Positions 1 to 64,000 of a DNA stretch of 64,000 bases are shown here, piece by piece. Both the position numbers and the translations under genes were made by a program. Each line of letters begins with the position of its first letter. The first letter of the stretch is position 1. Source of the stretch: Pontibacter lucknowensis (GTDB lineage: Bacteria; Bacteroidota; Bacteroidia; Cytophagales; Hymenobacteraceae); NCBI RefSeq assembly GCF_900156415.1, contig NZ_FTNM01000003.1:434001-498000 (forward strand), in the 5' to 3' direction. The notes below the pieces were generated by a model. That model was not told the origin of the DNA. It was given only the letters and a program-made list of their open reading frames with translations, and did not search any database.

Positions 1-766
1 GCTGTTGGTAATCACTGGCAAAGGTACGTCCAGTGCGTCCAAAGCCCGTCATCACTTCGTCGGCGATGGTGAGGATGTCGTGTTGCTGGCAAATACTTAG
101 AAGTTGATCGAGTACCTGTGGTGTGTACATCACCATACCGGCAGTACCGAGCACCAGCGGCTCGTAGATAAAAGCGGCCACATCGCTGGCATGGGCGTAG
201 GCTTCCAGCTGTTTGATGGTTTCCTCTTCGTGCCCCGGTATAGGCACATCAATAAAGCAGACCTCAAACAAATAAGACCAAAAGGGCGCCGTGAAGGCGC
301 TGCGTGCACTCACCGCCATTGCCCCGAAGGTATCGCCGTGGTAGCTGTTGCGAAAAGCGATGATTTTACGCTTCGGTATACCCTTGTTCTGCCAGTACTG
401 GATCGCCATTTTGAGTGCGACTTCTACGGCTGTAGAGCCATTGTCGGAGTAGAAGATGCGGCTCTGGCCTGTTGGCAGGATCTGTATGAGTCGCTCGGCA
501 AAGGTAATGGCGGCAGGGTGGGTGAAGCCGGCGAAGATTACGTGCTCCAGCGTCTGCAACTGATCGGCTACCTTTTGCGCGATATAAGAATGCGCATGCC
601 CGTGCAGGTTCACCCACCACGAAGCTACGGCATCGATGTACGTCTTTCCATCCTCCGCATACAACAGCGCTCCTTCGCCCCGGACGATCGGTATAGGGAG
701 GGCAGCGGTTTTCATCTGTGTGTACGGATGCCAAATGACGTTATGATCGCGTTCTGCTAAGCTCAT
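1..766 (-). CDS. bioA: Adenosylmethionine-8-amino-7-oxononanoate aminotransferase, 3' end outside window
   Basis: PLP-dependent class III aminotransferase that converts 8-amino-7-oxononanoate to 7,8-diaminononanoate in biotin synthesis, using S-adenosylmethionine as amino donor. About 255 N-terminal residues are present, from the ATG at 764-766 to the window edge. The typical start (HNVIWHPYTQMK), the SWWVNLHGHAH segment, SDNGSTAVEVALKM, and the DEVMTGFGRTG motif near residue 243 are all visible. The PLP-binding lysine would lie beyond the edge and cannot be checked. It is the last visible gene of the bioB-bioF-bioD-bioA run, 86 bases after bioD, so it is probably co-transcribed. The 20 bases before the start contain two copies of AATGAGTGA, a simple direct repeat of no known role. 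Confidence 0.95.
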   Translation of the reverse strand, partial: MSLAERDHNVIWHPYTQMKTAALPIPIVRGEGALLYAEDGKTYIDAVASWWVNLHGHAHSYIAQKVADQLQTLEHVIFAGFTHPAAITFAERLIQILPTGQSRIFYSDNGSTAVEVALKMAIQYWQNKGIPKRKIIAFRNSYHGDTFGAMAVSARSAFTAPFWSYLFEVCFIDVPIPGHEEETIKQLEAYAHASDVAAFIYEPLVLGTAGMVMYTPQVLDQLLSICQQHDILTIADEVMTGFGRTGRTFASDYQQ

Positions 767-852
767 TTTTGAATGAGTGAGTTAGTAAATGAGTGATTTT
801 AGTAGAGTTTAATCAATAGGCTTTCAGGTTGTTTATCCTTTGTTATACAGGC

Positions 853-1467
853 TTACAGGTATGGTACAAAACTCTTAGCATACTCAGCTACAGCCTCTTG
901 GCAGAAGTCGGCTTCCTGACGGATAGACGGTAGTCGGCGCAAGCCTGTATACTTGATGATGAAGTCCTCGGATGTCTGGTTCTCCTCTCCGTTGAAAATA
1001 ATGCCCGCCACCGGCACTTTGCGGTAACGCAGTACCTCTGCTGTGAGCAAGGTATGGTTAATGCTGCCGAGGTAGTTTCTGGAAACGAGGATCACCTCCA
1101 ATCCCAGTTGTTGCACCAGGTCCAGCACTAAGTAGCGCTTGTTCAAGGGCACCATCAATCCGCCCGCACCTTCTACGATCAGGTTGTTCTGTGTTTCAGG
1201 AAGCTCCAGTCCGTGCACGTCGATCTCGATGCCTTCGGCTGCCGCCGCTTTGTGCGGAGAGGCGGCCATCTTAAGGCGGTAGGCTTCGGGGTGAAACACG
1301 GACTTTTCATTTGAAATAAGACTTTTAACCGTGTCTGTGTCGGTAAAGTCTAGACCGCCCGCCTGTACGGGTTTCCAGTAGTCGGCCTGCAGTGCTTCGG
1401 TGAGAATGGCTGCGGCAACTGTCTTGCCAACGTCCGTTCCGATGCCTGTTACAAAATATCTTTTCAT
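853..1467 (-). CDS. bioD: ATP-dependent dethiobiotin synthetase BioD
   Basis: Closes the ureido ring of dethiobiotin from diaminopelargonate, CO2 and ATP. The 204-residue protein has the BioD P-loop GIGTDVGKT at residues 8-16, a lysine-containing KPVQAG segment near residue 32, and the VEGAGGLMVPL motif in the middle, all family hallmarks. Its ATG overlaps the TGA of bioF by four bases (ATGA), so translation is probably coupled. The length is slightly short for the family (usually 210-230) but all core motifs are present. The protein is cytoplasmic and functions as a homodimer in known relatives. Confidence 0.95.
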   Translation of the reverse strand: MKRYFVTGIGTDVGKTVAAAILTEALQADYWKPVQAGGLDFTDTDTVKSLISNEKSVFHPEAYRLKMAASPHKAAAAEGIEIDVHGLELPETQNNLIVEGAGGLMVPLNKRYLVLDLVQQLGLEVILVSRNYLGSINHTLLTAEVLRYRKVPVAGIIFNGEENQTSEDFIIKYTGLRRLPSIRQEADFCQEAVAEYAKSFVPYL

Positions 1468-2597
1468 GTACCTTTCGCTATGGCCTGCACGAGGCCGTCA
1501 ATTTCTTCTTCACTATTATAGGCATGCACGATCACGCGGAGCCGCTCTGTGCCGGCGGGCACAGTAGGGGGCAGCACGGGGCGCACATCATATCCTGCTT
1601 GTTGCAGCGCAGCCGCTAGCGCCTTGAGTTGCCGGGACTGTTGCGGGAAAACAGATAGGATCACACTGTTTTCCGGAGTGCAGCGAATGCTGCTAAGTTT
1701 GTTCAGTTTCTGGTACAGTCGGGTCGCTAATTGCTGCACGCGTTCACGCTCAGGCGCGAGTTTGGACAGCAGGGTATAAGCACACTTTAGGGCCACCAGC
1801 GCATGCGTCGGTAGGCCTGTCGTGTAAATAAATGCTCTACTATAATTAATCAAAAAGTCGCGCAGCACCTTGGGCCCAACCACGGCAGCCCCGTGACTGC
1901 CCATGGCTTTGCCATAGGTGATTACCTGCGCAAACACCTGGTCCTGTAGTCCAAGTGCCACTGTCAACCCTTCACCGTTCGGGCCATACAAACCCACGCC
2001 ATGAGCCTCGTCTACAATCAAAGCGGCACTGTACTCGTTACATACCTGAGCCAGCTCCTTTAGCGGTGCCTTGTCACCGTCCATGGAGTAGACAGATTCC
2101 ACCACCACGTATACCTGTCCGGTTGCATGCTTCAGCTTTTGCCGCAAATCCTCCACACTGTTGTGGCGGAAGGCGTAGGTCTTGGCAAAGCTCAGGCGCA
2201 GGCCGTCTTTCATGGAGGCATGGCTGGCCTCGTCATAAAACACGGTATCGCTACGCTGCGGCAGGGCAGACAATAGGCCCACGTTTGCCGTATACCCGGA
2301 GTTAAAAAGCAACGCCGCCTCCCCCTTGTGGTAGGGCGCAATGATACCTTCCAGCTCTTCGAAGAGGCCGTGGTTGCCCGAAAGTAGTCGGGAGCCAGTT
2401 GCCCCCAATGGTAAATGCCTGTAGTGCTCCTCTTCCTTGTGGATAAGCGCCCGCAATTTCTCACTGCGAGCAAGGCCGAGGTAATCGTTGGAACAGAAGT
2501 CAACTAGTCCGGCAGTGATTTTAAGCGTACGCAAAGTACCCTGCGCCGCCCGTTCAGCCAGCTTCTGCTGTAGTTTATTTTTCAGGACATCAGACAT
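1464..2597 (-). CDS. bioF: 8-amino-7-oxononanoate synthase BioF
   Basis: PLP enzyme of the alpha-oxoamine synthase family; it condenses pimeloyl-ACP (or -CoA) with L-alanine in the first committed step of the biotin ring pathway. The 377-residue protein shows FCSNDYLGL near residue 34, GATGSRLLSGN near 66, the cofactor aspartate in DEAH at 196-199, and the PLP lysine K230 in TYGKAMGSHG. It overlaps bioD by four bases and lies 248 bases downstream of bioB. That gap holds an inverted repeat and degenerate intergenic repeat sequence, so bioF may have its own promoter or be subject to readthrough control from bioB. Confidence 0.96.
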   Translation of the reverse strand: MSDVLKNKLQQKLAERAAQGTLRTLKITAGLVDFCSNDYLGLARSEKLRALIHKEEEHYRHLPLGATGSRLLSGNHGLFEELEGIIAPYHKGEAALLFNSGYTANVGLLSALPQRSDTVFYDEASHASMKDGLRLSFAKTYAFRHNSVEDLRQKLKHATGQVYVVVESVYSMDGDKAPLKELAQVCNEYSAALIVDEAHGVGLYGPNGEGLTVALGLQDQVFAQVITYGKAMGSHGAAVVGPKVLRDFLINYSRAFIYTTGLPTHALVALKCAYTLLSKLAPERERVQQLATRLYQKLNKLSSIRCTPENSVILSVFPQQSRQLKALAAALQQAGYDVRPVLPPTVPAGTERLRVIVHAYNSEEEIDGLVQAIAKGT

Positions 2598-2845
2598 GGA
2601 TTAGAACTCAGTTTTCTGATTTCAATATAGGTTTAATGTCTTGATGCCTCTAAAGTTTAGAGATCAAAAGTGATGTCATCTCCTAAAGTATGACATCAGT
2701 ATCATCAGGCTGGGCTTTCACACCAGGGTTCCCCTCTAGAGAAGGGCAGGGGTGTGTTATAGCTATTGCCTTAATCCTTCGCCTAAAACCCATTCAGGAT
2801 GACAGAGACAAGAGGCTTTCCGGTAAATTTTGTATTACCAAAGAT
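2598..2845. repeat. Intergenic repeat remnants between bioB and bioF
   Basis: This gap holds a perfect 9-bp inverted repeat, TGATGTCAT at 2671-2679 and ATGACATCA at 2690-2698, with a 10-base loop. Further on are a C/G-tract segment around 2727-2757 (CCCCTCTAGAGAAGGGCAGG) and a CATTCAGGATGACAGAGA segment near 2791. Both resemble short repeats scattered between genes in many Bacteroidota genomes; that comparison is from memory. No second copy was noticed in this window. The inverted repeat lacks a T-run, so it is not a typical terminator. Confidence 0.4.
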
Positions 2846-3844
2846 CTAGCAAACGTGCTGTGCTTCTTCTTTAAAGGATTTTCTTGGAGTAAGACCCAAC
2901 AGGTCAAACATAGCTTTATCGGCGTCGAAGTCCGGGTTTGGCGTCGTCAGAAGCTTTTCGCCAGTGAAGATGGAGTTGGCACCAGCCAGGAAACAAAGTG
3001 CCTGATCGGTCACGCTCATGCGCTCGCGGCCTGCTGACAGGCGTACCATGGTCTTGGGCATCAGGATACGGGCCGTGGCGATCATGCGTACCATTTCCCA
3101 AACGGTAACCAGCGGCTGGTTTTCCAGTGGCGTGCCTTTTACCGGTACCAGTGCGTTTACCGGCACTGATTCCGGGTGCTGCACCAGGGTGGACAAGGTA
3201 TGGAGCATACCGATACGGTCTTCGTCTGTCTCGCCCAGACCGATAATGCCACCAGAACAAACCGATATACCTGCCTTGCGCACGTTCTCGATTGTGTCGA
3301 GGCGGTCGTCGTAGGTACGGGTCGTGATGATGTTGGAGTAGTTCGCCTCAGACGTGTCGAGGTTGTGGTTGTAGGCGTACAAGCCGGCTTCTTTCAGCTT
3401 CTCAGCCTGGTACTCGTTCACCATACCCAGGGTACAGCAAACTTCCAGTCCCATCTCGTTCACACCTTTCACCATATCAAGCACTTTGTCGAAGTCGCGG
3501 TTGTCGCGCACTTCGCGCCAGGCGGCACCCATGCAGAAACGGGTAGAACCGCCGTCTTTGGCACGCTGCGCAGCCGTGAGTACCTGCTCCTGGCTCAACA
3601 GTTTGTGCACATCCACACCTGTATGGAAGCGTGCCGCCTGCGGACAGTAAGAGCAGTCTTCCGGACAGCCACCGGTTTTTACTGACAACAAAGTACACAC
3701 CTGCACCTCACCAGTAGCCTGGTGCTGCTTATGTACATTGGCTGCTTCTACAATCAGTTCCAACACCGGTTTATAATAGATCGCTTTGATCTCCTCCAGT
3801 GTCCAGTCGTTACGTATGGCTGCGTTAAGTCCGTCTTGCGTCAT
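2846..3844 (-). CDS. bioB: Biotin synthase BioB (radical SAM)
   Basis: Radical S-adenosylmethionine enzyme that inserts sulfur into dethiobiotin to give biotin. The 332-residue protein has the radical-SAM cluster cysteines C60, C64 and C67 ([10 protein letters not shown]), the family motifs [10 protein letters not shown] and YNHNLDTS, and [10 protein letters not shown]. Conserved cysteines for the auxiliary [2Fe-2S] cluster are in the expected regions. It is the first gene of the biotin run and is transcribed away from the membrane protein gene at 4152. The ATG at 3842-3844 gives the usual family length. Confidence 0.97.
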
Positions 3845-4151
3845 GTTTATCGGGTTTGGATTACGAAGATAATTTGAAGATTTAGGAATAAAAAATCAAG
3901 GTTGGGGGTATATTCAGTGGATAACTTGTTAACTATTTAAGCACGTGTACTATTTCTGTGGAAAAAATGGTTTGTTAATTTGTTGGGAAGCAGCTTTCAG
4001 TAGGGCTGCGCGGCCCTCATGCTGTGGAAATAAAGTTGAAGCCGGACTTGCTGTTTGATGGCCCCAGGCTTTGTACAGGGCAACAGAAGAAGGGATTTTG
4101 GGGTATACCTGAATCTGTAAATTGTACCGATCTCTTCTTCATTGTTGACAT
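3845..4151. other. Divergent intergenic region, bioB / membrane protein gene
   Basis: These 307 bases separate two divergently transcribed genes and should hold both promoters. The bioB-proximal end is AT-rich, with a TATCTTCG sequence on the minus strand near 3868 that resembles the TAnnTTTG element, but no TTG lies at the right spacing. No BirA-type operator, riboswitch or open reading frame could be recognised. Confidence 0.4.
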
Positions 4152-4898
4152 ATGCATTTGACCTCTACTTCCCCTACCACCACACCCTTGTTGCTTTCAC
4201 CTGAAAATGTGCTTCGGAAGCTTGCTGTCATTATTTTCGTGCTGCTGCTGGCTGATATTGCCGGGATTTTACTGGACAGTGTTTTGCACTACGAATCAAG
4301 GTTGACGCGGATATTGATGTATTATTTTACTTTCAACGGCGAGAGCAACATACCTGCTTTTTTCTCTTCGGTGATGTTGTTAGCTGCCAGTGGACTCCTT
4401 TTTCTTGTTCACCGCCAACACAAGCACTCTGTACAGGAAACCTATACCCGTCATTGGTTTATCCTGGGGTGCATTTTCCTGTTTATGGCCATCGATGAGA
4501 ACACACAGATACACGAGCGGGTGGCGGATTTTGTGCGTCCGCGTCTGGCAACCGATTTGTCAGGCATGCTGCATTGGGCCTGGGTGGTGCCCTATAGCGT
4601 GCTCACGCTGGCGGTTGTTGCTTATTTTATCGGCTTTGTGCTTCGCCTGCCCGCTTATACCCGCAATCTCATCCTGCTGTCGGGTGCGCTGTTTGTGGGC
4701 GGTGCGCTCGGGCTGGAGTTTTTTGAAGGCTATCTGTACAAGCGCTACGGGCTAGACCACCTGTACAACCGCATCCTCTACTGCCTGGAAGAGCTAATGG
4801 AAATGTCAGGGGTAGCGTTGTTTATCTATGCCCTGCTCGACTACCTGACAAGATATGGCACCCAGATCCTGATTGCTCCCAAAAACAGAGACGTATAA
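4152..4898 (+). CDS. Multi-pass membrane protein of unknown function
   Basis: Not recognised. The 248-residue protein has about six hydrophobic helices: roughly residues 23-45, 67-87, 102-118, 140-165, 172-190 and 215-235. Polar residues are grouped near helix ends: MAIDENTQIHERVADF near residue 113, GLEFFEG near 181 and CLEELMEM near 208. This acidic/histidine pattern (DE, HE, EFFE, EELxE) could bind a metal or take part in catalysis within the membrane, as in integral membrane hydrolases, but this is inference only. It stands alone: the divergent biotin genes lie upstream, and the RNA helicase downstream has its own promoter element. Confidence 0.7.
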   Translation: MHLTSTSPTTTPLLLSPENVLRKLAVIIFVLLLADIAGILLDSVLHYESRLTRILMYYFTFNGESNIPAFFSSVMLLAASGLLFLVHRQHKHSVQETYTRHWFILGCIFLFMAIDENTQIHERVADFVRPRLATDLSGMLHWAWVVPYSVLTLAVVAYFIGFVLRLPAYTRNLILLSGALFVGGALGLEFFEGYLYKRYGLDHLYNRILYCLEELMEMSGVALFIYALLDYLTRYGTQILIAPKNRDV

Positions 4899-4904
4899 TA
4901 TGTG

Positions 4905-4912
4905 TACCTTTG
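4905..4912 (+). promoter_or_regulatory. Bacteroidota -7 promoter element before the RNA helicase
   Basis: TACCTTTG matches the TAnnTTTG element of Bacteroidota sigma-A promoters. Transcription would begin about 7 bases downstream, giving a leader of roughly 35 bases to the ATG at 4955. No TTG at the usual 18-20 base spacing was seen. A possible TTG start codon at 4910 lies inside this element and so is probably not a real start. Confidence 0.55.
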
Positions 4913-4954
4913 CCAGTGCGCGGGCAGGTCGCCCGGCGCTCTATACCTGAATCT

Positions 4955-6097
4955 ATGTCATTTTCGTCATTAGGCCTTTCGGCACCACTGCTTCGTTCCA
5001 TTCAAGAGCAAGGCTATACAGCTCCTTATCCTATACAGACACGGGCTATACCTGCCATTCTGAAAGGAAAGGACCTGTTAGGTATAGCCCAGACCGGCTC
5101 CGGCAAGACGGCTAGTTTCGCGTTGCCTATACTGGAGCTATACCAGCAGAAGCAGGCCGGCCGTAACCGCTATGTGCGCACGCTGGTGCTGGTGCCGACA
5201 CGCGAACTGGCGGTACAAATCGAAGAGGTGTTCAGAGCATTCGGTAAAGGACTGGGCAGACCGGTGAAGACGCTGGCCGTGTATGGTGGCATCTCGATCA
5301 ACCCGCAGATGATGAAGCTAAGCGGTACAGATGTGCTCGTTGCCACGCCTGGCCGACTGCTCGACCTGATCGAAAACAAAGCAGTGCACCTTTCAGAGGT
5401 AGAAACGCTGGTGCTCGATGAGGCAGATAAAATGCTGAATCTGGGGTTTCAGGAGGAGGTGAACAAGCTGCTCGGCATGTTGCCAGCCGGGCGGCAGAAC
5501 CTCCTGTTCTCAGCTACATTGAGCCAGGATGTGGAGGATCTGATCAGCAAACTGCTGACGGACCCGGTGCGGGTAACCGTGCAGGAGGAAGCCACGGTGC
5601 CGGAACTGATCAAGCAGGTAGCCTACCAGGTAGATCCTGAGAAGAAAGGGCCGCTGCTGCGTTACCTGATCCGGCAGCACGACATGCAGCAGGTGCTGGT
5701 ATTTGCTTCGTCCATCCGTACGGCTGATAATGTGGTGGGTAAACTCAAAAAGCACGGAATTGAAGCCGCTGCTTTTCACGGTGACAGAAGCCAGGGCGGC
5801 AGAACGGAGGCGCTTCGTCAGTTCAAGGCGGGCAAGCTCCGCGTACTGGTCGCCACCGATCTGGCCTCACGAGGTATAGACATCAAGTTCCTGCCTTATG
5901 TGATCAACTACGAACTGCCGCGCTCTCCTAAAGACTATGTGCACCGGATCGGGCGTACAGGCCGTGCCGAAGCCTCCGGCGAAGCCATTTCGCTGATCAC
6001 ACCGGAAGATGCCCATCACTTTAAAATCATCCAGAAAAAAATGGGAGTGAGGGTGGAGGTGCTTCCTACAGGCGAAATTGAACTGCAGGGACAGTAA
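4955..6097 (+). CDS. DEAD-box ATP-dependent RNA helicase, RhlE-like
   Basis: Unwinds RNA duplexes with ATP, typically in ribosome assembly or cold-adapted RNA turnover. The 380-residue core has the Q motif (FSSLGLS and PIQTRAIP), Walker A AQTGSGKT (K51), PTREL, TPGRL, the DEAD box at 155-158, SAT, and the C-terminal HRIGRTGRA arginine-finger motif. There is almost no extension beyond the two RecA domains, whereas many RhlE proteins carry a basic tail. The ATG at 4955 was chosen because the upstream in-frame TTG at 4910 lies inside the -7 promoter element. The gene ends at a strong shared terminator. Confidence 0.93.
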   Translation: MSFSSLGLSAPLLRSIQEQGYTAPYPIQTRAIPAILKGKDLLGIAQTGSGKTASFALPILELYQQKQAGRNRYVRTLVLVPTRELAVQIEEVFRAFGKGLGRPVKTLAVYGGISINPQMMKLSGTDVLVATPGRLLDLIENKAVHLSEVETLVLDEADKMLNLGFQEEVNKLLGMLPAGRQNLLFSATLSQDVEDLISKLLTDPVRVTVQEEATVPELIKQVAYQVDPEKKGPLLRYLIRQHDMQQVLVFASSIRTADNVVGKLKKHGIEAAAFHGDRSQGGRTEALRQFKAGKLRVLVATDLASRGIDIKFLPYVINYELPRSPKDYVHRIGRTGRAEASGEAISLITPEDAHHFKIIQKKMGVRVEVLPTGEIELQGQ

Positions 6098-6165
6098 GGT
6101 ATAGGTATAAACTTAGCAGGTAATGCGAACCACAGGTACAGCCACAAAGCTTTAGCTTCATTTTT

Positions 6166-6209
6166 AAACAAAGCGCCCTTTCTGCTTTAACAGAAAGGGC
6201 GCTTTGTTT
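6166..6209. terminator. Bidirectional rho-independent terminator
   Basis: A perfect 19-bp inverted repeat (arms 6166-6184 and 6191-6209, 6-base loop) is centred on GCGCCCTTTCTG and flanked by A-run and T-run on the two sides. It sits between the convergent helicase and GH13 genes and can end transcription in both directions. Confidence 0.93.
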
Positions 6210-6212
6210 GCT

Positions 6213-7880
6213 CTAGCTCTTCTTGAGCAGATGACTTAAGTCACCGGTCCGGAACCAGCGATAGCCGTAGGCATCGAGCGTAATATAGTGTTTACCCTTC
6301 TCGTCAGCTTCGCTTTCATAGTTCACCATCAGGTCGATCAGCTTTTGCTCTTTTTCTTTTTGACCGTTTTGCTTTTGCTTTAAGTCTAAAATTACCTCGT
6401 GTGCTTTTTCATCGAAGTTGTGCAGGATGATCAGGGAGCTGCCTTGCCAGCTGTAGTGCATGCAGAGTACCTTCGGTTTGTTTGTTTTCAGGATTTGCCA
6501 ATCCCCAAAGCCAATCTCGGTACACTCCTGCCTTAGGCGGATCAAGGCTGTCATCCAGTTTAGAAGTGAATCCGGTTCACGGCGCTGGTTCTCTACATTC
6601 ACATGGTGATAAGAGTAAGGACCTTTGTCAATGACAGGATGCACCAGTTTGTCTGCTTCGGAAAAGCCCGCTTGGTGGTCATCGGTCCATTGCATTGGTG
6701 TGCGCACGGCGTCCCGTTCATTCAGACTCAGGTCATCCCCCATGCCTATTTCATCGCCATAACGGATAACGGGAGTGCCCGGCAAAGAGAACATCAGGCT
6801 ATAAGCTAACTCACTTTGCTGGCGGTTTCCCAGCATAGTAGAAAGACGACGGCGGATGCCCCGATCGTAAAGCTGCATGTCTTTATCCGGGGCGAAACGG
6901 GCAAATACCTTTTCACGCTGTTCATCGGTTAGGCGACCCAGGTCCAGTTCGTCGTGATTGCGCAGGAAGTGGGCCCACTGCACCGTTGCCATGTGGGTGC
7001 GTGTTTCTTCCAGGGCCTCCACCAGAGGCTCTATTTCGCCGGTAGCCAGGGCGTAAAACAGGTGCTGGTTCACATAAAAGTTGAACATCATCTGAATGCC
7101 ATCCCCTTTATCACCGAAGTATTTTTTAGTTTCCTCAGGGAGTACGTTAGCTTCGCCCAGCAGAATAGCATCCCCACGCCGCCATTGCAGAAAGCGTCGC
7201 ATGTCACGCAGGTAATCGAAGTTTAATTCATGATTATCTGAACCCGGTACGGGCGACTCGATCATAAAAGGCACAGCATCTACCCTGAAGCCACATACCC
7301 CTAATTGCAGCCAAAAGCCCATGATGCGCTGAATCTCTTCACGCACTTTGGGATTGTCCATGTTAAGATCGGGCTGAAATTCGTAGAAGCGGTGGAAATA
7401 CCAGGACTTCGCTTTCTTGTCGTACGTCCAGGTAGAGTCCTGCACCCCCGGGAACACCATGCCCTCGTCCCAGTCAGAAGGCTTCTTTTTAGACCATACA
7501 TACCAGTCGCGGTGCTCGGCATCTTCGCTGCTGCGGGCATCCTGAAACCAGGGGTGCTGGTCGGAGGTATGGTTCACCACCAGATCGATGATGACCTTGA
7601 TGCCGCGCTTATTGGCCTGGTGCATGAACTCGACAAAGTCACCGCTGGAGCCGTGCCGTTGATCGACACCATAGTAATCGTACACATCGTAACCATTGTC
7701 CTTGTTGGGGGTGGGTTGGAAGGGGGCTAGCCAAACACAGTCGATGCCCATAGCGTTGAGGTAATCAAGGCGGCGGGCCAGACCTGCGAAGTCACCCACG
7801 CCATCGCCGTTCAGGTCCATGAACGTTTCAAGATCGAGGCTGTAGATGATAGCATTTTTGTACCAGAGCTCTTCAAGCAT
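6213..7880 (-). CDS. GH13 alpha-amylase family protein, TreS-like
   Basis: The 555-residue protein has a complete GH13 (beta/alpha)8 domain closest to trehalose synthase and oligo-1,6-glucosidase types: DLNGDGVGDF near residue 22, [10 protein letters not shown] near 102, nucleophile D201 in GFRVDAVPF, the acid/base glutamate in LLGEANV, and the third acid in [11 protein letters not shown]. TreS interconverts maltose and trehalose. Here the maltokinase domain found in the treS fusion at 53382 is absent, and the C-terminal beta domain has a Lys/Gln-rich insertion (near KQKQNGQKEKEQK). Whether it acts on trehalose, maltose or sucrose-like substrates cannot be read from sequence. It lies 83 bases after the GNAT gene on the same strand. 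Confidence 0.85.
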   Translation of the reverse strand: MLEELWYKNAIIYSLDLETFMDLNGDGVGDFAGLARRLDYLNAMGIDCVWLAPFQPTPNKDNGYDVYDYYGVDQRHGSSGDFVEFMHQANKRGIKVIIDLVVNHTSDQHPWFQDARSSEDAEHRDWYVWSKKKPSDWDEGMVFPGVQDSTWTYDKKAKSWYFHRFYEFQPDLNMDNPKVREEIQRIMGFWLQLGVCGFRVDAVPFMIESPVPGSDNHELNFDYLRDMRRFLQWRRGDAILLGEANVLPEETKKYFGDKGDGIQMMFNFYVNQHLFYALATGEIEPLVEALEETRTHMATVQWAHFLRNHDELDLGRLTDEQREKVFARFAPDKDMQLYDRGIRRRLSTMLGNRQQSELAYSLMFSLPGTPVIRYGDEIGMGDDLSLNERDAVRTPMQWTDDHQAGFSEADKLVHPVIDKGPYSYHHVNVENQRREPDSLLNWMTALIRLRQECTEIGFGDWQILKTNKPKVLCMHYSWQGSSLIILHNFDEKAHEVILDLKQKQNGQKEKEQKLIDLMVNYESEADEKGKHYITLDAYGYRWFRTGDLSHLLKKS

Positions 7881-7963
7881 AGCGAATCGGTTTTGGTTGG
7901 TTAAAACTTGATTCGTCTATACGGGAGAAAGCTTATGAAAGTCGGAGGGAAGCTTGAAAGGAG

Positions 7964-8419
7964 CTAAGGGATCTGTGCTTTACTTTCAGTTAGCCAGTCT
8001 TCGTAACGCATTTCAAATTTGATTTCAGAACCGCCGTGTATACTTTTCTGACGCCAGCCTTGTCGACGGTAAAAGGACTCGGCTCTTGTGCCGGGGTCGG
8101 TGCCCAGCCATATTGTTTCTTTCGTTTGTCGGAAGTACCAGTCAAGCATGATGCGGTGCAGTTGCTTGCCTATGCCTTGGCCTTCAAATTCCGGTAGCAG
8201 AAATAAAGCCCACACATTGTGCTCCTGCAGGTCGACGATTGAGAAGCCGACCACTTGGCCATCAACTTCGCACACCCAGCCTTTGCCGCGCTCGTTCAGG
8301 TATAGCGCGCAGAGCTCGTCCGTCACCAGCGTCGGGTCAGAGAGGATATTCTCTTTTACGGAGTGACGGATGATCTGGAGTCGGGGGATATCGGCGGTGG
8401 TGGCTTCGCGGAAGAGCAT
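7964..8419 (-). CDS. GNAT family N-acetyltransferase
   Basis: The 151-residue protein has the Gcn5-related acetyltransferase fold: N-terminal LFREATTADIPRLQIIRHSV, a central strand VVGFSIVD, the acetyl-CoA pyrophosphate-binding LLPEFEGQGIGKQLHRI (Q/R-x-x-G-x-G/A type), and a C-terminal AESFYRRQGWR. The acetyl acceptor is unknown. Its ATG shares one base with the TAA of the upstream MORN-repeat gene (TAATG), so the two are translationally coupled, though no functional link between them is obvious. Confidence 0.88.
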   Translation of the reverse strand: MLFREATTADIPRLQIIRHSVKENILSDPTLVTDELCALYLNERGKGWVCEVDGQVVGFSIVDLQEHNVWALFLLPEFEGQGIGKQLHRIMLDWYFRQTKETIWLGTDPGTRAESFYRRQGWRQKSIHGGSEIKFEMRYEDWLTESKAQIP

Positions 8420-9747
8420 TACTTCTCCTTCTCCTCTACAACTTCACCATTCCGGTAAAGGCGTGTTTTGTATACCTTGCCTTCGTCGTTGTGGTACTTC
8501 CAGGTGCCGGTGGCTTTGTTGTTGCGGTGCTGGCCCAGCACTTCTACTTTGCCATTCTCGAAGTACTGTTTGTAAGGCCCAAAGCGAAGGCCGTCTTTAT
8601 AGCTTGTCTCGGACTTGAGTTTGCCGCTTTCATAGAACTCCTGGCTGCTCACGATCTTGCCATCGCCTTTGCCATAGGTATATTTTGCCTTAGCCTGACC
8701 GTTTTCATAGTAAACAATGCGCTCGCCTGTCAGCTTGTTAGCGTTATAGGTTTCAGCTACCTCTACCTTCTTACCCGGGGCGTCATAGTAGGTTTTCCAG
8801 CTGCCGGTGCGCAGTTTGTTTTTGTATTGCTCCTCGGCTTTTATGTTGCCGGATGGGTAGTAGGTCGTGATCTTGCGGTCATCGCCATTGTTACTATATT
8901 GTCCTTCTTCCTTCAGCTTGCCGTCTTCAAAGTATACCTGCGATAGGCCCTGTACCTGTCCGTTGCGGTAGGTGATCATGCTGCGCAGGTTGCCATTCTC
9001 GAAGTATGACTTGGAAGGTCCGTGCATTTTACCAGAAACAAAGCTGCCTTCTGTGCTCAGTTTACCGCTGCGATAGTAGCTCTTGAAGGTGCCGTTACGC
9101 TGACCGGCCACATTGATCACTTCGGTTTCGAGTTGGCCATTGTCGAAGTAAGTCTTGTAGGACCCTTCCAGCATACCGTTGCGATAAGTGGCATCCGTCT
9201 CGAGGTTGCCATTATCGAAGTACGTTTTGGCCGGACCGTTCTGCTGGCTGTTCTTGTAAGTGATCTCTGATTTGAGTTTTCCGTTCGGGTAAAACTCCCG
9301 CACCAGACCCTCCGGGAAACCGTTTACAAAAGAGGTTTCCTTACGCACCTTGCCATCCGCATAAAAAGTCTTGAACACATCGCTCTGCTGGTCCTTATCA
9401 TAGCTGCCTTCCTGCAGCAGACGGCCGTCCGGATGGAAAGCCTTGAAAGGCCCCTGTTTTTGATCCTGCACGTAAGTTACCTGCATGCGGGGTTGTCCGT
9501 TCTGGTAGAACTCCGTGAACACGCTGTCTTTTTTGCCTTCCACAAATTTGGCAAAGGCCTCCCGCTCGCCGGTAGGATAGTAGCGGTTGTAGTAGCCAAC
9601 AATGGCCGAATCCGGCGTCATATAGTATACCTCCTTCACGCTGGTCATGGACTCGTCGTGATAGGTTACCACTTTGCGTTGAGACTGTCCATAAGCCACG
9701 GCGCTGAAAAGTAAAACAGCCGGTAAGATTGAAAGCAATTTCGACAT
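8419..9747 (-). CDS. Secreted MORN/YwqK-type repeat protein
   Basis: The 442-residue protein starts with a signal peptide (hydrophobic core to residue 20, cleavage near AYGQS). The rest is about seventeen tandem repeats of 22-24 residues with the pattern Y-x-x-G-x-[LK]-x-x-E-x-x-[FY]-x-x-G, often written as YFENGKL or YPNGKL. This is the MORN_2 variant annotated as toxin-antitoxin system YwqK family antitoxin. In Bacteroidota such proteins are widespread and mostly of unknown role; there is no nearby YwqJ-like toxin, so antitoxin function is not supported here. The beta-hairpin array suggests a periplasmic or surface binding scaffold. Confidence 0.85.
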   Translation of the reverse strand: MSKLLSILPAVLLFSAVAYGQSQRKVVTYHDESMTSVKEVYYMTPDSAIVGYYNRYYPTGEREAFAKFVEGKKDSVFTEFYQNGQPRMQVTYVQDQKQGPFKAFHPDGRLLQEGSYDKDQQSDVFKTFYADGKVRKETSFVNGFPEGLVREFYPNGKLKSEITYKNSQQNGPAKTYFDNGNLETDATYRNGMLEGSYKTYFDNGQLETEVINVAGQRNGTFKSYYRSGKLSTEGSFVSGKMHGPSKSYFENGNLRSMITYRNGQVQGLSQVYFEDGKLKEEGQYSNNGDDRKITTYYPSGNIKAEEQYKNKLRTGSWKTYYDAPGKKVEVAETYNANKLTGERIVYYENGQAKAKYTYGKGDGKIVSSQEFYESGKLKSETSYKDGLRFGPYKQYFENGKVEVLGQHRNNKATGTWKYHNDEGKVYKTRLYRNGEVVEEKEK

Positions 9748-9845
9748 GGGTACTAGTTTCTGTCTGATAAATTTTGATAAGCGTGTAAGGTCGTATTAGA
9801 GGTAAATCTATTGCCAAAATACCCTTTGTCCTGTCACGTATATGG

Positions 9846-10376
9846 TCATACCTTCTTTTTAGTGATTTCCTTTGCCACTAACTTCATAAACGGGTCGGTA
9901 TCCCGCACATATTTCTGGGCTAGCTCTACAGCCTTACTGTGGTTCACTTTGTTCAGGCTCAGCAAGGCACGTCTTATCACATACTTGTCTTCGCTGTTGA
10001 TCAGCTGCATGAGCATCTTCTCTCGACCTTCCACATCAATGTTTCCAAGCAGTTCAGCCATCTGCCACCTGGCCTGTGGCTGGTCAGAAAAAACAGCCTT
10101 CCGCACAAAACGCAGTGGGCTTTCCAGTTTCTCCTCCACACTTTTCAGCACTATACCCGCTTCGTTGTCAATAGCCAGCGCATATACCAGCAGTTGCGCC
10201 AAATCATGGTTGAACTCCTGGTTTAGTTGTTCCAGCGCTTCGTTGGCTGCTTTGTAGAGTGCGTCCCATCCGGGGTACTCAGCTTCCCACTCGCCTAAAC
10301 CTCTGTTTTCATTATATGTATCGGGCGTCATACCGGCCCACTCCCAGAACTTTGCTAGCTCGTTTTCTAATGACAT
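9846..10376 (-). CDS. HEAT-like helical repeat protein of unknown function
   Basis: A 176-residue soluble protein, not assigned to a named family. The N-terminal part (ELAKFWEWAG, YPGWDALYKAA) is rich in aromatic and acidic residues. The C-terminal half has HEAT-like helical pairs: SPLRFVRKAVFSDQPQARWQMAELLG, then INSEDKYVIRRALLSLNKVN, then TDPFMKLVAKEITKK. Such repeats usually mediate protein contacts. The ATG at 10376 is preferred; the ORF can be extended to a TTG at 10403, but that codon lies within a TACTTTTG promoter element. Confidence 0.7.
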   Translation of the reverse strand: MSLENELAKFWEWAGMTPDTYNENRGLGEWEAEYPGWDALYKAANEALEQLNQEFNHDLAQLLVYALAIDNEAGIVLKSVEEKLESPLRFVRKAVFSDQPQARWQMAELLGNIDVEGREKMLMQLINSEDKYVIRRALLSLNKVNHSKAVELAQKYVRDTDPFMKLVAKEITKKKV

Positions 10377-10400
10377 AAGCGATTCAAATTGGATAAACAC

Positions 10401-10408
10401 CAAAAGTA
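10401..10408 (-). promoter_or_regulatory. -7 promoter element for the HEAT-like gene
   Basis: On the minus strand this reads TACTTTTG, a perfect TAnnTTTG match, about 25 bases before the ATG at 10376. No TTG at optimal upstream spacing was found. Confidence 0.5.
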
Positions 10409-10440
10409 TGGCAAACAGTTTAATATGCTGACCAAGGTGT

Positions 10441-10474
10441 AAAAAAGAAGCCTTACGAAATAACGTAAGGCTTC
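10441..10474 (-). terminator. Rho-independent terminator of the thiolase gene
   Basis: Arms GAAGCCTTACG (10447-10457) and CGTAAGGCTTC (10464-10474) pair perfectly around a 6-base loop. On the minus strand they are followed by a run of six T. It lies just after the thiolase stop at 10503. Confidence 0.9.
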
Positions 10475-10502
10475 CTGCAAAAAATATACCGCAAAGCGGA
10501 GA

Positions 10503-11687
10503 TTACATTTTCTCGATCACAAGGGCAGAGGCACCGCCGCCACCGTTGCATATACCGGTTACACCAATCTTGCCGCCTTTTTTATCGAGCACGTTGCATA
10601 GGGTAGTTACGATACGGGCACCGGAAGCGCCAAGTGGGTGGCCCAGGGATACAGCACCACCGAATACGTTCACGTTGCCGCCTTCCAGACCCAGTTTCTG
10701 GTTATTAGCGATCGATACCACAGAGAATGCTTCGTTGATCTCGTAGAAGTCCACTTCCTCAGGCGACACGCCGGCGTTTTTCAGCGCCTTAGGTATAGCC
10801 AAAGATGGCGTGGTCGTGAACCAGATCGGATCCTGCTCCGCATCTGCAAAGCCACGGATTTTCGCGATCGGCTTCAGACCCAGTTCTTCCGCCTTCTCTT
10901 TGCTCATCAGCAACAGGGCCGCAGCACCATCGTTCAGGGTAGAGGCGTTGGCAGCAGTCACTGTACCTGCCTTGTCGAACACAGGGCGCAGACCGGCCAT
11001 TTTCTCGAAGTTCACTTTCTTGTACTCTTCGTCTTCTGACACCACGATCGGGTCTTTGCCGCGCTGTGGAATTTCTACCGGCACGATCTCGTCTTTCAGC
11101 ATACCGGCCTCAGCGGCGGCGGCTACTTTCTTGTAAGACTGCGTGGCGTACTCGTCCTGCATTTCGCGGGTGATCTTCATTTCACGGGCTGTGTTCTCAG
11201 CGGCGTTGCCCATGTGGAAGTCATTGTATACATCCCACAGACCATCTTTCATCAGGCCGTCGATCATCTGACCGTGACCCAACTTTGCACCAAAGCGGGC
11301 TTTGTCAAGGTAATATGGCACGTTGGACATACTCTCCATACCGCCTGCCACGATGATATCTTTGTGACCGAGCATAATCGCCTGCGCCGCAAACATGATC
11401 GCCTTTGTTCCGGAGGCACATACCTTGTTCACCGTCGTACATTCTACTTCGTAGCCCAGACCCGCCTTCACGGCAGCCTGACGGGCAGGCGCCTGGCCTA
11501 CGTTGGCCGACAGCACGTTACCCATAATCACTTCCTGTACCAGGCTTTTGTCAACACCGGCTTTTTCCAGTGCTCCTTTGATAGCGGCTGCACCCAGTTC
11601 CGTGGCAGAAAGGCTGGCCAGAGCGCCGCCAAAGCTACCAATCGGGGTACGCACAGCCGAAATAATATATACTTCCTTCGTTTGCAT
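10503..11687 (-). CDS. Acetyl-CoA C-acetyltransferase (thiolase)
   Basis: Type II thiolase of 394 residues that joins two acetyl-CoA into acetoacetyl-CoA, or cleaves it. The acyl-carrying C90 lies in NKVCASGTKA; the later motifs NEAFSVVS, GHPLGASGARI (His) and CNGGGGASAL (second Cys) complete the active site. The highly conserved short-chain pattern suggests acetoacetyl-CoA as substrate (AtoB/PhaA type) rather than long-chain FadA. It is a single-gene unit with its own terminator. The flanking genes give no further clue about catabolic or biosynthetic use. Confidence 0.93.
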   Translation of the reverse strand: MQTKEVYIISAVRTPIGSFGGALASLSATELGAAAIKGALEKAGVDKSLVQEVIMGNVLSANVGQAPARQAAVKAGLGYEVECTTVNKVCASGTKAIMFAAQAIMLGHKDIIVAGGMESMSNVPYYLDKARFGAKLGHGQMIDGLMKDGLWDVYNDFHMGNAAENTAREMKITREMQDEYATQSYKKVAAAAEAGMLKDEIVPVEIPQRGKDPIVVSEDEEYKKVNFEKMAGLRPVFDKAGTVTAANASTLNDGAAALLLMSKEKAEELGLKPIAKIRGFADAEQDPIWFTTTPSLAIPKALKNAGVSPEEVDFYEINEAFSVVSIANNQKLGLEGGNVNVFGGAVSLGHPLGASGARIVTTLCNVLDKKGGKIGVTGICNGGGGASALVIEKM

Positions 11688-11970
11688 AAGATTGTGTCTA
11701 ATAGTTTTATAGTGTGAAATTATCAGGATTCAGGCTGAAAACCAAACAATCGTTAGGTAAATGGCTGCTTTTGTAGCTTAAGGGTTTAAATGCTAAATTG
11801 TTAAGCTTCCCATTAGTAGGCTTGTGGCACACATAGATGGTGGCGGAACTAACTGCCTTTAAACCTTCCTTATAAAGTGAGCTCTAAAGGTATAACGGCC
11901 ACAGCCGCAAAATAATTTGTACATTTAGAAAACCAATCGAAACCGCTAACCGATAGCAAAGCCTTATACA

Positions 11971-14877
11971 ATGAAGAAATTTTTATTGCTGGCGGCCCTG
12001 TTTGGTGCAGGCCTTATTCAGGCGCAGGCACAGCAGCAAGCCTCCAAAAAGCCACTCACCCACGATGTATACGACAGCTGGAAAGGCGTAGGCAGCGACA
12101 AGCTCTCCAACAACGGCCAATACGTGCTTTTTAACGTCGATCCGCAGGAAGGCGATGGCGCCCTCTACATCCGAAATTACGCCAGCAAGGCCATGCGCGA
12201 GTTCTCCCGCGGTACCAAGGCGGAGTTTACGAACGACAGCCGTTATGCTGTGTTCCAGATCAAGCCGGAGTATAACAAGGTACGTGCGCTTAAGCTGAAA
12301 AAGAAAAAAGGCGACGATCTGCCGAAGGACTCGCTGGCTATTGTGACGCTGGAGAACATGAACGTGGTAAAAGTGCCGCGCGTGAAGTCTTTTAAACTGC
12401 CAAAGGAAGGCAGCAACTGGCTGGCCTATCAATTGGAAAAACCACTTCCGGCGAAAAAAGAAGCCGCAAAGAAAGAAGACTCTAAAACTGAGCTCGCTAT
12501 ACCTGAGGCGACAAAAACCGAACCTGCCAAGGCAGCCGCAGCAAAGCCAGCTGCTAAGCCAAAGCAGAAGAAATCTGAAGGTACGGAGCTGGTGTTGCGC
12601 AACCTGCAGACCGGACATGAGCAGCGCTTCGACCGTGTGGTGGATTACATGTTCTCTGAGAAAGGCAACATGCTTTACTTCGTGAAGGATGAACTGGACT
12701 CGCTGCACACCGCCGGGGTATACGCTTTCAGTACTGCCGACCTAAAAGTAATGCCAATCGATACGGGAAAGGTAACCTACAAAGGCATCAGCACTGACAA
12801 GGCGGGTGAGCAACTGGCCTATGTGGCGACAACCGACTCCACAGGGGCAGAGATACGCTACTTCAACCTATACCACTGGAACAAAAAAGACAACAAAGCG
12901 GTAACGCTGGCCGATACGCTTACCAAAGGGATGCCAGCTGCCTGGATGGTGAGCGAACATGGTAACCTGCGCTTCTCGGAAGACGGTCGTCGCCTGTTCT
13001 TCGGCACCTTCCCGCGCCCGACCCGCTTTGAAAAAGATACTACTAAACTCGACGAGGAGAAAGTGAGCCTCGACATCTGGGGTTACAAAGATCCGCTGAT
13101 CCAGCCGATGCAGCTCAAACAGCTGAGTCGCGACCAGAAGCGCTCCTTCCTGGCCCTGTACGACTTGCGCGGTAAGAAAATGCAGCAGCTGGCCACCCTT
13201 GAGATGCCAGATGTATATCTGGACGCTAACGGTCAGGCAGATGTGGCTTTGGCAGTGAGTGACGAGAAGTATAAAGTGACGATCGGCTACGATACGCCAA
13301 CCCGAAAGGATGCCTACCTGATCGATCTGAAAAAGGGAACAGCCAAGCAGATCCTGAAAGAAACAAGAGGCTATCCGCGTCTGTCGCCACAGGGAGCTTA
13401 CGTGTACTGGTACGAACCTACCGACAGCAGCTGGCACGCAATGAACACCAAGGGCGGTGCCAATATCAACCTGACCAAAGGTATAGGTCAGGCTTTCTAT
13501 GAAGAGGATAACGATGTGCCGGCACTGCCAGGCTCTTACGGTGCAGCAGGCTGGGTAGAAAAGGACAACGCCTTTCTGGTGTATGACCGTTTCGATATCT
13601 GGAAGCTGGACCCAAGCGGCAAGAAAGCCCCTGAGAACCTGACCGACAGGTATGGTCGCAACAACAAACTGCGTCTGCGCTACGAGCAGCTCGACAGCGA
13701 AGAGAAATTTATACCTGCAGACGCCACGCTATACCTGAGCGCCTTTAACCTGACCGATAAGTCGGCTGGCTTCTTCCGCGACCATGTGAGCAAAACTGCG
13801 CAGCCTGAAAAACTGGTGATGACACCGCATGGCTATACCTCATTGCGCAAAGCCAAGAACAGCGATCGCACTACGTTCCGCCGCGGCTCTTTCCGTGAGT
13901 ACAACGACCTCTATACCTCTGACCTGAGCTTTACCAATTTAGAGAAACTGAGCGATGCCAATCCGCAGATGAAAGACTACCTGTGGGGAACGGTGGAACT
14001 GGTGAGCTGGAAATCGACGGACGGTATACCGTTGGAGGGCCTGCTTTACAAGCCGGAGAATTTTGATCCGAAAAAGAAATACCCGATGCTGGTATACTTC
14101 TACGAGCGCTCCTCTGACGGCATCCATAACCACCGTGTACCGGCTCCAAGCGCCTCTACTATCAACATCCCATACTTTGTAAGTAACGACTACCTCGTGT
14201 TTGTGCCGGACATTGTATATACCGAAGGCTATCCGGGTGAGAGCGCCATGGACTGCATTATACCGGGTGTGCAAAGCATCGTGGCGCAAGGCTTCGTGGA
14301 TGATAAAAACATGGCTTTGCAGGGGCAGAGCTGGGGCGGTTACCAGATCGCCTACATGGTGACCCGCACCAACATGTTCAAGGCTGCGATGGCCGGTGCG
14401 CCGGTGTCCAACATGACGAGTGCTTACGGCGGTATACGCTGGGGAACGGGCCTGAGCCGTCAGTTCCAGTACGAGCGCACGCAGAGCCGCATTGGCGGAA
14501 CGCTATGGGAGAAACCAATGCAGTTTATCGAAAACTCACCGCTCTTCTTTGCCGACCGTGTGAAAACACCGTTGCTGATCATGCACAATGACCAGGATGG
14601 GGCTGTGCCGTGGTACCAGGGCATTGAGTTCTTCATGGCGCTGCGGCGTCTCGAAAAGCCGGTATGGATGCTTGTGTACAACGGCGAGGACCACAACCTG
14701 ATGCAACGCAAAAACCGAAAAGACCTGTCTGTGCGCATGTCGCAGTTCTTCGACCACTACCTCAAAGGCGCTCCTGCTCCGAAGTGGATGGATCAGGGCG
14801 TACCGACTCTGTTAAAAGGAAAAGACTACGGCTTTGAGCTGACAGAGCCGCAGGTTTCTTCTGCGCCGAAGGAGTAA
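11971..14877 (+). CDS. Secreted S9 family prolyl-oligopeptidase-type peptidase
   Basis: The 968-residue protein begins with a signal peptide (KKFLLLAALFGAGLIQAQAQ, cleavage near residue 20). A long N-terminal beta-propeller-like region is followed by an alpha/beta-hydrolase domain with nucleophile S787 (GQSWGGY), D876 (NDQDGAVPW) and H908 (GEDHNL). The order and spacing match S9C/S9D acylaminoacyl- or dipeptidyl-peptidase-like enzymes that degrade peptides in the periplasm. A Lys/Ala/Pro-rich insertion at about 165-203 interrupts the propeller and looks like a flexible loop peculiar to this protein. It is monocistronic and has a terminator. Confidence 0.93.
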   Translation: MKKFLLLAALFGAGLIQAQAQQQASKKPLTHDVYDSWKGVGSDKLSNNGQYVLFNVDPQEGDGALYIRNYASKAMREFSRGTKAEFTNDSRYAVFQIKPEYNKVRALKLKKKKGDDLPKDSLAIVTLENMNVVKVPRVKSFKLPKEGSNWLAYQLEKPLPAKKEAAKKEDSKTELAIPEATKTEPAKAAAAKPAAKPKQKKSEGTELVLRNLQTGHEQRFDRVVDYMFSEKGNMLYFVKDELDSLHTAGVYAFSTADLKVMPIDTGKVTYKGISTDKAGEQLAYVATTDSTGAEIRYFNLYHWNKKDNKAVTLADTLTKGMPAAWMVSEHGNLRFSEDGRRLFFGTFPRPTRFEKDTTKLDEEKVSLDIWGYKDPLIQPMQLKQLSRDQKRSFLALYDLRGKKMQQLATLEMPDVYLDANGQADVALAVSDEKYKVTIGYDTPTRKDAYLIDLKKGTAKQILKETRGYPRLSPQGAYVYWYEPTDSSWHAMNTKGGANINLTKGIGQAFYEEDNDVPALPGSYGAAGWVEKDNAFLVYDRFDIWKLDPSGKKAPENLTDRYGRNNKLRLRYEQLDSEEKFIPADATLYLSAFNLTDKSAGFFRDHVSKTAQPEKLVMTPHGYTSLRKAKNSDRTTFRRGSFREYNDLYTSDLSFTNLEKLSDANPQMKDYLWGTVELVSWKSTDGIPLEGLLYKPENFDPKKKYPMLVYFYERSSDGIHNHRVPAPSASTINIPYFVSNDYLVFVPDIVYTEGYPGESAMDCIIPGVQSIVAQGFVDDKNMALQGQSWGGYQIAYMVTRTNMFKAAMAGAPVSNMTSAYGGIRWGTGLSRQFQYERTQSRIGGTLWEKPMQFIENSPLFFADRVKTPLLIMHNDQDGAVPWYQGIEFFMALRRLEKPVWMLVYNGEDHNLMQRKNRKDLSVRMSQFFDHYLKGAPAPKWMDQGVPTLLKGKDYGFELTEPQVSSAPKE

Positions 14878-14902
14878 GTTATACCTTACATAATTCAGCA
14901 TA

Positions 14903-14940
14903 ACAGCGGCCGCTTCTGCAAAGAAACGGCCGCTGTTTTT
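14903..14940 (+). terminator. Rho-independent terminator after the S9 peptidase
   Basis: ACAGCGGCCG at 14903-14912 pairs with CGGCCGCTGT at 14927-14936 and is followed by a T-run. Confidence 0.9.
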
Positions 14941-15068
14941 ATATAGAATGATTTACCGATCCGGTAAGAAGCATAGTATTTAATCTATTAGTTTAAATTC
15001 AATAAAAATTTGTATTTGTGAAAGGTATTGCTTAGCTTCAACTATCTGTTAACTAATGGAATAGAAGC

Positions 15069-16700
15069 TTGAAACGTCGTGACTTTATGTACCTGGCAGG
15101 TATGGGCGCTGGAGCGCTGATGCTGCCTATACCTGTAATGGGGAATCATATGCCGCCGGAGGCCCTGCTAGGGCAAATGGATGTGGCGCTGAAGAAAGAA
15201 CTGGCAGATGTCGCTCTGAACGCAGCCCGATCCAGTGGCGCGACCTATGCTGATATTCGTATCGGCCGCTACCTGAACCAGTACGTGATCACCCGCGATA
15301 ACAAGGTAGAGAACACCGTTAACACGGAGTCCTACGGTGCCGGTGTGCGTGTGCTGGCCGATGGTGCCTGGGGCTTTGTAGCTGCCGATAACATCACGCG
15401 AGACAACATTGCCAGCATGGCCAAAAAGGCGGTTACAATCGCCAAAGCCAATGCCAGGCTATTGGAGCAGCCAGTCGTGCTGGCGCCGCAACAGGGCTAT
15501 GGCGAAGTGAGCTGGAAAACGCCCATCGAGAAAAACGCCCTGGCTATACCTATCAAGGAGAAAGCCGATCTGTTGCTTGCCGTCAACGATGCCGCCATGA
15601 AAAGCGGGGCCAATTACATGAACTCGCTCCTCTTTCTGGTGAACGAACAAAAGTACTTTGCCTCAACCGATGGTTCTTACATTGACCAGGACGTGCACCG
15701 CATCTGGCCTATTTTCATCGCTACGGCCATCGACCCTGCCACGGGTAAGTTCGAGACACGTCAGTCTTTGAGCTCGCCCATGGGCATGGGCTATGAGTAC
15801 CTGGATGGGCGCAAAGAAAGCAAGGTTGCCAGCGTGACCACCCTTTACGGCAATCATTACGATATGCTGGAAGACGCCACTGCAGCCGGTAAGCAGGCTG
15901 TAGAGAAGCTAAAAGCGAAGTCGGTGGAGGCAGGCAAATACGATCTCGTGCTTGACCCGTCACACCTCTGGCTGACTATACATGAATCGGTGGGGCACCC
16001 GCTGGAGCTCGACCGTGTGCTGGGCTACGAAGCAAACTTTGCAGGCACCTCTTTTGCCACGCTCGACAAATGGAAATCCAAGAACTTCAAATACGGCTCA
16101 GACAGGGTAAACTTGTTTGCAGACAAGACACAGCCCGGTTCGCTCGGCGCCGTTGGGTATGATGACGAGGGTGTGAAGACCAAGCAGTGGGACCTGGTGA
16201 AAGACGGCACCCTGGTGAATTACCAGGCCACCCGCGACCAGGCGCACATCATCGGCGAGAAGGAATCACATGGCTGCTGCTACGCCGACAGTTGGAGTTC
16301 TGTGCAGTTTCAGCGCATGCCAAACGTGTCGCTGGCAGCTGGCAAGACACCGCTTAGCGTGCAGGACATGATCAAGGATGTGAAGAAAGGTATTTACATC
16401 ATCTGCGACGGCTCCTTCTCGATAGACCAGCAGCGCTATAACTTCCAATTCGGCGGGCAGCTTTTCTACGAGATAAAAGACGGACAGATTGCCGGTCAGC
16501 TACGCGATGTGGCCTATCAGAGCAATACCCAGGAATTCTGGAACTCCTGCGCCGCTATCTGCGACGAGCGTGACTACCGATTGGGCGGCTCCTTCTTCGA
16601 CGGCAAGGGTCAGCCAGAGCAGGTGAGCTCTGTGTCCCATGGCAGCGCGACCACCCGCTTTAATGGAGTAAATGTGATCAATACAGCTAGAAAAATCTAA
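15069..16700 (+). CDS. tldD: TldD-like metallopeptidase with twin-arginine signal
   Basis: The 543-residue protein belongs to the TldD/PmbA (U62) family; the zinc motif HESVGH is at 305-310. In E. coli, TldD and TldE form a heterodimeric protease that processes microcin B17 and degrades unfolded peptides. Here the N-terminus, KRRDF followed by a hydrophobic stretch to about residue 25, looks like a twin-arginine export signal. The start is TTG at 15069: the only nearby ATG would remove the arginines, and an in-frame upstream ATG is blocked by a stop. Its partner gene begins 11 bases after the stop, so the two are co-transcribed. Confidence 0.9.
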   Translation: MKRRDFMYLAGMGAGALMLPIPVMGNHMPPEALLGQMDVALKKELADVALNAARSSGATYADIRIGRYLNQYVITRDNKVENTVNTESYGAGVRVLADGAWGFVAADNITRDNIASMAKKAVTIAKANARLLEQPVVLAPQQGYGEVSWKTPIEKNALAIPIKEKADLLLAVNDAAMKSGANYMNSLLFLVNEQKYFASTDGSYIDQDVHRIWPIFIATAIDPATGKFETRQSLSSPMGMGYEYLDGRKESKVASVTTLYGNHYDMLEDATAAGKQAVEKLKAKSVEAGKYDLVLDPSHLWLTIHESVGHPLELDRVLGYEANFAGTSFATLDKWKSKNFKYGSDRVNLFADKTQPGSLGAVGYDDEGVKTKQWDLVKDGTLVNYQATRDQAHIIGEKESHGCCYADSWSSVQFQRMPNVSLAAGKTPLSVQDMIKDVKKGIYIICDGSFSIDQQRYNFQFGGQLFYEIKDGQIAGQLRDVAYQSNTQEFWNSCAAICDERDYRLGGSFFDGKGQPEQVSSVSHGSATTRFNGVNVINTARKI

Positions 16701-16711
16701 ACTCTCAAACT

Positions 16712-18043
16712 ATGTTATTCACAGAACAACAGGCACGGGAGGTAATGCAGAAGGCACTGCAATACTCCAAAGCAGATGAGTGTGTGGTGAACCTGCAGGG
16801 CAGCGACAGCGGTAACATACGCTATGCCAACAATGCTGTGTCTACCAGCGGCGAAAATAGTACAACCAGCTTAGTGGTGACCTCTGCTTTTGGCAAAAAA
16901 TCAGGTATAGCGACCATCAACGAATTTGACGATGCCTCGCTGGAGAAGGTGGTGCGCCGCTCCGAAGAGCTGGCTCAACTGGCTCCTGAAAATCCGGAGT
17001 ATATGCCTATTCTTGGTCCGCAGAAATACAGCAGCTCCAATGCTTATTTCAAGAGCACGGCAGCATTCTCGCCCGAGCAACGTGCCAATGCCGCGGCAGC
17101 GAGCATACTGCCCGCCCGCCAACGCAAGCTCATAGCCGCTGGCTACCTGCAACATAATAACGGTTTTCAGGCCATGCTCAACTCCAAAGGCTTATTTGCC
17201 TATCACCCCAGCACCGATGTAAGATTCTCGGTAACGGTGCGCAACGAAGCCGGTACAGGTTCTGGTTATGCATCCCGCGGATACAACGACATCACCAAAC
17301 TGGACACGGGCATAGCATCCAAAATTGCCATGGACAAAGCAGAAGGCTCAGCCAAAGCGGTTGCCATAGAACCAGGAAAGTATACAGTCATACTTGAACC
17401 TGCTGCCGTAGCGGTGCTGCTGGAGAACATGTTCTTCAATATGGATGCACGCAGTGCAGACGAAGGACGGAGCTTCATGAGCAAGCCAGGGGGCAAAACC
17501 AAGGTTGGCGAAAAGCTGGTAGATTCAAAAGTGAATATCTACTCAGACCCTACCCACCCAGACTTGCCTACGGCCACCTGGAGCGAAGACGGCCGGCCTC
17601 TGGAGCGAACAAATTGGATCGAGAATGGGGTGATGAAAAATCTGTATGCCTCGCGCTACTGGGCAGAGAACAAAGGAGCCAAGTCGATTCCGATGCCGAA
17701 CAATGCGATCATGGAAGGGGGTAAAGCATCATTGGATGACATGATCAAAAACACGAAGCGGGGTATCCTGGTAACGCGCCTATGGTATATCCGCTCCGTT
17801 GATCCGCAGACACTCTTGCTGACCGGACTGACACGTGACGGTACTTTCCTGATCGAGAACGGGAAGATAAAACATCCTGTCAAGAACTTCCGCTTCAACG
17901 AGAGCCCGATCATCATGCTGAACAACTTGGAGGAAATGGGCCGCCCGGAAAGGGTGGTAAGTGGCGAGTCGAACATCAACTACATTTTGCCGCCACTCAA
18001 GGTTCGTGACTTTACGTTCAGCAGTTTGTCAGATGCTGTGTAA
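16712..18043 (+). CDS. TldD/PmbA family protein, TldE-like partner
   Basis: The 443-residue protein is the second subunit of the TldD/TldE pair. It has the family N-domain (NIRYANNAVSTSG near residue 35), the central segment ILEPAAVAVLLENMF, and a C-terminal domain ending in NFRFNESPIIMLNNLEEMG. It has no HExxxH zinc site, as expected for TldE, which completes the active site of TldD. No signal peptide is visible, in contrast to its partner. If the complex is exported, this subunit would have to be carried along by the partner's twin-arginine signal. Confidence 0.9.
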   Translation: MLFTEQQAREVMQKALQYSKADECVVNLQGSDSGNIRYANNAVSTSGENSTTSLVVTSAFGKKSGIATINEFDDASLEKVVRRSEELAQLAPENPEYMPILGPQKYSSSNAYFKSTAAFSPEQRANAAAASILPARQRKLIAAGYLQHNNGFQAMLNSKGLFAYHPSTDVRFSVTVRNEAGTGSGYASRGYNDITKLDTGIASKIAMDKAEGSAKAVAIEPGKYTVILEPAAVAVLLENMFFNMDARSADEGRSFMSKPGGKTKVGEKLVDSKVNIYSDPTHPDLPTATWSEDGRPLERTNWIENGVMKNLYASRYWAENKGAKSIPMPNNAIMEGGKASLDDMIKNTKRGILVTRLWYIRSVDPQTLLLTGLTRDGTFLIENGKIKHPVKNFRFNESPIIMLNNLEEMGRPERVVSGESNINYILPPLKVRDFTFSSLSDAV

Positions 18044-18091
18044 GTAGGATGTGGTAAAATTTTAGAGTGCCTTTTTGCTATGAAACACTAG

Positions 18092-18122
18092 AACCGCTTC
18101 GGTCAATCCGGGCGGTTTTTTA
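18092..18122 (+). terminator. Rho-independent terminator after the tldD-like pair
   Basis: AACCGC at 18092-18097 pairs with GCGGTT at 18112-18117 and a T-run follows. It also lies at the 3' end of the convergent thioesterase gene. Confidence 0.75.
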
Positions 18123-18133
18123 GTTTTTAGTCC

Positions 18134-18592
18134 TTAATGCTTCGCTTCCAGTCCGTAATGCTCCAGGCTCTCCCAGGACTGGTTCGTTCGCATAAATTGC
18201 CCAGTTCCAAAAGCGACTTCTTTGCCCTTTTCATTGTACAAGGTCGCCTCTGCCACAAACAGGTTTTTGCTGACTGAGCGAACGGTACCGACCGCTTTGA
18301 GTGAGCCGCTTGTAACGGGTCTGGTCAAATTGATCTGGAAAGAGAAAGTGACGATAAACACATCCGTCACCAGCGAAGCCACTGCAAAATAGGCGGCATC
18401 ATCGAGCAGCTTGAAGTAAGTCGCTCCGTGTATGGCCTGCGCTCCGTGAAAATACTTTGGATCGACGGGCAGTGTGATTTCGGACTTGCTATGCGACACT
18501 TCGATGCTGCTGCCACTGAACAGTTGCTGTACATTGGCGCTTAGGTATAGCCTTTCCAGTTTCCGGTGATGCGCTTCAGATTTGGTTGACAT
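18134..18592 (-). CDS. PaaI-type hotdog thioesterase
   Basis: The 152-residue protein has the hotdog fold of PaaI-like acyl-CoA thioesterases: the HGAQAIHGATYFKLLDDAAYFAVAS helix with conserved H-G and D, and the sheet strand FIVTFSFQINLTRPV. The likely role is hydrolysis of small or aromatic acyl-CoA thioesters, but the substrate is unknown. The ATG at 18592 was chosen; an in-frame TTG at 18610 overlaps a TATACTTG sequence resembling a -7 promoter element. It stands alone between two plus-strand units. Confidence 0.85.
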   Translation of the reverse strand: MSTKSEAHHRKLERLYLSANVQQLFSGSSIEVSHSKSEITLPVDPKYFHGAQAIHGATYFKLLDDAAYFAVASLVTDVFIVTFSFQINLTRPVTSGSLKAVGTVRSVSKNLFVAEATLYNEKGKEVAFGTGQFMRTNQSWESLEHYGLEAKH

Positions 18593-18799
18593 GCGGTGTT
18601 TTTTGTGCAAGTATACGCAATGCTACTCAGGCGATTGAGCATTTATAGAAGAAAGAAAAGGCAGTGATTGCAGGAATGTTAGTATATTCGCTTGTCGCAG
18701 GTATAGCTGAACAAGTTGCGATGGATATGGAATGGAGTTGCCTTTTCATTGTTCACTTGCTGTACATAAGCATAAACAGAGTAAAAATAGAACACCATT

Positions 18800-19141
18800 A
18801 TGTCAGATGAATTGAAACAGTGTCCGAAATGTAGCTCACCTTACGGATACGCCATGAGCCAAGAGCTTTATGCCTGCCCGGAGTGCGGCAATGAGTGGAA
18901 TCCGAATGAAGTGGTAGAAGAAGCAGGCTTGAAAGTGGTGGATGCGAACGGTAATGTTCTTCAGGATGGCGATTCCGTTGTTGTTATCAAAGACCTTCCA
19001 GTAAAAGGCGCTCCTAAGCCGGTGAAGGCTGGAACCAAAGTAAAGAACATACGCCTGACTGATGGTGATCATAACATCGACTGCAAAATCGATGGCTTTG
19101 GCTCTATGGGGCTTAAATCAGAGTTTGTAAGAAAGGCTTAA
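18800..19141 (+). CDS. phnA: PhnA/YjdM family zinc-ribbon protein
   Basis: A 113-residue protein with an N-terminal zinc ribbon (C8, C11, C26, C29 in CPKC and CPEC) and a C-terminal beta-barrel PhnA domain ([24 protein letters not shown] strand, [19 protein letters not shown]). The family name comes from a supposed role in phosphonate use; the E. coli homologue YjdM is not needed for C-P lyase and its true role is unsettled. No phosphonate genes are nearby. Confidence 0.93.
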
Positions 19142-19316
19142 ACAGTTTGGTCTGTTGCTGGGCAGGGGCAGCATTGTATGGTAGATATCATCACCGAAAT
19201 AGACATTAACAGACCACTTTTTGAAGTGTTGGCTGCGGAAGGCCAATAACAAGGATTTGAAAAAGCTAAAGGAAATCCTGGAAAACAGATAGCTAGGTAA
19301 TTTTTGCAAAGCTGCT

Positions 19317-19712
19317 ATGACGATGAAATATCCCTATAGCCCCGGTATCAACCACATTGAGTTTTGGGTGAAAGACCTGGAAACGTCAATGCTTTTTTAC
19401 GGGGAGCTATTCCCGATGATCGGTTGGTATGCGCTCAACGAAACCTCTTTTAGCTGTGGCCAGCACGAAATCTACTTCAAGCAAATGCCGGTTGAGTTTT
19501 GTGACAGCCTGGGTGTGCGGCATATCTGCTTTCATGCCATAAGCCGGGAAGTGGTTGATCAGGTAGGGGAGTGGCTTCGGAAGCAAAATGCTGCTATTAT
19601 ACGCGGTCCGCAGGGGATGCCGCACTACAGTGCAAGTTACTATACCGTCGATTTCCGTGACCCGAATGGCTTCGTGCTGGAAGTAGCTTACACCCCTGAA
19701 ATCAAGTTATAG
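19317..19712 (+). CDS. VOC family protein (glyoxalase/dioxygenase fold)
   Basis: A 131-residue protein with two betaalphabetabetabeta modules: INHIEFWVKDLETSMLFYGELFPMIGW at the start and VRHICFHAISREVVDQ plus YYTVDFRDPNGFVLEVAYTP at the end. The metal-ligand pattern His/Glu (H in NHIEF, E in VLEV) is present. Family members include lactoylglutathione lyase, fosfomycin resistance proteins and dioxygenases; the substrate cannot be told. The ATG at 19317 could be replaced by the ATG two codons later. Confidence 0.85.
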   Translation: MTMKYPYSPGINHIEFWVKDLETSMLFYGELFPMIGWYALNETSFSCGQHEIYFKQMPVEFCDSLGVRHICFHAISREVVDQVGEWLRKQNAAIIRGPQGMPHYSASYYTVDFRDPNGFVLEVAYTPEIKL

Positions 19713-19743
19713 AACGGATTCGGCAGCAGCGTAAAAAAACAAA

Positions 19744-19769
19744 GGCAGCTAGTGCTAGCTGCCCGTTTT
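19744..19769 (+). terminator. Rho-independent terminator after the VOC gene
   Basis: GGCAGCTAG at 19744-19752 and CTAGCTGCC at 19755-19763 form a perfect hairpin followed by CGTTTTT. A run of seven A just upstream may let it also serve the converging HD-domain gene. Confidence 0.85.
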
Positions 19770-19859
19770 TCATAGTTATATTTTGTGCTATGAACTCCTT
19801 ATACTCCTAATCCAAAACTATGTTGTGGCTAGGTCAGAAATTATTGTTTAGCTACTTTT

Positions 19860-20483
19860 TTACCGGGCAGGCATGCTTTGTCTTACGGTCGTAGTACAGA
19901 TGCCTGCGGCCTCCATTTTCAGAATGGCCATTTCCTCTATCAAGGCTCTGAACTCCTCCAGCCCTTTGTCAAACGAGGTATGGCGGCCCATCAGGAAAAC
20001 GAACTCCCGTTCGATCTCAATCCAGGTGCTGATGTCGGCGTGGTTGTGCTGAATCTGCACCTCTAATTTGTCGAGAGCATTGGCTACTTTTGCCTCGTAC
20101 GTTTCCTTTTCTTCAAACTCATACCACAGGTCATAGATCTCCTGGCCGGTTGATTCGCGCAACTGGTCCCGCAGGTTGAGAATGGCTTGCTGTTCACGCT
20201 GCTGCTTTAGCAGTTTGGTTTCCTCATTCACAATGTCGAAAGCAGGCACATCACCGGATTCGGCCTCTACCAGGTCATGAATGATGATCATTTTGAGCAG
20301 CCTGGCCATGTCAACTCGCTGCTCCAGGTATGGCTCCAGCAGGACAGCCATCAGGCTCATGCGCCAGGTATGTTCCGCCACGCTCTCCTGCCTGCCATTG
20401 GAAAGCCAGCTATGGCGCATCTCAAATTTGATCTTTTCTGCCAGGGTTAGTACCTCCAGCACTTTTGCAAGGTTCTCTTTCAT
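19860..20483 (-). CDS. HD-domain hydrolase, YfbR/HDDC2-like
   Basis: The 207-residue protein carries the HD metal site: H38 in AEHTWR, H69-D70 in IIHDLVEAESGDVPAFD, and a later aspartate in the NALDKLEVQIQH helix. This arrangement is that of 5'-deoxynucleotidases (YfbR, HDDC2), which dephosphorylate dNMPs. The C-terminal 40 residues go beyond the catalytic core. The ATG at 20483 is preferred, since the in-frame TTG at 20504 lies in the -7 element TATTTTTG. It lies close downstream of the acyl-CoA thioesterase gene but has its own promoter element. Confidence 0.87.
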   Translation of the reverse strand: MKENLAKVLEVLTLAEKIKFEMRHSWLSNGRQESVAEHTWRMSLMAVLLEPYLEQRVDMARLLKMIIIHDLVEAESGDVPAFDIVNEETKLLKQQREQQAILNLRDQLRESTGQEIYDLWYEFEEKETYEAKVANALDKLEVQIQHNHADISTWIEIEREFVFLMGRHTSFDKGLEEFRALIEEMAILKMEAAGICTTTVRQSMPAR

Positions 20484-20501
20484 AGGTGGTATTTTGTGCT
20501 G

Positions 20502-20509
20502 CAAAAATA
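20502..20509 (-). promoter_or_regulatory. -7 promoter element for the HD-domain gene
   Basis: On the minus strand this reads TATTTTTG, a TAnnTTTG match about 19 bases before the chosen ATG. It falls just downstream of the thioesterase stop at 20515. Confidence 0.5.
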
Positions 20510-20514
20510 AGATT

Positions 20515-21027
20515 TTATTTTTCTAATGCAGCCACTGCAGCCAAACGCAGCTCTCTTACACGGTCTTCGAAGTACTCCGAAGGCTTTCCTTCTCCCAGTA
20601 CAGCCACTTTGCCAAACAGCTCAGTCAATTCCTCGCTGTGCTCAGCTTTCTGGCCCTTACGGATGTCGATGTAGGCGAAGCGCGTCCATATGACAGAAAT
20701 GATCGCTCCTGTTTCAGGGTCCACCATCTGGCCCTCCATCATCAGGTCGGAGCCGCTGTACCAGCGCAGGCAGGTTTTGATCGTAACCGTTTCCATGAAC
20801 TTCACTTCACGCAGGTAGGCGATCTGATTAGAGGCGACCACCCAAGCTTTGCCCGTCGTTTTACCCATGGCATAGATGTCCAGGCCATAGTTGTCGCGCA
20901 GCTGATCTTCCCTGGCGTTTAGGTAATAGTCAATATAACGTCCGTTGTTCAGGTGGCCGAAAGGGTCGCAGTCCTCAAAGCGGATCAGTGCCTTGCTTTC
21001 CAGAATTTTGCTATAATTTTTTTCCAT
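20515..21027 (-). CDS. Acyl-CoA thioesterase, 4HBT hotdog family
   Basis: The 170-residue protein has the 4-hydroxybenzoyl-CoA thioesterase-type hotdog motif: F-E-D-C-D21-P-F-G-H25-L-N-N near the start, with the usual catalytic Asp, then VVASNQIAYLREVKFMETVTI and ISVIWTRFAYIDIRKG. It probably hydrolyses acyl-CoA or acyl-ACP. The TetR gene lies 50 bases upstream on the same strand; between them is a palindrome that matches the one in the tetR promoter, so this enzyme is probably under that regulator. Confidence 0.85.
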   Translation of the reverse strand: MEKNYSKILESKALIRFEDCDPFGHLNNGRYIDYYLNAREDQLRDNYGLDIYAMGKTTGKAWVVASNQIAYLREVKFMETVTIKTCLRWYSGSDLMMEGQMVDPETGAIISVIWTRFAYIDIRKGQKAEHSEELTELFGKVAVLGEGKPSEYFEDRVRELRLAAVAALEK

Positions 21028-21044
21028 AATGAATAGTATAAAAA

Positions 21045-21063
21045 AGACCGAATGGTTTATTTT
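21045..21063. promoter_or_regulatory. Putative TetR operator, thioesterase promoter
   Basis: AGACCGAATGGTTTATTTT differs at only two positions from the inverted copy at 21703-21721 in front of tetR. The core ACC-N4-GGT is a dyad typical of TetR-family operators. It lies 18-36 bases upstream of the thioesterase ATG. Confidence 0.65.
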
Positions 21064-21077
21064 TGATTAAAAAAATA

Positions 21078-21686
21078 TCAGGTTTGCAATTCAGACGCGA
21101 GCATATGCTCTAGCTGTGAAATTACCGTGTTGAGATATTTGTTGTCGCCGTATGCTTTTGAAAGCATGATGCCGCCTTCAACCATGCTCACAAACAGAAT
21201 AGAAAATCTCTGTGGGTCTGTTTCAGGTCTGAATTCTCCCCGGTCTATACCTTGCAGCACAATGTTGGCAACCGCTTTGTGCAGACGGTTGAGCACTTTA
21301 ACTACACTAGCCCTTAAAAGCGGGTTGGTGTCGTCCGCTTCTACTGCTGTGTTCAAAACAGGGCAGCCACCTTGTACAGGAGGCGAGAAAAGGTAGGTTT
21401 TATAGAATTGCAGAATCGCCTTCAACTTATCCGAAGCGCTTTCTTTAGCTGCTATCCGTTCCCCGATCATCCGGGTGATGATACCGGCAGCATGTTCAAA
21501 GGCAGCCAGGGCAATCTCTTCCTTGCTCTCAAAATGTCCGTAGATGCCTCCTTTCGTCAGCCCAGTGGCAGTCATGATATCCTGCATCGACGTGCCGGCA
21601 TAGCCCATCTGATTGAACAGAGGGGCAGATCGCTCTATGATGAGCTGGCGTGTGCGTTCTGCTTTAGATAAGGTTGTCTGCATCAT
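21078..21686 (-). CDS. TetR/AcrR family transcriptional regulator
   Basis: The 202-residue protein has an N-terminal TetR helix-turn-helix (TRQLIIERSAPLFNQMGYAGTSMQDIMTATGLTKGGIYGHFESKEEI, residues about 10-55) and a helical ligand-binding domain with PPVQGGCPVLNTAVEADDTNPLLR, a pattern shared with AcrR/NemR-like regulators that often sense electrophiles or acyl compounds. It probably represses itself and the neighbouring thioesterase gene through the paired operators at 21045 and 21703. The ligand is unknown. The start MMQTT has two adjacent ATGs; either is possible. Confidence 0.93.
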   Translation of the reverse strand: MMQTTLSKAERTRQLIIERSAPLFNQMGYAGTSMQDIMTATGLTKGGIYGHFESKEEIALAAFEHAAGIITRMIGERIAAKESASDKLKAILQFYKTYLFSPPVQGGCPVLNTAVEADDTNPLLRASVVKVLNRLHKAVANIVLQGIDRGEFRPETDPQRFSILFVSMVEGGIMLSKAYGDNKYLNTVISQLEHMLASELQT

Positions 21687-21702
21687 TCAGAATTGAATAC
21701 GC

Positions 21703-21721
21703 AAAATAAACCAATCGGTTT
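21703..21721. promoter_or_regulatory. Putative TetR operator, tetR promoter
   Basis: AAAATAAACCAATCGGTTT contains the dyad AACC-N4-GGTT and is an inverted near-copy of the site at 21045-21063. It lies 17-35 bases upstream of the TetR start, which fits autorepression. Confidence 0.7.
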
Positions 21722-21740
21722 TTAATTTCCAAATTGTGGC

Positions 21741-22706
21741 CTACCAATCCGGTTTGGTAGGATCAGGCTTGCGTGTCGCTTTTTTGGGGAGTTGCTGGAT
21801 GTACTGTTGCTCTGCGCTGCGCATCGCCTCCAGCATCAGCCGTGCCTTTTCGGGGTTGATGTTGAGCTGCTGCAGTCGGTTGTTCCGGGTTTGCGCTCTT
21901 TGTTCGGCATCAGAGAGAGGTTCTCCACTGCGGCTTCGCTCTGGTCGGCTCGGGTCAAATTGGCTGTCAGGGTTCATGCCCTGCGTATCGCCGGGCTGCT
22001 GCCCACTTGTTTCCGTTTTTTCGGACTGTTTGTCACTGCCGTCTTTATCTGGCTGCTGACCTCCTCCTTGTTCCTGTTGCTGCCCCTGGTCGTCACGCTC
22101 TGGCTTGTCTACCTCTGCTTCCTGGTCCCCTTCGCTGTCGGGGTTTTTGCGTGGTTGCTCTGCCTGCTCTTCCTCCTCCGGTTTTTGCTGCTGCGGCTTA
22201 GGCTGGTTCTGGGCAGGCTGCTGGTCTGCAGGGAATTGATCGTCCTCTTCATCCGTCTGAGCCAGGTCCGGACGCTGTTCCAGAAGTTTTTTGATCAACT
22301 CGTAGTTATACCTGGCCGCCTCGTTTCCGGGCTCCACGATCAGTGTCTGACGGAAATAGGAGAGGGCCTGCCTGTATTTTCTGCTTTGAGAGGAGATGGC
22401 ACCGAGTTGAAGCAGCGATACCGCCTTGATGTGGCGGGTGGCGTGGTTGGCCAGCAGGGTGTACTGCTGCTGGGCTTTCTGCAATTCGCCCAGCCGGAAG
22501 TAGGCGTGTCCCAGGTTAAGCCGTACCTGATCATCCTGTACGTCAAGATCCTCCAGCAGGTACTCGTATGAAGCCACTGCTTCTATGTAATCTCCCCGTT
22601 TGTAGGCTGTCGCTGCCAGGTCTGCATGCTCGTTCATGAGCGAGATGGTACGCAGCCCCCCCGACAGAAATCCGATAAATAATATGGCAGCCAGAAAAGC
22701 TTTCAT
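21741..22706 (-). CDS. batC: TPR protein, BatC-like
   Basis: The 321-residue protein has an N-terminal membrane anchor or signal (residues 1-20), then three to four tetratricopeptide-like helical pairs (TAYKRGDYIEAVASYEYLL, QVRLNLGHAYFRLGELQKAQQQY, AISSQSRKYRQALSYFRQTL). A long Gln/Glu/Asp/Pro-rich low-complexity stretch follows at about 150-265, then a C-terminal helix (NINPEKARLMLEAMRSAEQQYIQQLPKK). This is the architecture of BatC/BatE from Bacteroides aerotolerance operons, proteins proposed to act in the periplasm with VWA partners. Its ATG overlaps the batB-like stop by four bases. Confidence 0.85.
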   Translation of the reverse strand: MKAFLAAILFIGFLSGGLRTISLMNEHADLAATAYKRGDYIEAVASYEYLLEDLDVQDDQVRLNLGHAYFRLGELQKAQQQYTLLANHATRHIKAVSLLQLGAISSQSRKYRQALSYFRQTLIVEPGNEAARYNYELIKKLLEQRPDLAQTDEEDDQFPADQQPAQNQPKPQQQKPEEEEQAEQPRKNPDSEGDQEAEVDKPERDDQGQQQEQGGGQQPDKDGSDKQSEKTETSGQQPGDTQGMNPDSQFDPSRPERSRSGEPLSDAEQRAQTRNNRLQQLNINPEKARLMLEAMRSAEQQYIQQLPKKATRKPDPTKPDW

Positions 22707-23674
22707 ATTCTGAGCAGTTTAACGGTGATCAGCACATCCAGCAGTATAAGCAGCAGGGCCAGCGCAAGCGGATAGATGTACTTATTGGCAGTTACATCAA
22801 TGGTTTTGCTTTCGCGGAGTTCGCCTTCTATGTTATTGATGGCGTTGATTAGTCGGCTCACCTCACTGATGCGGCCGTTTACTTCAAAGTACTCACCATC
22901 GGTAGCCTCGGCCAGCTGCTCCAGCCCTTCGGGATGCAAGCGGGTGATAACAGGATTGCCCTGCTGGTCCTTTTTGAAGGAGTTGCCAACTGGTATCTGG
23001 GAGCCGTCAGTAGTGCCGATGCCCAAAGCAAACACCCGTATGTTCTGCTCACGCAGCCTGTCAGCCCAGTCGGAGGTACGGCCTCCAAAATCCTCCCCAT
23101 CACTGATCAGCACCAGGATGCGGGCTTTTTGCTCACTCACCTCAGGCGACGCCGCCTGCCCGAATTTCTGAGACACAATTTCCAGCACAGGTATAAAGCT
23201 GGTCCCGCCGTGTGGCAACAGACCGGTGCGCAGGGTTTGAGTATAAAGGGTGAGCGCCTGTTGATCGTAGGTAAGCGGACTTTGCAGGTAGGCCTCAGAA
23301 TCAAATACGATCAGGCCGATGCGGTCCGAGTTGAAGCGGCTGATCAGCCTGATGATGTCGCGCTTGGCCCGTTCCAGTCGGGAAGGCTGCACATCATTGG
23401 CGTCCATGGAGGCCGAAAGGTCCACGGCGATGTAAATGTCTTTGCCAATGGTTTTGATCTCCTTTTTCATCGCCCCGAACGATGGCCCGAGTATCGCAAT
23501 GATCAGCAGCACCACATAGGCGTGTCGCAGCACAAACTTCACCCACACACCGTGCGGGCGCTGTCCAAAAAAGGCAGACACCTTCCGCACCCGCCACAGA
23601 TAGCCCACGTACAGTCCCATAAAGAGAATGCCGAACAGTATTTCAAGCAGTGTTAAAGTTTGGTACCAGGTCAT
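22703..23674 (-). CDS. batB: VWA-domain membrane protein, BatB-like
   Basis: The 323-residue protein has a transmembrane helix near residues 8-26, another near 51-66, a von Willebrand A domain with the MIDAS motif D85-L-S-A-S, and a C-terminal helix (YPLALALLLILLDVLITV). BatA and BatB are paired VWA proteins in Bat operons. Here only one VWA gene is followed by batC, and no MoxR ATPase, batA, batD or batE is in the window, so the cluster is reduced. The ATG at 23674 is chosen because the in-frame TTG at 23707 lies in a TATATTTG promoter element. Confidence 0.87.
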   Translation of the reverse strand: MTWYQTLTLLEILFGILFMGLYVGYLWRVRKVSAFFGQRPHGVWVKFVLRHAYVVLLIIAILGPSFGAMKKEIKTIGKDIYIAVDLSASMDANDVQPSRLERAKRDIIRLISRFNSDRIGLIVFDSEAYLQSPLTYDQQALTLYTQTLRTGLLPHGGTSFIPVLEIVSQKFGQAASPEVSEQKARILVLISDGEDFGGRTSDWADRLREQNIRVFALGIGTTDGSQIPVGNSFKKDQQGNPVITRLHPEGLEQLAEATDGEYFEVNGRISEVSRLINAINNIEGELRESKTIDVTANKYIYPLALALLLILLDVLITVKLLRI

Positions 23675-23704
23675 GTTGTGCAGGTTCAGGCCAACGCCCG
23701 ATGA

Positions 23705-23712
23705 CAAATATA
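23705..23712 (-). promoter_or_regulatory. -7 promoter element for batB-batC
   Basis: On the minus strand this reads TATATTTG, a perfect TAnnTTTG match about 31 bases before the batB ATG. It suggests that the operon starts here rather than with a missing batA. Confidence 0.55.
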
Positions 23713-23938
23713 AGAAAGGAAAGCCAATGTAAGGGGTTTTTGAGGCACCTTGTCGGTAGATACAGGTATAGCAGGAAGGGGAGGCAAGAGGTGGGAAGGT
23801 GAGAAGACGACAATGCTCTAAAATTTTTTCTGAAAATTTCGTCTCAGAAAGCTGAATAGAATCAAGTAGTTAGTTTTCGAAAAGGGAGTCTAGAGGTATG
23901 CCAGGCGGGTTTGTTTGCTAAAATTTTGGTGAGTGCTA

Positions 23939-23969
23939 TTGTGTGGGCAAATTTAATGTAGTATGTTTG
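23939..23969 (+). promoter_or_regulatory. Promoter of tRNA-Ser
   Basis: TTG at 23939-23941, a 20-base spacer and TATGTTTG at 23962-23969 form a Bacteroidota housekeeping promoter. Transcription would start about 20 bases before the mature tRNA. Confidence 0.75.
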
Positions 23970-23994
23970 CAATCTCTTCAGCAGGGAGAGACCC

Positions 23995-24081
23995 GGAGGG
24001 GTGGGTGAGTGGCTTAAACCAGCAGTTTGCTAAACTGCCGTACTGGAAACGGTACCGGGGGTTCGAATCCCCCCTCCTCCG
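23995..24081 (+). tRNA. tRNA-Ser (anticodon GCT)
   Basis: An 87-base class II tRNA with a long variable arm. The acceptor GGAGGGG pairs with CTCCTCC (one G-U), the anticodon stem GCAGT/ACTGC holds the loop TTGCTAA (anticodon GCT), and the T-arm is GGGGG-TTCGAAT-CCCCC. The discriminator is G and CCA is not encoded. Confidence 0.97.
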
Positions 24082-24109
24082 CAAGCGAAAAAAATAAATT
24101 GAAAAAGTT

Positions 24110-24139
24110 TTGACAATTTAAATTCTTCGCTTACTTTTG
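24110..24139 (+). promoter_or_regulatory. Promoter of tRNA-Pro
   Basis: TTG at 24110-24112, a spacer of exactly 19 bases and TACTTTTG at 24132-24139 match the Bacteroidota consensus best of all sites in the window. The tRNA begins 60 bases further on, implying a 5' leader of about 50 bases. Confidence 0.85.
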
Positions 24140-24199
24140 CACCGCGTTCAACATTAACAGCGACATCAAACATCGCTAACCGGAGTTGAAAGCACAGTT

Positions 24200-24273
24200 C
24201 GGGGTGTAGCGTAGCCCGGTATCGCGCCACATTTGGGATGTGGAGGTCGTAGGTTCGAATCCTGCCACCCCGA
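24200..24273 (+). tRNA. tRNA-Pro (anticodon TGG)
   Basis: 74 bases. The acceptor CGGGGTG pairs with CACCCCG, the anticodon stem CCACA/TGTGG holds the loop TTTGGGA (anticodon TGG), and the T-arm is GTAGG-TTCGAAT-CCTGC. The discriminator is A; CCA is not encoded. Confidence 0.97.
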
Positions 24274-24276
24274 CTT

Positions 24277-24308
24277 AAAAAATTTCGGAAGCAATTCCGA
24301 AATTTTTT
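24277..24308 (+). terminator. Hairpin terminator after tRNA-Pro
   Basis: A 14-bp perfect inverted repeat (24277-24290 and 24295-24308) ends in six T. It would separate tRNA-Pro from tRNA-Arg, or be read through. Confidence 0.8.
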
Positions 24309-24343
24309 GTTTAAGGGTAGAGCTAAGCTCTCCTAAGGACGCT

Positions 24344-24417
24344 GGTCTCGTAGCTCAGCTGGATAGAGCAACTGCCTTCTAAGCAGTAGGTCTTTGGTTC
24401 GAATCCAAACGGGATCA
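24344..24417 (+). tRNA. tRNA-Arg (anticodon TCT)
   Basis: 74 bases. The acceptor GGTCTCG pairs with CGGGATC (two G-U pairs), the anticodon stem ACTGC/GCAGT holds the loop CTTCTAA (anticodon TCT), and the T-arm holds GGTTCGAATCC. The discriminator is A; CCA is not encoded. A terminator follows directly. Confidence 0.97.
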
Positions 24418-24427
24418 CTTCAGTATC

Positions 24428-24466
24428 AAGCACTTATAAGTTAAAACTTATAAGTGCTTTTTTTAT
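24428..24466 (+). terminator. Terminator after tRNA-Arg
   Basis: A 15-bp inverted repeat (arms 24428-24442 and 24445-24459, core GCACTTATAAGTT) is followed by a run of T. It marks the end of the tRNA cluster. Confidence 0.88.
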
Positions 24467-24800
24467 TTGCAGACGGTTTTAGAACTATTGATATAACCAG
24501 CTCTCTCAAAAAAACAGCTCTCTATTTCAAAATCAACATAGAAAAGATGGGTGACTATTAATATTAGAAAACTTCCTTTCATTCATCTCCCCTTTATTCC
24601 TTATCTTGAAGTTTTGCCTCCAAGAGCCAGAGGTAAAATAACAGCAGATCATTTTACAGCAAAGCACAGGACATATCTGGTGCTAATGAGGTGAGTTAGG
24701 ACTTAGACTTGAGGTTCTTTATCAGATCATCATTTAGGGCCGGAGCCACACTCTGTTGAGTGGTGCCTGATAGCATACTGACTAGATTAATACAATAATA
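24467..24800. other. AT-rich intergenic region between tRNA-Arg and the methyltransferase
   Basis: No convincing gene is present. The region should hold the promoter of the methyltransferase operon, but no TAnnTTTG site with a spaced TTG was found. On the minus strand, positions 24696-24780 read as the tail of an open frame (ending DDLIKNLKSKS) that could be a gene remnant; the evidence is too thin to call it. Confidence 0.35.
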
Positions 24801-26624
24801 ATGAACGGAGACTCCAATAGTATTTCGGAAGACCTGCTTTCTAAACTGAAGGCGCTTATACCTGCTGCTTTTCATGGGAACAAGCTGGATGTAGCGCAGC
24901 TGAAGCAATTGCTGGGGGAGCACATTTATACAGCCCCGGAGGCCTACCAATTGACCTGGGCAGGCAAGGCAGAGGCCTATAAGCAAGTTCAGGAACCTTC
25001 GACCGATACACTTATACCTGTTTCGGATGCGTCAGTTAACTGGGATAAAACGAAGCATGTGTTCATCGAAGGGGATAACTCCAAAGTGCTGAAGGTGCTG
25101 CAGAAAGCTTATTCCGGGAAGGTAAAGGGGATCTATATTGACCCTCCATACAATACTGGTTCCGATAGCTTCATCTACGCTGATAACTTTGCTGGAAAAA
25201 ATGGCCGTTCTCAGTCCGACCGTAGGAAAAACGGCCATTCGAACTGGCTCAGTATGATGCTGACAAGGCTGTCGCTGGCCCGTCATCTGCTGCGTGAAGA
25301 CGGTGTTATTTTCGTGAGCATCGATGACAATGAATTGGCTAATCTGAAACTGGTGATGGACGAAGTGTTCGGGGAAGAGAACTTCATCGATTACTTTTCC
25401 TGGGCCAAGTCCGAAACGCCTGCTAACCTGAGCAGAAAGAGTAAAAAAGTAGTGGAGTATGTGCTCTGCTACCAAAAAAATAAGAACGGCGAGAAATTCA
25501 AGGGCATCAGGAAAAACAGCACCAGTTCCAACGGGCTGCTGAACCAGTCGAATAAACCGGGCATATTGACCTTCCCGGCAGATGTGGTTATTACGCGTCT
25601 GAAGGATGGCCTGCTACAGAAAGGCAGTTACGGAACGGACAGCTATGCCATTGAATTGCTCGAGGACACCGAGGTAAAGGACGGCGTGTTTGTAAAGCCT
25701 GTTGTATTGAAGGCTAAATTCAAGTGGTCGCAGCCGAAACTGGATGAAGAAATAAGCAAAGGTACCCGGATCAGTATACCTACGATCAAACTTAGTCCTT
25801 CTTATGAGAAGCTGGTGTATGACAAAGAGGTGCCGCCTAACCTGATCAATTCAAAGGTTGGCGTGGGTACAAACGAAAACGCCAGCGCCCAACTGGAAGC
25901 TCTGTTTGGAGCAAAAGTGTTTGACTTTCCGAAACCACCCAGCCTGATCAAGTACCTGCTAGGCTTCTCCGACGATCCTGATGGCATCTTCATGGATTTT
26001 TTTGCCGGTTCGGGTGCCACTGCCCAGGCCGTGCTCGAAATGAACCAGCAGGATGGCGGCAGCCGGAAGTACATCTGCGTGCAGTTGGATGAGCAGATCG
26101 CCCCAGCGACTAAAGCCTATCAGCTAGGCTTCAGAACCATCTCCGAGATTACCAGAAAACGATTGCTGTTGCTACATGAAAAAATGCAGGGACAGGAGGA
26201 GACGGAGGCCATCGACACAGGTTTCAGGTATTTTAAACTAGCCCCTTCCAGATTCAAAACCTGGCGTGGAGAAAATAGCAATGGTGCAAATGAGCATGCA
26301 AAACAGCTGACCTTATTTAAGCAGGTAGAAAAACAGAAAGAGCATTCAGAACACATGCTGTGGGAGTTGCTGCTCAGGTTCGGTATACCGCTGACAGCTG
26401 CCATAAACAAAGTGCCTGCCGGTGATACGATACTGTATGAGGTTGTGGAAGAAGGGCTCCTGTATGGGCTGGATAGGATCAATGAAGAAGTCCTTAGGAA
26501 AGCGATCGAGCTGAAACCCAAGGCCTTTATTTGTCCAGACTCGCTTTTCCAGCTGAACGAAATCTCCAGAACTAATTTACAACTAACCTTGCAGGACATT
26601 GGTATTGATTTTAAATCAATCTGA
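24801..26624 (+). CDS. DNA methyltransferase, type III Mod-like (beta class)
   Basis: The 607-residue protein has the catalytic motif D114-P-P-Y-N-T-G before the S-adenosylmethionine motif D399-F-F-A-G-S-G-A-T. This order defines the beta class of N6-adenine (or N4-cytosine) methyltransferases and matches Mod subunits of type III systems. The N-terminal helices (DLLSKLKALIPAAFHGNKLDVAQLKQLLG) are also Mod-like. The target-recognition region lies between the motifs at about 200-340. No large Res helicase-nuclease follows; instead a small PD-(D/E)XK-like gene starts 9 bases after the stop. The gene lies next to a tRNA cluster, a common insertion point for defence genes. Confidence 0.92.
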   Translation: MNGDSNSISEDLLSKLKALIPAAFHGNKLDVAQLKQLLGEHIYTAPEAYQLTWAGKAEAYKQVQEPSTDTLIPVSDASVNWDKTKHVFIEGDNSKVLKVLQKAYSGKVKGIYIDPPYNTGSDSFIYADNFAGKNGRSQSDRRKNGHSNWLSMMLTRLSLARHLLREDGVIFVSIDDNELANLKLVMDEVFGEENFIDYFSWAKSETPANLSRKSKKVVEYVLCYQKNKNGEKFKGIRKNSTSSNGLLNQSNKPGILTFPADVVITRLKDGLLQKGSYGTDSYAIELLEDTEVKDGVFVKPVVLKAKFKWSQPKLDEEISKGTRISIPTIKLSPSYEKLVYDKEVPPNLINSKVGVGTNENASAQLEALFGAKVFDFPKPPSLIKYLLGFSDDPDGIFMDFFAGSGATAQAVLEMNQQDGGSRKYICVQLDEQIAPATKAYQLGFRTISEITRKRLLLLHEKMQGQEETEAIDTGFRYFKLAPSRFKTWRGENSNGANEHAKQLTLFKQVEKQKEHSEHMLWELLLRFGIPLTAAINKVPAGDTILYEVVEEGLLYGLDRINEEVLRKAIELKPKAFICPDSLFQLNEISRTNLQLTLQDIGIDFKSI

Positions 26625-26633
26625 TGAAATGCA

Positions 26634-27200
26634 ATGCTGGTACAAAACTTCGACTTTGACGCTAACCTCGCCATAGCCCGGCAATGTGCGGCTGACATGG
26701 TCCGCAACGGCCTGTATTCCCGCTTTGGCCTTTCAGAGAAAGAGCGCCTCGAGAAGGCGGTGCTGGGATGCATGGGGGAGTACGCTTTCGAACATTGGCT
26801 TAAGTCCCTTGGCTATACCTACGAGGTTGATCGTGCCGGCTTCGAAAACAGGAATGCGGATGCGTTCGACTTTTTGATTGGCGGCTGTAAAATAGATGTG
26901 AAAGTTGCGAAGAAATCAACTGACAGGCCACCGAACGACAACTGGACCTATGGTTACCCGCAGGAGCAAAAGCCGGCTTCAAAAGATTATGTAATCGTAG
27001 GTTGGGTGGATTTTAGCAGAAAAGAAGTAGGGTATTATGGCTGGATAGCGGGTAAGGAAATCAGCAGATTTCCGGTGGTGACAAAGAATACCTTTGCCGG
27101 CTACAGCTACCGTACGCCTAACCACGAGTTTAAATGGGGAGCCTTGCACAAAAACTTCGAACGTTTCTTCCAAGGCGTTCTACAGAGCAAGGAAGCATAA
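26634..27200 (+). CDS. Putative PD-(D/E)XK nuclease, partner of the methyltransferase
   Basis: A 188-residue protein of no recognised named family. An N-terminal helix region contains GEYAFEHWLKSLG (E49, E53). A beta strand pair follows with D76/D79 in ADAFDFLIGG and D88-V-K90 in KIDVKVAKKS, which together resemble the E...D...(D/E)xK active site of restriction-endonuclease-fold enzymes. The C-terminal half is rich in aromatic residues and may bind DNA. It starts 9 bases after the methyltransferase stop and is surely co-transcribed. The likely role is the cleaving half of a two-gene restriction-modification system; the nuclease call is inference. Confidence 0.65.
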   Translation: MLVQNFDFDANLAIARQCAADMVRNGLYSRFGLSEKERLEKAVLGCMGEYAFEHWLKSLGYTYEVDRAGFENRNADAFDFLIGGCKIDVKVAKKSTDRPPNDNWTYGYPQEQKPASKDYVIVGWVDFSRKEVGYYGWIAGKEISRFPVVTKNTFAGYSYRTPNHEFKWGALHKNFERFFQGVLQSKEA

Positions 27201-27259
27201 GATCGCCGGCGACTGGTGCTACCCCCTCAGGTAAGAGTGAGCTCTTTCAATGTACAGTC

Positions 27260-27288
27260 TTGACTTCTGTACAATTATGCTAAATTTG
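27260..27288 (+). promoter_or_regulatory. Promoter of the cupin gene
   Basis: TTG at 27260-27262, an 18-base spacer and TAAATTTG at 27281-27288. Transcription should start near 27295, leaving a leader of about 80 bases that contains the hairpin at 27321-27351. Confidence 0.7.
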
Positions 27289-27320
27289 CGCCCCGCCTCA
27301 ACAGGCGAGCTGCATTTTGC

Positions 27321-27351
27321 GTTAGCATATACCTGCAAGTATAACGCTAAC
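27321..27351 (+). promoter_or_regulatory. Leader hairpin before the cupin gene
   Basis: GTTAGC (27321-27326) pairs with GCTAAC (27346-27351), and the inner TATAC/GTATA also pair around the loop CTGCAA. No T-run follows, so it is a leader structure or operator rather than a terminator. It lies 22 bases before the ATG. Confidence 0.4.
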
Positions 27352-27373
27352 ACCCTTAAAGCCTGATTTGAAC

Positions 27374-27880
27374 ATGACAACCGATACGATAAATAAAGCA
27401 GCCCTTTTCGCAGAAACAGAACAGCAACTAAAACAACAACACTTTAACATCAGCAGCCAGGACCAGGACCGTCCCTGGGGCGGATTTTTTGTGATCGACG
27501 AAGCCCAGGCACAGGACTTTGCCAACACCTATTTCGACAACATGTCGGTAGATGAACTGAAGATATCCGGCAAGTTAAGCCCGAAAATACTGCTGGTAGC
27601 ACCGCACAAGCGACTGAGCTGGCAGTACCACCATCGCCGCGCCGAAATATGGAAAGTAGTGAAAGGTTCTGTAGGAGTTGTGACCAGCGACACAGATGAA
27701 GAAGGGGAATTGAAAGTGCTAAGCACCGGTGACCTGATTACCCTGCGTCAGGGAGAACGTCACCGCCTGGTGGGCCTTGACGATTGGGGTGTGCTGGCCG
27801 AGATCTGGCAACATACCGATGCGGCCAATCCTTCCAACGAGGATGATATCGTGCGTGTGCAGGATGACTTTGGCAGGTAA
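27374..27880 (+). CDS. Cupin-domain protein, mannose-6-phosphate isomerase/ManC C-domain-like
   Basis: The 168-residue protein has a single cupin with the type II phosphomannose isomerase signature: RPWGGFFVIDE at the start, KILLVAPHKRLSWQYHHRRAEIWKVVKGSVGV (metal histidines in YHHRRAE), and LRQGERHRLVGLDDWGVLAEIWQH. It may interconvert mannose 6-phosphate and fructose 6-phosphate or act as a sugar-phosphate binding protein; stand-alone short versions are common in Bacteroidota. The ATG at 27374 is preferred over the in-frame TTG at 27368. The gene has its own promoter and terminator. Confidence 0.82.
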   Translation: MTTDTINKAALFAETEQQLKQQHFNISSQDQDRPWGGFFVIDEAQAQDFANTYFDNMSVDELKISGKLSPKILLVAPHKRLSWQYHHRRAEIWKVVKGSVGVVTSDTDEEGELKVLSTGDLITLRQGERHRLVGLDDWGVLAEIWQHTDAANPSNEDDIVRVQDDFGR

Positions 27881-27902
27881 AATCTGAATTTGACAGGTAT
27901 GG

Positions 27903-27942
27903 AAATGGCGCTGCAGCTAAGCTACAGCGCCATTTTTATTTT
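27903..27942. terminator. Terminator between the cupin and cytochrome c genes
   Basis: AAATGGCGCTG at 27903-27913 pairs with CAGCGCCATTT at 27925-27935, then a T-rich tract. It serves the cupin gene and possibly the convergent cytochrome operon. Confidence 0.9.
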
Positions 27943-27944
27943 TA

Positions 27945-28367
27945 TTACTCCAGCAAATGCCGGCATTTAAGCAGTTGCTTTTCCACTTCCTGTATGGTGA
28001 AGCGCGGGTTGCTGTTGCCGAAGTTGGTCTGCACGTAGTTGAGAATGTTGGTGATCTGCCCTTTGTTAAGGTGCTCAAAACCTGGCATACCCTGGTTATA
28101 GTTTTTACCATTCACGACAATGTTGCCCGTCTGCCCGTGTTGGATGATGCAGGCCAGCTCATCGCGGTGATTCTCCAGGTAGTCGGCGCCTGCCAGCGGC
28201 GGAATGAGGTTGCGGAGTCCGCTGCCGTCATCCATGTGGCAGTTGGCGCAGTACTGGGTATAGAGCTTTTCTCCTTCGTTTTGCTTATCAGTGTAAAAGC
28301 ACTGGGTCAGAGTGAGTAAAGCGGCTATACCGGCAGCATAGTGCAGGAATTTAGTTTTTATCAGCAT
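27945..28367 (-). CDS. Lipoprotein c-type cytochrome
   Basis: A 140-residue monohaem cytochrome. The lipobox LTQC anchors it at C23, haem attaches through C40-A-N-C43-H44, and M94 in NQGMPGF is the likely sixth ligand. It is the last gene of a lipoprotein-SCO-cytochrome operon and overlaps the SCO gene by 17 bases. It probably shuttles electrons in the periplasm or feeds a terminal oxidase. The ATG at 28367 was chosen because it gives a clean lipoprotein signal; the frame runs further upstream without one. Confidence 0.9.
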   Translation of the reverse strand: MLIKTKFLHYAAGIAALLTLTQCFYTDKQNEGEKLYTQYCANCHMDDGSGLRNLIPPLAGADYLENHRDELACIIQHGQTGNIVVNGKNYNQGMPGFEHLNKGQITNILNYVQTNFGNSNPRFTIQEVEKQLLKCRHLLE

Positions 28368-29040
28368 CCTTCTTTTTCTTTTTAGGCAAAAGGGCCGGTA
28401 TGTCACGGATCAACCGATCGACCTGGGCTGGGTCGGTGCCATCGTAGATGCCGCGCACGTGGCGGTTCTGGTCCACGAGCACAAAGGCGCCGCTGTGCAC
28501 AAAGCCGCCGGGCTCTTCCTCGTCTTCCATCGCCGACACCATGTACTGCATGGCAATGCTGTAGATGCTGTCTTTCTCGCCAGTCACAAAATGCCATTTG
28601 TCGCTGTTCACCTGCAGGCGGTCAGCGTAGTCACGCAGCACGGCTACTGTATCGTGTTTCGGATCAATGGTATGAGAAAGGAGCATGACTCTTGGGTCAT
28701 CCTCAAAAGCTTCGTAGATGCGCAACATCTGGCTTTTCATCTTAGGGCAGATGGTCGGGCAGGTCGTAAAGAAAAAGTCGGTGACGTATACTTTGTCCTG
28801 CACGGTGAGGCTGGTCACCACCTGGCTGTCCTGGTTGATGAAAGCGAAGTCAGGTATGCGGTGGTATACCGTATCGGTTACCTGCTGGCCGTCAACTTGG
28901 CGCTGCACCAGCTGCCGCTCGCCCAGGTAGGGGAGTGTGCCGGCATCAGAGGACTGTTCCTGCGAACAGGCCTGCCAGCTGAGTGCAGACAGGCCAAGCA
29001 GCAAGGCTGAAAAAAAAGTGTTTAGTTTATTTCTTTCCAT
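28351..29040 (-). CDS. SCO1/SenC copper chaperone lipoprotein
   Basis: The 229-residue protein delivers copper to the CuA site of cytochrome oxidases or keeps its cysteines reduced. It has a lipoprotein signal (SWQAC, C25), the thioredoxin-like copper motif C94-P-T-I-C98-P, and the third ligand H182 in FVHSGAFVLVD. A lysine-rich tail (PKKKKKDADKN) ends the protein. An alternative ATG lies three codons upstream at 29049. It overlaps both neighbours, which points to tight co-translation. Confidence 0.93.
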   Translation of the reverse strand: MERNKLNTFFSALLLGLSALSWQACSQEQSSDAGTLPYLGERQLVQRQVDGQQVTDTVYHRIPDFAFINQDSQVVTSLTVQDKVYVTDFFFTTCPTICPKMKSQMLRIYEAFEDDPRVMLLSHTIDPKHDTVAVLRDYADRLQVNSDKWHFVTGEKDSIYSIAMQYMVSAMEDEEEPGGFVHSGAFVLVDQNRHVRGIYDGTDPAQVDRLIRDIPALLPKKKKKDADKN

Positions 29041-29455
29041 AAGTCGCATAAGTTTCCTGTGCTTGGGTGATGGTGCTGTCCATTAGCGATTTTACCCGTT
29101 CCATTTTCTGGTGTTCAGCATTCAGGTATAGCATCGCCTGCTGGTGTGCCAACGTGTCGGGAGCCTTGTACTGGCGCATCCACTCCATCATGGCTTCATC
29201 GGCCTGGTCCAGTTCCTGTATACGGCGCGCGAGCAGGCTAATGGTCGCGGTGTCGGCAGACTGTGCCTGCAGCGTATCGCGGAGGCTGGTGAGGTTGCGG
29301 CGCAAGCGGTAGATTTTACTCATGTCGGCCATGGCCTCGTCGTGCAGGTCCATCACCTCTGTTTCCAGGGCCTGTTGTCGCTCCGCTTCACTGGCGCCGC
29401 CCTGGCAGGCAAGCAGGGTGAGGGGTAAACTCAGGTATAGCAGCCACTTTTTCAT
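29027..29455 (-). CDS. Coiled-coil lipoprotein of the SCO operon
   Basis: The 142-residue protein has a lipobox (LTLLAC, C17) and is otherwise one long predicted helix with regular leucine and charged positions (EVMDLHDEAMADMSKIYRLRRNLTSLRD and HQKMERVKSLMDSTI). Similar proteins next to SCO genes in Cytophagales are often annotated as viral A-type inclusion protein, a name without functional meaning. Its place as first gene before SCO and cytochrome c suggests a role in assembling the respiratory chain at the membrane, by inference only. Confidence 0.75.
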   Translation of the reverse strand: MKKWLLYLSLPLTLLACQGGASEAERQQALETEVMDLHDEAMADMSKIYRLRRNLTSLRDTLQAQSADTATISLLARRIQELDQADEAMMEWMRQYKAPDTLAHQQAMLYLNAEHQKMERVKSLMDSTITQAQETYATYGKK

Positions 29456-29621
29456 CGTTCAGCTGATAAGGTTTGGTGTAAGAACAGGTATAGCTGCAAA
29501 GGTATAGGATATGGCAGAATAATGGCCCCTCAGGTGCTAAGTTTTGGGCAATTCCCTTTAGGCGGGCATTAAAAAGCCCGGCACGGTGGCCAGGCATTGG
29601 TTTAAGATAAGTTTGTTTTGA

Positions 29622-30050
29622 TTAGGCAGGAACCATTAGTTCTGAATGCAGGGCTTGAGCTACCTGGTTGTATTGTCCCTCGGAGATACGGCTTCGCAGA
29701 AACTTCATTACATCCTGGAAGGCATAGTGGGCGTGCTCCAGTGTCGGGAAATCGGCCATGTCAGCAAAGGCGTCTTTGGAGCGAATAAACTCCAGCCATT
29801 CTTCTTCATGGCGTATGCGCACGGGCTCTTCCCGCAGCGTGAAGCCATCAAAGTATATACCTTTCCAGACGATCGGAAGCTGGGCCGCCAGGTGTATGGC
29901 TTCTCCGGCAGGTATGCGGTCACGGATGGCGTGCAGCACCGCTCTAAAGATACGGGCAGCTTTCATCTCGTCTTCTATACCCAGGTAGTCACAGAGCTCG
30001 TGTAACCAGGTCTTTGCCTCCTTTTGATAATTCTCAAAATTCATGGACAT
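29622..30050 (-). CDS. DUF2267 domain protein
   Basis: The 142-residue soluble protein matches DUF2267: YQKEAKTWLHELCDYLGIEDEMKAARIFRAVLHAIRDRIPAGEAIHLAAQLPIVWKGIYFDGF, then a second helical half with HAHYAFQDVMKFLRSRISEGQ. The function of the family is unknown; members are often found near stress and envelope genes. Uniquely in this window it has a perfect Shine-Dalgarno site. A second ATG two codons in is an alternative start. Confidence 0.88.
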   Translation of the reverse strand: MSMNFENYQKEAKTWLHELCDYLGIEDEMKAARIFRAVLHAIRDRIPAGEAIHLAAQLPIVWKGIYFDGFTLREEPVRIRHEEEWLEFIRSKDAFADMADFPTLEHAHYAFQDVMKFLRSRISEGQYNQVAQALHSELMVPA

Positions 30051-30054
30051 GTTT

Positions 30055-30062
30055 ACCTCCTT
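30055..30062 (-). promoter_or_regulatory. Strong Shine-Dalgarno site of the DUF2267 gene
   Basis: AAGGAGGT on the minus strand, 4 bases before the ATG. Perfect Shine-Dalgarno sequences are uncommon in Bacteroidota, so this gene may be translated strongly or be regulated at this site. Confidence 0.7.
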
Positions 30063-30217
30063 TTTTATGGTTAAACATCATGTACTCTGTTATTTACAAC
30101 GAATCAGCCAGGAGAGGGTTATCAGATAAAAGGGAGTACGCTCACAAGCACGCCAATAGCACTGAAACAATGGTAAACGCCCAAAACAATTTAACCATCA
30201 ACAATTTAATAATTTGA

Positions 30218-30547
30218 CTACCACTTCTTAAAGACAAAGAACACGGCCAGCAGGATGAAAATGAAGCCAACGATGTAATTCCATTTCACCTCTTCGCGCA
30301 GGTATAGCACCGAGAAGCCTACAAACACGACCAGCGTGATGACCTCCTGTATCGTTTTGAGTTGAAAGGCTGTGAACTGTCCGTGCCCAATCCGGTTGGC
30401 AGGCACCTGGAACATGTACTCAAAAAAGGCAATGAACCAGCTCACCAGGATTACCTTCCAGAGCACGGTGTCTTTGAACTTCAGGTGACCATACCAGGCG
30501 AAGGTCATGAAGATGTTGGAGATAAGAAGGAGTATAATCGTTTTCAT
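30218..30547 (-). CDS. DUF486 / small DMT-family membrane protein
   Basis: The 109-residue protein has four transmembrane helices (about 2-22, 28-46, 66-84, 89-106) and the DUF486 signatures FMTFAWYGHLKF, WFIAFFEYMFQVPANRIGHG and QLKTIQEVITLVVFVGFSV. The family is a half-size relative of drug/metabolite transporters and probably works as a dimer; no substrate is known. Confidence 0.9.
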   Translation of the reverse strand: MKTIILLLISNIFMTFAWYGHLKFKDTVLWKVILVSWFIAFFEYMFQVPANRIGHGQFTAFQLKTIQEVITLVVFVGFSVLYLREEVKWNYIVGFIFILLAVFFVFKKW

Positions 30548-32952
<2,405 letters not shown>

Positions 32953-32967
32953 TCTATATCAAAACAT

Positions 32968-33013
32968 AAAACAGCAGCGGCTGCTTTCGGAAGAAGGCAG
33001 CCGCTGCTGTTTT
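32968..33013. terminator. Bidirectional terminator, gyrB / CPBP gene
   Basis: A 17-bp inverted repeat (32968-32984 and 32997-33013; core CAGCAGCGGCTGC) has an A-run on the left and a T-run on the right. It ends gyrB and the convergent protease gene. Confidence 0.93.
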
Positions 33014-33026
33014 ATGACAGGTTTGT

Positions 33027-33791
33027 TCAATACAGGTCAGGCGCCAGTGCTATACCTGACTTCAAGCGGTTCCTGTAGAACCCCCAAAGTATTAACAACA
33101 CTAACAGCAATCCCCAGCAGCCTGCCAGTATCCAGGTGCTGGCATCACTTGAAGCCGACGTAGTGCTGAATAGGCTTCTCGTTGATTCGTAGGCGATGTT
33201 GGCGCCCCAGTGTATGCCGAAGGCAAGCCAAAGCGATTTGGTAATGATGACCGCATAGGCCAGCACCAGGCCTAATAACAAAAGATAGGAGAGGACTGCC
33301 GCACCATCACCTAATCGCCAAATGTGATTCAGCACATAGACCAAAGCGGAAAGCAGCACCCAATAAGTGGGCTTCATATATTTGACTAGATGCGCATATA
33401 AATAACCCCGGGTTAGAATGTCCTCCGCAACAGAGGGAACCGCAGTCATCAGCAGGAGCATGGGAACTTGTCCTACAAAGGTTGTGATGGTTATGCTGGA
33501 AACAATGCTTTCATACCCCAACAGAACCGAGAGGTAGAACGATAGGATGAAAAATGTCAGGCCTAGCAACAGCCCCACCAAAAGCTGCCGCAACCATTTA
33601 TCTTTCAGACTCAGGCCATAGCCCCCAAGTCCTGTCCACCCCTGCGCTCTGGCCAGGAAAAAAGCTGCCACTATAAACCCGGTTTTAAACAGGGCCATTA
33701 TCCAAAAAACAAAAAAAAACTCAGGGAAATGATAAATGGCGAAAAGGAGGAAAAATCCTGGTGCACATGAGAGTAGACTACGTATAGGCAT
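33027..33791 (-). CDS. CPBP family intramembrane metalloprotease
   Basis: The 254-residue multi-pass protein (about seven to eight helices) has the CPBP/Abi motifs: VAEDILTRGYLY (motif 1, with E-D where E-E is usual), a histidine in VLNHIWR (motif 2) and HWGANI (motif 4). Related enzymes include CAAX prenyl proteases and bacteriocin self-immunity proteins. The E-to-D change in motif 1 keeps an acidic residue and may be functional. It is monocistronic; no peptide substrate gene was seen beside it. Confidence 0.85.
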   Translation of the reverse strand: MPIRSLLSCAPGFFLLFAIYHFPEFFFVFWIMALFKTGFIVAAFFLARAQGWTGLGGYGLSLKDKWLRQLLVGLLLGLTFFILSFYLSVLLGYESIVSSITITTFVGQVPMLLLMTAVPSVAEDILTRGYLYAHLVKYMKPTYWVLLSALVYVLNHIWRLGDGAAVLSYLLLLGLVLAYAVIITKSLWLAFGIHWGANIAYESTRSLFSTTSASSDASTWILAGCWGLLLVLLILWGFYRNRLKSGIALAPDLY

Positions 33792-33958
33792 AGCTTTTCC
33801 GAAGAGCCATTAGAAGCTCTCAAGCAACAATAATAATTTAAATTATAGGTACTTACAATGTATAGGGAGGGGTAAATTTCGGACAAATGGTTTGTTGATT
33901 ATTCTTTTGTCAGGTTGTATGCATTTGCACATCTAAAACGCTACCAAAGCACAGGCAC

Positions 33959-34420
33959 CTACTTGCTTACCGCTTCACTCAGTTTCTCAAATACCTTCCC
34001 CATTTTATCCAACACAGCTTGCTGATCGCTTAATTTGTAGTCCTGCTGCAGGTCGTTGGGATGGCGGTAGCTCAGGTATACCTGGCCTTCTTCGTCTTCC
34101 CACACCAACAGGCGCAAAGGCAGATCTAAGCCGGCACGCTGATCGGCCTGCATCAGGTTAGTGCCAACCAGCGGATTGCCGAAAATAAGCACATGTGTAG
34201 GCCGGAGATCCAGCCCCTTGTCACTGGCGGCTTTGGCGTGGTCTACTTCCACTACCAGGTTGATGCCCATACCCTCTATTGCAGTTCGGAGTCGTTTCAG
34301 TGTTTCCTCCATGCCATAGGCGCTTGGTTTAGTGGTTAGCTGTCCGGTTTGCGAAGGCTGTGCTATACCTGCACAGGCGATGCAGATCATCAGGAAAAAT
34401 GCTAATGTAAGGTGCTTCAT
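33959..34420 (-). CDS. Secreted DUF302 domain protein
   Basis: The 153-residue protein has a signal peptide (KHLTLAFFLMICIACAGIAQ; the cysteines also allow lipidation) followed by a DUF302 domain: MEETLKRLRTAIEGMGINLVVEVDHAKAA, THVLIFGNPLVGTNLMQADQRAGLDLPLRLLVWEDEEGQVYLSY. DUF302 is a small alpha/beta dimer fold of uncertain role, sometimes linked to sulfur or metal stress. The ATG at 34420 is chosen for the signal peptide. It begins 5 bases after the stop of the PagL-like gene, so the two form an operon. Confidence 0.88.
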   Translation of the reverse strand: MKHLTLAFFLMICIACAGIAQPSQTGQLTTKPSAYGMEETLKRLRTAIEGMGINLVVEVDHAKAASDKGLDLRPTHVLIFGNPLVGTNLMQADQRAGLDLPLRLLVWEDEEGQVYLSYRHPNDLQQDYKLSDQQAVLDKMGKVFEKLSEAVSK

Positions 34421-34424
34421 CTTA

Positions 34425-35549
34425 TTAGAATCTAAAACCGACGCGGGCATCCAGAAAATCCGCCACATGGCGATGGGCCTTCAGGTTGATGCCGTAAAAC
34501 ATGCGCCCTCCTGTATGGTACTCCAGGCCCCAGCGCTGGTACACCGGGTCGCGGGCTTTGTATGGAGAGTATACGTATACCCCAAGCTGCTGATTGAACC
34601 GGAAACGACCTATGCGCAGTTCGTGCCCCACCAGCAAAGCACCCCGCTGAAAATCACGCCCGTCCTCTTCGTCCTGCAGGTGCTTACGCAAGGTATAGTC
34701 TGCTATCCACTCGGCCCCACCAGTCAGCGCACTGATGCGGCCAACGGGCTGGCTGACGTAAGCAGTTATACCTAGCAGTGGCAGCTTGCGTGAAGGTTCG
34801 TCGTGGCGGTCCTTGCCGGTGCCAAACACGGCTACCAGAAAATTACGCACCTGCTGCTCCTGCATACTTGCGGACATTTGGCGCTCAGGGAAAGCGGCAG
34901 GTCGCAGGGCATAGTTGAGCCCCAGTGTAGCCGAGGGAAAGTTGATGCCCTTGTTCGGCTGACGCAACCCTCCATTCGAGATATGCTTGTACGTACCGCC
35001 TGCCCGCAGCATCCAGCGCTCGCTGAGGCGGTAGTTGCCCATCAGGTTAATTTCGAGCGGAAAACTGATGGCTGTGCTGTAAAATAGATTTTCAGGGTTG
35101 GTGTCAGGGTCATAGATGTTGTCCATGTAGGCCAGCCCAGCCCCGAAACGGAAAGACAAACTGAAGCGGCGATGCGCTGATAGAAAAGGCTCTACATACA
35201 GGAGCAAGGTATAGGCATTGCCCAGAATGTCAGGATTGTCAAAGTTGTAATAAGCCAGTGCGGCACCCAACCTGGGGTAACCCTGCAGGTACTGCCAGGC
35301 GCGTTCGTTGGTAAAGTGCAGACTCACATCCGCCTCTATACCCCAGGGATTGGAACCGGAAATATCCCGAATCTCTCTGGAATGTGGAATGATGAAGCCC
35401 GTGTGCCCCGTCAGGCCGATGTTGATCGCAGACCGGGTGGAATCGCTTTGCCACGCAGCAATTGCCAGTACAGGCTCACATAGTAGCGACAGTACCATAG
35501 CCAGGGATAATAGCAAACCGGTATGAAAACCTCTTCCACTGTTCGTCAT
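34425..35549 (-). CDS. PagL-type acyloxyacyl hydrolase (lipid A 3-O-deacylase family)
   Basis: The 374-residue protein has a signal peptide (GLLLSLAMVLSLLCEPVLA) and an outer-membrane beta-barrel with the PagL catalytic motif H189-I-S191-N-G-G. The C-terminus ends in phenylalanine (VGFRF), as outer-membrane proteins do. PagL removes an acyl chain from lipid A; Bacteroidota homologues are about twice as long and their lipid substrate is unproven. The ATG at 35549 is chosen over an in-frame TTG at 35573. It is co-transcribed with the DUF302 gene. Confidence 0.85.
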   Translation of the reverse strand: MTNSGRGFHTGLLLSLAMVLSLLCEPVLAIAAWQSDSTRSAINIGLTGHTGFIIPHSREIRDISGSNPWGIEADVSLHFTNERAWQYLQGYPRLGAALAYYNFDNPDILGNAYTLLLYVEPFLSAHRRFSLSFRFGAGLAYMDNIYDPDTNPENLFYSTAISFPLEINLMGNYRLSERWMLRAGGTYKHISNGGLRQPNKGINFPSATLGLNYALRPAAFPERQMSASMQEQQVRNFLVAVFGTGKDRHDEPSRKLPLLGITAYVSQPVGRISALTGGAEWIADYTLRKHLQDEEDGRDFQRGALLVGHELRIGRFRFNQQLGVYVYSPYKARDPVYQRWGLEYHTGGRMFYGINLKAHRHVADFLDARVGFRF

Positions 35550-35584
35550 CTTTATAACTTTTTGCTGCCTCAAGGCAATTTAAC

Positions 35585-35820
35585 TCTTCAACAGGCCAGT
35601 TCGCCAGTTTGGCACCTGCCTGGTAGTCTTTCTCCAGAAAGTCGGGCAGGGCCTGGTGCGCTCACGTACAGCATAACACGCCACCAATGATTAAGCAGGG
35701 GCATCAGCGTCAGGCGTATCTTGCCTACAATCTGAAGGTACAGATGCGGCGTGTCCTGTGGGCCTCCCAGTCGGCAAGGGGTAGGGGAGGACGTTCAAAC
35801 TCGCTGGTGTCGGGCTTGTT
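35585..35820 (-). pseudogene. Decayed DUF5996 family gene
   Basis: On the minus strand, positions 35802 down to about 35760 read EFERPPLPLADWEA. After a frameshift near 35755 the frame continues DTPHLYLQIVGKIRL, MPLLNHWWR and MLYVSA. A third frame near 35655-35590 reads LPDFLEKDYQAGAKLANWPVEEL. These are, in order, the conserved N-terminus and the extreme C-terminus of DUF5996 proteins. About 200 residues between them are missing, and no intact start codon is seen. The gene was lost by an internal deletion plus frameshift. The family assignment is from memory. Confidence 0.75.
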
Positions 35821-36094
35821 TGTACAGCTTCTTACATTGGCTCTTGTTTTATACCGGGCGCCTGCTGATTGGTTTTGAGATTCTGGTATAGATCAGGGTA
35901 AAGCCGGGCTTTTTTGGCGCCGGGCGATGCTCTTGGAAAACATTTATGCAAGCTTTCGTCAAAAGGCATGACAAATTCACTAACAAAAATTATATTAGCA
36001 GTTGGGCATACTTAATCTAATGTCCGTATACCTGCGTCTGTCAGGGAGCCTCTGTTCTCCGACTTGATATGAGGCTCCTTTAATATCTGAAAAC
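35821..36094. other. Region upstream of ppk1
   Basis: No gene is seen. The region holds an imperfect hairpin near 35903-35928 (GCCGGGC/GCCGGGC-like G-C blocks) and an AT-rich stretch from 35960 that probably contains the ppk1 promoter. AGGGAGCCTC and GAGGCTCCTT at about 36044-36080 form a 9-bp inverted repeat, which could be a leader terminator or attenuator 15 bases before ppk1. Confidence 0.4.
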
Positions 36095-38200
36095 ATGTTA
36101 ACCAATAAGGTTTCTGACCAAATAAAGAGAAGTAAATACATTAGCCGCGACCTGAGCTGGCTGCGTTTTAACTACCGTGTGCTTGACCAGGCCCGCGACA
36201 CGAGTCGCACCATTTTTGACCGGCTCAAGTTTATGGCCATCACGGCTTCCAACCTCGACGAGTTCTTTATGATCCGGGTAGGCAGCTTGTATAACTACAT
36301 CGATTACGGCAAAGAGCGACTGGACTACTCTGGCCTGCGCGAACTGCCCTTCCGTAAGAAATTGCTTGACTACGCGCACCGCTTTGTCAACGATCAGTAC
36401 CTGACATTCAACAACGAACTTACCGAGCTGTTTGACAAAAGCGGTTTTGACATACTCAAGGTGGGCGACCTGACCGAGATCGAGCAGAAGAAGGTAGACA
36501 GCTATTTCAAGAACACGATCTATCCGCTGCTCACGCCCATGGTGTTTGACAACTACCATGGCTTCCCGCTGCTCATGAACCAGCTGCTGACCTTTGGTGT
36601 GGTGACCCGCACCACCGAGGAGCAGAAGGCGCAGGACCGCGTGACCTTTGTGCAGATACCCCAGAACCTGGCCCGTTTTTACGAGATCAACCGCAAGGAC
36701 AAGATCATCTTTGTGCCGATTGAGGAGATCATCCGCTGGAAAATCAAAAAGCTGTTTCGTAACGTGGAGATCGTGTCAGCGAACCTCTTCCGCATTACCC
36801 GAAACGGAGATTTTACACTGGAGGAGTCTGACGATATTGAAGCTGACTTTGTACAGGAAATCAAGTCGAAGCTGAAGACGCGCAAAAAAGGACGTGTGGT
36901 GCGCCTGGAGATTGAGCGCAATCCGTCTGCCTTTATGATGAAGGTGCTGAAGGAGCGCTGGACCATCGACAATGCCAATGTCTTCACGATCACGAGCATG
37001 ATCGACCTGCGCGGTCTTTGGCAGATCATCAACCACCGGCAATTCAAAGACAAAGGTTTTAAGCAACCCGCATCCGTAACGCCGCTCAGCCTTCCGGCCG
37101 AGTCGGTGGACATGTTTCAGTATCTGAAAGAGCATGACGTACTGCTGCACCACCCCTACAACAACATGGAGCCTGTAGTGCAGCTACTGGAGCGCGCCGC
37201 CGAAGACCCTTATGTACTAGGCATCAAGCAGACGATTTACCGACTGGCGGATCAGTCACGTGTGACGGCTGCTTTGCTGAAGGCTGCTGAAAATGGCAAG
37301 CACGTATCGGTGCTGTTTGAGGTGAAGGCCCGCTTTGATGAGGAGCGAAACCTGCGTGAGGGTGAGCGTCTGGAAAAGGCTGGCTGTTTTGTGATCTACG
37401 GCATCAGCAAGTATAAGACGCACACCAAAATGCTTATGATCATCCGGAAGGAAGGGGAGAAGGTGACGCGCTACGTGCACATCGGAAGCGGTAACTATAA
37501 CGAGCAGACCGCCCGCCTGTATACGGACGTGAGTCTGCTGACCACCAACGATGTGTATGCGCATGACGTGTCGGAGTTTTTCAATGTAATAACCGGTCAC
37601 TCCCGACCAAACGAGTATAAATACCTGCTCACTTCTCCTAAATCCATGCGCCAGCAACTGATCGAGCTGATTCGCCATGAAGCACGCAATGCCAAGAAAG
37701 GGCTGAAGAGCGGAATCGTGATCAAGATCAACTCACTGGAAGACAAGGAGGTGATAGATGAATTTTACAAAGCTTCCAAGGCAGGTGTTCCGATTAAGCT
37801 CATCGTGCGCGGCATCTGCTGTTTACGCCCGGGCCGTGAAGACCTGAGCGAGAATATTTCAGTAAAGTCGATCGTAGGAGAGTACCTGGAGCACAGTCGC
37901 ATCTATTACTTCCACAACAACGGTGACCCGAAGGTATATGGAGGCAGTGCCGACGTTATGGTGCGCAGCTTTGACCGCCGTATTGAAGCACTTTTCCTGA
38001 TCGTGAATGAGGAACTGAAAAAAGAGGCGATCAATATTCTGTACTACAACCTGCTCGACAACCAGAACTCCTACATCATGCGCGAAGACGGTACCTATTC
38101 CCGTAAAAAGCCCGCCGCCAATGAAGAGATCGTTGATGTGCACAAACTGTTCTACAAGAAGGTGTTCGAGGAAACAACGCAGGAGGTAGAGTTAGTATAA
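36095..38200 (+). CDS. ppk1: Polyphosphate kinase 1
   Basis: Makes inorganic polyphosphate from ATP reversibly. The 701-residue protein has the N-terminal domain (YISRDLSWLRFNYRVLDQA), the head domain and two phospholipase D-like catalytic domains. The autophosphorylated histidine is H462 (YVHIGSGNYNEQTA) and the second active-site histidine is H600 (EHSRIYYFHNNG). Length and motifs are standard. The exopolyphosphatase gene faces it from the other side of a terminator, so synthesis and breakdown of polyphosphate are encoded together but in opposite directions. Confidence 0.97.
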   Translation: MLTNKVSDQIKRSKYISRDLSWLRFNYRVLDQARDTSRTIFDRLKFMAITASNLDEFFMIRVGSLYNYIDYGKERLDYSGLRELPFRKKLLDYAHRFVNDQYLTFNNELTELFDKSGFDILKVGDLTEIEQKKVDSYFKNTIYPLLTPMVFDNYHGFPLLMNQLLTFGVVTRTTEEQKAQDRVTFVQIPQNLARFYEINRKDKIIFVPIEEIIRWKIKKLFRNVEIVSANLFRITRNGDFTLEESDDIEADFVQEIKSKLKTRKKGRVVRLEIERNPSAFMMKVLKERWTIDNANVFTITSMIDLRGLWQIINHRQFKDKGFKQPASVTPLSLPAESVDMFQYLKEHDVLLHHPYNNMEPVVQLLERAAEDPYVLGIKQTIYRLADQSRVTAALLKAAENGKHVSVLFEVKARFDEERNLREGERLEKAGCFVIYGISKYKTHTKMLMIIRKEGEKVTRYVHIGSGNYNEQTARLYTDVSLLTTNDVYAHDVSEFFNVITGHSRPNEYKYLLTSPKSMRQQLIELIRHEARNAKKGLKSGIVIKINSLEDKEVIDEFYKASKAGVPIKLIVRGICCLRPGREDLSENISVKSIVGEYLEHSRIYYFHNNGDPKVYGGSADVMVRSFDRRIEALFLIVNEELKKEAINILYYNLLDNQNSYIMREDGTYSRKKPAANEEIVDVHKLFYKKVFEETTQEVELV

Positions 38201-38229
38201 AATCTGGTTTTATCTTCCGCTGAAAACAA

Positions 38230-38276
38230 GAACGGGAGTGGTACATGATCATCATGCGCCACTCCCGTTTTTTTAT
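38230..38276. terminator. Terminator between ppk1 and ppx
   Basis: AACGGGAGTGG near 38231 pairs with CCACTCCCGTT near 38259, followed by seven T. It lies at the 3' ends of the two convergent genes. Confidence 0.92.
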
Positions 38277-38366
38277 AAAAGTCCCGCCCGGCTAAGTCAT
38301 TTCCACCATAGTAATCACGTGCGAGGAAGATCGCTCCATAGCATGTGCCTGCGGGCAAGGCGAAAA

Positions 38367-39269
38367 CTACCTGCTGATCTGACTGATCACAAACCGCTCC
38401 TGATGATGCTGCTCATATAAAGCGTGAATCATTCCGTCTTTGAGGCCGACGGCAGGCACGAGCATGCTCTCGAGCTTGGCCCACTTCATGGCGGACAGGT
38501 ATATCTCAGCAGCGGGGAGGATAACGTCGGCGCGGTCAGGGTTGAGGAGCAGTTCGGTGATGCGCTGCTCCATGGTCATCGCTGCTACCCGCTGTGTGAT
38601 CTCTTCAATCTGCTTGCGGAAAATCGCCTTGCCCACTGCCTTGCCTGACAGGTCAAATATCTTGTTGATGTTACCTCCTGTGCCAATGGCGCGGGTGAGA
38701 TGGTATTTTTTGGCGTTCTCTTCGATCCATACCCGCATGTTGTTCCAAAGCTCCTGTGAGTCCACGCCGTGCATGTGCCGGATGGAGCCCTGCTCAAAGG
38801 ATTGCGAGGCCATCTTCTCCCGGTTCACATAGATGTTGAACTCGGTGCTACCGCCGCCCACGTCAATGTGCAGGTAATTACGCTCATCCAGAAAGTTCAC
38901 GATAACTTTGTTGATCAGGTCGGCTTCGGCTACCCCGTCGATCACCTGGATGTTCATGCCGATGGCCTGGTGCACACGGTCCAGAATTTCAGGGGCATTT
39001 TGGGAGGTGCGCATGGCAGAGGTGGCGCACACCATATAGTGGTCCACGTCGTGCACGTCGAGTAGCAGTTGAAAAGCGTGCAGTAGCTTGATGAACTTCT
39101 GAATTTTGTGCTCGCTGATAAAACCGGCATTGAACACATCCTCTCCAAATCGGATGGCGTAGCGGATGTATTCAACTCTTTTAAAAATTACGTTTCCATT
39201 CTGATTCAGAACGTTGGAGATCTGGCACCTCACCGCGTTCGAACCGATATCAATAGCAGCTAACTTCAA
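38367..39269 (-). CDS. ppx: Ppx/GppA family exopolyphosphatase
   Basis: Hydrolyses polyphosphate or pppGpp. The 300-residue protein shows the ASKHA ATPase fold: phosphate-1 motif AAIDIGSNAVRC at the start, the acidic SAMRTSQN region, HIDVGGGSTEFN in the centre and IGTGGNINKI further on. It lacks the long C-terminal HD-like domain of E. coli Ppx, as do many short Bacteroidota forms. Convergent ppk1 supports a polyphosphate role. A TATATTTG element lies about 41 bases upstream. Confidence 0.92.
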   Translation of the reverse strand: MKLAAIDIGSNAVRCQISNVLNQNGNVIFKRVEYIRYAIRFGEDVFNAGFISEHKIQKFIKLLHAFQLLLDVHDVDHYMVCATSAMRTSQNAPEILDRVHQAIGMNIQVIDGVAEADLINKVIVNFLDERNYLHIDVGGGSTEFNIYVNREKMASQSFEQGSIRHMHGVDSQELWNNMRVWIEENAKKYHLTRAIGTGGNINKIFDLSGKAVGKAIFRKQIEEITQRVAAMTMEQRITELLLNPDRADVILPAAEIYLSAMKWAKLESMLVPAVGLKDGMIHALYEQHHQERFVISQISR

Positions 39270-39309
39270 AAATTATCCGGTTAAGAGCGTACAACATGCT
39301 TTACTAAGC

Positions 39310-39317
39310 CAAATATA
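39310..39317 (-). promoter_or_regulatory. -7 promoter element for ppx
   Basis: Reads TATATTTG on the minus strand, a TAnnTTTG match. It gives a leader of about 34 bases to the ppx ATG. No TTG at ideal spacing was seen. Confidence 0.5.
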
Positions 39318-39370
39318 GGTATAAATGCTGTACGCAGAAAGTATCGGTGCTGCCAATTAAACCGGCGATT

Positions 39371-40723
39371 TTACTCAGCAGACTGCACCCAGCCGAGTCT
39401 GCCGTCCGGCTGTCGCACGAGGTCAAACTGTCCGTTCACGGCTACTACAGGTATAGCAGCGCCTGCTGGCAGACTATCCATTTGCCCGGCTTCGGAGTGT
39501 GCGTCATCCAGCAGCGGACGCTCCTGTCTTAGTTTTTTAACGGCAATGGGCTTGGCTATACCTTCCACCAGTGAGCTGATGATATATGCCTCCGACTGAT
39601 CGGGCAGGCGCACGCGGTACCAGTTGTTTGCGGCACCCACCACCTGGAGCGGCGTGTGCTTGCTGAGGGAGGTATGGAGCGCTGCTTTAGCTGAAGGCTC
39701 TGCCCGCACATTGGCCATTTTGGACGACACCCTTACCCAGTTGCCGATCTGCGTGGCATCCACTTTCACGGTAGGTATAGGTGCTGCAGACTGGTGCACG
39801 TAGGGGTAGGGGTTGGTGGCACCGCGACCATAGCGGTAAATGCCGAAGTGCAGGTGCGGGCCGGTTCCCCTGGCATTGCCGGTGTTGCCGACCAATCCGA
39901 GCGTGTCGCCTACACTGACGCGCTGTCCGGCTGTAACCAGCTGCTGGTCAAGGTGGGCGTAGTAAAGGTTCTGCCCACGATTCAAATCCGAAAGCCAGAT
40001 CACCTTGCCGCCACGGGGCGTTTCGTTCACACGCGACACGACACCGTCTACCGAGGCGATGACGGGTGTGCCGCGCGGTGCGAAAATATCAATGCCTTCG
40101 TGGCTGCGAGCGCCTGCATCACGTGGGTCACCCCAGATGCTGGCGATGTGACGACTTGACTTACCAGGTATAGGAAAAGCCAGGGTAGGCTGTGCTTGTA
40201 TAGTGATGGTATAAGTGCCGCCGCGCAGCAGCTCCGGCTGCACACGCAGCAAGTGCGCCATGTCCTCATCCACCACGTAAGTCAGCGTAGTGGCTGTGCT
40301 ATCTGTGTGGGCAACCTGTTTGGGGGCTCTGGCCGGGTCGGTGCTGGCTTCAAACAGATCCATGAAAACCTGCATAGTCTCCCGTGCTTTCATCTCCAGG
40401 CTCACTACCAGTTTCTCGCCGCGTTTGGCTTCTACTCTGTAACCGAGCGCTCGTGGTTTGTCAGCCGGAAAGTAGCCGGTTTCTTTGAAAGGCAGCGTAA
40501 CCGGCGTGGGTGTTTGCAAGGCAGTTTGCCCTGTCGCCAGCCAGTCCTGCCCCACAGCCGTCTGATCAAGTTTGGCGCTCTTCAGGGATGAGACATAGGC
40601 CTCGTAAGGCGTCTCTTTTTTGAACACGCCACGCAGCGTTTCCCGGCTTCCGCAACTGGAGAGGAAGAGGGTAACGAGTAAGAAGTATAAGAGAGAAGAA
40701 TAGCTTATCGGCTTTCTGTTCAT
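39371..40723 (-). CDS. M23 metallopeptidase lipoprotein with SH3-like tail
   Basis: The 450-residue protein has a lipobox (LSSC, C24), a beta-rich middle region, a LytM-type M23 domain with zinc ligands H208 and D212 (HEGID) and H290-L-H292 (HLHFG), and two SH3-like stretches at about 325-385 (ANVRAEPSAKAALH, VRLPDQSEAYI) and 410-450. It probably cuts peptidoglycan cross-bridges at the outer membrane or periplasmic face. The middle region (VVSLEMKARETMQVFMDLFEAS) is a domain I do not recognise. It is divergent to the L,D-transpeptidase gene, another cell-wall enzyme. Confidence 0.92.
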   Translation of the reverse strand: MNRKPISYSSLLYFLLVTLFLSSCGSRETLRGVFKKETPYEAYVSSLKSAKLDQTAVGQDWLATGQTALQTPTPVTLPFKETGYFPADKPRALGYRVEAKRGEKLVVSLEMKARETMQVFMDLFEASTDPARAPKQVAHTDSTATTLTYVVDEDMAHLLRVQPELLRGGTYTITIQAQPTLAFPIPGKSSRHIASIWGDPRDAGARSHEGIDIFAPRGTPVIASVDGVVSRVNETPRGGKVIWLSDLNRGQNLYYAHLDQQLVTAGQRVSVGDTLGLVGNTGNARGTGPHLHFGIYRYGRGATNPYPYVHQSAAPIPTVKVDATQIGNWVRVSSKMANVRAEPSAKAALHTSLSKHTPLQVVGAANNWYRVRLPDQSEAYIISSLVEGIAKPIAVKKLRQERPLLDDAHSEAGQMDSLPAGAAIPVVAVNGQFDLVRQPDGRLGWVQSAE

Positions 40724-40958
40724 GTTTGGTTTCGTTTCCGGATTTCAGATGTGTATCCCTTTCTATACAAATATGATACCTGATTTGATTCCTTTTACTT
40801 GATATAGAATGATTTAAGCGCAATGTTGTACCTTTTGGGCAAATCTGAACAGTGCCTGAGCAGTCACGTAAAAACAGGTGTACCAATGGGAAAGGATCGT
40901 GAGAACGAACGTCAGAAAGAAAAGTATCAAAGAGCGGTGGCGCAACCGCGGAAAGAGA

Positions 40959-41753
40959 ATGGGCAAACGACTGTTGCCTCTTTTTGCGCCGCTCATACTA
41001 TCACCCTCCGCCTCCATAGGGGCTGGTAAATATGTATCCGTCAATCATAAGGTGAAGCCTAACGTGACAGCATTGTCTGTCATGCGGTTTGAGCAGGTAT
41101 CCTTTGACCTCTACACTCAAATGAACCTGAGTGAATCGGACCTGAACTACGATGTGTTTAACAATGCCTTGATGGGCTATTATGGCATGTACAACGAAGG
41201 GCGTCTGTCAGATAAAGGCATCCTGACCATAGTAGACTTCACGAAGCCCTCCAGCGAAAAACGTCTCTGGGTGCTCGACCTGAACAACCGGCAGGTGCTC
41301 AGCAACACGTATGTGGCGCATGGCAGAGGCTCAGGCGAAGTGATGGCACAGACTTTTTCCAATGAGCACAAGTCCTTTATGAGCAGTGTGGGCTTTTACG
41401 TGACCGACGAGGTATACTATGGCAAGCACGGCAAATCGCTGCGGCTAGATGGACTGGATGAGGCCTATAACTCCAATGCCCGTGACCGTGCCGTGGTGAT
41501 GCATGGCGCCGAGTATGCCACCGAAGACTTTATGAATAAATACGGCAGACTGGGCCGCAGCCTGGGATGTCCGGCAGTGCCACTGGGTGAGCACGAAAGC
41601 ATAATCGATGCAGTAAAAGGCAAGACAGCCCTGTACATCCACTCGGGTGACCAGACCTATACCTCGCACTACCTTGACAATGCCAATGCCGTGGCGGGCT
41701 ATATGGCAAGCACGCAGCCTACCCAGCTTCCGCCAGCGGAGTTTTCCATTTAA
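40959..41753 (+). CDS. Murein L,D-transpeptidase catalytic-domain family protein
   Basis: The 264-residue protein has a signal peptide (GKRLLPLFAPLILSPSASIGA) and the catalytic region of the L,D-transpeptidase-like family: LWVLDLNNRQVLSNTYVAHGRGSG, VVMHGAEYA and the active-site S-L-G-C-P-A-V. Such enzymes make or trim 3-3 cross-links in peptidoglycan. The frame can be extended to a GTG at 40878, which would add 27 mostly basic residues before the signal; the ATG at 40959 with a GGAAAGAG site before it is preferred. Its 3' end overlaps the convergent redoxin gene by 35 bases. Confidence 0.87.
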   Translation: MGKRLLPLFAPLILSPSASIGAGKYVSVNHKVKPNVTALSVMRFEQVSFDLYTQMNLSESDLNYDVFNNALMGYYGMYNEGRLSDKGILTIVDFTKPSSEKRLWVLDLNNRQVLSNTYVAHGRGSGEVMAQTFSNEHKSFMSSVGFYVTDEVYYGKHGKSLRLDGLDEAYNSNARDRAVVMHGAEYATEDFMNKYGRLGRSLGCPAVPLGEHESIIDAVKGKTALYIHSGDQTYTSHYLDNANAVAGYMASTQPTQLPPAEFSI

Positions 41754-42291
41754 TGCCACAGCCTATACCTGGTTTCTGGTCAGCTCTAACCTGATCACCG
41801 TTCAGCAAGGCATCAAGCGCCTGTCGCAGGTCCTGTCCTGTTACGGGCGTTTCGCTTTTGGGGCGTGCGTCATCAAACTGGCCATGGTAGGCCAGGCGCA
41901 TGTTGCGGTCGAACACAAAAAACTCTGGTGTGCATACTGCCTGGTAGGCGCGGGCCACTTGCTGGGTCTGGTCATACAGGTATGGAAAAGGAAAGCTTTT
42001 TTCGCCGACCAATTCCCGCATCTGCTGCGGACCGTCCTGTGGATAATTCGCCGCGTCGTTTGCGCTGATCCCTACAAAACTTACCCCTTTTTGCTGATAC
42101 TCGCGGGCTACCTTCACCAGTTCGTCCAGTATGAGCTGTACGTAAGGGCAGTGGTTGCAGAGGAACATGATGACAGTGGCTTTGTTAGAAACCACATCCT
42201 CTAAACAGACGAGCTTGTCGGAAGCCGTGTCGAGCAGGGCAAAGTTGGGTGCTACAGTGCCCAGTGGTAATGCTGTGGAAGCTAATGGCAT
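41719..42291 (-). CDS. Thioredoxin-fold redoxin (AhpC/TSA-like)
   Basis: The 190-residue protein has a thioredoxin fold with the redox motif C45-N-H-C48 in MFLCNHCPYV, the cis-proline region VCTPEFFVFD, and the family C-terminus GIGCGIKWK. It has no signal peptide, so it is probably a cytoplasmic thiol oxidoreductase or peroxiredoxin-like protein. The 3' end overlaps the convergent L,D-transpeptidase gene by 35 bases, and both reading frames look genuine there. Confidence 0.9.
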   Translation of the reverse strand: MPLASTALPLGTVAPNFALLDTASDKLVCLEDVVSNKATVIMFLCNHCPYVQLILDELVKVAREYQQKGVSFVGISANDAANYPQDGPQQMRELVGEKSFPFPYLYDQTQQVARAYQAVCTPEFFVFDRNMRLAYHGQFDDARPKSETPVTGQDLRQALDALLNGDQVRADQKPGIGCGIKWKTPLAEAG

Positions 42292-42372
42292 AATGCTGTA
42301 GATTAGGTGAGAGAATCTTTCTGGCTATACCTGAAAGCTGAATCAATGTAAGATTTTTGTGTGAATTAAAAA

Positions 42373-42436
42373 AGAAAAGGGGTGCTTATTACGCAACAGC
42401 TTTCAGCTGCGTAATAAGCACCCCTTTTCTGATTTT
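42373..42436 (-). terminator. Long perfect-stem terminator of the malQ operon
   Basis: A 23-bp perfect inverted repeat (42373-42395 and 42408-42430, core GGGGTGCTTATTACGCA) is flanked by A-run and T-run. It ends the treZ-GH57-treY-malQ transcript and insulates the downstream redoxin gene. Confidence 0.93.
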
Positions 42437-42445
42437 TTGGCGGAG

Positions 42446-43954
42446 CTATCTGCCGTACAGCTCTATTTCCTTTCTCAAGCGCTGCGCTGTAGTTTTGGTA
42501 AACATACCGGGCTGCAGGCGCCACTGCCAGTTACCCCTGGCGGTAGAAGGCTTGTTCATGATCGCTTCCTTACCCAGACCCAGCACATCCTGTATAGGCA
42601 GTACCACGAGTTGCGCCACCGACATGTAAGCCAGGCGTGCCATCACCTCATGCACGTTCTCTTTTGAAAGGCGCTGGGCACTGTAATCGCTCAGGCGCTT
42701 CTTATCATCTCGGCTGGCGTCCTGCTCATACCAGGCCCGCACGGTGCTGTTGTCATGGGTACCGGTGTATACAATGCTGCTTTTGATGTGGTGGTGTGGC
42801 GCATAAATACTCTCGGGCAAGTCTTCACCGAATGCAAAGAGCAGCACCCGCATGCCCGGCAGATCAAACTGGCTCATCAGGTCTCGTACCGGCTGGTCTA
42901 TCTCACCCAGGTCCTCGGCGATGATGGGCATGGCAGGGAATTTCTTGCGTACCACGTTCAGCAATTCGGCTCCCGGGGTATTCACCCATTTCCCGTTGAT
43001 AGCGGTTTCTTCTCCGGCAGGCACTTCCCAGTAAGCCGAGAAAGCCCGGAAATGGTCGAGGCGCAGCAAACCGAAAAGCTCCAGGTTATGGGCGATGCGC
43101 TGCAGCCACCAGTCAAAGTTTTGGTCCTGCAGTTTTTTCCAGTCAAACACAGGCGTGCCCCAAAGCTGTCCTGTTTCGCTGAAGTAGTCCGGTGGCACAC
43201 CCGAAACAGCGGTAGGCATGCCGGCCTGGTCCAGTTTGAATAAATGTGGGTGTGACCAAACATCGGCACTGTCATGGCTTACATAAAAGGGCATGTCACC
43301 GATAAAGGTGATCTCTTTGGAGGTGCAGTATGCTTTGAGTGCCTCCCACTGGCGATAAAAAAGGAACTGGAAAAAGGCTTCCCGCTCAATCTCACCAGCC
43401 AACTCAGCCAAGAGTGCCTCCATAGCATGATCCTGCCGTGTTTTAACTTTCTCAGGCCATTCCACCCAGGGTTTCTGATCGTAATAATGTTTGAAAGCCA
43501 CAAAGCTTGTAAAGTCTGGCAGCCATGCCTTGTGCGTTTCCCGAAAGCGGATAAACGCGGCTTTGAGTTTGCTAGCCTTGCCGTCTTTGTAGTTGTCGTA
43601 CGCCTGTCGCAGCAGCTTCACTTTATAGTCCGCCACCTTCGGGTAGTTTACCTTGGATTTGTCGAAGCCGCCGCCCGCCCGTATGTCCTTTTTGTCCAGC
43701 AGGCCATCTTCCACCAGCCGTTCGGGGCTTATCAGCAGGGGGTTGCCGGCAAAGGCGGAGTGGCTGCTGTAGGGCGAGTTGCCTGAGCCGATTTCAGTCG
43801 GGTTGAGCGGCAGGATCTGCCAATAGCGCTGGCCCGCCTCAGCCAGCAGGTCGGCAAACTTATAGGCCTCTGAGCCCAGGTCGCCGATGCCATAAGCGGA
43901 TGGGAGCGAGGTGATGTGGAGCAGGATGCCGCTGCTTCGTTTGGGTATAATCAT
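42446..43954 (-). CDS. malQ: 4-alpha-glucanotransferase (amylomaltase)
   Basis: GH77 enzyme that moves glucan segments between chains and frees glucose. The 502-residue protein shows SSGILLHITSLPSAYGIGDLG at the start, nucleophile region LLRLDHFRAFSAYWEVP, the acid/base IIAEDLGEI, and THDNSTVRAWY near the C-terminus. The length is standard for the bacterial type I form. Its ATG overlaps the treY stop by four bases. In this operon it would lengthen short maltodextrins so that they become substrates for TreY. Confidence 0.96.
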   Translation of the reverse strand: MIIPKRSSGILLHITSLPSAYGIGDLGSEAYKFADLLAEAGQRYWQILPLNPTEIGSGNSPYSSHSAFAGNPLLISPERLVEDGLLDKKDIRAGGGFDKSKVNYPKVADYKVKLLRQAYDNYKDGKASKLKAAFIRFRETHKAWLPDFTSFVAFKHYYDQKPWVEWPEKVKTRQDHAMEALLAELAGEIEREAFFQFLFYRQWEALKAYCTSKEITFIGDMPFYVSHDSADVWSHPHLFKLDQAGMPTAVSGVPPDYFSETGQLWGTPVFDWKKLQDQNFDWWLQRIAHNLELFGLLRLDHFRAFSAYWEVPAGEETAINGKWVNTPGAELLNVVRKKFPAMPIIAEDLGEIDQPVRDLMSQFDLPGMRVLLFAFGEDLPESIYAPHHHIKSSIVYTGTHDNSTVRAWYEQDASRDDKKRLSDYSAQRLSKENVHEVMARLAYMSVAQLVVLPIQDVLGLGKEAIMNKPSTARGNWQWRLQPGMFTKTTAQRLRKEIELYGR

Positions 43955-46674
43955 GCGTTTGAGGATGTTAAAAGTGCAACCGGGAAAGTCTTGAAAATCT
44001 CGGCCAAAGGTATAGACTGCTTTGCCTGCACCTGCTGTCCGCCAAAAAGCTGCTGCCAGTTTTGCGGCGCTTCGGCAGGAAGTTCCACCATCGTGTCACC
44101 CCACACCTGTTCGCCCAGTGGCAGTTCCTTTTCTGAGATGATGCTCGTGAGCAGACGCGGCACCACCACAATGCACCAGTTCTCTTCGTGGTGGCGGGCG
44201 AAGGCCATGGCATGGCGGCTGTGCTGGCCCTTTAATTTTAGCGGGATATAATCGCCCTCGTCGAAAAGTGATTTCAGCTCTTTGCGCAGGTGGAGTACCT
44301 GGTGCAGCAGGTATAGCTTCACGCGGGCATCGGTGGGGGAGGAGAGCAGCTCCTGCTGCAGCTCATCACCGTTTTCGTTGTGCTTTATTTCCTGCAAAAA
44401 TTGCTGTCGTTGCTCGTAATCCACAGGGCGGCGGTTGTCCGGATCTACCAGGCTGAAGTCCCAGAGTTCGCAGCCCTGGTATACATCGGGCACGCCCGGA
44501 CAGGTGGTTTTGAGGAGCGTCTGGCACAAGGAGTACAACCAGCCAAAATGAGCCGCCTTCTGGAAAAAGGGCTTGAAAGAAGCCATGAAGTCCTTGTCTT
44601 CCTGCAGCAGTTGCTGCACCAGATTTTTGACCGATGTTTCATAGGCTTCATTTGGCTCCGACCAGTTGGTGTTGATCTTGGCCTCCCGGAAAGCCTTCAC
44701 GAGGTACTCCTGAACCCGTTCCACCAAGGTATCGTCCACCTTGCCGTCGATCGGCATCACGCCCAGCAGGGTTTGCAGGATGAAGTAGAGGTCGTTTGCT
44801 GTCGGTCTGTCGGATTTGCTATGCTTCCGTGCCAGTTGCATCCAATCCTGCGCATTTTTCTCCCACTCTTCCGGCAGCTCACTCAGCACCTGCAGGCGCA
44901 TACGGGAGCCTTCGCCGCGTTTAGTATCGTGCGTGGCCGTGGCGTTGATGGAGTGCGGATAGGTTTGCATGCGGTATTGCATGCGCTCATGGAAATCACG
45001 GCGGTCGAGATTGAACACATCCGGACTGTTTCCCACTTCGTTGAGCGCCAGCAGGCGGTTGTAGTTGTAGAAGGTGGTGTCTTCCACACCCTTCGCTGCC
45101 AGCGGACCTGTAAACTGCTGACTGCGCATCACGAAGTATAGCTTTTCTCGCTTTAGTTCTTCGCTGTCCTGCTCACCTGACTCAAACAAGGTGCGCAGGT
45201 GTTCCAGCTCGGTTTTGACCTCAGGTGCTTTTTCATGGGCAATGGCTAAAGCTTTGCCCACCACTTCCATGGCCCCGGACGGCAGCGGGAAGGTATGGCC
45301 GTATATGCGGTATACCGGGAAGGAGGCCAGCAGTGTAGCCAGGGCATGATGCCAGTTTTTATCTTCTGACGAAGCAGGTATAAGTTCACAATCACGCAGC
45401 AGACGCATCAGGTTTTGCAGTTCGCCCTGCATGTAGTTTTCGAGTATCAGCAGCTTCTTTTCGTACACCAGCTTTTCGTAGTCGAGAGGGGCGTCGGGCA
45501 CCAGACGGTGGTAGATGTCGGTAAGCTTTTTCTCACCCTCAGCGTCGGTATAGAGGTTACTCACCCAGGCCAAAAAATCGTAGCCGCTGTTGCCTTCTAT
45601 TGGCCAGTAGTCGGGCATGTTTTCTTCCCCTTCCAGAATTTTCTCCACCACCAGGTATACCTGTTCGCCTGCCAGTTCGCGAAGTCGCTCCAGGTAGGTA
45701 TCCGGGTCAAAAAGGCCATCGACATGATCTACCCGCAGCCCCTGCACCAGTTGCCGCATGCAGAGCTCCTTGATAAACTGATGGTAATGATGAAACACCT
45801 CCTCCCGCTCCATGGCCGTGCAGATCAGGTCGTTGACCGTGAAGAAGCGGCGGTAGTTGATACGCTTCTCTGTTTCCTGCCAGTGACTCAGAATATAATA
45901 TTGCTGCCGGAGCAGTTCCTGAAGGGCTGTCTTGTCCTCGTTTATACCTCGTAGTACATCGGCTATACCTTGCTTTACTGCAGAATGATCTTGTGCAATC
46001 TGGTAGAGAGCCTGTTTCGCCTGCTCCCAATCGTTAGGCTCCAGCCTGTCGTGCGACATTAATTGCTCCAGCTTTTGCACCTGCTCCGTTAGTGCTGCGC
46101 TGGCTTCTGAAGAATTGAGCTTTTCGGCTACGCGCTCCAGCAGGAAGGTATAGCTGTCGATGCTGATTGGGTAAATATTGTCGAAGTAGTGTAGCCGGAA
46201 ACCCTGTTCATCGAAACTGAGCTTAAGCTGCCCCTGCTTGACCACTTCCTGCAGAGGCTCTCCCAGGAAGGGTACCATTAGTTGGCCCTTAAAGTCAGGA
46301 TGGTTGAAGTTGACATCGAAGAAGGTATAGAAGCGCGACTTCTGGCCTTTTTCCAGCACGTCCATCAGCCAGGCATTGTTCGGGTGAAAGGCCATGTGGT
46401 TTGGCACGATGTCCTGCAACCAGCCCATGCCATGTGCTTTCAGTTCGTCTGCTATCGCCTGTAATTCTTCCATGGTGCCCACATCGGGGTTGAGCTGGTG
46501 CGGATCCGTCACGTCATAGCCGTGCTCACTGCCGGGACGGGCCGTGAAAAAAGGCGCAGCATAGATGGTGCTGATGCCCAGGTCCCGCAGGTAGGGGAGT
46601 ATATTTTTCAGGTCCTTCAGTTTAAACTTCGGAGACAGTTGTAGTCTGTATGTAGAGGAAGGTATGTATACCAT
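43951..46674 (-). CDS. treY: Malto-oligosyltrehalose synthase
   Basis: GH13 enzyme that turns the reducing end of a maltodextrin into a trehalose unit by an intramolecular shift. The 907-residue protein begins with the TreY signature (PSSTYRLQLSPKFKLKDL), has HGMGWLQDIVPNHMAF, nucleophile region GLRVDHVDGLFDP, acid/base region LVVEKILEGEE, and the TreY-specific GNSGYDFLAWV and THDTKRGEG. It is longer than typical bacterial TreY (700-800) through insertions in the middle. It lies 65 bases after the GH57 gene. Confidence 0.96.
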   Translation of the reverse strand: MVYIPSSTYRLQLSPKFKLKDLKNILPYLRDLGISTIYAAPFFTARPGSEHGYDVTDPHQLNPDVGTMEELQAIADELKAHGMGWLQDIVPNHMAFHPNNAWLMDVLEKGQKSRFYTFFDVNFNHPDFKGQLMVPFLGEPLQEVVKQGQLKLSFDEQGFRLHYFDNIYPISIDSYTFLLERVAEKLNSSEASAALTEQVQKLEQLMSHDRLEPNDWEQAKQALYQIAQDHSAVKQGIADVLRGINEDKTALQELLRQQYYILSHWQETEKRINYRRFFTVNDLICTAMEREEVFHHYHQFIKELCMRQLVQGLRVDHVDGLFDPDTYLERLRELAGEQVYLVVEKILEGEENMPDYWPIEGNSGYDFLAWVSNLYTDAEGEKKLTDIYHRLVPDAPLDYEKLVYEKKLLILENYMQGELQNLMRLLRDCELIPASSEDKNWHHALATLLASFPVYRIYGHTFPLPSGAMEVVGKALAIAHEKAPEVKTELEHLRTLFESGEQDSEELKREKLYFVMRSQQFTGPLAAKGVEDTTFYNYNRLLALNEVGNSPDVFNLDRRDFHERMQYRMQTYPHSINATATHDTKRGEGSRMRLQVLSELPEEWEKNAQDWMQLARKHSKSDRPTANDLYFILQTLLGVMPIDGKVDDTLVERVQEYLVKAFREAKINTNWSEPNEAYETSVKNLVQQLLQEDKDFMASFKPFFQKAAHFGWLYSLCQTLLKTTCPGVPDVYQGCELWDFSLVDPDNRRPVDYEQRQQFLQEIKHNENGDELQQELLSSPTDARVKLYLLHQVLHLRKELKSLFDEGDYIPLKLKGQHSRHAMAFARHHEENWCIVVVPRLLTSIISEKELPLGEQVWGDTMVELPAEAPQNWQQLFGGQQVQAKQSIPLAEIFKTFPVALLTSSNA

Positions 46675-46739
46675 GTTGTTTTCTTTTTAGCTGTATAAGG
46701 AAAGGTGGCTTAGTGGGCAAAGTCTGCGAGATGTCAGCT

Positions 46740-49172
46740 TCATATTTTCAGATTCAGGCTATTATACAACTCTTCGAACTGCTTGCACCAGGCATCGGCT
46801 TTTTCGTTTTTTTCATTTTTTTCATCCTGCTTTTTGCGGTTCGTCTCATAGGTACTTTGTCGCATCCTGAAAGCGATGTTCTGCGACTGCCAATACTCCG
46901 GCTGCAGACTGGAGCCGTTGATGACCGTCAGGAGTTCGATCAGATATTGCATGTGTTCCGTGTCATCGGGATTTTCCTCCAGGTAGTGCATCGCTTCTTC
47001 TACATGGATAGTCGCCGCATAATTCACCGCTTCTTCATCCAGTTTCACGCCCATGCGATCGACTTCTTTCAGGAGTTTGAGCACGGTGTCCACATCCACC
47101 CGTTCGGCCATCAGGGCTTCAAGCAGGCGTCCCGATACAATGTAGTCTACCGTGATCTGCAGTGGCCGCGGCAGGTTCATATCCACGTTTTTGATGGCAG
47201 CCATCAACGGATAGTTGTTGTCGTATACCTGCTGAAAATCATGCTCCAAAGCCCGCATGGTTTGCTCCAGTACTTGGTCCAGAATCTTCTTCTGGTCATC
47301 GCGGAAGAGGTGCCAGAAAGAGTAGTTGTGCGACTCGAAGTGCTTGTCAAGTAGCATGATTACTTCTGTGATATTGCCTTTGTCAAAGGCGGTGCTGAGT
47401 TCATGGTGCAGGGTGGCGAAGGCATCGGGGCTTACGAATTTGCGCACGCCCCCGAACAACTGATGATCACCAATGTGTAGCACGCCAAACGAAACGTCCA
47501 CTTCCTCCCAGGTAATGGTGGAGCGTATGAAAGCTTTGCCAATGGCCAGCCGCTGACGTCCCGCCTCTAGCATTTCATAATATTCGGAAGTGGCCTTGTA
47601 GCTGTAGAGTGGTAGCTCTTCCGGGGAGTCGGCAAAGAGCGACGACACGGCATAATGGGCACCAACCCGCAACAGGTCCAATTGAGTTGGCTGCACTATT
47701 TTGTAGTAGGCCTTGGAAGCGTCGCCGTACTCCTTGTTATTGCTCTTAGCTCGTTTCAGGAATTCCACGAATGTTGTTTCATAGTCGTTGCCGCTCAAGT
47801 CCTTTGCCAGTTGCAGGGCTCGTGTCGCGTACAGAATGTCCTGCATCGTTTCGATACCGGTCACCTCGTCAAAAAACCAGCCGCAGCTGGTGTACATCAG
47901 CATGGCGTGGTACTGCATTTCGAGCAGTTTCAGAAACTTGATCTGCTCGCCTTTGCTCAGTTCCCGGTTAGTCTGTGAATGGATGAAATCATGCACATGG
48001 TCCTCGTTCCGGTCCATGATCACCTGGATGTAGTTGTTACGCGTCTGCCACGGATCGGCTCCCAGCTTCTGCATCTCCTGCTCAAAGAGCGGCTCCAGCT
48101 GATCGCGCACCCAGTCGAAGGCTTCCCGCACAGGAGCCCGCCAGGCCTGGTTCCAGTCATCGTGGCCGCCGGTGTGGCAGCCGCAGTCGCTGCGCCAGCG
48201 CTCTACGCCGTGCATGCAGCTCCAGGATGTGTTCTCGATGATTTCAGCTTCGTATTTAGGCGGGTATAGCTCCAGGTATTCTCCGTAGATCGTGATCTTG
48301 GCCAACTCTTCCTGCTCAATGTGGTGCAGGGCGTAGGAGAGGGCCATTTCACCGAAGCGGTGGTGGTGGCCGTAGGTTTCGCCGTCTGTGGCGATGTGCA
48401 TGAGCTGCGGATCTTTGCTGTGCTCGTCGAAGGTGGTGGTGAGGCGGTGGGCAAACTTCTCGCCACTCTCCAACAAGCCTTCAAAAGCGATGGCCTGCGA
48501 CACGGGCGCGTCATAAAAAAACAACGCAATCGTTCTGCCTGAAGGCAAAGTACAGCGGTAGGGCCGCTTTGGGTCTATCTTGGCGCCCGTGGCATTGTGC
48601 CAGTCTTTCTCGTCTATCTTGCGGTAGCGTTTGGCCTGGTAGGGGGAGAGGATCGTGAACTTGATACCATGCTCAGCCAGCACTTCCAGCGTGGTCGTGT
48701 TTGCAGCGGTTTCCCCCAGCCACATGCCTTCCGGGTCGCGACCAAATCGCTTCCTGAAATCATAGATTCCCCAGATCACCTGTGTATGCTGGTCCCGCTC
48801 GTTGGCCAGCGGCATGATCATGTGGTTGTATACCTGCCCCAGCGCTGCCCCGTGCCCAGAAAAGCGCTTCTGACTTTCCTTGTCGGCCTCGAGTATGGAC
48901 TGGTAAATATCCGGCGCTTTTTTCTCCATCCACTCCAGCAAGGTCGGGCCGAAGTTAAAGCTCATGCGGGCGTAGTTGTTCATAATGTCCACGATCTGCC
49001 CCTTGCCGTTCTGGATGCGCGAAGCCGAGTTGCGGGCATAGCATTCAGCGGTAATGCGCTCGTTCCAGTCGTGAAATGGGTGCGCCGACTCCTGTAACTC
49101 GACCTCGTTAAGCCAGGGGTTTTCACGTGGCGGCTGATAGAAGTGTCCGTGAATGCAGATATACTTGTTCAT
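46740..49172 (-). CDS. GH57 enzyme with DUF3536 domain
   Basis: The 810-residue protein has an N-terminal GH57 (beta/alpha)7 domain: YICIHGHFYQPPRENPW, FNFGPTLLEWM, HMIMPLA, and the nucleophile region GMWLGETAANTTTLEVLAEHGI. The DUF3536 region follows, ending in a Lys/Glu-rich coiled tail. GH57 includes alpha-amylases, branching enzymes and 4-alpha-glucanotransferases; the DUF3536 subgroup has no firmly established activity that I can name. Its place between treZ and treY strongly suggests that it prepares glucan chains, for example by debranching, since no glgX/treX is in the operon. No signal peptide is seen, so it is cytoplasmic. Confidence 0.88.
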   Translation of the reverse strand: MNKYICIHGHFYQPPRENPWLNEVELQESAHPFHDWNERITAECYARNSASRIQNGKGQIVDIMNNYARMSFNFGPTLLEWMEKKAPDIYQSILEADKESQKRFSGHGAALGQVYNHMIMPLANERDQHTQVIWGIYDFRKRFGRDPEGMWLGETAANTTTLEVLAEHGIKFTILSPYQAKRYRKIDEKDWHNATGAKIDPKRPYRCTLPSGRTIALFFYDAPVSQAIAFEGLLESGEKFAHRLTTTFDEHSKDPQLMHIATDGETYGHHHRFGEMALSYALHHIEQEELAKITIYGEYLELYPPKYEAEIIENTSWSCMHGVERWRSDCGCHTGGHDDWNQAWRAPVREAFDWVRDQLEPLFEQEMQKLGADPWQTRNNYIQVIMDRNEDHVHDFIHSQTNRELSKGEQIKFLKLLEMQYHAMLMYTSCGWFFDEVTGIETMQDILYATRALQLAKDLSGNDYETTFVEFLKRAKSNNKEYGDASKAYYKIVQPTQLDLLRVGAHYAVSSLFADSPEELPLYSYKATSEYYEMLEAGRQRLAIGKAFIRSTITWEEVDVSFGVLHIGDHQLFGGVRKFVSPDAFATLHHELSTAFDKGNITEVIMLLDKHFESHNYSFWHLFRDDQKKILDQVLEQTMRALEHDFQQVYDNNYPLMAAIKNVDMNLPRPLQITVDYIVSGRLLEALMAERVDVDTVLKLLKEVDRMGVKLDEEAVNYAATIHVEEAMHYLEENPDDTEHMQYLIELLTVINGSSLQPEYWQSQNIAFRMRQSTYETNRKKQDEKNEKNEKADAWCKQFEELYNSLNLKI

Positions 49173-49290
49173 AACTTATAGGACAAAGGACTGTTGAATA
49201 AAGAAAAATAGACCGGCAGGTATAGAGGGCACTGTACAGGGACAGATTCGCTCTGTTTGAAGGCTATACCTGAAATGAGCTAGTTCCTTT

Positions 49291-51135
49291 TCATAGAATG
49301 ATGTTGCTTTGGAATACGGTGACGGAAGCTGCTGGCAGTTCTATTTCCTGACCCGCACTAAGCTCCTTTGGTAGATCTTTACCTGCCCCGCCATACCTGC
49401 TTTCATCAGAACCCAGCACCAGTTTCCATGAGGCCCCCACCTCTTTAACAACGCTTGTTTTTTGCGGTTGATTATTTATGTTAAATAAAGCGTAGAGGTA
49501 CGGACTTTCACCGGAGTGGATGAGGTGTAGCACTTGGGTATGGCTGTCGGCTGAAACATGCAGTCTGGTTTTGTCAGGGCGGGCAAGGGCAGGGGCGGAC
49601 TTACGGAGCTGAATAAGCGCCTTGTAGAAGTCCCGCAGCTGGCGGTGCTTTTCGCTGTACTCGTAGCTACGCTGCAGTTTCGATTGATTAAAGGTTTCTT
49701 CTGACTGTGGATCCGGTGCTTCGCCTTGCCAGGCAAAAGAAGAGAATTCCTCTTTACGGCCTTTGCGCACGGCCTCTACCAGGTCTTTATCGGAGTGACT
49801 CACAAAGTACAGGAAAGGATTTTCCTCACCATATTCTTCACCCATGAATAGCATGGGGGTGAAAGGGGAGAGCAGCACCAAGCCTGCTGCCACCTTAAGC
49901 ATGTCGTAGGGGATCAGCTTCGTCAGACGCTCCCCCAGCATGCGGTTGCCTACCTGGTCGTGGTTCTGAGAGCAGACCACGAACTGACGGGCGGGGTTTG
50001 CGGTGGGATCGCTGCCAAAAGTCCGCTTGCGGTGTTCAGAGTAGAGTCCGTCATACACGAAACCATGTTGCAAAACTTTCTGCAACTGCTCCAGCTTTCC
50101 GAAATCGCTGTAGTAACCAGAGTCTTCTCCCGTGAGCAAAGCATGCACGGCATGGTGAAAATCATCGCTCCACTGCGCCGCTAGTCCAAAGCCGCCTTTT
50201 TCTCTCGGGTTGATGAGGCGCACGTCGTTCAGGTCGCTTTCCGCAATCAGGATGAAGTGCCGGTTAAGTTGCTTTTCCAGGTGCTCTACCTGCTCCTGCA
50301 AATCCTGCAATAAGTGCTTCGCGCCTGTATCCAGGATGGCGTGCACGGCATCGAGGCGCAGGGCATCGATATGATAATCACGCAGCCACAGCAGGGCGTT
50401 CTGCATAAAGAAGTTGCGCACATGGTCGCTGTGCGCATCATCGAAATTGAGCGCCTTGCCCCAGGGCGTGTTATACTTGTCAGTGAAGTATGGGCCGAAC
50501 TCATTGAGGTAATTACCTTCCGGACCAAGGTGATTGTACACCACATCCAACACCACAGCTATACCTGCAGCATGGCAGGCGTCTACCAGTTTTTTCAGGC
50601 CTTCCGGTCCGCCATAGCTCTCCTGCACCGCCGAAGGGTATACACCATCGTAGCCCCAGTTCCGACCTCCCGGAAAAGCCGCCACAGGCATGATTTCAAT
50701 CGCCGTTATACCTAAGTCCACCAACTCAGGCAGCTTGTCGATCACCCCCTGAAAAGTCCCTTCTTCGGAGAAGGTACCGACGTGCAGTTCGTACACAATG
50801 TACTGCTCCAGCGGCAGCGGTTTCCAGTTTTTGTCGGTCCACCCGAAGGAAGTATGATCCACCACGGCTGAGGGTTCGTGCACGCCGTCAGGCTGAAAAT
50901 GTGAGGCAGGGTCGGGTCGCTCCACCTCTTCGTCAAGCTGGAAGGTATAGCGTGCGCCGGGACCGGTCTCTTCGCTCAGGGCGGTCCAGTAACCGAAGGC
51001 TTCGCGCTGCAGTGGTATTATGTTATCGTTATCTTTTAACACCACATCCACCTGCGCGGCGGCCGGGGCCCAAACTGTAAACAAGGTACCCTTGCCTGGG
51101 GTATAATGTGCTCCAATCTCTCGTGTTATGCTCAT
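49291..51135 (-). CDS. treZ: Malto-oligosyltrehalose trehalohydrolase
   Basis: GH13 enzyme that cleaves trehalose from the end made by TreY. The 614-residue protein has an N-terminal CBM48-like module (HYTPGKGTLFTVWAPAAAQVDVVL), then the GH13 barrel with GVYPSAVQESYGGPEGLKKLVDACH, VVLDVVYNHLGPEGNY, nucleophile region ALRLDAVHAILD, acid/base region ILIAESDLND and SQNHDQVGNR. It is the first gene of the minus-strand operon, divergent from glgE. The two are separated by about 209 bases, a natural place for shared control. Confidence 0.96.
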   Translation of the reverse strand: MSITREIGAHYTPGKGTLFTVWAPAAAQVDVVLKDNDNIIPLQREAFGYWTALSEETGPGARYTFQLDEEVERPDPASHFQPDGVHEPSAVVDHTSFGWTDKNWKPLPLEQYIVYELHVGTFSEEGTFQGVIDKLPELVDLGITAIEIMPVAAFPGGRNWGYDGVYPSAVQESYGGPEGLKKLVDACHAAGIAVVLDVVYNHLGPEGNYLNEFGPYFTDKYNTPWGKALNFDDAHSDHVRNFFMQNALLWLRDYHIDALRLDAVHAILDTGAKHLLQDLQEQVEHLEKQLNRHFILIAESDLNDVRLINPREKGGFGLAAQWSDDFHHAVHALLTGEDSGYYSDFGKLEQLQKVLQHGFVYDGLYSEHRKRTFGSDPTANPARQFVVCSQNHDQVGNRMLGERLTKLIPYDMLKVAAGLVLLSPFTPMLFMGEEYGEENPFLYFVSHSDKDLVEAVRKGRKEEFSSFAWQGEAPDPQSEETFNQSKLQRSYEYSEKHRQLRDFYKALIQLRKSAPALARPDKTRLHVSADSHTQVLHLIHSGESPYLYALFNINNQPQKTSVVKEVGASWKLVLGSDESRYGGAGKDLPKELSAGQEIELPAASVTVFQSNIIL

Positions 51136-51344
51136 ATAGTATCCTTTTACGCCTGATTTCTAACTGGCATATACGGCATTAGGTTGTTCTTTTTTGGGCA
51201 ATTGAATCTTTTATGATTCCAAAGTTGTCCTCTGCACCGCTTAACATAGGCTACAGGTGCTCTGCTGCAGACTCACCCGAAACCTATTGCGCGCGCATGC
51301 AGTACCTATTAGCTATTCTACATCAAATCAGGAAAAAAGCATAC

Positions 51345-53366
51345 ATGGAAGCATTGGAAGGAACCAAAAGGGTTGTCATCGAGAACGTGAAACCGCAGGT
51401 AAACTGTGGGCAGTATCCAATCAAGCGCACTGTGGGAGAAGAGGTCGAAGTGACGGCAGATGTGTTTGGAGACGGCCATGACGAGGTAAAAGCTGTATTG
51501 CTCTACCGGCATTCCAAAAAGAAAAAGTGGAACGAGGTGCCGATGCAGTTCCTGGGCAACGACCGCTGGCAAGTGACTTTCACCCCCGACAGCATGGGCA
51601 CTTTTGAGTATACGCTACAGGGCTGGGTGGACCACTTCTATACCTGGCAGAAGGGGCTCAAAAAGAAATTTGAAGCGAACCAGGATATCACGGTGGAGTT
51701 GCAGATCGGGGCGCAATTGCTCCAGGAATCTGCCGCTACCGCCAAGCCCGGTCAGCAGAAGCGACTCTACAAATGGGCCGAGCAACTCAACAAACCTGGC
51801 TCCATAGCCGATGCCGTGACACTAGCCACCGGCGAAGACGTGTCGGACCTGATGCACGCCTGCTGCGATCGCCAGAATGTAACGACTTACCACAAAATAC
51901 TGACCGTGGAAGTAGAGCGGCAGAAGGCGCTTTTCAGCACCTGGTACGAATTCTTCCCCCGTTCCGCAGCACAAGAGGCAGGCCGCCACGGCACCTTCCA
52001 GGACTGCGAGCGCCTGCTGCCCCGCATCGCCGAAATGGGCTTCGACACGATCTATCTTCCGCCGATCCACCCGATCGGCAATGCTTTCCGCAAGGGCAAA
52101 AACAACTCAGTGACCTCTGAGCCTGGAGAGCCTGGTTCTCCCTGGGCGATAGGTGCTGAGTCAGGTGGGCACAAGTCCATCCTGCCGGAGCTGGGCAGCC
52201 TGGATGAGTTCAGAAGTTTTGTGCAAGCTGCACGGGAGCACGGCATTGAAGTGGCGCTGGACTTTGCTATTCAGTGCTCACCGGATCATCCTTATGTAAA
52301 GGAGCATCCGCAATGGTTTAAATGGCGACCGGATGGCACGGTGCAGTACGCCGAGAACCCACCAAAAAAATACCAGGACGTGCTGCCCGTTAATTTCGAA
52401 ACCGAAGACTGGCAGAACCTGTGGCGCGAACTCAAAAGTATCGTCATCCATTGGATCGAGCAGGGAGTTTACGTTTTCCGCGTAGACAACCCGCACACCA
52501 AACCTTTCGCGTTTTGGGAATGGATGATCCGGGAAGTGCGCCAGCAGTACCCGCAGGTGATCTTCCTGGCCGAGGCCTTCACCCGTCCGCGGGTGATGGA
52601 GCGTCTCGGTAAGATCGGTTTCACGCAGTCCTATACCTACTTCACTTGGCGCAACACAGCTGCCGAGATAAAAGAGTACATGCGCGAGCTCACCCAAACC
52701 GAGATGCGCGACTTCTACCGTCCAAACTTCTGGCCCAACACCCCGGACATCCTGCCACATGAACTGCAGTCGGGCGGTGAGCCTGCGCACATTACCCGTG
52801 TGGTGCTGGCGGCTACCCTGTCCTCAAACTATGGAATGTACGGACCAGTTTATGAGTTCGGCATCAACACGCCGGTGCAGGGCAAGGAAGAGTACTGGGA
52901 CTCCGAGAAGTACGAGATCATGCACTGGGACTGGGGCCGCCTGACAAAAATAAGAGAAGTCATCACCAAGATAAACAAGATACGCCAGGTCAACCCGGCA
53001 CTGCAAACCACCTGGAACATTGCCTTCGGCGATACCGACAATCCGCAGATCCTTTGCTATGCCAAGTGGGACAGCAGCTACCGCAACAAAATGCTGATGG
53101 TCGTGAACCTGGACCCGCACCATACGCAGGCCGGTTGGGTGCAGGTGCCGCTGCACGTACTAAAAATGGACAGCAACCAGCAATACATGGTGCACGACCT
53201 GATGACCGAACACAAATATACCTGGAACAGCGAGTGGAATTATGTGGAGCTCCGTCCGCACGAAATGCCTGTGCACGTCTTCCGCATCGAATCCGCTACC
53301 CCGGGCATGGGCCACGACAGTCTGGATGATACCTGGCTGCCCGACGACCACAGCAAACACGAATAA
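51345..53366 (+). CDS. glgE: Alpha-1,4-glucan:maltose-1-phosphate maltosyltransferase
   Basis: Transfers maltose from maltose 1-phosphate to the growing alpha-glucan. The 673-residue protein has an N-terminal beta domain, a helical domain (AEQLNKPGSIADAVTLATGEDVSDLMHAC), then the GH13_3 barrel with nucleophile D381 (FRVDNPHTKP) and acid/base E410 (FLAEAFTRP), plus GMYGPVYEFG. The open frame extends 44 codons further to an ATG at 51213, but that stretch is not protein-like and the ATG at 51345 has AGGA at a suitable distance. The treS-mak gene follows 15 bases later. Confidence 0.95.
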   Translation: MEALEGTKRVVIENVKPQVNCGQYPIKRTVGEEVEVTADVFGDGHDEVKAVLLYRHSKKKKWNEVPMQFLGNDRWQVTFTPDSMGTFEYTLQGWVDHFYTWQKGLKKKFEANQDITVELQIGAQLLQESAATAKPGQQKRLYKWAEQLNKPGSIADAVTLATGEDVSDLMHACCDRQNVTTYHKILTVEVERQKALFSTWYEFFPRSAAQEAGRHGTFQDCERLLPRIAEMGFDTIYLPPIHPIGNAFRKGKNNSVTSEPGEPGSPWAIGAESGGHKSILPELGSLDEFRSFVQAAREHGIEVALDFAIQCSPDHPYVKEHPQWFKWRPDGTVQYAENPPKKYQDVLPVNFETEDWQNLWRELKSIVIHWIEQGVYVFRVDNPHTKPFAFWEWMIREVRQQYPQVIFLAEAFTRPRVMERLGKIGFTQSYTYFTWRNTAAEIKEYMRELTQTEMRDFYRPNFWPNTPDILPHELQSGGEPAHITRVVLAATLSSNYGMYGPVYEFGINTPVQGKEEYWDSEKYEIMHWDWGRLTKIREVITKINKIRQVNPALQTTWNIAFGDTDNPQILCYAKWDSSYRNKMLMVVNLDPHHTQAGWVQVPLHVLKMDSNQQYMVHDLMTEHKYTWNSEWNYVELRPHEMPVHVFRIESATPGMGHDSLDDTWLPDDHSKHE

Positions 53367-53381
53367 AACCGAAAAAACTAT

Positions 53382-56300
53382 ATGGCAGAAGACAACACCC
53401 TTCTCGACGACAACATTCACTGGTACAAAGACGCCATCATCTACGAGCTGCACATCAAGGCCTTCATGGATGGGAACGGCGACGGCATTGGCGACTTTAA
53501 GGGGCTCATGCAGAAGCTCGACTATTTGGAAGAGCTGGGCGTAACCGCTATCTGGCTATTGCCTTTCTACCCATCGCCGCTCAAAGACGACGGCTACGAC
53601 ATTGCCGACTACTTCAGCATCAATCCGAGCTACGGCACCATGCAGGATTTCAAGCTGTTTGTGAAGGAAGCGCACCGTCGGGGGCTCAAGGTCATCACCG
53701 AGCTGGTCATCAACCACACTTCCGACCAGCACCCCTGGTTCCAGCGGGCACGTCGCGCCAAGAAGGGCTCCAAACACCGCGACTTCTATGTGTGGACCGA
53801 TGACCCGACCCAGTACAAGGATGTGCGCATCATCTTCACCGACTACGAACCGAGCAACTGGACCTGGGACCCGGTGGCGGGCCAATACTACTGGCACCGC
53901 TTTTTCCATCACCAGCCCGACCTGAACTACGACAATCCGGAGGTGCAGAAAGAGGTGTTCAAGACCCTGGACTACTGGTTCGACATGGGTGTGGATGGCT
54001 TCCGTCTGGATGCCGTACCCTACCTGTTTGAGCGCGACGGCACCAACTGCGAAAACCTGCCAGAGACACATGAGTTCCTGAAAAAGCTCCGGGCGCATGT
54101 CGACAAAAAATACGAAGGCAAGCTCTTGCTGGCCGAGGCGAACATGTGGCCAGAGGATTCTGCCTCTTACTTTGGTGATGGCGACGAGTGTCACATGAAC
54201 TACCACTTCCCGATCATGCCGCGTCTGTTTATGTCCGTGAAGATGGAGGACCGTTACCCGATCATCGACATCTTCGACCAGACGCCAGCTATACCGGAAA
54301 CCTGCCAGTGGGCCATGTTCCTGCGCAACCACGACGAACTGACGCTCGAGATGGTGACTGATGAGGAACGGGACTACATGTACAAGGTATACACCCGCGA
54401 TCCGCTCGCCAAGATCAACCTGGGTATACGCCACCGCCTGGCACCGCTGCTGGGCAACGACCGTGCGAAGATTGAGCTCATGAACGTGCTGCTCTTCTCC
54501 ATGAAAGGAACACCGGTAGTGTACTATGGCGATGAGATCGGTATGGGCGATAACTACTACCTGGGTGACCGCGACGGCGTTCGCACCCCGATGCAGTGGA
54601 ACGACAACCGCAATGCCGGCTTCTCCACTGCCAATCCGCAGAAGCTATACCTGCCTGTGATCATCGACCCGGAGTACAAGTACGAGTCGGTGAACGTGGA
54701 CACGCAGCAGCACAACGCCAACTCGCTGCTCTGGTGGATGCGCCGCATCATCAACATGCGCAAGCGTTACAAAGCTTTCGGCCGTGGCGAGATTCGCTTC
54801 CTGAACCCGTCCAACGCCAAAGTGCTGGCCTTTGTGCGCTCTTACCAGGACGAGAACATCCTGGTGATTGCCAATCTGTCGCGCTTCCCGGAGGCGGTGG
54901 AACTGGACCTGCCGGAGTTCAGAGGCTACGTGCCGGTGGAGGTGTTCAGCAAAAACAAATTCCCGCAGATAAAAGAGGATAGCTATGTGCTCACGATGGG
55001 CGCGCATGGCTATTACTGGTTCGAGCTGCAACCACAGGAAGTGAGCGGTCGCGAAGGCCTCGACATGAAGAAGCCTGCCATGCAGCTGCCAACACTCAGC
55101 CAGCCTATACCTGCGCGGGCGCTTAAAACGCTTGAGAACAAACTACTGCCGCCTTATGTGATGAACCGCCGCTGGTTCGGTGGCAAGGCCCGCACGATAC
55201 AGCGCATGCAGGTGGTGAACAACATGCCGATGACGGCAGGTCGCTTTGCAGCGTCACTGCTGTTTATAGAAGTGAGCTACAACGAAGGTTTGCCGGAACT
55301 GTACCAGCTACCGATCGCCTTTACCAGCGGTGAACAGGAAGAAGAACTCATTGCCAGTCAGCCGAACAGTGTGATTGCCCGCCTGACCATGGATGGAAAA
55401 GAAGGCATCCTCTACGACGCTGTTTACTCCGAGGACTACCGCCAGCTCTTGCTCAACCTGATGGCCAAACGCAAGAGCATCAAAGTGGACAGTGCTGAGT
55501 TAGTGGGTACGGGTAGCCGTTCTATCGCCGCCAAGATCAAAGAAATCGGGCATCCGCTTTCTTCCAAAATACTTGGGGCCGAGCAAAGCAATACTTCGGT
55601 GCTGTATGACAACCAGTTCTTTCTGAAGGTATACCGCAAACTCGATCGCACCCTGAATCCGGATGTGGAGATTGTGCAGGCGCTCACGGACAAGAATTTC
55701 CCGAACGTGCCGATGTACCTGGGCTCAGTGGAGCATGAAGAGGACGGCAAACCGCCGATGGTGCTCGTGATGCTGCAGGAGCTGGTGCCGAACCAGGGCG
55801 ATGCCTGGGTATACATGGAGGATTCGCTCAAGCGATTCTTTGAGAGACTGCAGACGCACAAGGAGCATATTGAGCAGATTGACACCACGGGCACATTGGC
55901 ACGTCCGGTGCCGTTCTCGGAAGCGCCGGAGCACATGCAGTTGCAACTTGGCGGTGCCTCAGTAGAGCGCATCGAGTTGCTCGGTCAGCGCACAGCCGAG
56001 ATGCACCTGGCGTTGGCCGACATGGTCACCTCGAAGGACTTTGCACCGGAGGACTTCTCCCTGCACTATCAGCGATCGCTTTACTCGTCTCTTACCTCAC
56101 TCGTACGCAGCAATTTTGACAGCTTGCGCAAGCACCTGTCTAACCTGCCGGACGCTGTGCGGGCTGAAGCCGAAGAAGTGCTGCAAATGCGTCAGGAGGT
56201 GCTCGAGCGACTCAAAATGATCTTCCGCCGCAAGATCGACACGATGAAGATCCGCACCCATGGCGACTACCACCTCGGACAGGTGCTGTTCACAGGCCGC

Positions 56301-56714
56301 GACTTCATCATCATCGACTTCGAAGGGGAGCCAGCCCGTTCGTTCAGCGAACGCAGGCTGAAGCGCTCTCCGCTACGTGATGTGGCCGGTATGATCCGCT
56401 CTTTCCACTATGCCGCTTACAATGCGTTGTTTCAGCAGGACAGCTTCCGCAAAGAAGATGGCGACTACCTCGAGACTTGGGCTGAGCAGTGGTACCACTA
56501 TGCCAGCGGCTTCTTCATGCATACCTACCTGGGTATAACCCAAGGGACAGGCGTGGTGCCGCAAAACGAGGAAGACGTAGAAGTGCTGATGGAGACCTTC
56601 CTGTTGGAGAAGGCGATTTATGAATTGGGATATGAACTGAACAACCGTCCGGATTGGGTGCTCATCCCGATCAGGGGCATAAAGTACATCATGAGGAAAT
56701 ATCAGAATGGCTAA
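53382..56714 (+). CDS. treS: Trehalose synthase fused to maltokinase
   Basis: The 1110-residue bifunctional protein turns trehalose into maltose and then phosphorylates it. Residues 1 to about 560 form TreS (GH13_16) with nucleophile D210 ([11 protein letters not shown]), acid/base E252 (LLLAEANMW) and D318 ([11 protein letters not shown]). Residues about 590-1110 form the maltokinase (Pep2) with [11 protein letters not shown], catalytic base D962 ([10 protein letters not shown]) and metal-binding D979 ([10 protein letters not shown]). The fusion delivers maltose 1-phosphate directly to GlgE encoded upstream. Its stop overlaps the glgB start by eight bases. Confidence 0.97.
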
Positions 56715-59073
56715 GAAAAAGGAACAGGAGAACACACAGCAGAACCCGATGGCGGGAACAGGTATGGAAACCGGTGCCGGCGCGGCCATGAACGATGGCA
56801 CGGATACAAAAAAATCCGGAGGCAGAAAGAAAAGCAAGCAAGACGAAGGGATAGCCACCGTGGAAGTGCAGTCAGGAGCGGCTGCGGCTCCTGCCAAAAG
56901 GGGAAGACCGCGTAAATCGGACACTTCCGAAATGGGAGAGGCAGCGCAGGAGGTGATGGTGAAGCCGAAGCGGGGTCGTGCAGCTGCAGCCAAGGCTACC
57001 ACAACAGAGGCGACGGCTGCAACTACTGAAACAAAACCAAAACGAGGCAGGTCCGCCAAATCGGCAACGCAGCAACAGGAGGCAGAAGCGCAGAAGACGG
57101 GCTTGTCTACCACGCCTGCACCCGTGATGGAGCAGCCGAAGCAGGAGCAGACCGGACCGGTTTATTATGACATCAGCCGCCTGTCAGAGTTTGATATCTA
57201 CCTGTTCCGCGAAGGCCGTCACTTCAACCTATACGAGAAGCTGGGCTCGCACCTGATGGAGCGACAGGGTACCAAGGGCGCTTACTTTGCGGTATGGGCC
57301 CCGAATGCTGAGCAGGTTTCGGTGATGGGCGACTTCAACTCATGGAACCGCGAAAGCCACCAGCTACAGGCAAGGGCTGATGGCTCGGGCATATGGGAAG
57401 GCTTTGTGCCGGATGTGCAGGCAGGGATGCTGTACAAGTACCATATCCGGTCGCGCTATCACATGTACCATGTTGAGAAGAGCGACCCCTTTGCGCTGCG
57501 GCGTGAAAAGCCGCCGCAAACTGCCTCGGTTGTGCACGAGTTGCACCATACCTGGCAGGACGACAGTTGGCTGGAGCAGCGCAAGTCGCGCCATGGCCAG
57601 CCGCAGCCGTATTCGGTTTACGAACTGCACGTGGGTTCCTGGCGTCGCAAGCCCGAAGACAACAACCGTCCGCTGACCTACCGCGAGCTGGCTGAGGAAC
57701 TGCCGGCTTATGTCAAGAATCTGGGCTTTACGCATGTAGAGTTCATGCCCGTGATGTACCATCCGTTCAGTGGATCCTGGGGTTACCAGATTACAGGTTA
57801 CTTTGCAGCGGCCAGTATCTACGGTTCACCGGAAGACCTCATGTGCCTGATCGATGCGCTACACCGCGAAGGCATTGGCGTGATTATGGACTGGGTGCCC
57901 TCGCACTTCCCGTCTGACGAGCACGGCCTGGCCTATTTCGACGGTACGCACCTGTTTGAGCACGCCGATCCACGCAAAGGCTATCATCCGGACTGGAACA
58001 GCTACATTTTCAACTACGGTCGCAACGAGGTGCGTTCTTTCCTGATCAGCAACGCGCTATTCTGGCTCGACAAGTACCATGTGGATGGTTTACGAGTAGA
58101 TGCCGTGGCATCGATGCTATACCTGGACTACAGCCGCAAGCATGATGAATGGATCCCGAACGAATTTGGCGGGCGTGAAAACCTGGAAGCGATTTCTTTC
58201 CTGAAAGACTTTAACCATGCCGTGCATGAGCAGTTCCCGGATACCTTGACCATTGCCGAAGAATCCACGGCCTGGCCGCAGGTGACAGGCAAAGTAGAGG
58301 ATGGCGGACTGGGCTTCGATATGAAGTGGATGATGGGTTGGATGCACGACACGCTGACCTACTTTTCCAAAGATCCGATTTACCGCAGACACCACCAGGG
58401 CGATATTACTTTCAGCATCATCTATGCTTTCAGCGAACGATTCATGCTGCCGCTATCCCACGATGAGGTGGTGCATGGCAAAGGCTCCCTGATCCGGAAG
58501 ATGCCGGGCGATGAATGGCAGGCATTCGCGAACCTGCGGGCGCTCTATACCTACATGTACGCGCATCCGGGTGCCAAACTGCTGTTTATGGGTGGTGAAA
58601 TCGCCCAGAGCAGCGAGTGGAACCACGACAGCAGTCTGGACTGGCACTTGCTGGAGTATAAATACCATGCAGGTATACAGGAGCTTATCCGCGCCCTGAA
58701 CCATACCTACCGTGAGCAGCCAGCCCTCTATAGCAAAGCCTTTGATCCGTCAGGTTTTGAGTGGATCGACTTTAACGATGCGCATAACAGTGTGATGAGT
58801 TTCCTTCGCAAAGGCGAACGACCCGAAGACCAACTGTTGGTAGTTTGCAATTTCACTCCTGGCGTGCACGAGCAGTATCGCTTAGGTGTACCAACCGGTG
58901 GCAACTGGGTGGAGGTGTTCAACAGTGATGACGGCCATTTTGGTGGCAGTAATTTCCACAACCACGGATCGTTGCAGGCTAAACCTGATTCCTTCCACGG
59001 ACATGATTACTCTGTCGTGCTGAAGTTGCCGCCGATGGCCGTGGTGTATTTTAAGTATCAGCCAGGGGCGTAA
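56707..59073 (+). CDS. glgB: 1,4-alpha-glucan branching enzyme with AT-hook-like N-terminal tail
   Basis: Introduces alpha-1,6 branches into the glucan made by GlgE. The enzyme proper begins near residue 150 with [16 protein letters not shown], has a CBM48 ([22 protein letters not shown]), nucleophile D465 ([15 protein letters not shown]), acid/base E518 (TIAEEST) and [12 protein letters not shown]. The first 145 residues or so are an Ala/Lys/Thr/Gln-rich disordered tail with three basic GR motifs: KRGRPRK near residue 62, KPKRGR near 87 and again near 112. The first is a textbook AT-hook core. The tail is unusual for GlgB. Confidence 0.95.
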
Positions 59074-59094
59074 TTTAAAAGTATATTTTGTAGA

Positions 59095-59134
59095 AGAGAG
59101 CATCTGTTCAGATTGGACAGATGCTCTCTTTTTG
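59095..59134 (+). terminator. Terminator of the glgE-treS-glgB operon
   Basis: AGAGAGCATCTGT (59095-59107) pairs with ACAGATGCTCTCT (59117-59129) and is followed by a T-run. Confidence 0.93.
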
Positions 59135-59246
59135 TAGCTAGTGCTTCCGTTGCAACTGGATGTTGCAGGTATAGCAACTATTGCTGTTCTGGGGCAGGGG
59201 AGCCAACCGGGCACTCAAACGCTAACTAATCCTGCAAACTCTGACT

Positions 59247-59846
59247 CTACTTCCCCTTCCGCAGCGGCAAAAACTTCTTGTAGTTTCTTTTGCGCTCGCC
59301 TTCTTCCTCCGGCATACCCGTTTCGGACACCGAGCGCACGTCTTCAATTGAGTAGAAGGCATTCGGGTTATAATCCCGGATAATGTCGATGACTTCCTGT
59401 AGCTTTTTGCGCTTCACAATCATAAAGAGCAGGTTCACCTTACCCCTGGTGCCTTTGGCGTCGAGGGCGGTGAGGCGGTAGCCACGCCCGGCCAGGCGGT
59501 CAATCAGCTGGTCGCCTGAATCAACGGTGATGACACGCACTACTACCTGACCCAGCGCTAGTTTCTGCTCGATGCGCAGCCCCAGGAAGTTACCGGTCGC
59601 AAAGCCGGCTGCCCAAGCGAAGTAAGAGGCAAAATTGCTCAGGTTCTGCATCACCTGTGTAATGGCCACCAGCCAGATGAGCACTTCAACAAACCCCAGC
59701 AAAGGGGCAATCACTTTGTCACCTTTCGAAATAAAAACGATGCGCAGGGTGCCCAGCGTCACGTCCATAATACGGGCTAGAAATATAAGTACAGGTATAA
59801 TGACCCAATTGACAAGATCAGGGTCAATTCCTTTAAAGTAATCCAT
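59247..59846 (-). CDS. DUF2179/DUF5698 membrane protein (UPF0316)
   Basis: The 199-residue protein has an N-terminal membrane part with three helices (VNWVIIPVLIFLARIMDVTLGTLRIVFI, VIAPLLGFVEVLIWLVAITQVM, YFAWAAGFATGNFLGLRIEQKL), the UPF0316 signature, and a cytoplasmic DUF2179 domain (VVVRVITVDSGDQLIDRLAGRGYRLTALDAKG, VNLLFMIVKRKKLQEVIDIIRDYNPNAFYSIEDVRSV). DUF2179 domains may bind a small ligand; the role is unknown. The ATG at 59846 was chosen since the 23 residues before it are not conserved-looking and overlap the upstream mscS gene. Confidence 0.9.
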   Translation of the reverse strand: MDYFKGIDPDLVNWVIIPVLIFLARIMDVTLGTLRIVFISKGDKVIAPLLGFVEVLIWLVAITQVMQNLSNFASYFAWAAGFATGNFLGLRIEQKLALGQVVVRVITVDSGDQLIDRLAGRGYRLTALDAKGTRGKVNLLFMIVKRKKLQEVIDIIRDYNPNAFYSIEDVRSVSETGMPEEEGERKRNYKKFLPLRKGK

Positions 59847-59880
59847 GTTTTGGTTTATCCTTTGGCAAATGTGTAAGCTG

Positions 59881-60963
59881 TTACTGTGATCGGCCGGAAA
59901 TGGTTTCCTGATCAAGGGAGGCCCGGATTTTAGGCAGTGCTTCCGGGTGGTGCTCCTGTATAAAGGTAATAAGTTTTTCGCGGATATGGCACCTTAAATC
60001 CCAGGCTGCGCCCGAACTGGGGGCGCTCACCATCACCCGCAGCTCCAGGGTACGTTCTTTGGCATCGGTTACCTGAAGGTTCTGCACCTGGCGGTCCCAC
60101 AGCGGCGTATTTTCGAGGATGCGCGTCAGCTCGGCCCGTATCTTCTCGATCGGAGCCCGGTAGTCCAGGTATAGGTGTACCGTGGCCAGGATGTCGGAGC
60201 TGCTGCGGGTCCAGTTCTGGAAGGGCTTCTCGATAAAGTAGTTAAGCGGCAGCACCATGCGGCGGTTGTCCCAGATGCGCAGGACCACATAGGTCAGCGT
60301 GATTTCCTCCACCCGGCCAAACTCACCCTCCAGCACTAGCACATCGTCAATGCGGATAGGCTGCGAAAAGGCGATCTGCAAACCGGCAAGCAGGTTAGAC
60401 AAGGAGCGCTGGGCCGCAAAACCCACGATGATGCCTGCTATACCTGCCGAAGTCAGCATACCGGTGCCCAGCTTGCGAACCGGCTCAAAGGAGAGCAGCA
60501 TGAGCGAAATCGTAATGAAGCTGATCAGCACCATGGACAGCTTTTTGATAAACTGCAGCTGTGTGATCAGGCGCCGCTCCCGTATGTTGTCTTCTTTGGT
60601 GATATTGTACCTGAGCCGCACCATATCCTGCACTACAAACACCAAATGCAGCAGAATCCAGCCAAAACCGGCAATGTTCAGCAGTTCGATCAGGCGTCTG
60701 AAAAAATAGTACTGATCAGGCGTGAAAGGTGTGGAGCTGAGCACAAAAGCGGCAAAGAGCAGCGGTATAAAAAAGGTGAGAGGCCGGTCAAGATGGCGCG
60801 TAACCGAGGCCATTAGCTGTGGGCTGGTCTTGCGGTTGTAAAGGTTCAGCAGCCAGAAGAGCAGCACTTTCACCAGCAGTCCTACCAATATGGCAACACC
60901 CATGATCAGCAGTCCGAGTGCAAGATGATCCAGTTCAGCCAGAAATTGAGATAATCGTTGCAT
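59881..60963 (-). CDS. MscS-type mechanosensitive ion channel
   Basis: The 360-residue protein has four to five transmembrane helices (about 17-37, 56-74, 88-108, 135-155, 162-182) and the MscS pore helix and beta domain: GIAGIIVGFAAQRSLSNLLAGLQIAFSQPIRIDDVLVLEGEFGRVEEITLTYVVLRIWDNRRMVLPLNYF. It should release small solutes when the membrane is stretched. Lying between the glycogen/trehalose genes and otsA-otsB, it fits osmotic balance, since trehalose is a compatible solute; that link is inference. Confidence 0.93.
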   Translation of the reverse strand: MQRLSQFLAELDHLALGLLIMGVAILVGLLVKVLLFWLLNLYNRKTSPQLMASVTRHLDRPLTFFIPLLFAAFVLSSTPFTPDQYYFFRRLIELLNIAGFGWILLHLVFVVQDMVRLRYNITKEDNIRERRLITQLQFIKKLSMVLISFITISLMLLSFEPVRKLGTGMLTSAGIAGIIVGFAAQRSLSNLLAGLQIAFSQPIRIDDVLVLEGEFGRVEEITLTYVVLRIWDNRRMVLPLNYFIEKPFQNWTRSSSDILATVHLYLDYRAPIEKIRAELTRILENTPLWDRQVQNLQVTDAKERTLELRVMVSAPSSGAAWDLRCHIREKLITFIQEHHPEALPKIRASLDQETISGRSQ

Positions 60964-61092
60964 AAGCTATAAACAGTCAGGTTTAACGTCCTGTGAACGC
61001 CTCTCACATACGCTTATTCAGCAAGATGGGTATTTCCTGCCAGGTAAATGCTTCTGTGTCAGGAGGGGATTTTATTTAATAGAAAAATGACT

Positions 61093-61171
61093 ATATAGTT
61101 AAAACGTGCATGCAACTATATCCGTATGATATAAAGACTGCCTGTACCACAAGTAGGCAGAGAATTTTTTT
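61093..61171 (+). promoter_or_regulatory. Inverted repeats upstream of otsAB
   Basis: ATATAGTT (61093-61100) and AACTATAT (61114-61121) form an 8-bp dyad with a 13-base gap, a possible operator. CTGCCT (61138-61143) and AGGCAG (61155-61160) form a hairpin followed by AGAA and seven T, so it may be a terminator or attenuator 76 bases before the otsAB start. Confidence 0.4.
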
Positions 61172-61246
61172 GAATCCGGACACTGAATGCTGTTGGACCA
61201 CACCCTGGGCCAGCAGCTGCAGAAGCCTGACATAAGGTATAATCAC

Positions 61247-63454
61247 ATGGCAAAATTGATTATTGTATCAAACCGACTCCCTGTAAAGCTACAGGAAAGC
61301 GAAGGTCGGCTTGATTTTAAACCGAGTGAGGGAGGCCTCGCAACGGGGTTAGGCTCTATCTACAAAAAGAAGAACAACCTTTGGATTGGCTGGCCTGGCA
61401 TGGTAGTCGAAGATGAATCGCAACAGCAGCAAATTATCGACAACCTGAACGGGCAGAACATGCACCCGGTCTTTCTTTCAGACAAAGAGATAAAAGAGTT
61501 TTACGAGGGCTTCAGCAACGAAACGCTGTGGCCTACTTTCCACTACTTCAGTCAGTACGCCATCTACGAGCAGCAGCTTTGGGAAACCTATGTAGAGGTA
61601 AACCAGAAGTACTGCGACGAGCTGGTGAAAGTGGCCGAGCCAGACGACACCATCTGGGTACATGACTATCAGTTGCTGTTGCTGCCTTCTATGCTGCGCG
61701 AGAAACTACCGGGTAGCACCATTGGCTTCTTTCAGCACATTCCTTTTCCATCGTATGAGGTATTCCGCCTCCTGCCCTGGCGCAAAGAACTGCTGGAAGG
61801 CATGCTGGGCTCCGACCTGATCGGCTTCCATACCTACGACGACATGCGCCACTTCCTGAGCTCCGTCAACCGACTGGTAGGCCACGGCAGTACGCATGGC
61901 TGGATCAACACCGGCAATCGATCCCTGCTTGTCGACTCTTTCCCAATGGGGATAGACTATGAAAAGTATGAGCAGACGGCTGAAAGTGATGAGGTTAAAA
62001 AGCGGGAAAAGATTTACCGTAATAACCTGCACTCTAAAAAGATAATACTTTCCATCGACCGCCTGGACTACTCCAAAGGTATACCGCAGCGCCTACTAGC
62101 ATTTGAGCTGTTTTTGGAGCGCTACCCGGAATTTCACGAGAAGGTGACGCTGGTGATGCTGGTGGTGCCATCACGCGATGCCGTGGAGAAGTATAAAGAG
62201 CTGAAAGAGGAGGTGGATGAACTGGTAGGCCGTATAAATGGCAATTACAGCCACATGAACTGGAACCCGATCCAGTATTTCTACCGCTCTTACCCACTGG
62301 AGACGCTTTCTGCCTTCTATCGCATGGCCGATGTGGCGCTGGTAACACCCATGCGCGACGGTATGAACCTGGTGTGCAAGGAGTATGTGGCAAGTAAGCT
62401 CGACCAGAAAGGAGTGCTGATCCTGAGTGAAATGGCGGGTGCTTCGAAGGAGCTTTCAGAGGCCTTGCTCATTAACCCGAACGATATCAACCAGATGGTA
62501 GAGACGCTGCATACGGCCCTGACCATGCCGGAAGATGTGCAGCAGCAGCACATGCGACACATGCAGGAGTCGCTGCGCAGGTATAACATCCACCATTGGG
62601 TGAGCATGTTCATGGACCGCCTGTCTTATGTGAAGATCAAGCAGCTGTCCATGGCTACGACCTACCTCGACGAGGCGACTTACCAGGAGCTCAGCAATTC
62701 CTACGAAGAGGCAAGCTCCCGCCTGTTCTTCCTGGAGTATGACGGCGCCCTGGTAGACTACCATAACCGTCCGCTCATGGCCGCCCCTGACGAAGACCTG
62801 CTGGAACTGTTGCAGGTGCTGAGCAGCAACTCTAAAAACCGGGTGGTTGTGATTAGCAGCCGGGAAAAGGACAACATGCAGCGCTGGTTGGGTCATCTCA
62901 ACATCGACCTGATAGCAGAGCACGGCGTCTGGATAAAACAGCGCGGCACCGGCTGGCAAACCATGACCAGCCTGATCGATGACTGGAAGAGTGATATCCG
63001 CCTGATTCTGGACCTGTATGTGGACCGCACGCCTGGCTCGTTTATCGAAGAGAAGGAATACTCGCTGGTTTGGCATTACCGTCGCGTAGAGACGGGTCTG
63101 GGTGAGTTGCGTGCCCGTGAACTCGTGAGTCACCTTAACTTCCTGGCCACTAACAGCAATCTGCAGGTGCTCGATGGACAAATGGCCGTGGAGATCAAGG
63201 CCCAGGAGGTGAGCAAAGGCAAAGCGACCAGTTACTGGCTCAACATGTACCCCCACGACTTCGTGCTGGCCATTGGCGACGACTGGGGTGATGAGGATAT
63301 CTTTAAGGCTATGCCGCGAGAGGCCTATACCGTCAAGATCGGGAATACGCACTCCGTTGCAAAGTATCACCTCGACAGCTGCGAAGAAGCCCGCAAACTC
63401 CTGTCACGGCTGATCGGGCTGAAGCAGAAAAAGCTTCCGAAAGAATTGTTGTAA
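61247..63454 (+). CDS. otsA: Trehalose-6-phosphate synthase fused to a trehalose-phosphatase-like domain
   Basis: The 735-residue protein has a GT20 OtsA domain at residues 1 to about 470 (IIVSNRLPV, WIGWPG, WVHDYQLLLLP, IGFFQHIPFPS, SIDRLDYSKGIPQRL, TPMRDGMNLVCKEYV), which makes trehalose 6-phosphate from UDP-glucose and glucose 6-phosphate. An OtsB-type HAD domain follows (VVVISSREK, LIAEHGVWI, IGDDWGDEDIF). HAD motif I reads L-E497-Y-D-G-A-L instead of L-D-Y-D-G-T-L, so the phosphoryl-accepting Asp is replaced by Glu and the Thr by Ala. Phosphatase activity is therefore doubtful. The ATG at 61247 is chosen because MAKLIIVSNRLPV is the standard N-terminus. Confidence 0.95.
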   Translation: MAKLIIVSNRLPVKLQESEGRLDFKPSEGGLATGLGSIYKKKNNLWIGWPGMVVEDESQQQQIIDNLNGQNMHPVFLSDKEIKEFYEGFSNETLWPTFHYFSQYAIYEQQLWETYVEVNQKYCDELVKVAEPDDTIWVHDYQLLLLPSMLREKLPGSTIGFFQHIPFPSYEVFRLLPWRKELLEGMLGSDLIGFHTYDDMRHFLSSVNRLVGHGSTHGWINTGNRSLLVDSFPMGIDYEKYEQTAESDEVKKREKIYRNNLHSKKIILSIDRLDYSKGIPQRLLAFELFLERYPEFHEKVTLVMLVVPSRDAVEKYKELKEEVDELVGRINGNYSHMNWNPIQYFYRSYPLETLSAFYRMADVALVTPMRDGMNLVCKEYVASKLDQKGVLILSEMAGASKELSEALLINPNDINQMVETLHTALTMPEDVQQQHMRHMQESLRRYNIHHWVSMFMDRLSYVKIKQLSMATTYLDEATYQELSNSYEEASSRLFFLEYDGALVDYHNRPLMAAPDEDLLELLQVLSSNSKNRVVVISSREKDNMQRWLGHLNIDLIAEHGVWIKQRGTGWQTMTSLIDDWKSDIRLILDLYVDRTPGSFIEEKEYSLVWHYRRVETGLGELRARELVSHLNFLATNSNLQVLDGQMAVEIKAQEVSKGKATSYWLNMYPHDFVLAIGDDWGDEDIFKAMPREAYTVKIGNTHSVAKYHLDSCEEARKLLSRLIGLKQKKLPKELL

Positions 63455-63475
63455 ATAGGTTATAGTGAAACAAGT

Positions 63476-63512
63476 AAGCCCCGGCTGTTTTAGAACAGTC
63501 CGGGGCTTTTTG
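63476..63512 (+). terminator. Terminator of otsAB
   Basis: AAGCCCCGG (63476-63484) pairs with CCGGGGCTT (63500-63508), with an inner CTGTT/AACAG stem, then a T-run. Confidence 0.92.
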
Positions 63513-63531
63513 TATCTGATAGAGGTATAGG

Positions 63532-63738
63532 CTACTTCTGCGACTGGTTATCCGTTTTTCGACTATACCTGCGATAGCTGAAAACCAGTGAAATCAGTAC
63601 CAGTATATTGGCCACCAATCGCATATATACATGCTGGTTGGGTACAGAGCTCAGCGAATCCGTAAAGTCAATGTTCGTCACATTGTAAACGATCAAGCCT
63701 ATCAGCAGGATGATCAGCACGAGGGCAAATTTCTTCAT
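63532..63738 (-). CDS. Small two-helix membrane protein
   Basis: Not recognised. The 68-residue protein has two transmembrane helices (about 3-21 and 41-58) and a basic C-terminal tail (RRYSRKTDNQSQK). It starts 17 bases after the xseB stop on the same strand and is likely co-transcribed with it. Small proteins of this kind are often found beside xseB in Bacteroidota, without known function. Confidence 0.7.
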   Translation of the reverse strand: MKKFALVLIILLIGLIVYNVTNIDFTDSLSSVPNQHVYMRLVANILVLISLVFSYRRYSRKTDNQSQK

Positions 63739-63755
63739 GGGCTGGTTGGCTATAC

Positions 63756-63998
63756 CTACTGAAACAAAGTACCACTGCCTGCACTTCCTTTCTCAGACTT
63801 CGAAGCCGGCTCTTCGCAGTTCTCCTCATTGAACACCTGGTTAATTGCGTTTTCGGCATTGCGCAGCTTGTCTTTGCAGAATTTGATCAGTAGGGAAGAG
63901 CGCTGCACCTTTTGGGTAAGTTCGTCCACATCCACAGAGTCGCTTTCAATGGCCCGCAGAATCTCCTCCAGTTCCTGGGTGGCCTCGCGGTAAGTCAT
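63756..63998 (-). CDS. xseB: Exodeoxyribonuclease VII small subunit
   Basis: The 80-residue protein matches XseB: TYREATQELEEILRAIESDSVDVDELTQKVQRSSLLIKFCKDKLRNAENAINQVF is the usual antiparallel two-helix coiled coil, followed by a short acidic/Ser-rich tail. Together with XseA it degrades single-stranded DNA. XseA would be expected just beyond the right window edge. The ATG is 3 bases from the edge; the start matches family length. Confidence 0.93.
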   Translation of the reverse strand: MTYREATQELEEILRAIESDSVDVDELTQKVQRSSLLIKFCKDKLRNAENAINQVFNEENCEEPASKSEKGSAGSGTLFQ

Positions 63999-64000
63999 TT

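Follow-up and report, generated by a model that had tools for sequence, protein, structure and literature searches.

An abundant octamer with species dialects as a candidate DNA uptake sequence in Pontibacter

To our knowledge, DNA uptake sequences are established only in the Pasteurellaceae and the Neisseriaceae, both of which have type IV pili. The USS combines informative AT-rich flanking segments with a type IV pilus machine, and HIP1 of cyanobacteria is a palindromic octamer, GCGATCGC, that is very dense in and between genes. The excerpted text of PMC1939737 attributes the genome-wide over-representation of the Pasteurellaceae USS to biased uptake acting as a molecular drive. For the Neisseriaceae, the excerpted text of PMC3630211 describes DUS dialects with few-base differences around a fixed core, one genome with two dialects and relatives without any. 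The DUS reader is named in the literature excerpts as the type IV minor pilin ComP. Transformation of Riemerella anatipestifer requires ComEC, DprA, ComF and RecA as well as proteins unlike known uptake machinery, and a DUF5689 surface protein is essential for it (available part of PMC8459023). R. columbina favours DNA of its own species over a congener's, and the candidate uptake k-mers of Riemerella are described in the available part of PMC7965970 as A+T-rich runs at approximately 2–8 times the base-composition expectation, with no clear word.

We counted the octamer AGGTATAG/CTATACCT in the 64-kb stretch of Pontibacter DNA analysed here (the window). Exact matches numbered 58, half of them (29) on either strand, and were dispersed through 4941..63757, the first beginning at 4941 and the last occupying 63750–63757; with all positions listed, the count and end positions given in the first-pass annotation proved exact. 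A second-order Markov model gave 1.9 expected copies, and 100 dinucleotide-preserving shuffles of the window a mean of 0.88 (maximum 4, none reaching 58), so that the word far exceeds the Markov-level frequency that was to speak against it. The near copies and the commonest longer form noted earlier were likewise all enriched: AGGTATAC occurred 19 times against 3.2 expected, AGGTATAA 18 times against 2.2, and the commonest 10-mer, CAGGTATAGC, 23 times against 0.24. The whole genome contained 3808 copies of AGGTATAG (1903 forward and 1905 reverse), and the reversed word, used as a control, 109 (51 and 58 by strand). AGGTATAG thus has one trait of uptake sequences, namely a huge, strand-symmetric, genome-wide excess of a short non-palindromic word. 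Information content around the copies was limited to approximately 11 bases. Over 464 kb, the copies were clustered (sd/mean of spacing, 1.6), as in the plus-strand group of three copies inside 75 bases at 29433..29507, and inverted pairs were rare.

Next, we compared orthologous sites among congeners. Against G017 (81.5% identity), 196 of 278 sites were identical, compared with 25% for other octamers, and among non-coding sites the figure was 38 of 45 against a background of 26%. When 2717 octamers were ranked by conservation z-score, AGGTATAG and its one-base shift CAGGTATA came out on top, and conservation did not exceed background for those one-base variants of the core that had 12 or more copies (AAGTATAG, 5/20; AGGCATAG, 1/14; AGGTGTAG, 0/12; AGGTAAAG, 2/23). 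One-base differences were the commonest class among unshared sites; half of the G017 sites without a match in the window genome (66 of 132) were one base off there, indicating that sites arise by substitution. In the AAGTATAA/G dialect described below, 16 target genomes kept 31–72% of relatives' sites, where the background was 16–30%, in a comparison of about 20 kb per target whose pairs are not independent. Between dialects, sites were not shared (3/21 and 0/33, from few data). Accumulation by substitution and upkeep at orthologous sites, a further trait of uptake sequences, are therefore found for AGGTATAG. The comparison of orthologous genes proposed in the first-pass annotation thus found the word kept well above background, and a plain mutational hot-spot product, as it suggested, would hardly explain why 70% of sites are identical where the background is 25%.

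We then surveyed 50 genomes of the genus Pontibacter and 56 genomes from five sister genera. An abundant related octamer, spelled AGGTATAG, AAGTATAA/G or AACTATAG or present as a mixture, was detected in 39 of the 50 genus genomes, the AGGTATAG spelling being confined to one clade and mixed dialects occurring in G027 and G033. In G065, an ARSTATAR copy occurred roughly once per 250 bases. The other 11 genus genomes had little or no motif, and no enrichment was found in the 56 sister-genus genomes. Seven genomes (G002, G007, G024, G025, G034, G064 and G069) showed a low excess, 2–5-fold for the perfect word and 1.2–1.6-fold for one-mismatch words, which may reflect base composition or remnants of a motif since lost. 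On a tree of gyrB (30994..32952, plus strand), which also served as the anchor for congeners' sequence, dialect required 6 Fitch changes, and none of 1000 label shuffles needed fewer than 18. Species dialects of this octamer, in phylogenetic order, are newly found here; three dialects around a common core, together with mixed genomes, constitute another trait of uptake sequences.

The competence core of ComEC, DprA and a ComEA-like gene was present in all 50 genus genomes and damaged in one or two. ComEC and DprA were also retained in motif-poor congeners, so their presence is no predictor of the motif. In G009, comEC and dprA were damaged and the motif count was nonetheless among the strongest, although this is a draft assembly in which another gene is also interrupted; G018 had a shorter comEC frame. 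Read by eye, the ComEC neighbourhood of the window genome contained no obvious competence partner. A PF00437 search detected no PilB/PilT-type ATPase in the 50 genus genomes: matches in all 50 were short fragments, no longer than ~60 residues and interpreted as P-loops, and three were barely over the cut-off, which 13 of 14 control genomes exceeded. The established type of uptake-sequence machinery thus seems to be missing, and we set aside a type IV pilus route. The domain carried by the DNA binder proposed for Riemerella, DUF5689, was absent from the window genome, patchy across the genus (22/50) and unrelated to motif presence, and the nine loci inspected by eye had SusCD-like surroundings or encoded very long proteins; a DUF5689 receptor by analogy with Riemerella was accordingly rejected. 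Searches of the genus genomes with PF00437 and DUF5689 thus revealed no receptor for the word.

In G022, comEC, dprA and the ComEA-like gene were all broken together. Its perfect-motif excess (11.5-fold) was the lowest, and its one-mismatch ratio the highest, of 21 tabulated genomes, the rest of which had excesses of 15–54-fold. This table excludes the mixed genome G027 and the AACTATAG genomes because their other dialect scores as a one-mismatch word, which is also why their ratios (1.25 to 4.58) were higher. In a pooled gyrB-locus comparison, G022 kept 7 of 33 sites, the lowest among 17 targets, and in a larger pool, which mixes loci and draws many of them from the broken comEC region, 67 of 200 sites were kept into G022 compared with 126 of 199 into G004. 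Per locus, conservation in G022 (gyrB, 0/20; HHH_3 locus, 6/13; PF00437-hit locus, 7/23; comEC, 48/132) fell inside the range of intact relatives, and core one-mismatch words showed no excess in this genome. Decay in G022 therefore supports the uptake reading weakly. As for motif-free DNA, the stretch at 1..4940 of the window (neither strand) is part of a 10.8-kb gap (C12:428139-438940) carrying biotin-synthesis-like genes, named by eye from translations alone, and one 27.7-kb island of 38% GC held 0 copies of AGGTATAG. Motif density in DNA not aligned to G017 was 0.83 per kb (0.98 minus the island) versus 0.91 in aligned DNA; such DNA, the island aside, is not motif-poor, which counts against the uptake reading, whereas the copy-free island speaks for it, uptake sequences being expected to be scarce in newly acquired DNA.

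Several other origins of the word were weighed. If codon usage, protein constraint, transposition or composition produced it, one might point to the 92 of 111 sense-orientation copies in 464 kb that share one frame, a second sense frame being barred by an in-frame TAG. However, only ~17 of the 304 coding copies remained after synonymous shuffling (sense, 111 to 5.5; antisense, 193 to 11.7), every permitted frame and intergenic DNA held copies, the flanks had no common sequence, and the dialects were found again across many separate assemblies. These tests refute such an artefact, to which we assign a negligible probability; copies do lie in different frames, on both gene strands and in intergenic DNA, as first described, and neither codon usage nor a single frame, the escape then envisaged, accounts for the word. 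Chi and KOPS-type sequences have a strong strand bias along the replichore. A Chi-like or FtsK-guiding polarity sequence would suit a non-palindromic octamer with thousands of copies, but AGGTATAG showed almost no polarity over 464 kb (226 versus 184) despite a GC skew of one sign throughout, so this origin is already disfavoured and very improbable. The word might also be made or restored, through biased mutation or conversion, by a DNA methyltransferase or by site-directed mismatch repair; this would likewise yield conservation and clade-wide dialects, and the window carries an N6/N4 DNA methyltransferase gene (PF01555; 24801..26624, plus strand). Within the AGGTATAG clade, an orthologue of this gene (77–92% identity) was found in eight congeners but was absent from G011 and G003; G016 had a partial 53% match; outside the clade, where the other dialects occur, matches were distant (at most 53% identity and mostly partial), and 29 of the 50 genomes had none. 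Since this distribution does not track the motif, the window methyltransferase was rejected as the cause. Moreover, most one-base neighbours of the word were near expectation, whereas conversion would deplete them. We consider this mechanism improbable, and the earlier proposal of a methyltransferase site loses the window's own enzyme, the sole enzyme compared.

The word might instead, as HIP1 suggests, be bound inside the cell by a protein serving nucleoid organisation, replication or repair, and be kept by selection acting on every site. The strong conservation of sites, the dense and strand-symmetric occurrence in coding and intergenic DNA, the lack of an uptake receptor among the PF00437 and DUF5689 hits, and DNA unshared with G017 that is not generally word-poor all agree with such a role. 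Dialects, mixed genomes and the lack of site sharing between dialects, on the other hand, are difficult to reconcile with thousands of individually needed sites; the 11 genomes with little or no word, the copy-free island and the non-palindromic form, unlike HIP1, also argue against it. The respelling of thousands of sites would fit a drive better than a site-by-site cellular function, and we regard the intracellular role as rather unlikely. The abundance of the word, the maintenance of its sites, its tree-ordered dialects and the presence of the competence core genes lead us to favour, with moderate confidence, the reading that most of the genus uses a DNA uptake sequence in a pilus-independent Bacteroidota route, AGGTATAG being its dialect in this clade; Riemerella lends a precedent from the phylum. 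Against this reading count the lack of a receptor and of a pilus ATPase among the PF00437 and DUF5689 hits, the competence genes of motif-poor congeners, the strong motif of G009, the clustering of copies and rarity of inverted pairs, the sites unshared between dialects and the absence of a clear word in Riemerella. The reader of the word would, somewhat more probably than otherwise, act in uptake: a surface or periplasmic DNA-binding factor may favour fragments bearing the word, which would enter via the ComEA-like helix-hairpin-helix protein, ComEC, DprA and RecA without a pilus and recombine into the chromosome. Such biased uptake would spread and repair the word in lineages retaining the factor, and a one-base shift in the factor's preference could let a new spelling accumulate slowly, giving dialects and mixed genomes. 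We give about even chances to the more specific proposal of pilus-free, sequence-specific uptake in one Cytophagales-type genus, with an exported reader of an ARSTATAR-type word whose specificity has shifted on two or more occasions, each by one or two bases, thousands of sites being rewritten each time. Among the matches listed, our literature searches showed no report of transformation in this genus and, by title, no paper on the word as a bacterial genome word.

Should the uptake reading be true, Pontibacter would be the third group with uptake sequences, independent of the two established ones and within a phylum that transforms by other machinery, and sequence-tagged DNA exchange would have arisen once more. 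The preference of another Bacteroidota species for its own DNA, described in the available part of PMC7965970, could then also be explained at the level of a word. The dialects provide a comparative handle on the putative receptor, which would be expected in 39 species and differ among three dialect groups. If the reading fails, a well-resolved non-palindromic HIP1-like word is left, and the species in which it is missing or spelled differently would serve as natural experiments.

Among known systems, HIP1 resembles AGGTATAG in being a very dense octamer in genic and intergenic DNA, which is the part of the likeness drawn in the first-pass annotation that stands; the palindrome is not matched, since AGGTATAG is not self-complementary (its palindromic extension AGGTATACCT had only 14 copies in 464 kb) and its spelling varies between related species. 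Riemerella, according to the available parts of PMC8459023, PMC7965970 and PMC8383284, shares with the window genome membership of the Bacteroidota, ComEC, DprA and a helix-hairpin-helix protein (periplasmic in Riemerella), and has outer-membrane steps unlike those of known systems; unlike these Flavobacteriaceae as so described, the window genome is without DUF5689 and has a sharp word instead of A+T-rich runs. The Pasteurellaceae USS is likewise over-represented throughout the genome, but here nothing is informative past ~11 bases. The earlier comparison with uptake signals is upheld by the tree-ordered dialects and site conservation, uptake itself being what we infer from them. Unlike the Neisseriaceae DUS, the Pontibacter word is known from genomes alone, has rare inverted pairs and occurs in a genus in which no PilB/PilT-type ATPase was detected; like the DUS, it is an abundant short word with thousands of copies, clade dialects, double-dialect genomes and motif-free relatives.

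The first-pass annotation's count of the octamer AGGTATAG and its reverse complement in the 64-kb window was exact (58 copies, 29 per strand, with the same first and last positions), whereas dinucleotide-keeping shuffles of the window contained a mean of 0.88 copies and a maximum of 4 (n = 100). The window spans 434001-498000 of contig C12. Throughout the window genome (4.47 Mb, 19 contigs), AGGTATAG occurred 1903 times in the forward and 1905 times in the reverse orientation; the reversed word occurred 51 and 58 times, respectively. We used the 464-kb stretch C12:34001-498000, with 410 copies, as a sample for flank, polarity, spacing, and coding tests. About eleven positions carried nearly all the information, with the pattern [C/A]AGGTATAG[C][c], and there was almost none farther out, up to 40 bases on either side. 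The word showed scarcely any replichore polarity (226 versus 184 copies) across a stretch in which GC skew kept one sign, and its spacing was clustered (sd/mean 1.6). Opposed neighbors less than 40 bases apart accounted for just 7 of 409 adjacent pairs, which rules out a terminator element. Some 12-mers were also strongly over-represented in this stretch (L141-L160 plus the window) and are perhaps small repeat elements; examples are ACTCGCGGGACG, present 8 times over both strands, and CCCCTACCCCCA, present 7 times.

Codon usage was ruled out as the cause of the abundance. Relative to 355 crude gene models from in-house ORF scoring (79.5% coding), 111 copies lay in sense and 193 in antisense orientation; another 98 fell between genes and 8 on gene edges. 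As the annotation had noted, various frames were used: every permitted frame was occupied, and the sense frame that brings TAG in frame was nearly empty (8 copies). Synonymous-codon shuffling within genes removed nearly all sense and antisense copies, leaving means of 5.5 and 11.7, respectively (30 rounds).

Conservation of the sites was examined against 400 kb of the congener G017 (mean identity 81.5% across 316 kb of aligned window-genome sequence). Here, 196 of 278 AGGTATAG sites were identical in G017 (coding, 158/233; non-coding, 38/45), against a background of 25% for all octamers and 22% for permuted octamers. When the 2717 octamers represented by 20 or more aligned copies were ranked by z, the top words were CAGGTATA (198/280), AGGTATAG (196/278), and GCTATACC (132/179). 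The tolerated variants AGGTATAC (85/126), AGGTATGG (46/71), and AGGTATAA (57/100) were likewise conserved, and GGGTATAG was conserved in part (27/54). Core changes with enough copies were at or below background (AAGTATAG, 5/20; AGGCATAG, 1/14; AGGTGTAG, 0/12; AGGTAAAG, 2/23; AGGTACAG, 5/23). At the 132 sites found only in G017, the commonest state in the window genome was a one-base difference (66), which shows that sites arise by substitution rather than insertion.

The longest motif-free gap was a 27.7-kb island (C12:102063-129736; GC 37.9% versus 50.3% overall) with polysaccharide-type genes by eye; it held no copies against about 26 expected at the rate elsewhere (410 in 436 kb), and no dialect octamer was prominent inside it. 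Motif density was 0.83 copies per kb in DNA unaligned to G017 (122 in 147 kb), or 0.98 once the island was set aside, versus 0.91 in aligned DNA (288 in 317 kb). Unaligned DNA is thus not generally motif-poor, which counts against scarcity in foreign DNA, although the test is blunt because this fraction includes rearranged shared DNA.

The word varied in spelling across the 50 genomes of the genus compared, including the window genome. In 20-kb stretches from 40 congeners, the top octamer belonged to the motif family in 31 (AGGTATAG, AAGTATAA or its one-base shift, or AACTATAG) and lay outside it in nine (G002, G007, G022, G024, G026, G028, G034, G064, and G068). Whole-genome counts were consistent with these labels and extended them. 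Labels came from 20 kb only for G059 and G063, and from whole-genome counts only for G016, G019, G022, G023, G029, and G035; G065 was labeled AACTATAR by subtracting one whole-genome count from another. Thirty-nine genomes were motif-rich (12 AGGTATAG, 20 AAGTATAA/G, 5 AACTATAG, and the mixed G027 and G033) and 11 were motif-poor or lacked the motif (G002, G007, G024, G025, G026, G028, G034, G064, G067, G068, and G069). Slight excesses of perfect (2-5x) and one-mismatch (1.2-1.6x) words in G002, G007, G024, G034, and G069 are possible relics of a lost motif.

A gyrB tree grouped the AGGTATAG genomes in a single clade (ultrafast bootstrap 100). AACTATAG fell inside another clade, with the mixed genomes among or beside it; AAGTATAA was widespread and is probably the older form. 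Dialect labels of 47 genomes required 6 Fitch changes, versus at least 18 in 1000 shuffles. Deep support was weak (37-69 at many nodes), and the tree fits either losses or separate gains for the poor genomes. Within the AAGTATAA/G dialect, 31-72% of relatives' sites were kept in 16 targets (G022 excluded) versus a background of 16-30%, in short stretches and non-independent pairs. Between dialects, 3 of 21 window-genome sites were identical in G004 and one had AAGTATAA there, and 0 of 33 were identical in the opposite direction; these few data, from poor synteny, suggest that sites are unshared between dialects. G004 (C8:160001-560000, L251-L270) was also enriched in AAGTATGG (150 versus 21 expected); the counterpart in the window's dialect is AGGTATGG, itself conserved, and G seems to be tolerated at position 7 of the word.

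No comparable enrichment was detected in 56 genomes representing five further genera of the same family, where ARSTATAR reached at most about 1.4x the reversed pattern, and AGGTATAG by itself was near control level in 22 genomes drawn from the order's remaining families. By gyrB, the window genome falls in Bacteroidota; among the matches listed, which may lack near relatives, the best-scoring named records were a Bacteroidetes metagenome bin (80% protein identity), Hymenobacter roseosalivarius (79%), and a Cytophagaceae bin (78%). No motif-family octamer was prominent in the 75 of 80 named gyrB loci examined (five below 8 kb were skipped). Two stretches had other abundant words, possibly tandem repeats: ATCATTTA in L093 (uncultured Prevotellaceae, 11 kb; 13 copies versus 0.1 expected) and CCATAGAC in L101 (14 versus 0.8).

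Elsewhere in the window, a tRNA cluster (23995-24418) lay just before a segment (24801-27200) that encodes a DNA methyltransferase (PF01555) and then a 188-aa ORF matching no Pfam family; the methyltransferase has orthologues close to gyrB in eight AGGTATAG-clade congeners. Trehalose and glycogen genes occupied 43951-63454: TreY (43951-46674), TreS with maltokinase (53382-56714), GlgB (56707-59073), and a trehalose-phosphate synthase/phosphatase (61187-63454).

ComEC, DprA, and a ComEA-like gene (two helix-hairpin-helix stretches) were present in all 50 genomes. PF00437, the ATPase family that serves type IV pili and type II secretion systems, gave only short matches in all 50 (about 60 residues or less), three marginally over the cut-off. 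The comEC and dprA matches were stop-free in 48 genomes, including G018, whose ComEC frame was shorter (561 versus about 700 aa). The exceptions were G009 (stops in comEC and the methyltransferase gene and a frameshift in dprA; its draft assembly has about 100 contigs, so error is possible) and the single-contig G022, in which all three genes were broken: comEC (L357) and the ComEA-like gene (L358) by stops and a frameshift, and dprA (C1:4158575-4159168) with two TAA in the match. Their joint loss suggests that they act in one pathway. A table of 21 genomes left out those with AACTATAG, along with the mixed G027 (one-mismatch-to-perfect ratio 1.25), because their other dialect scores as mismatch. 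In it, G022 ranked lowest for perfect words relative to control (ratio 11.5) and highest for one-mismatch excess relative to perfect excess (1.10; the rest, 0.51-1.01). Its site conservation pooled over gyrB loci was the lowest of 17 targets (7/33), although each locus was inside the range of intact relatives; a larger pool, which mixes loci, gave 67/200 versus 126/199. Core one-mismatch words were not commoner in G022 (1.32 versus 1.34 of expectation). Together, G022 lends weak support to the notion that the motif may decay without competence.

We consider it somewhat probable that AGGTATAG is a DNA uptake sequence acting via a pilus-independent pathway. The main rival is an intracellular role like that of HIP1, the cyanobacterial analogue named in the annotation, which we regard as rather unlikely: a word that thousands of sites each required on their own would not be expected to switch spelling twice within a genus. 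Biased import would spread the word and could allow its spelling to change across thousands of sites; such respelling, unexpected for individually needed sites, therefore favors the uptake sequence, the other analogue that the annotation had proposed.

Transformation has been demonstrated in the Bacteroidota member Riemerella anatipestifer, with machinery unlike the usual (PMC8459023). R. columbina favors its own DNA over R. anatipestifer and E. coli DNA in competition (PMC7965970), a precedent in favor of the uptake reading, although no clear uptake word was found in that case. Since the pilus machine searched for here was not found and the uptake reading derives from sequence, we do not assign AGGTATAG to the class of Neisseriaceae DNA uptake sequences (DUS). 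Rather, we favor the view that it resembles DUS in its working, sharing with the DUS dialects (PMC3630211) abundance, maintenance, one-base dialects distributed on the tree, and mixed genomes.
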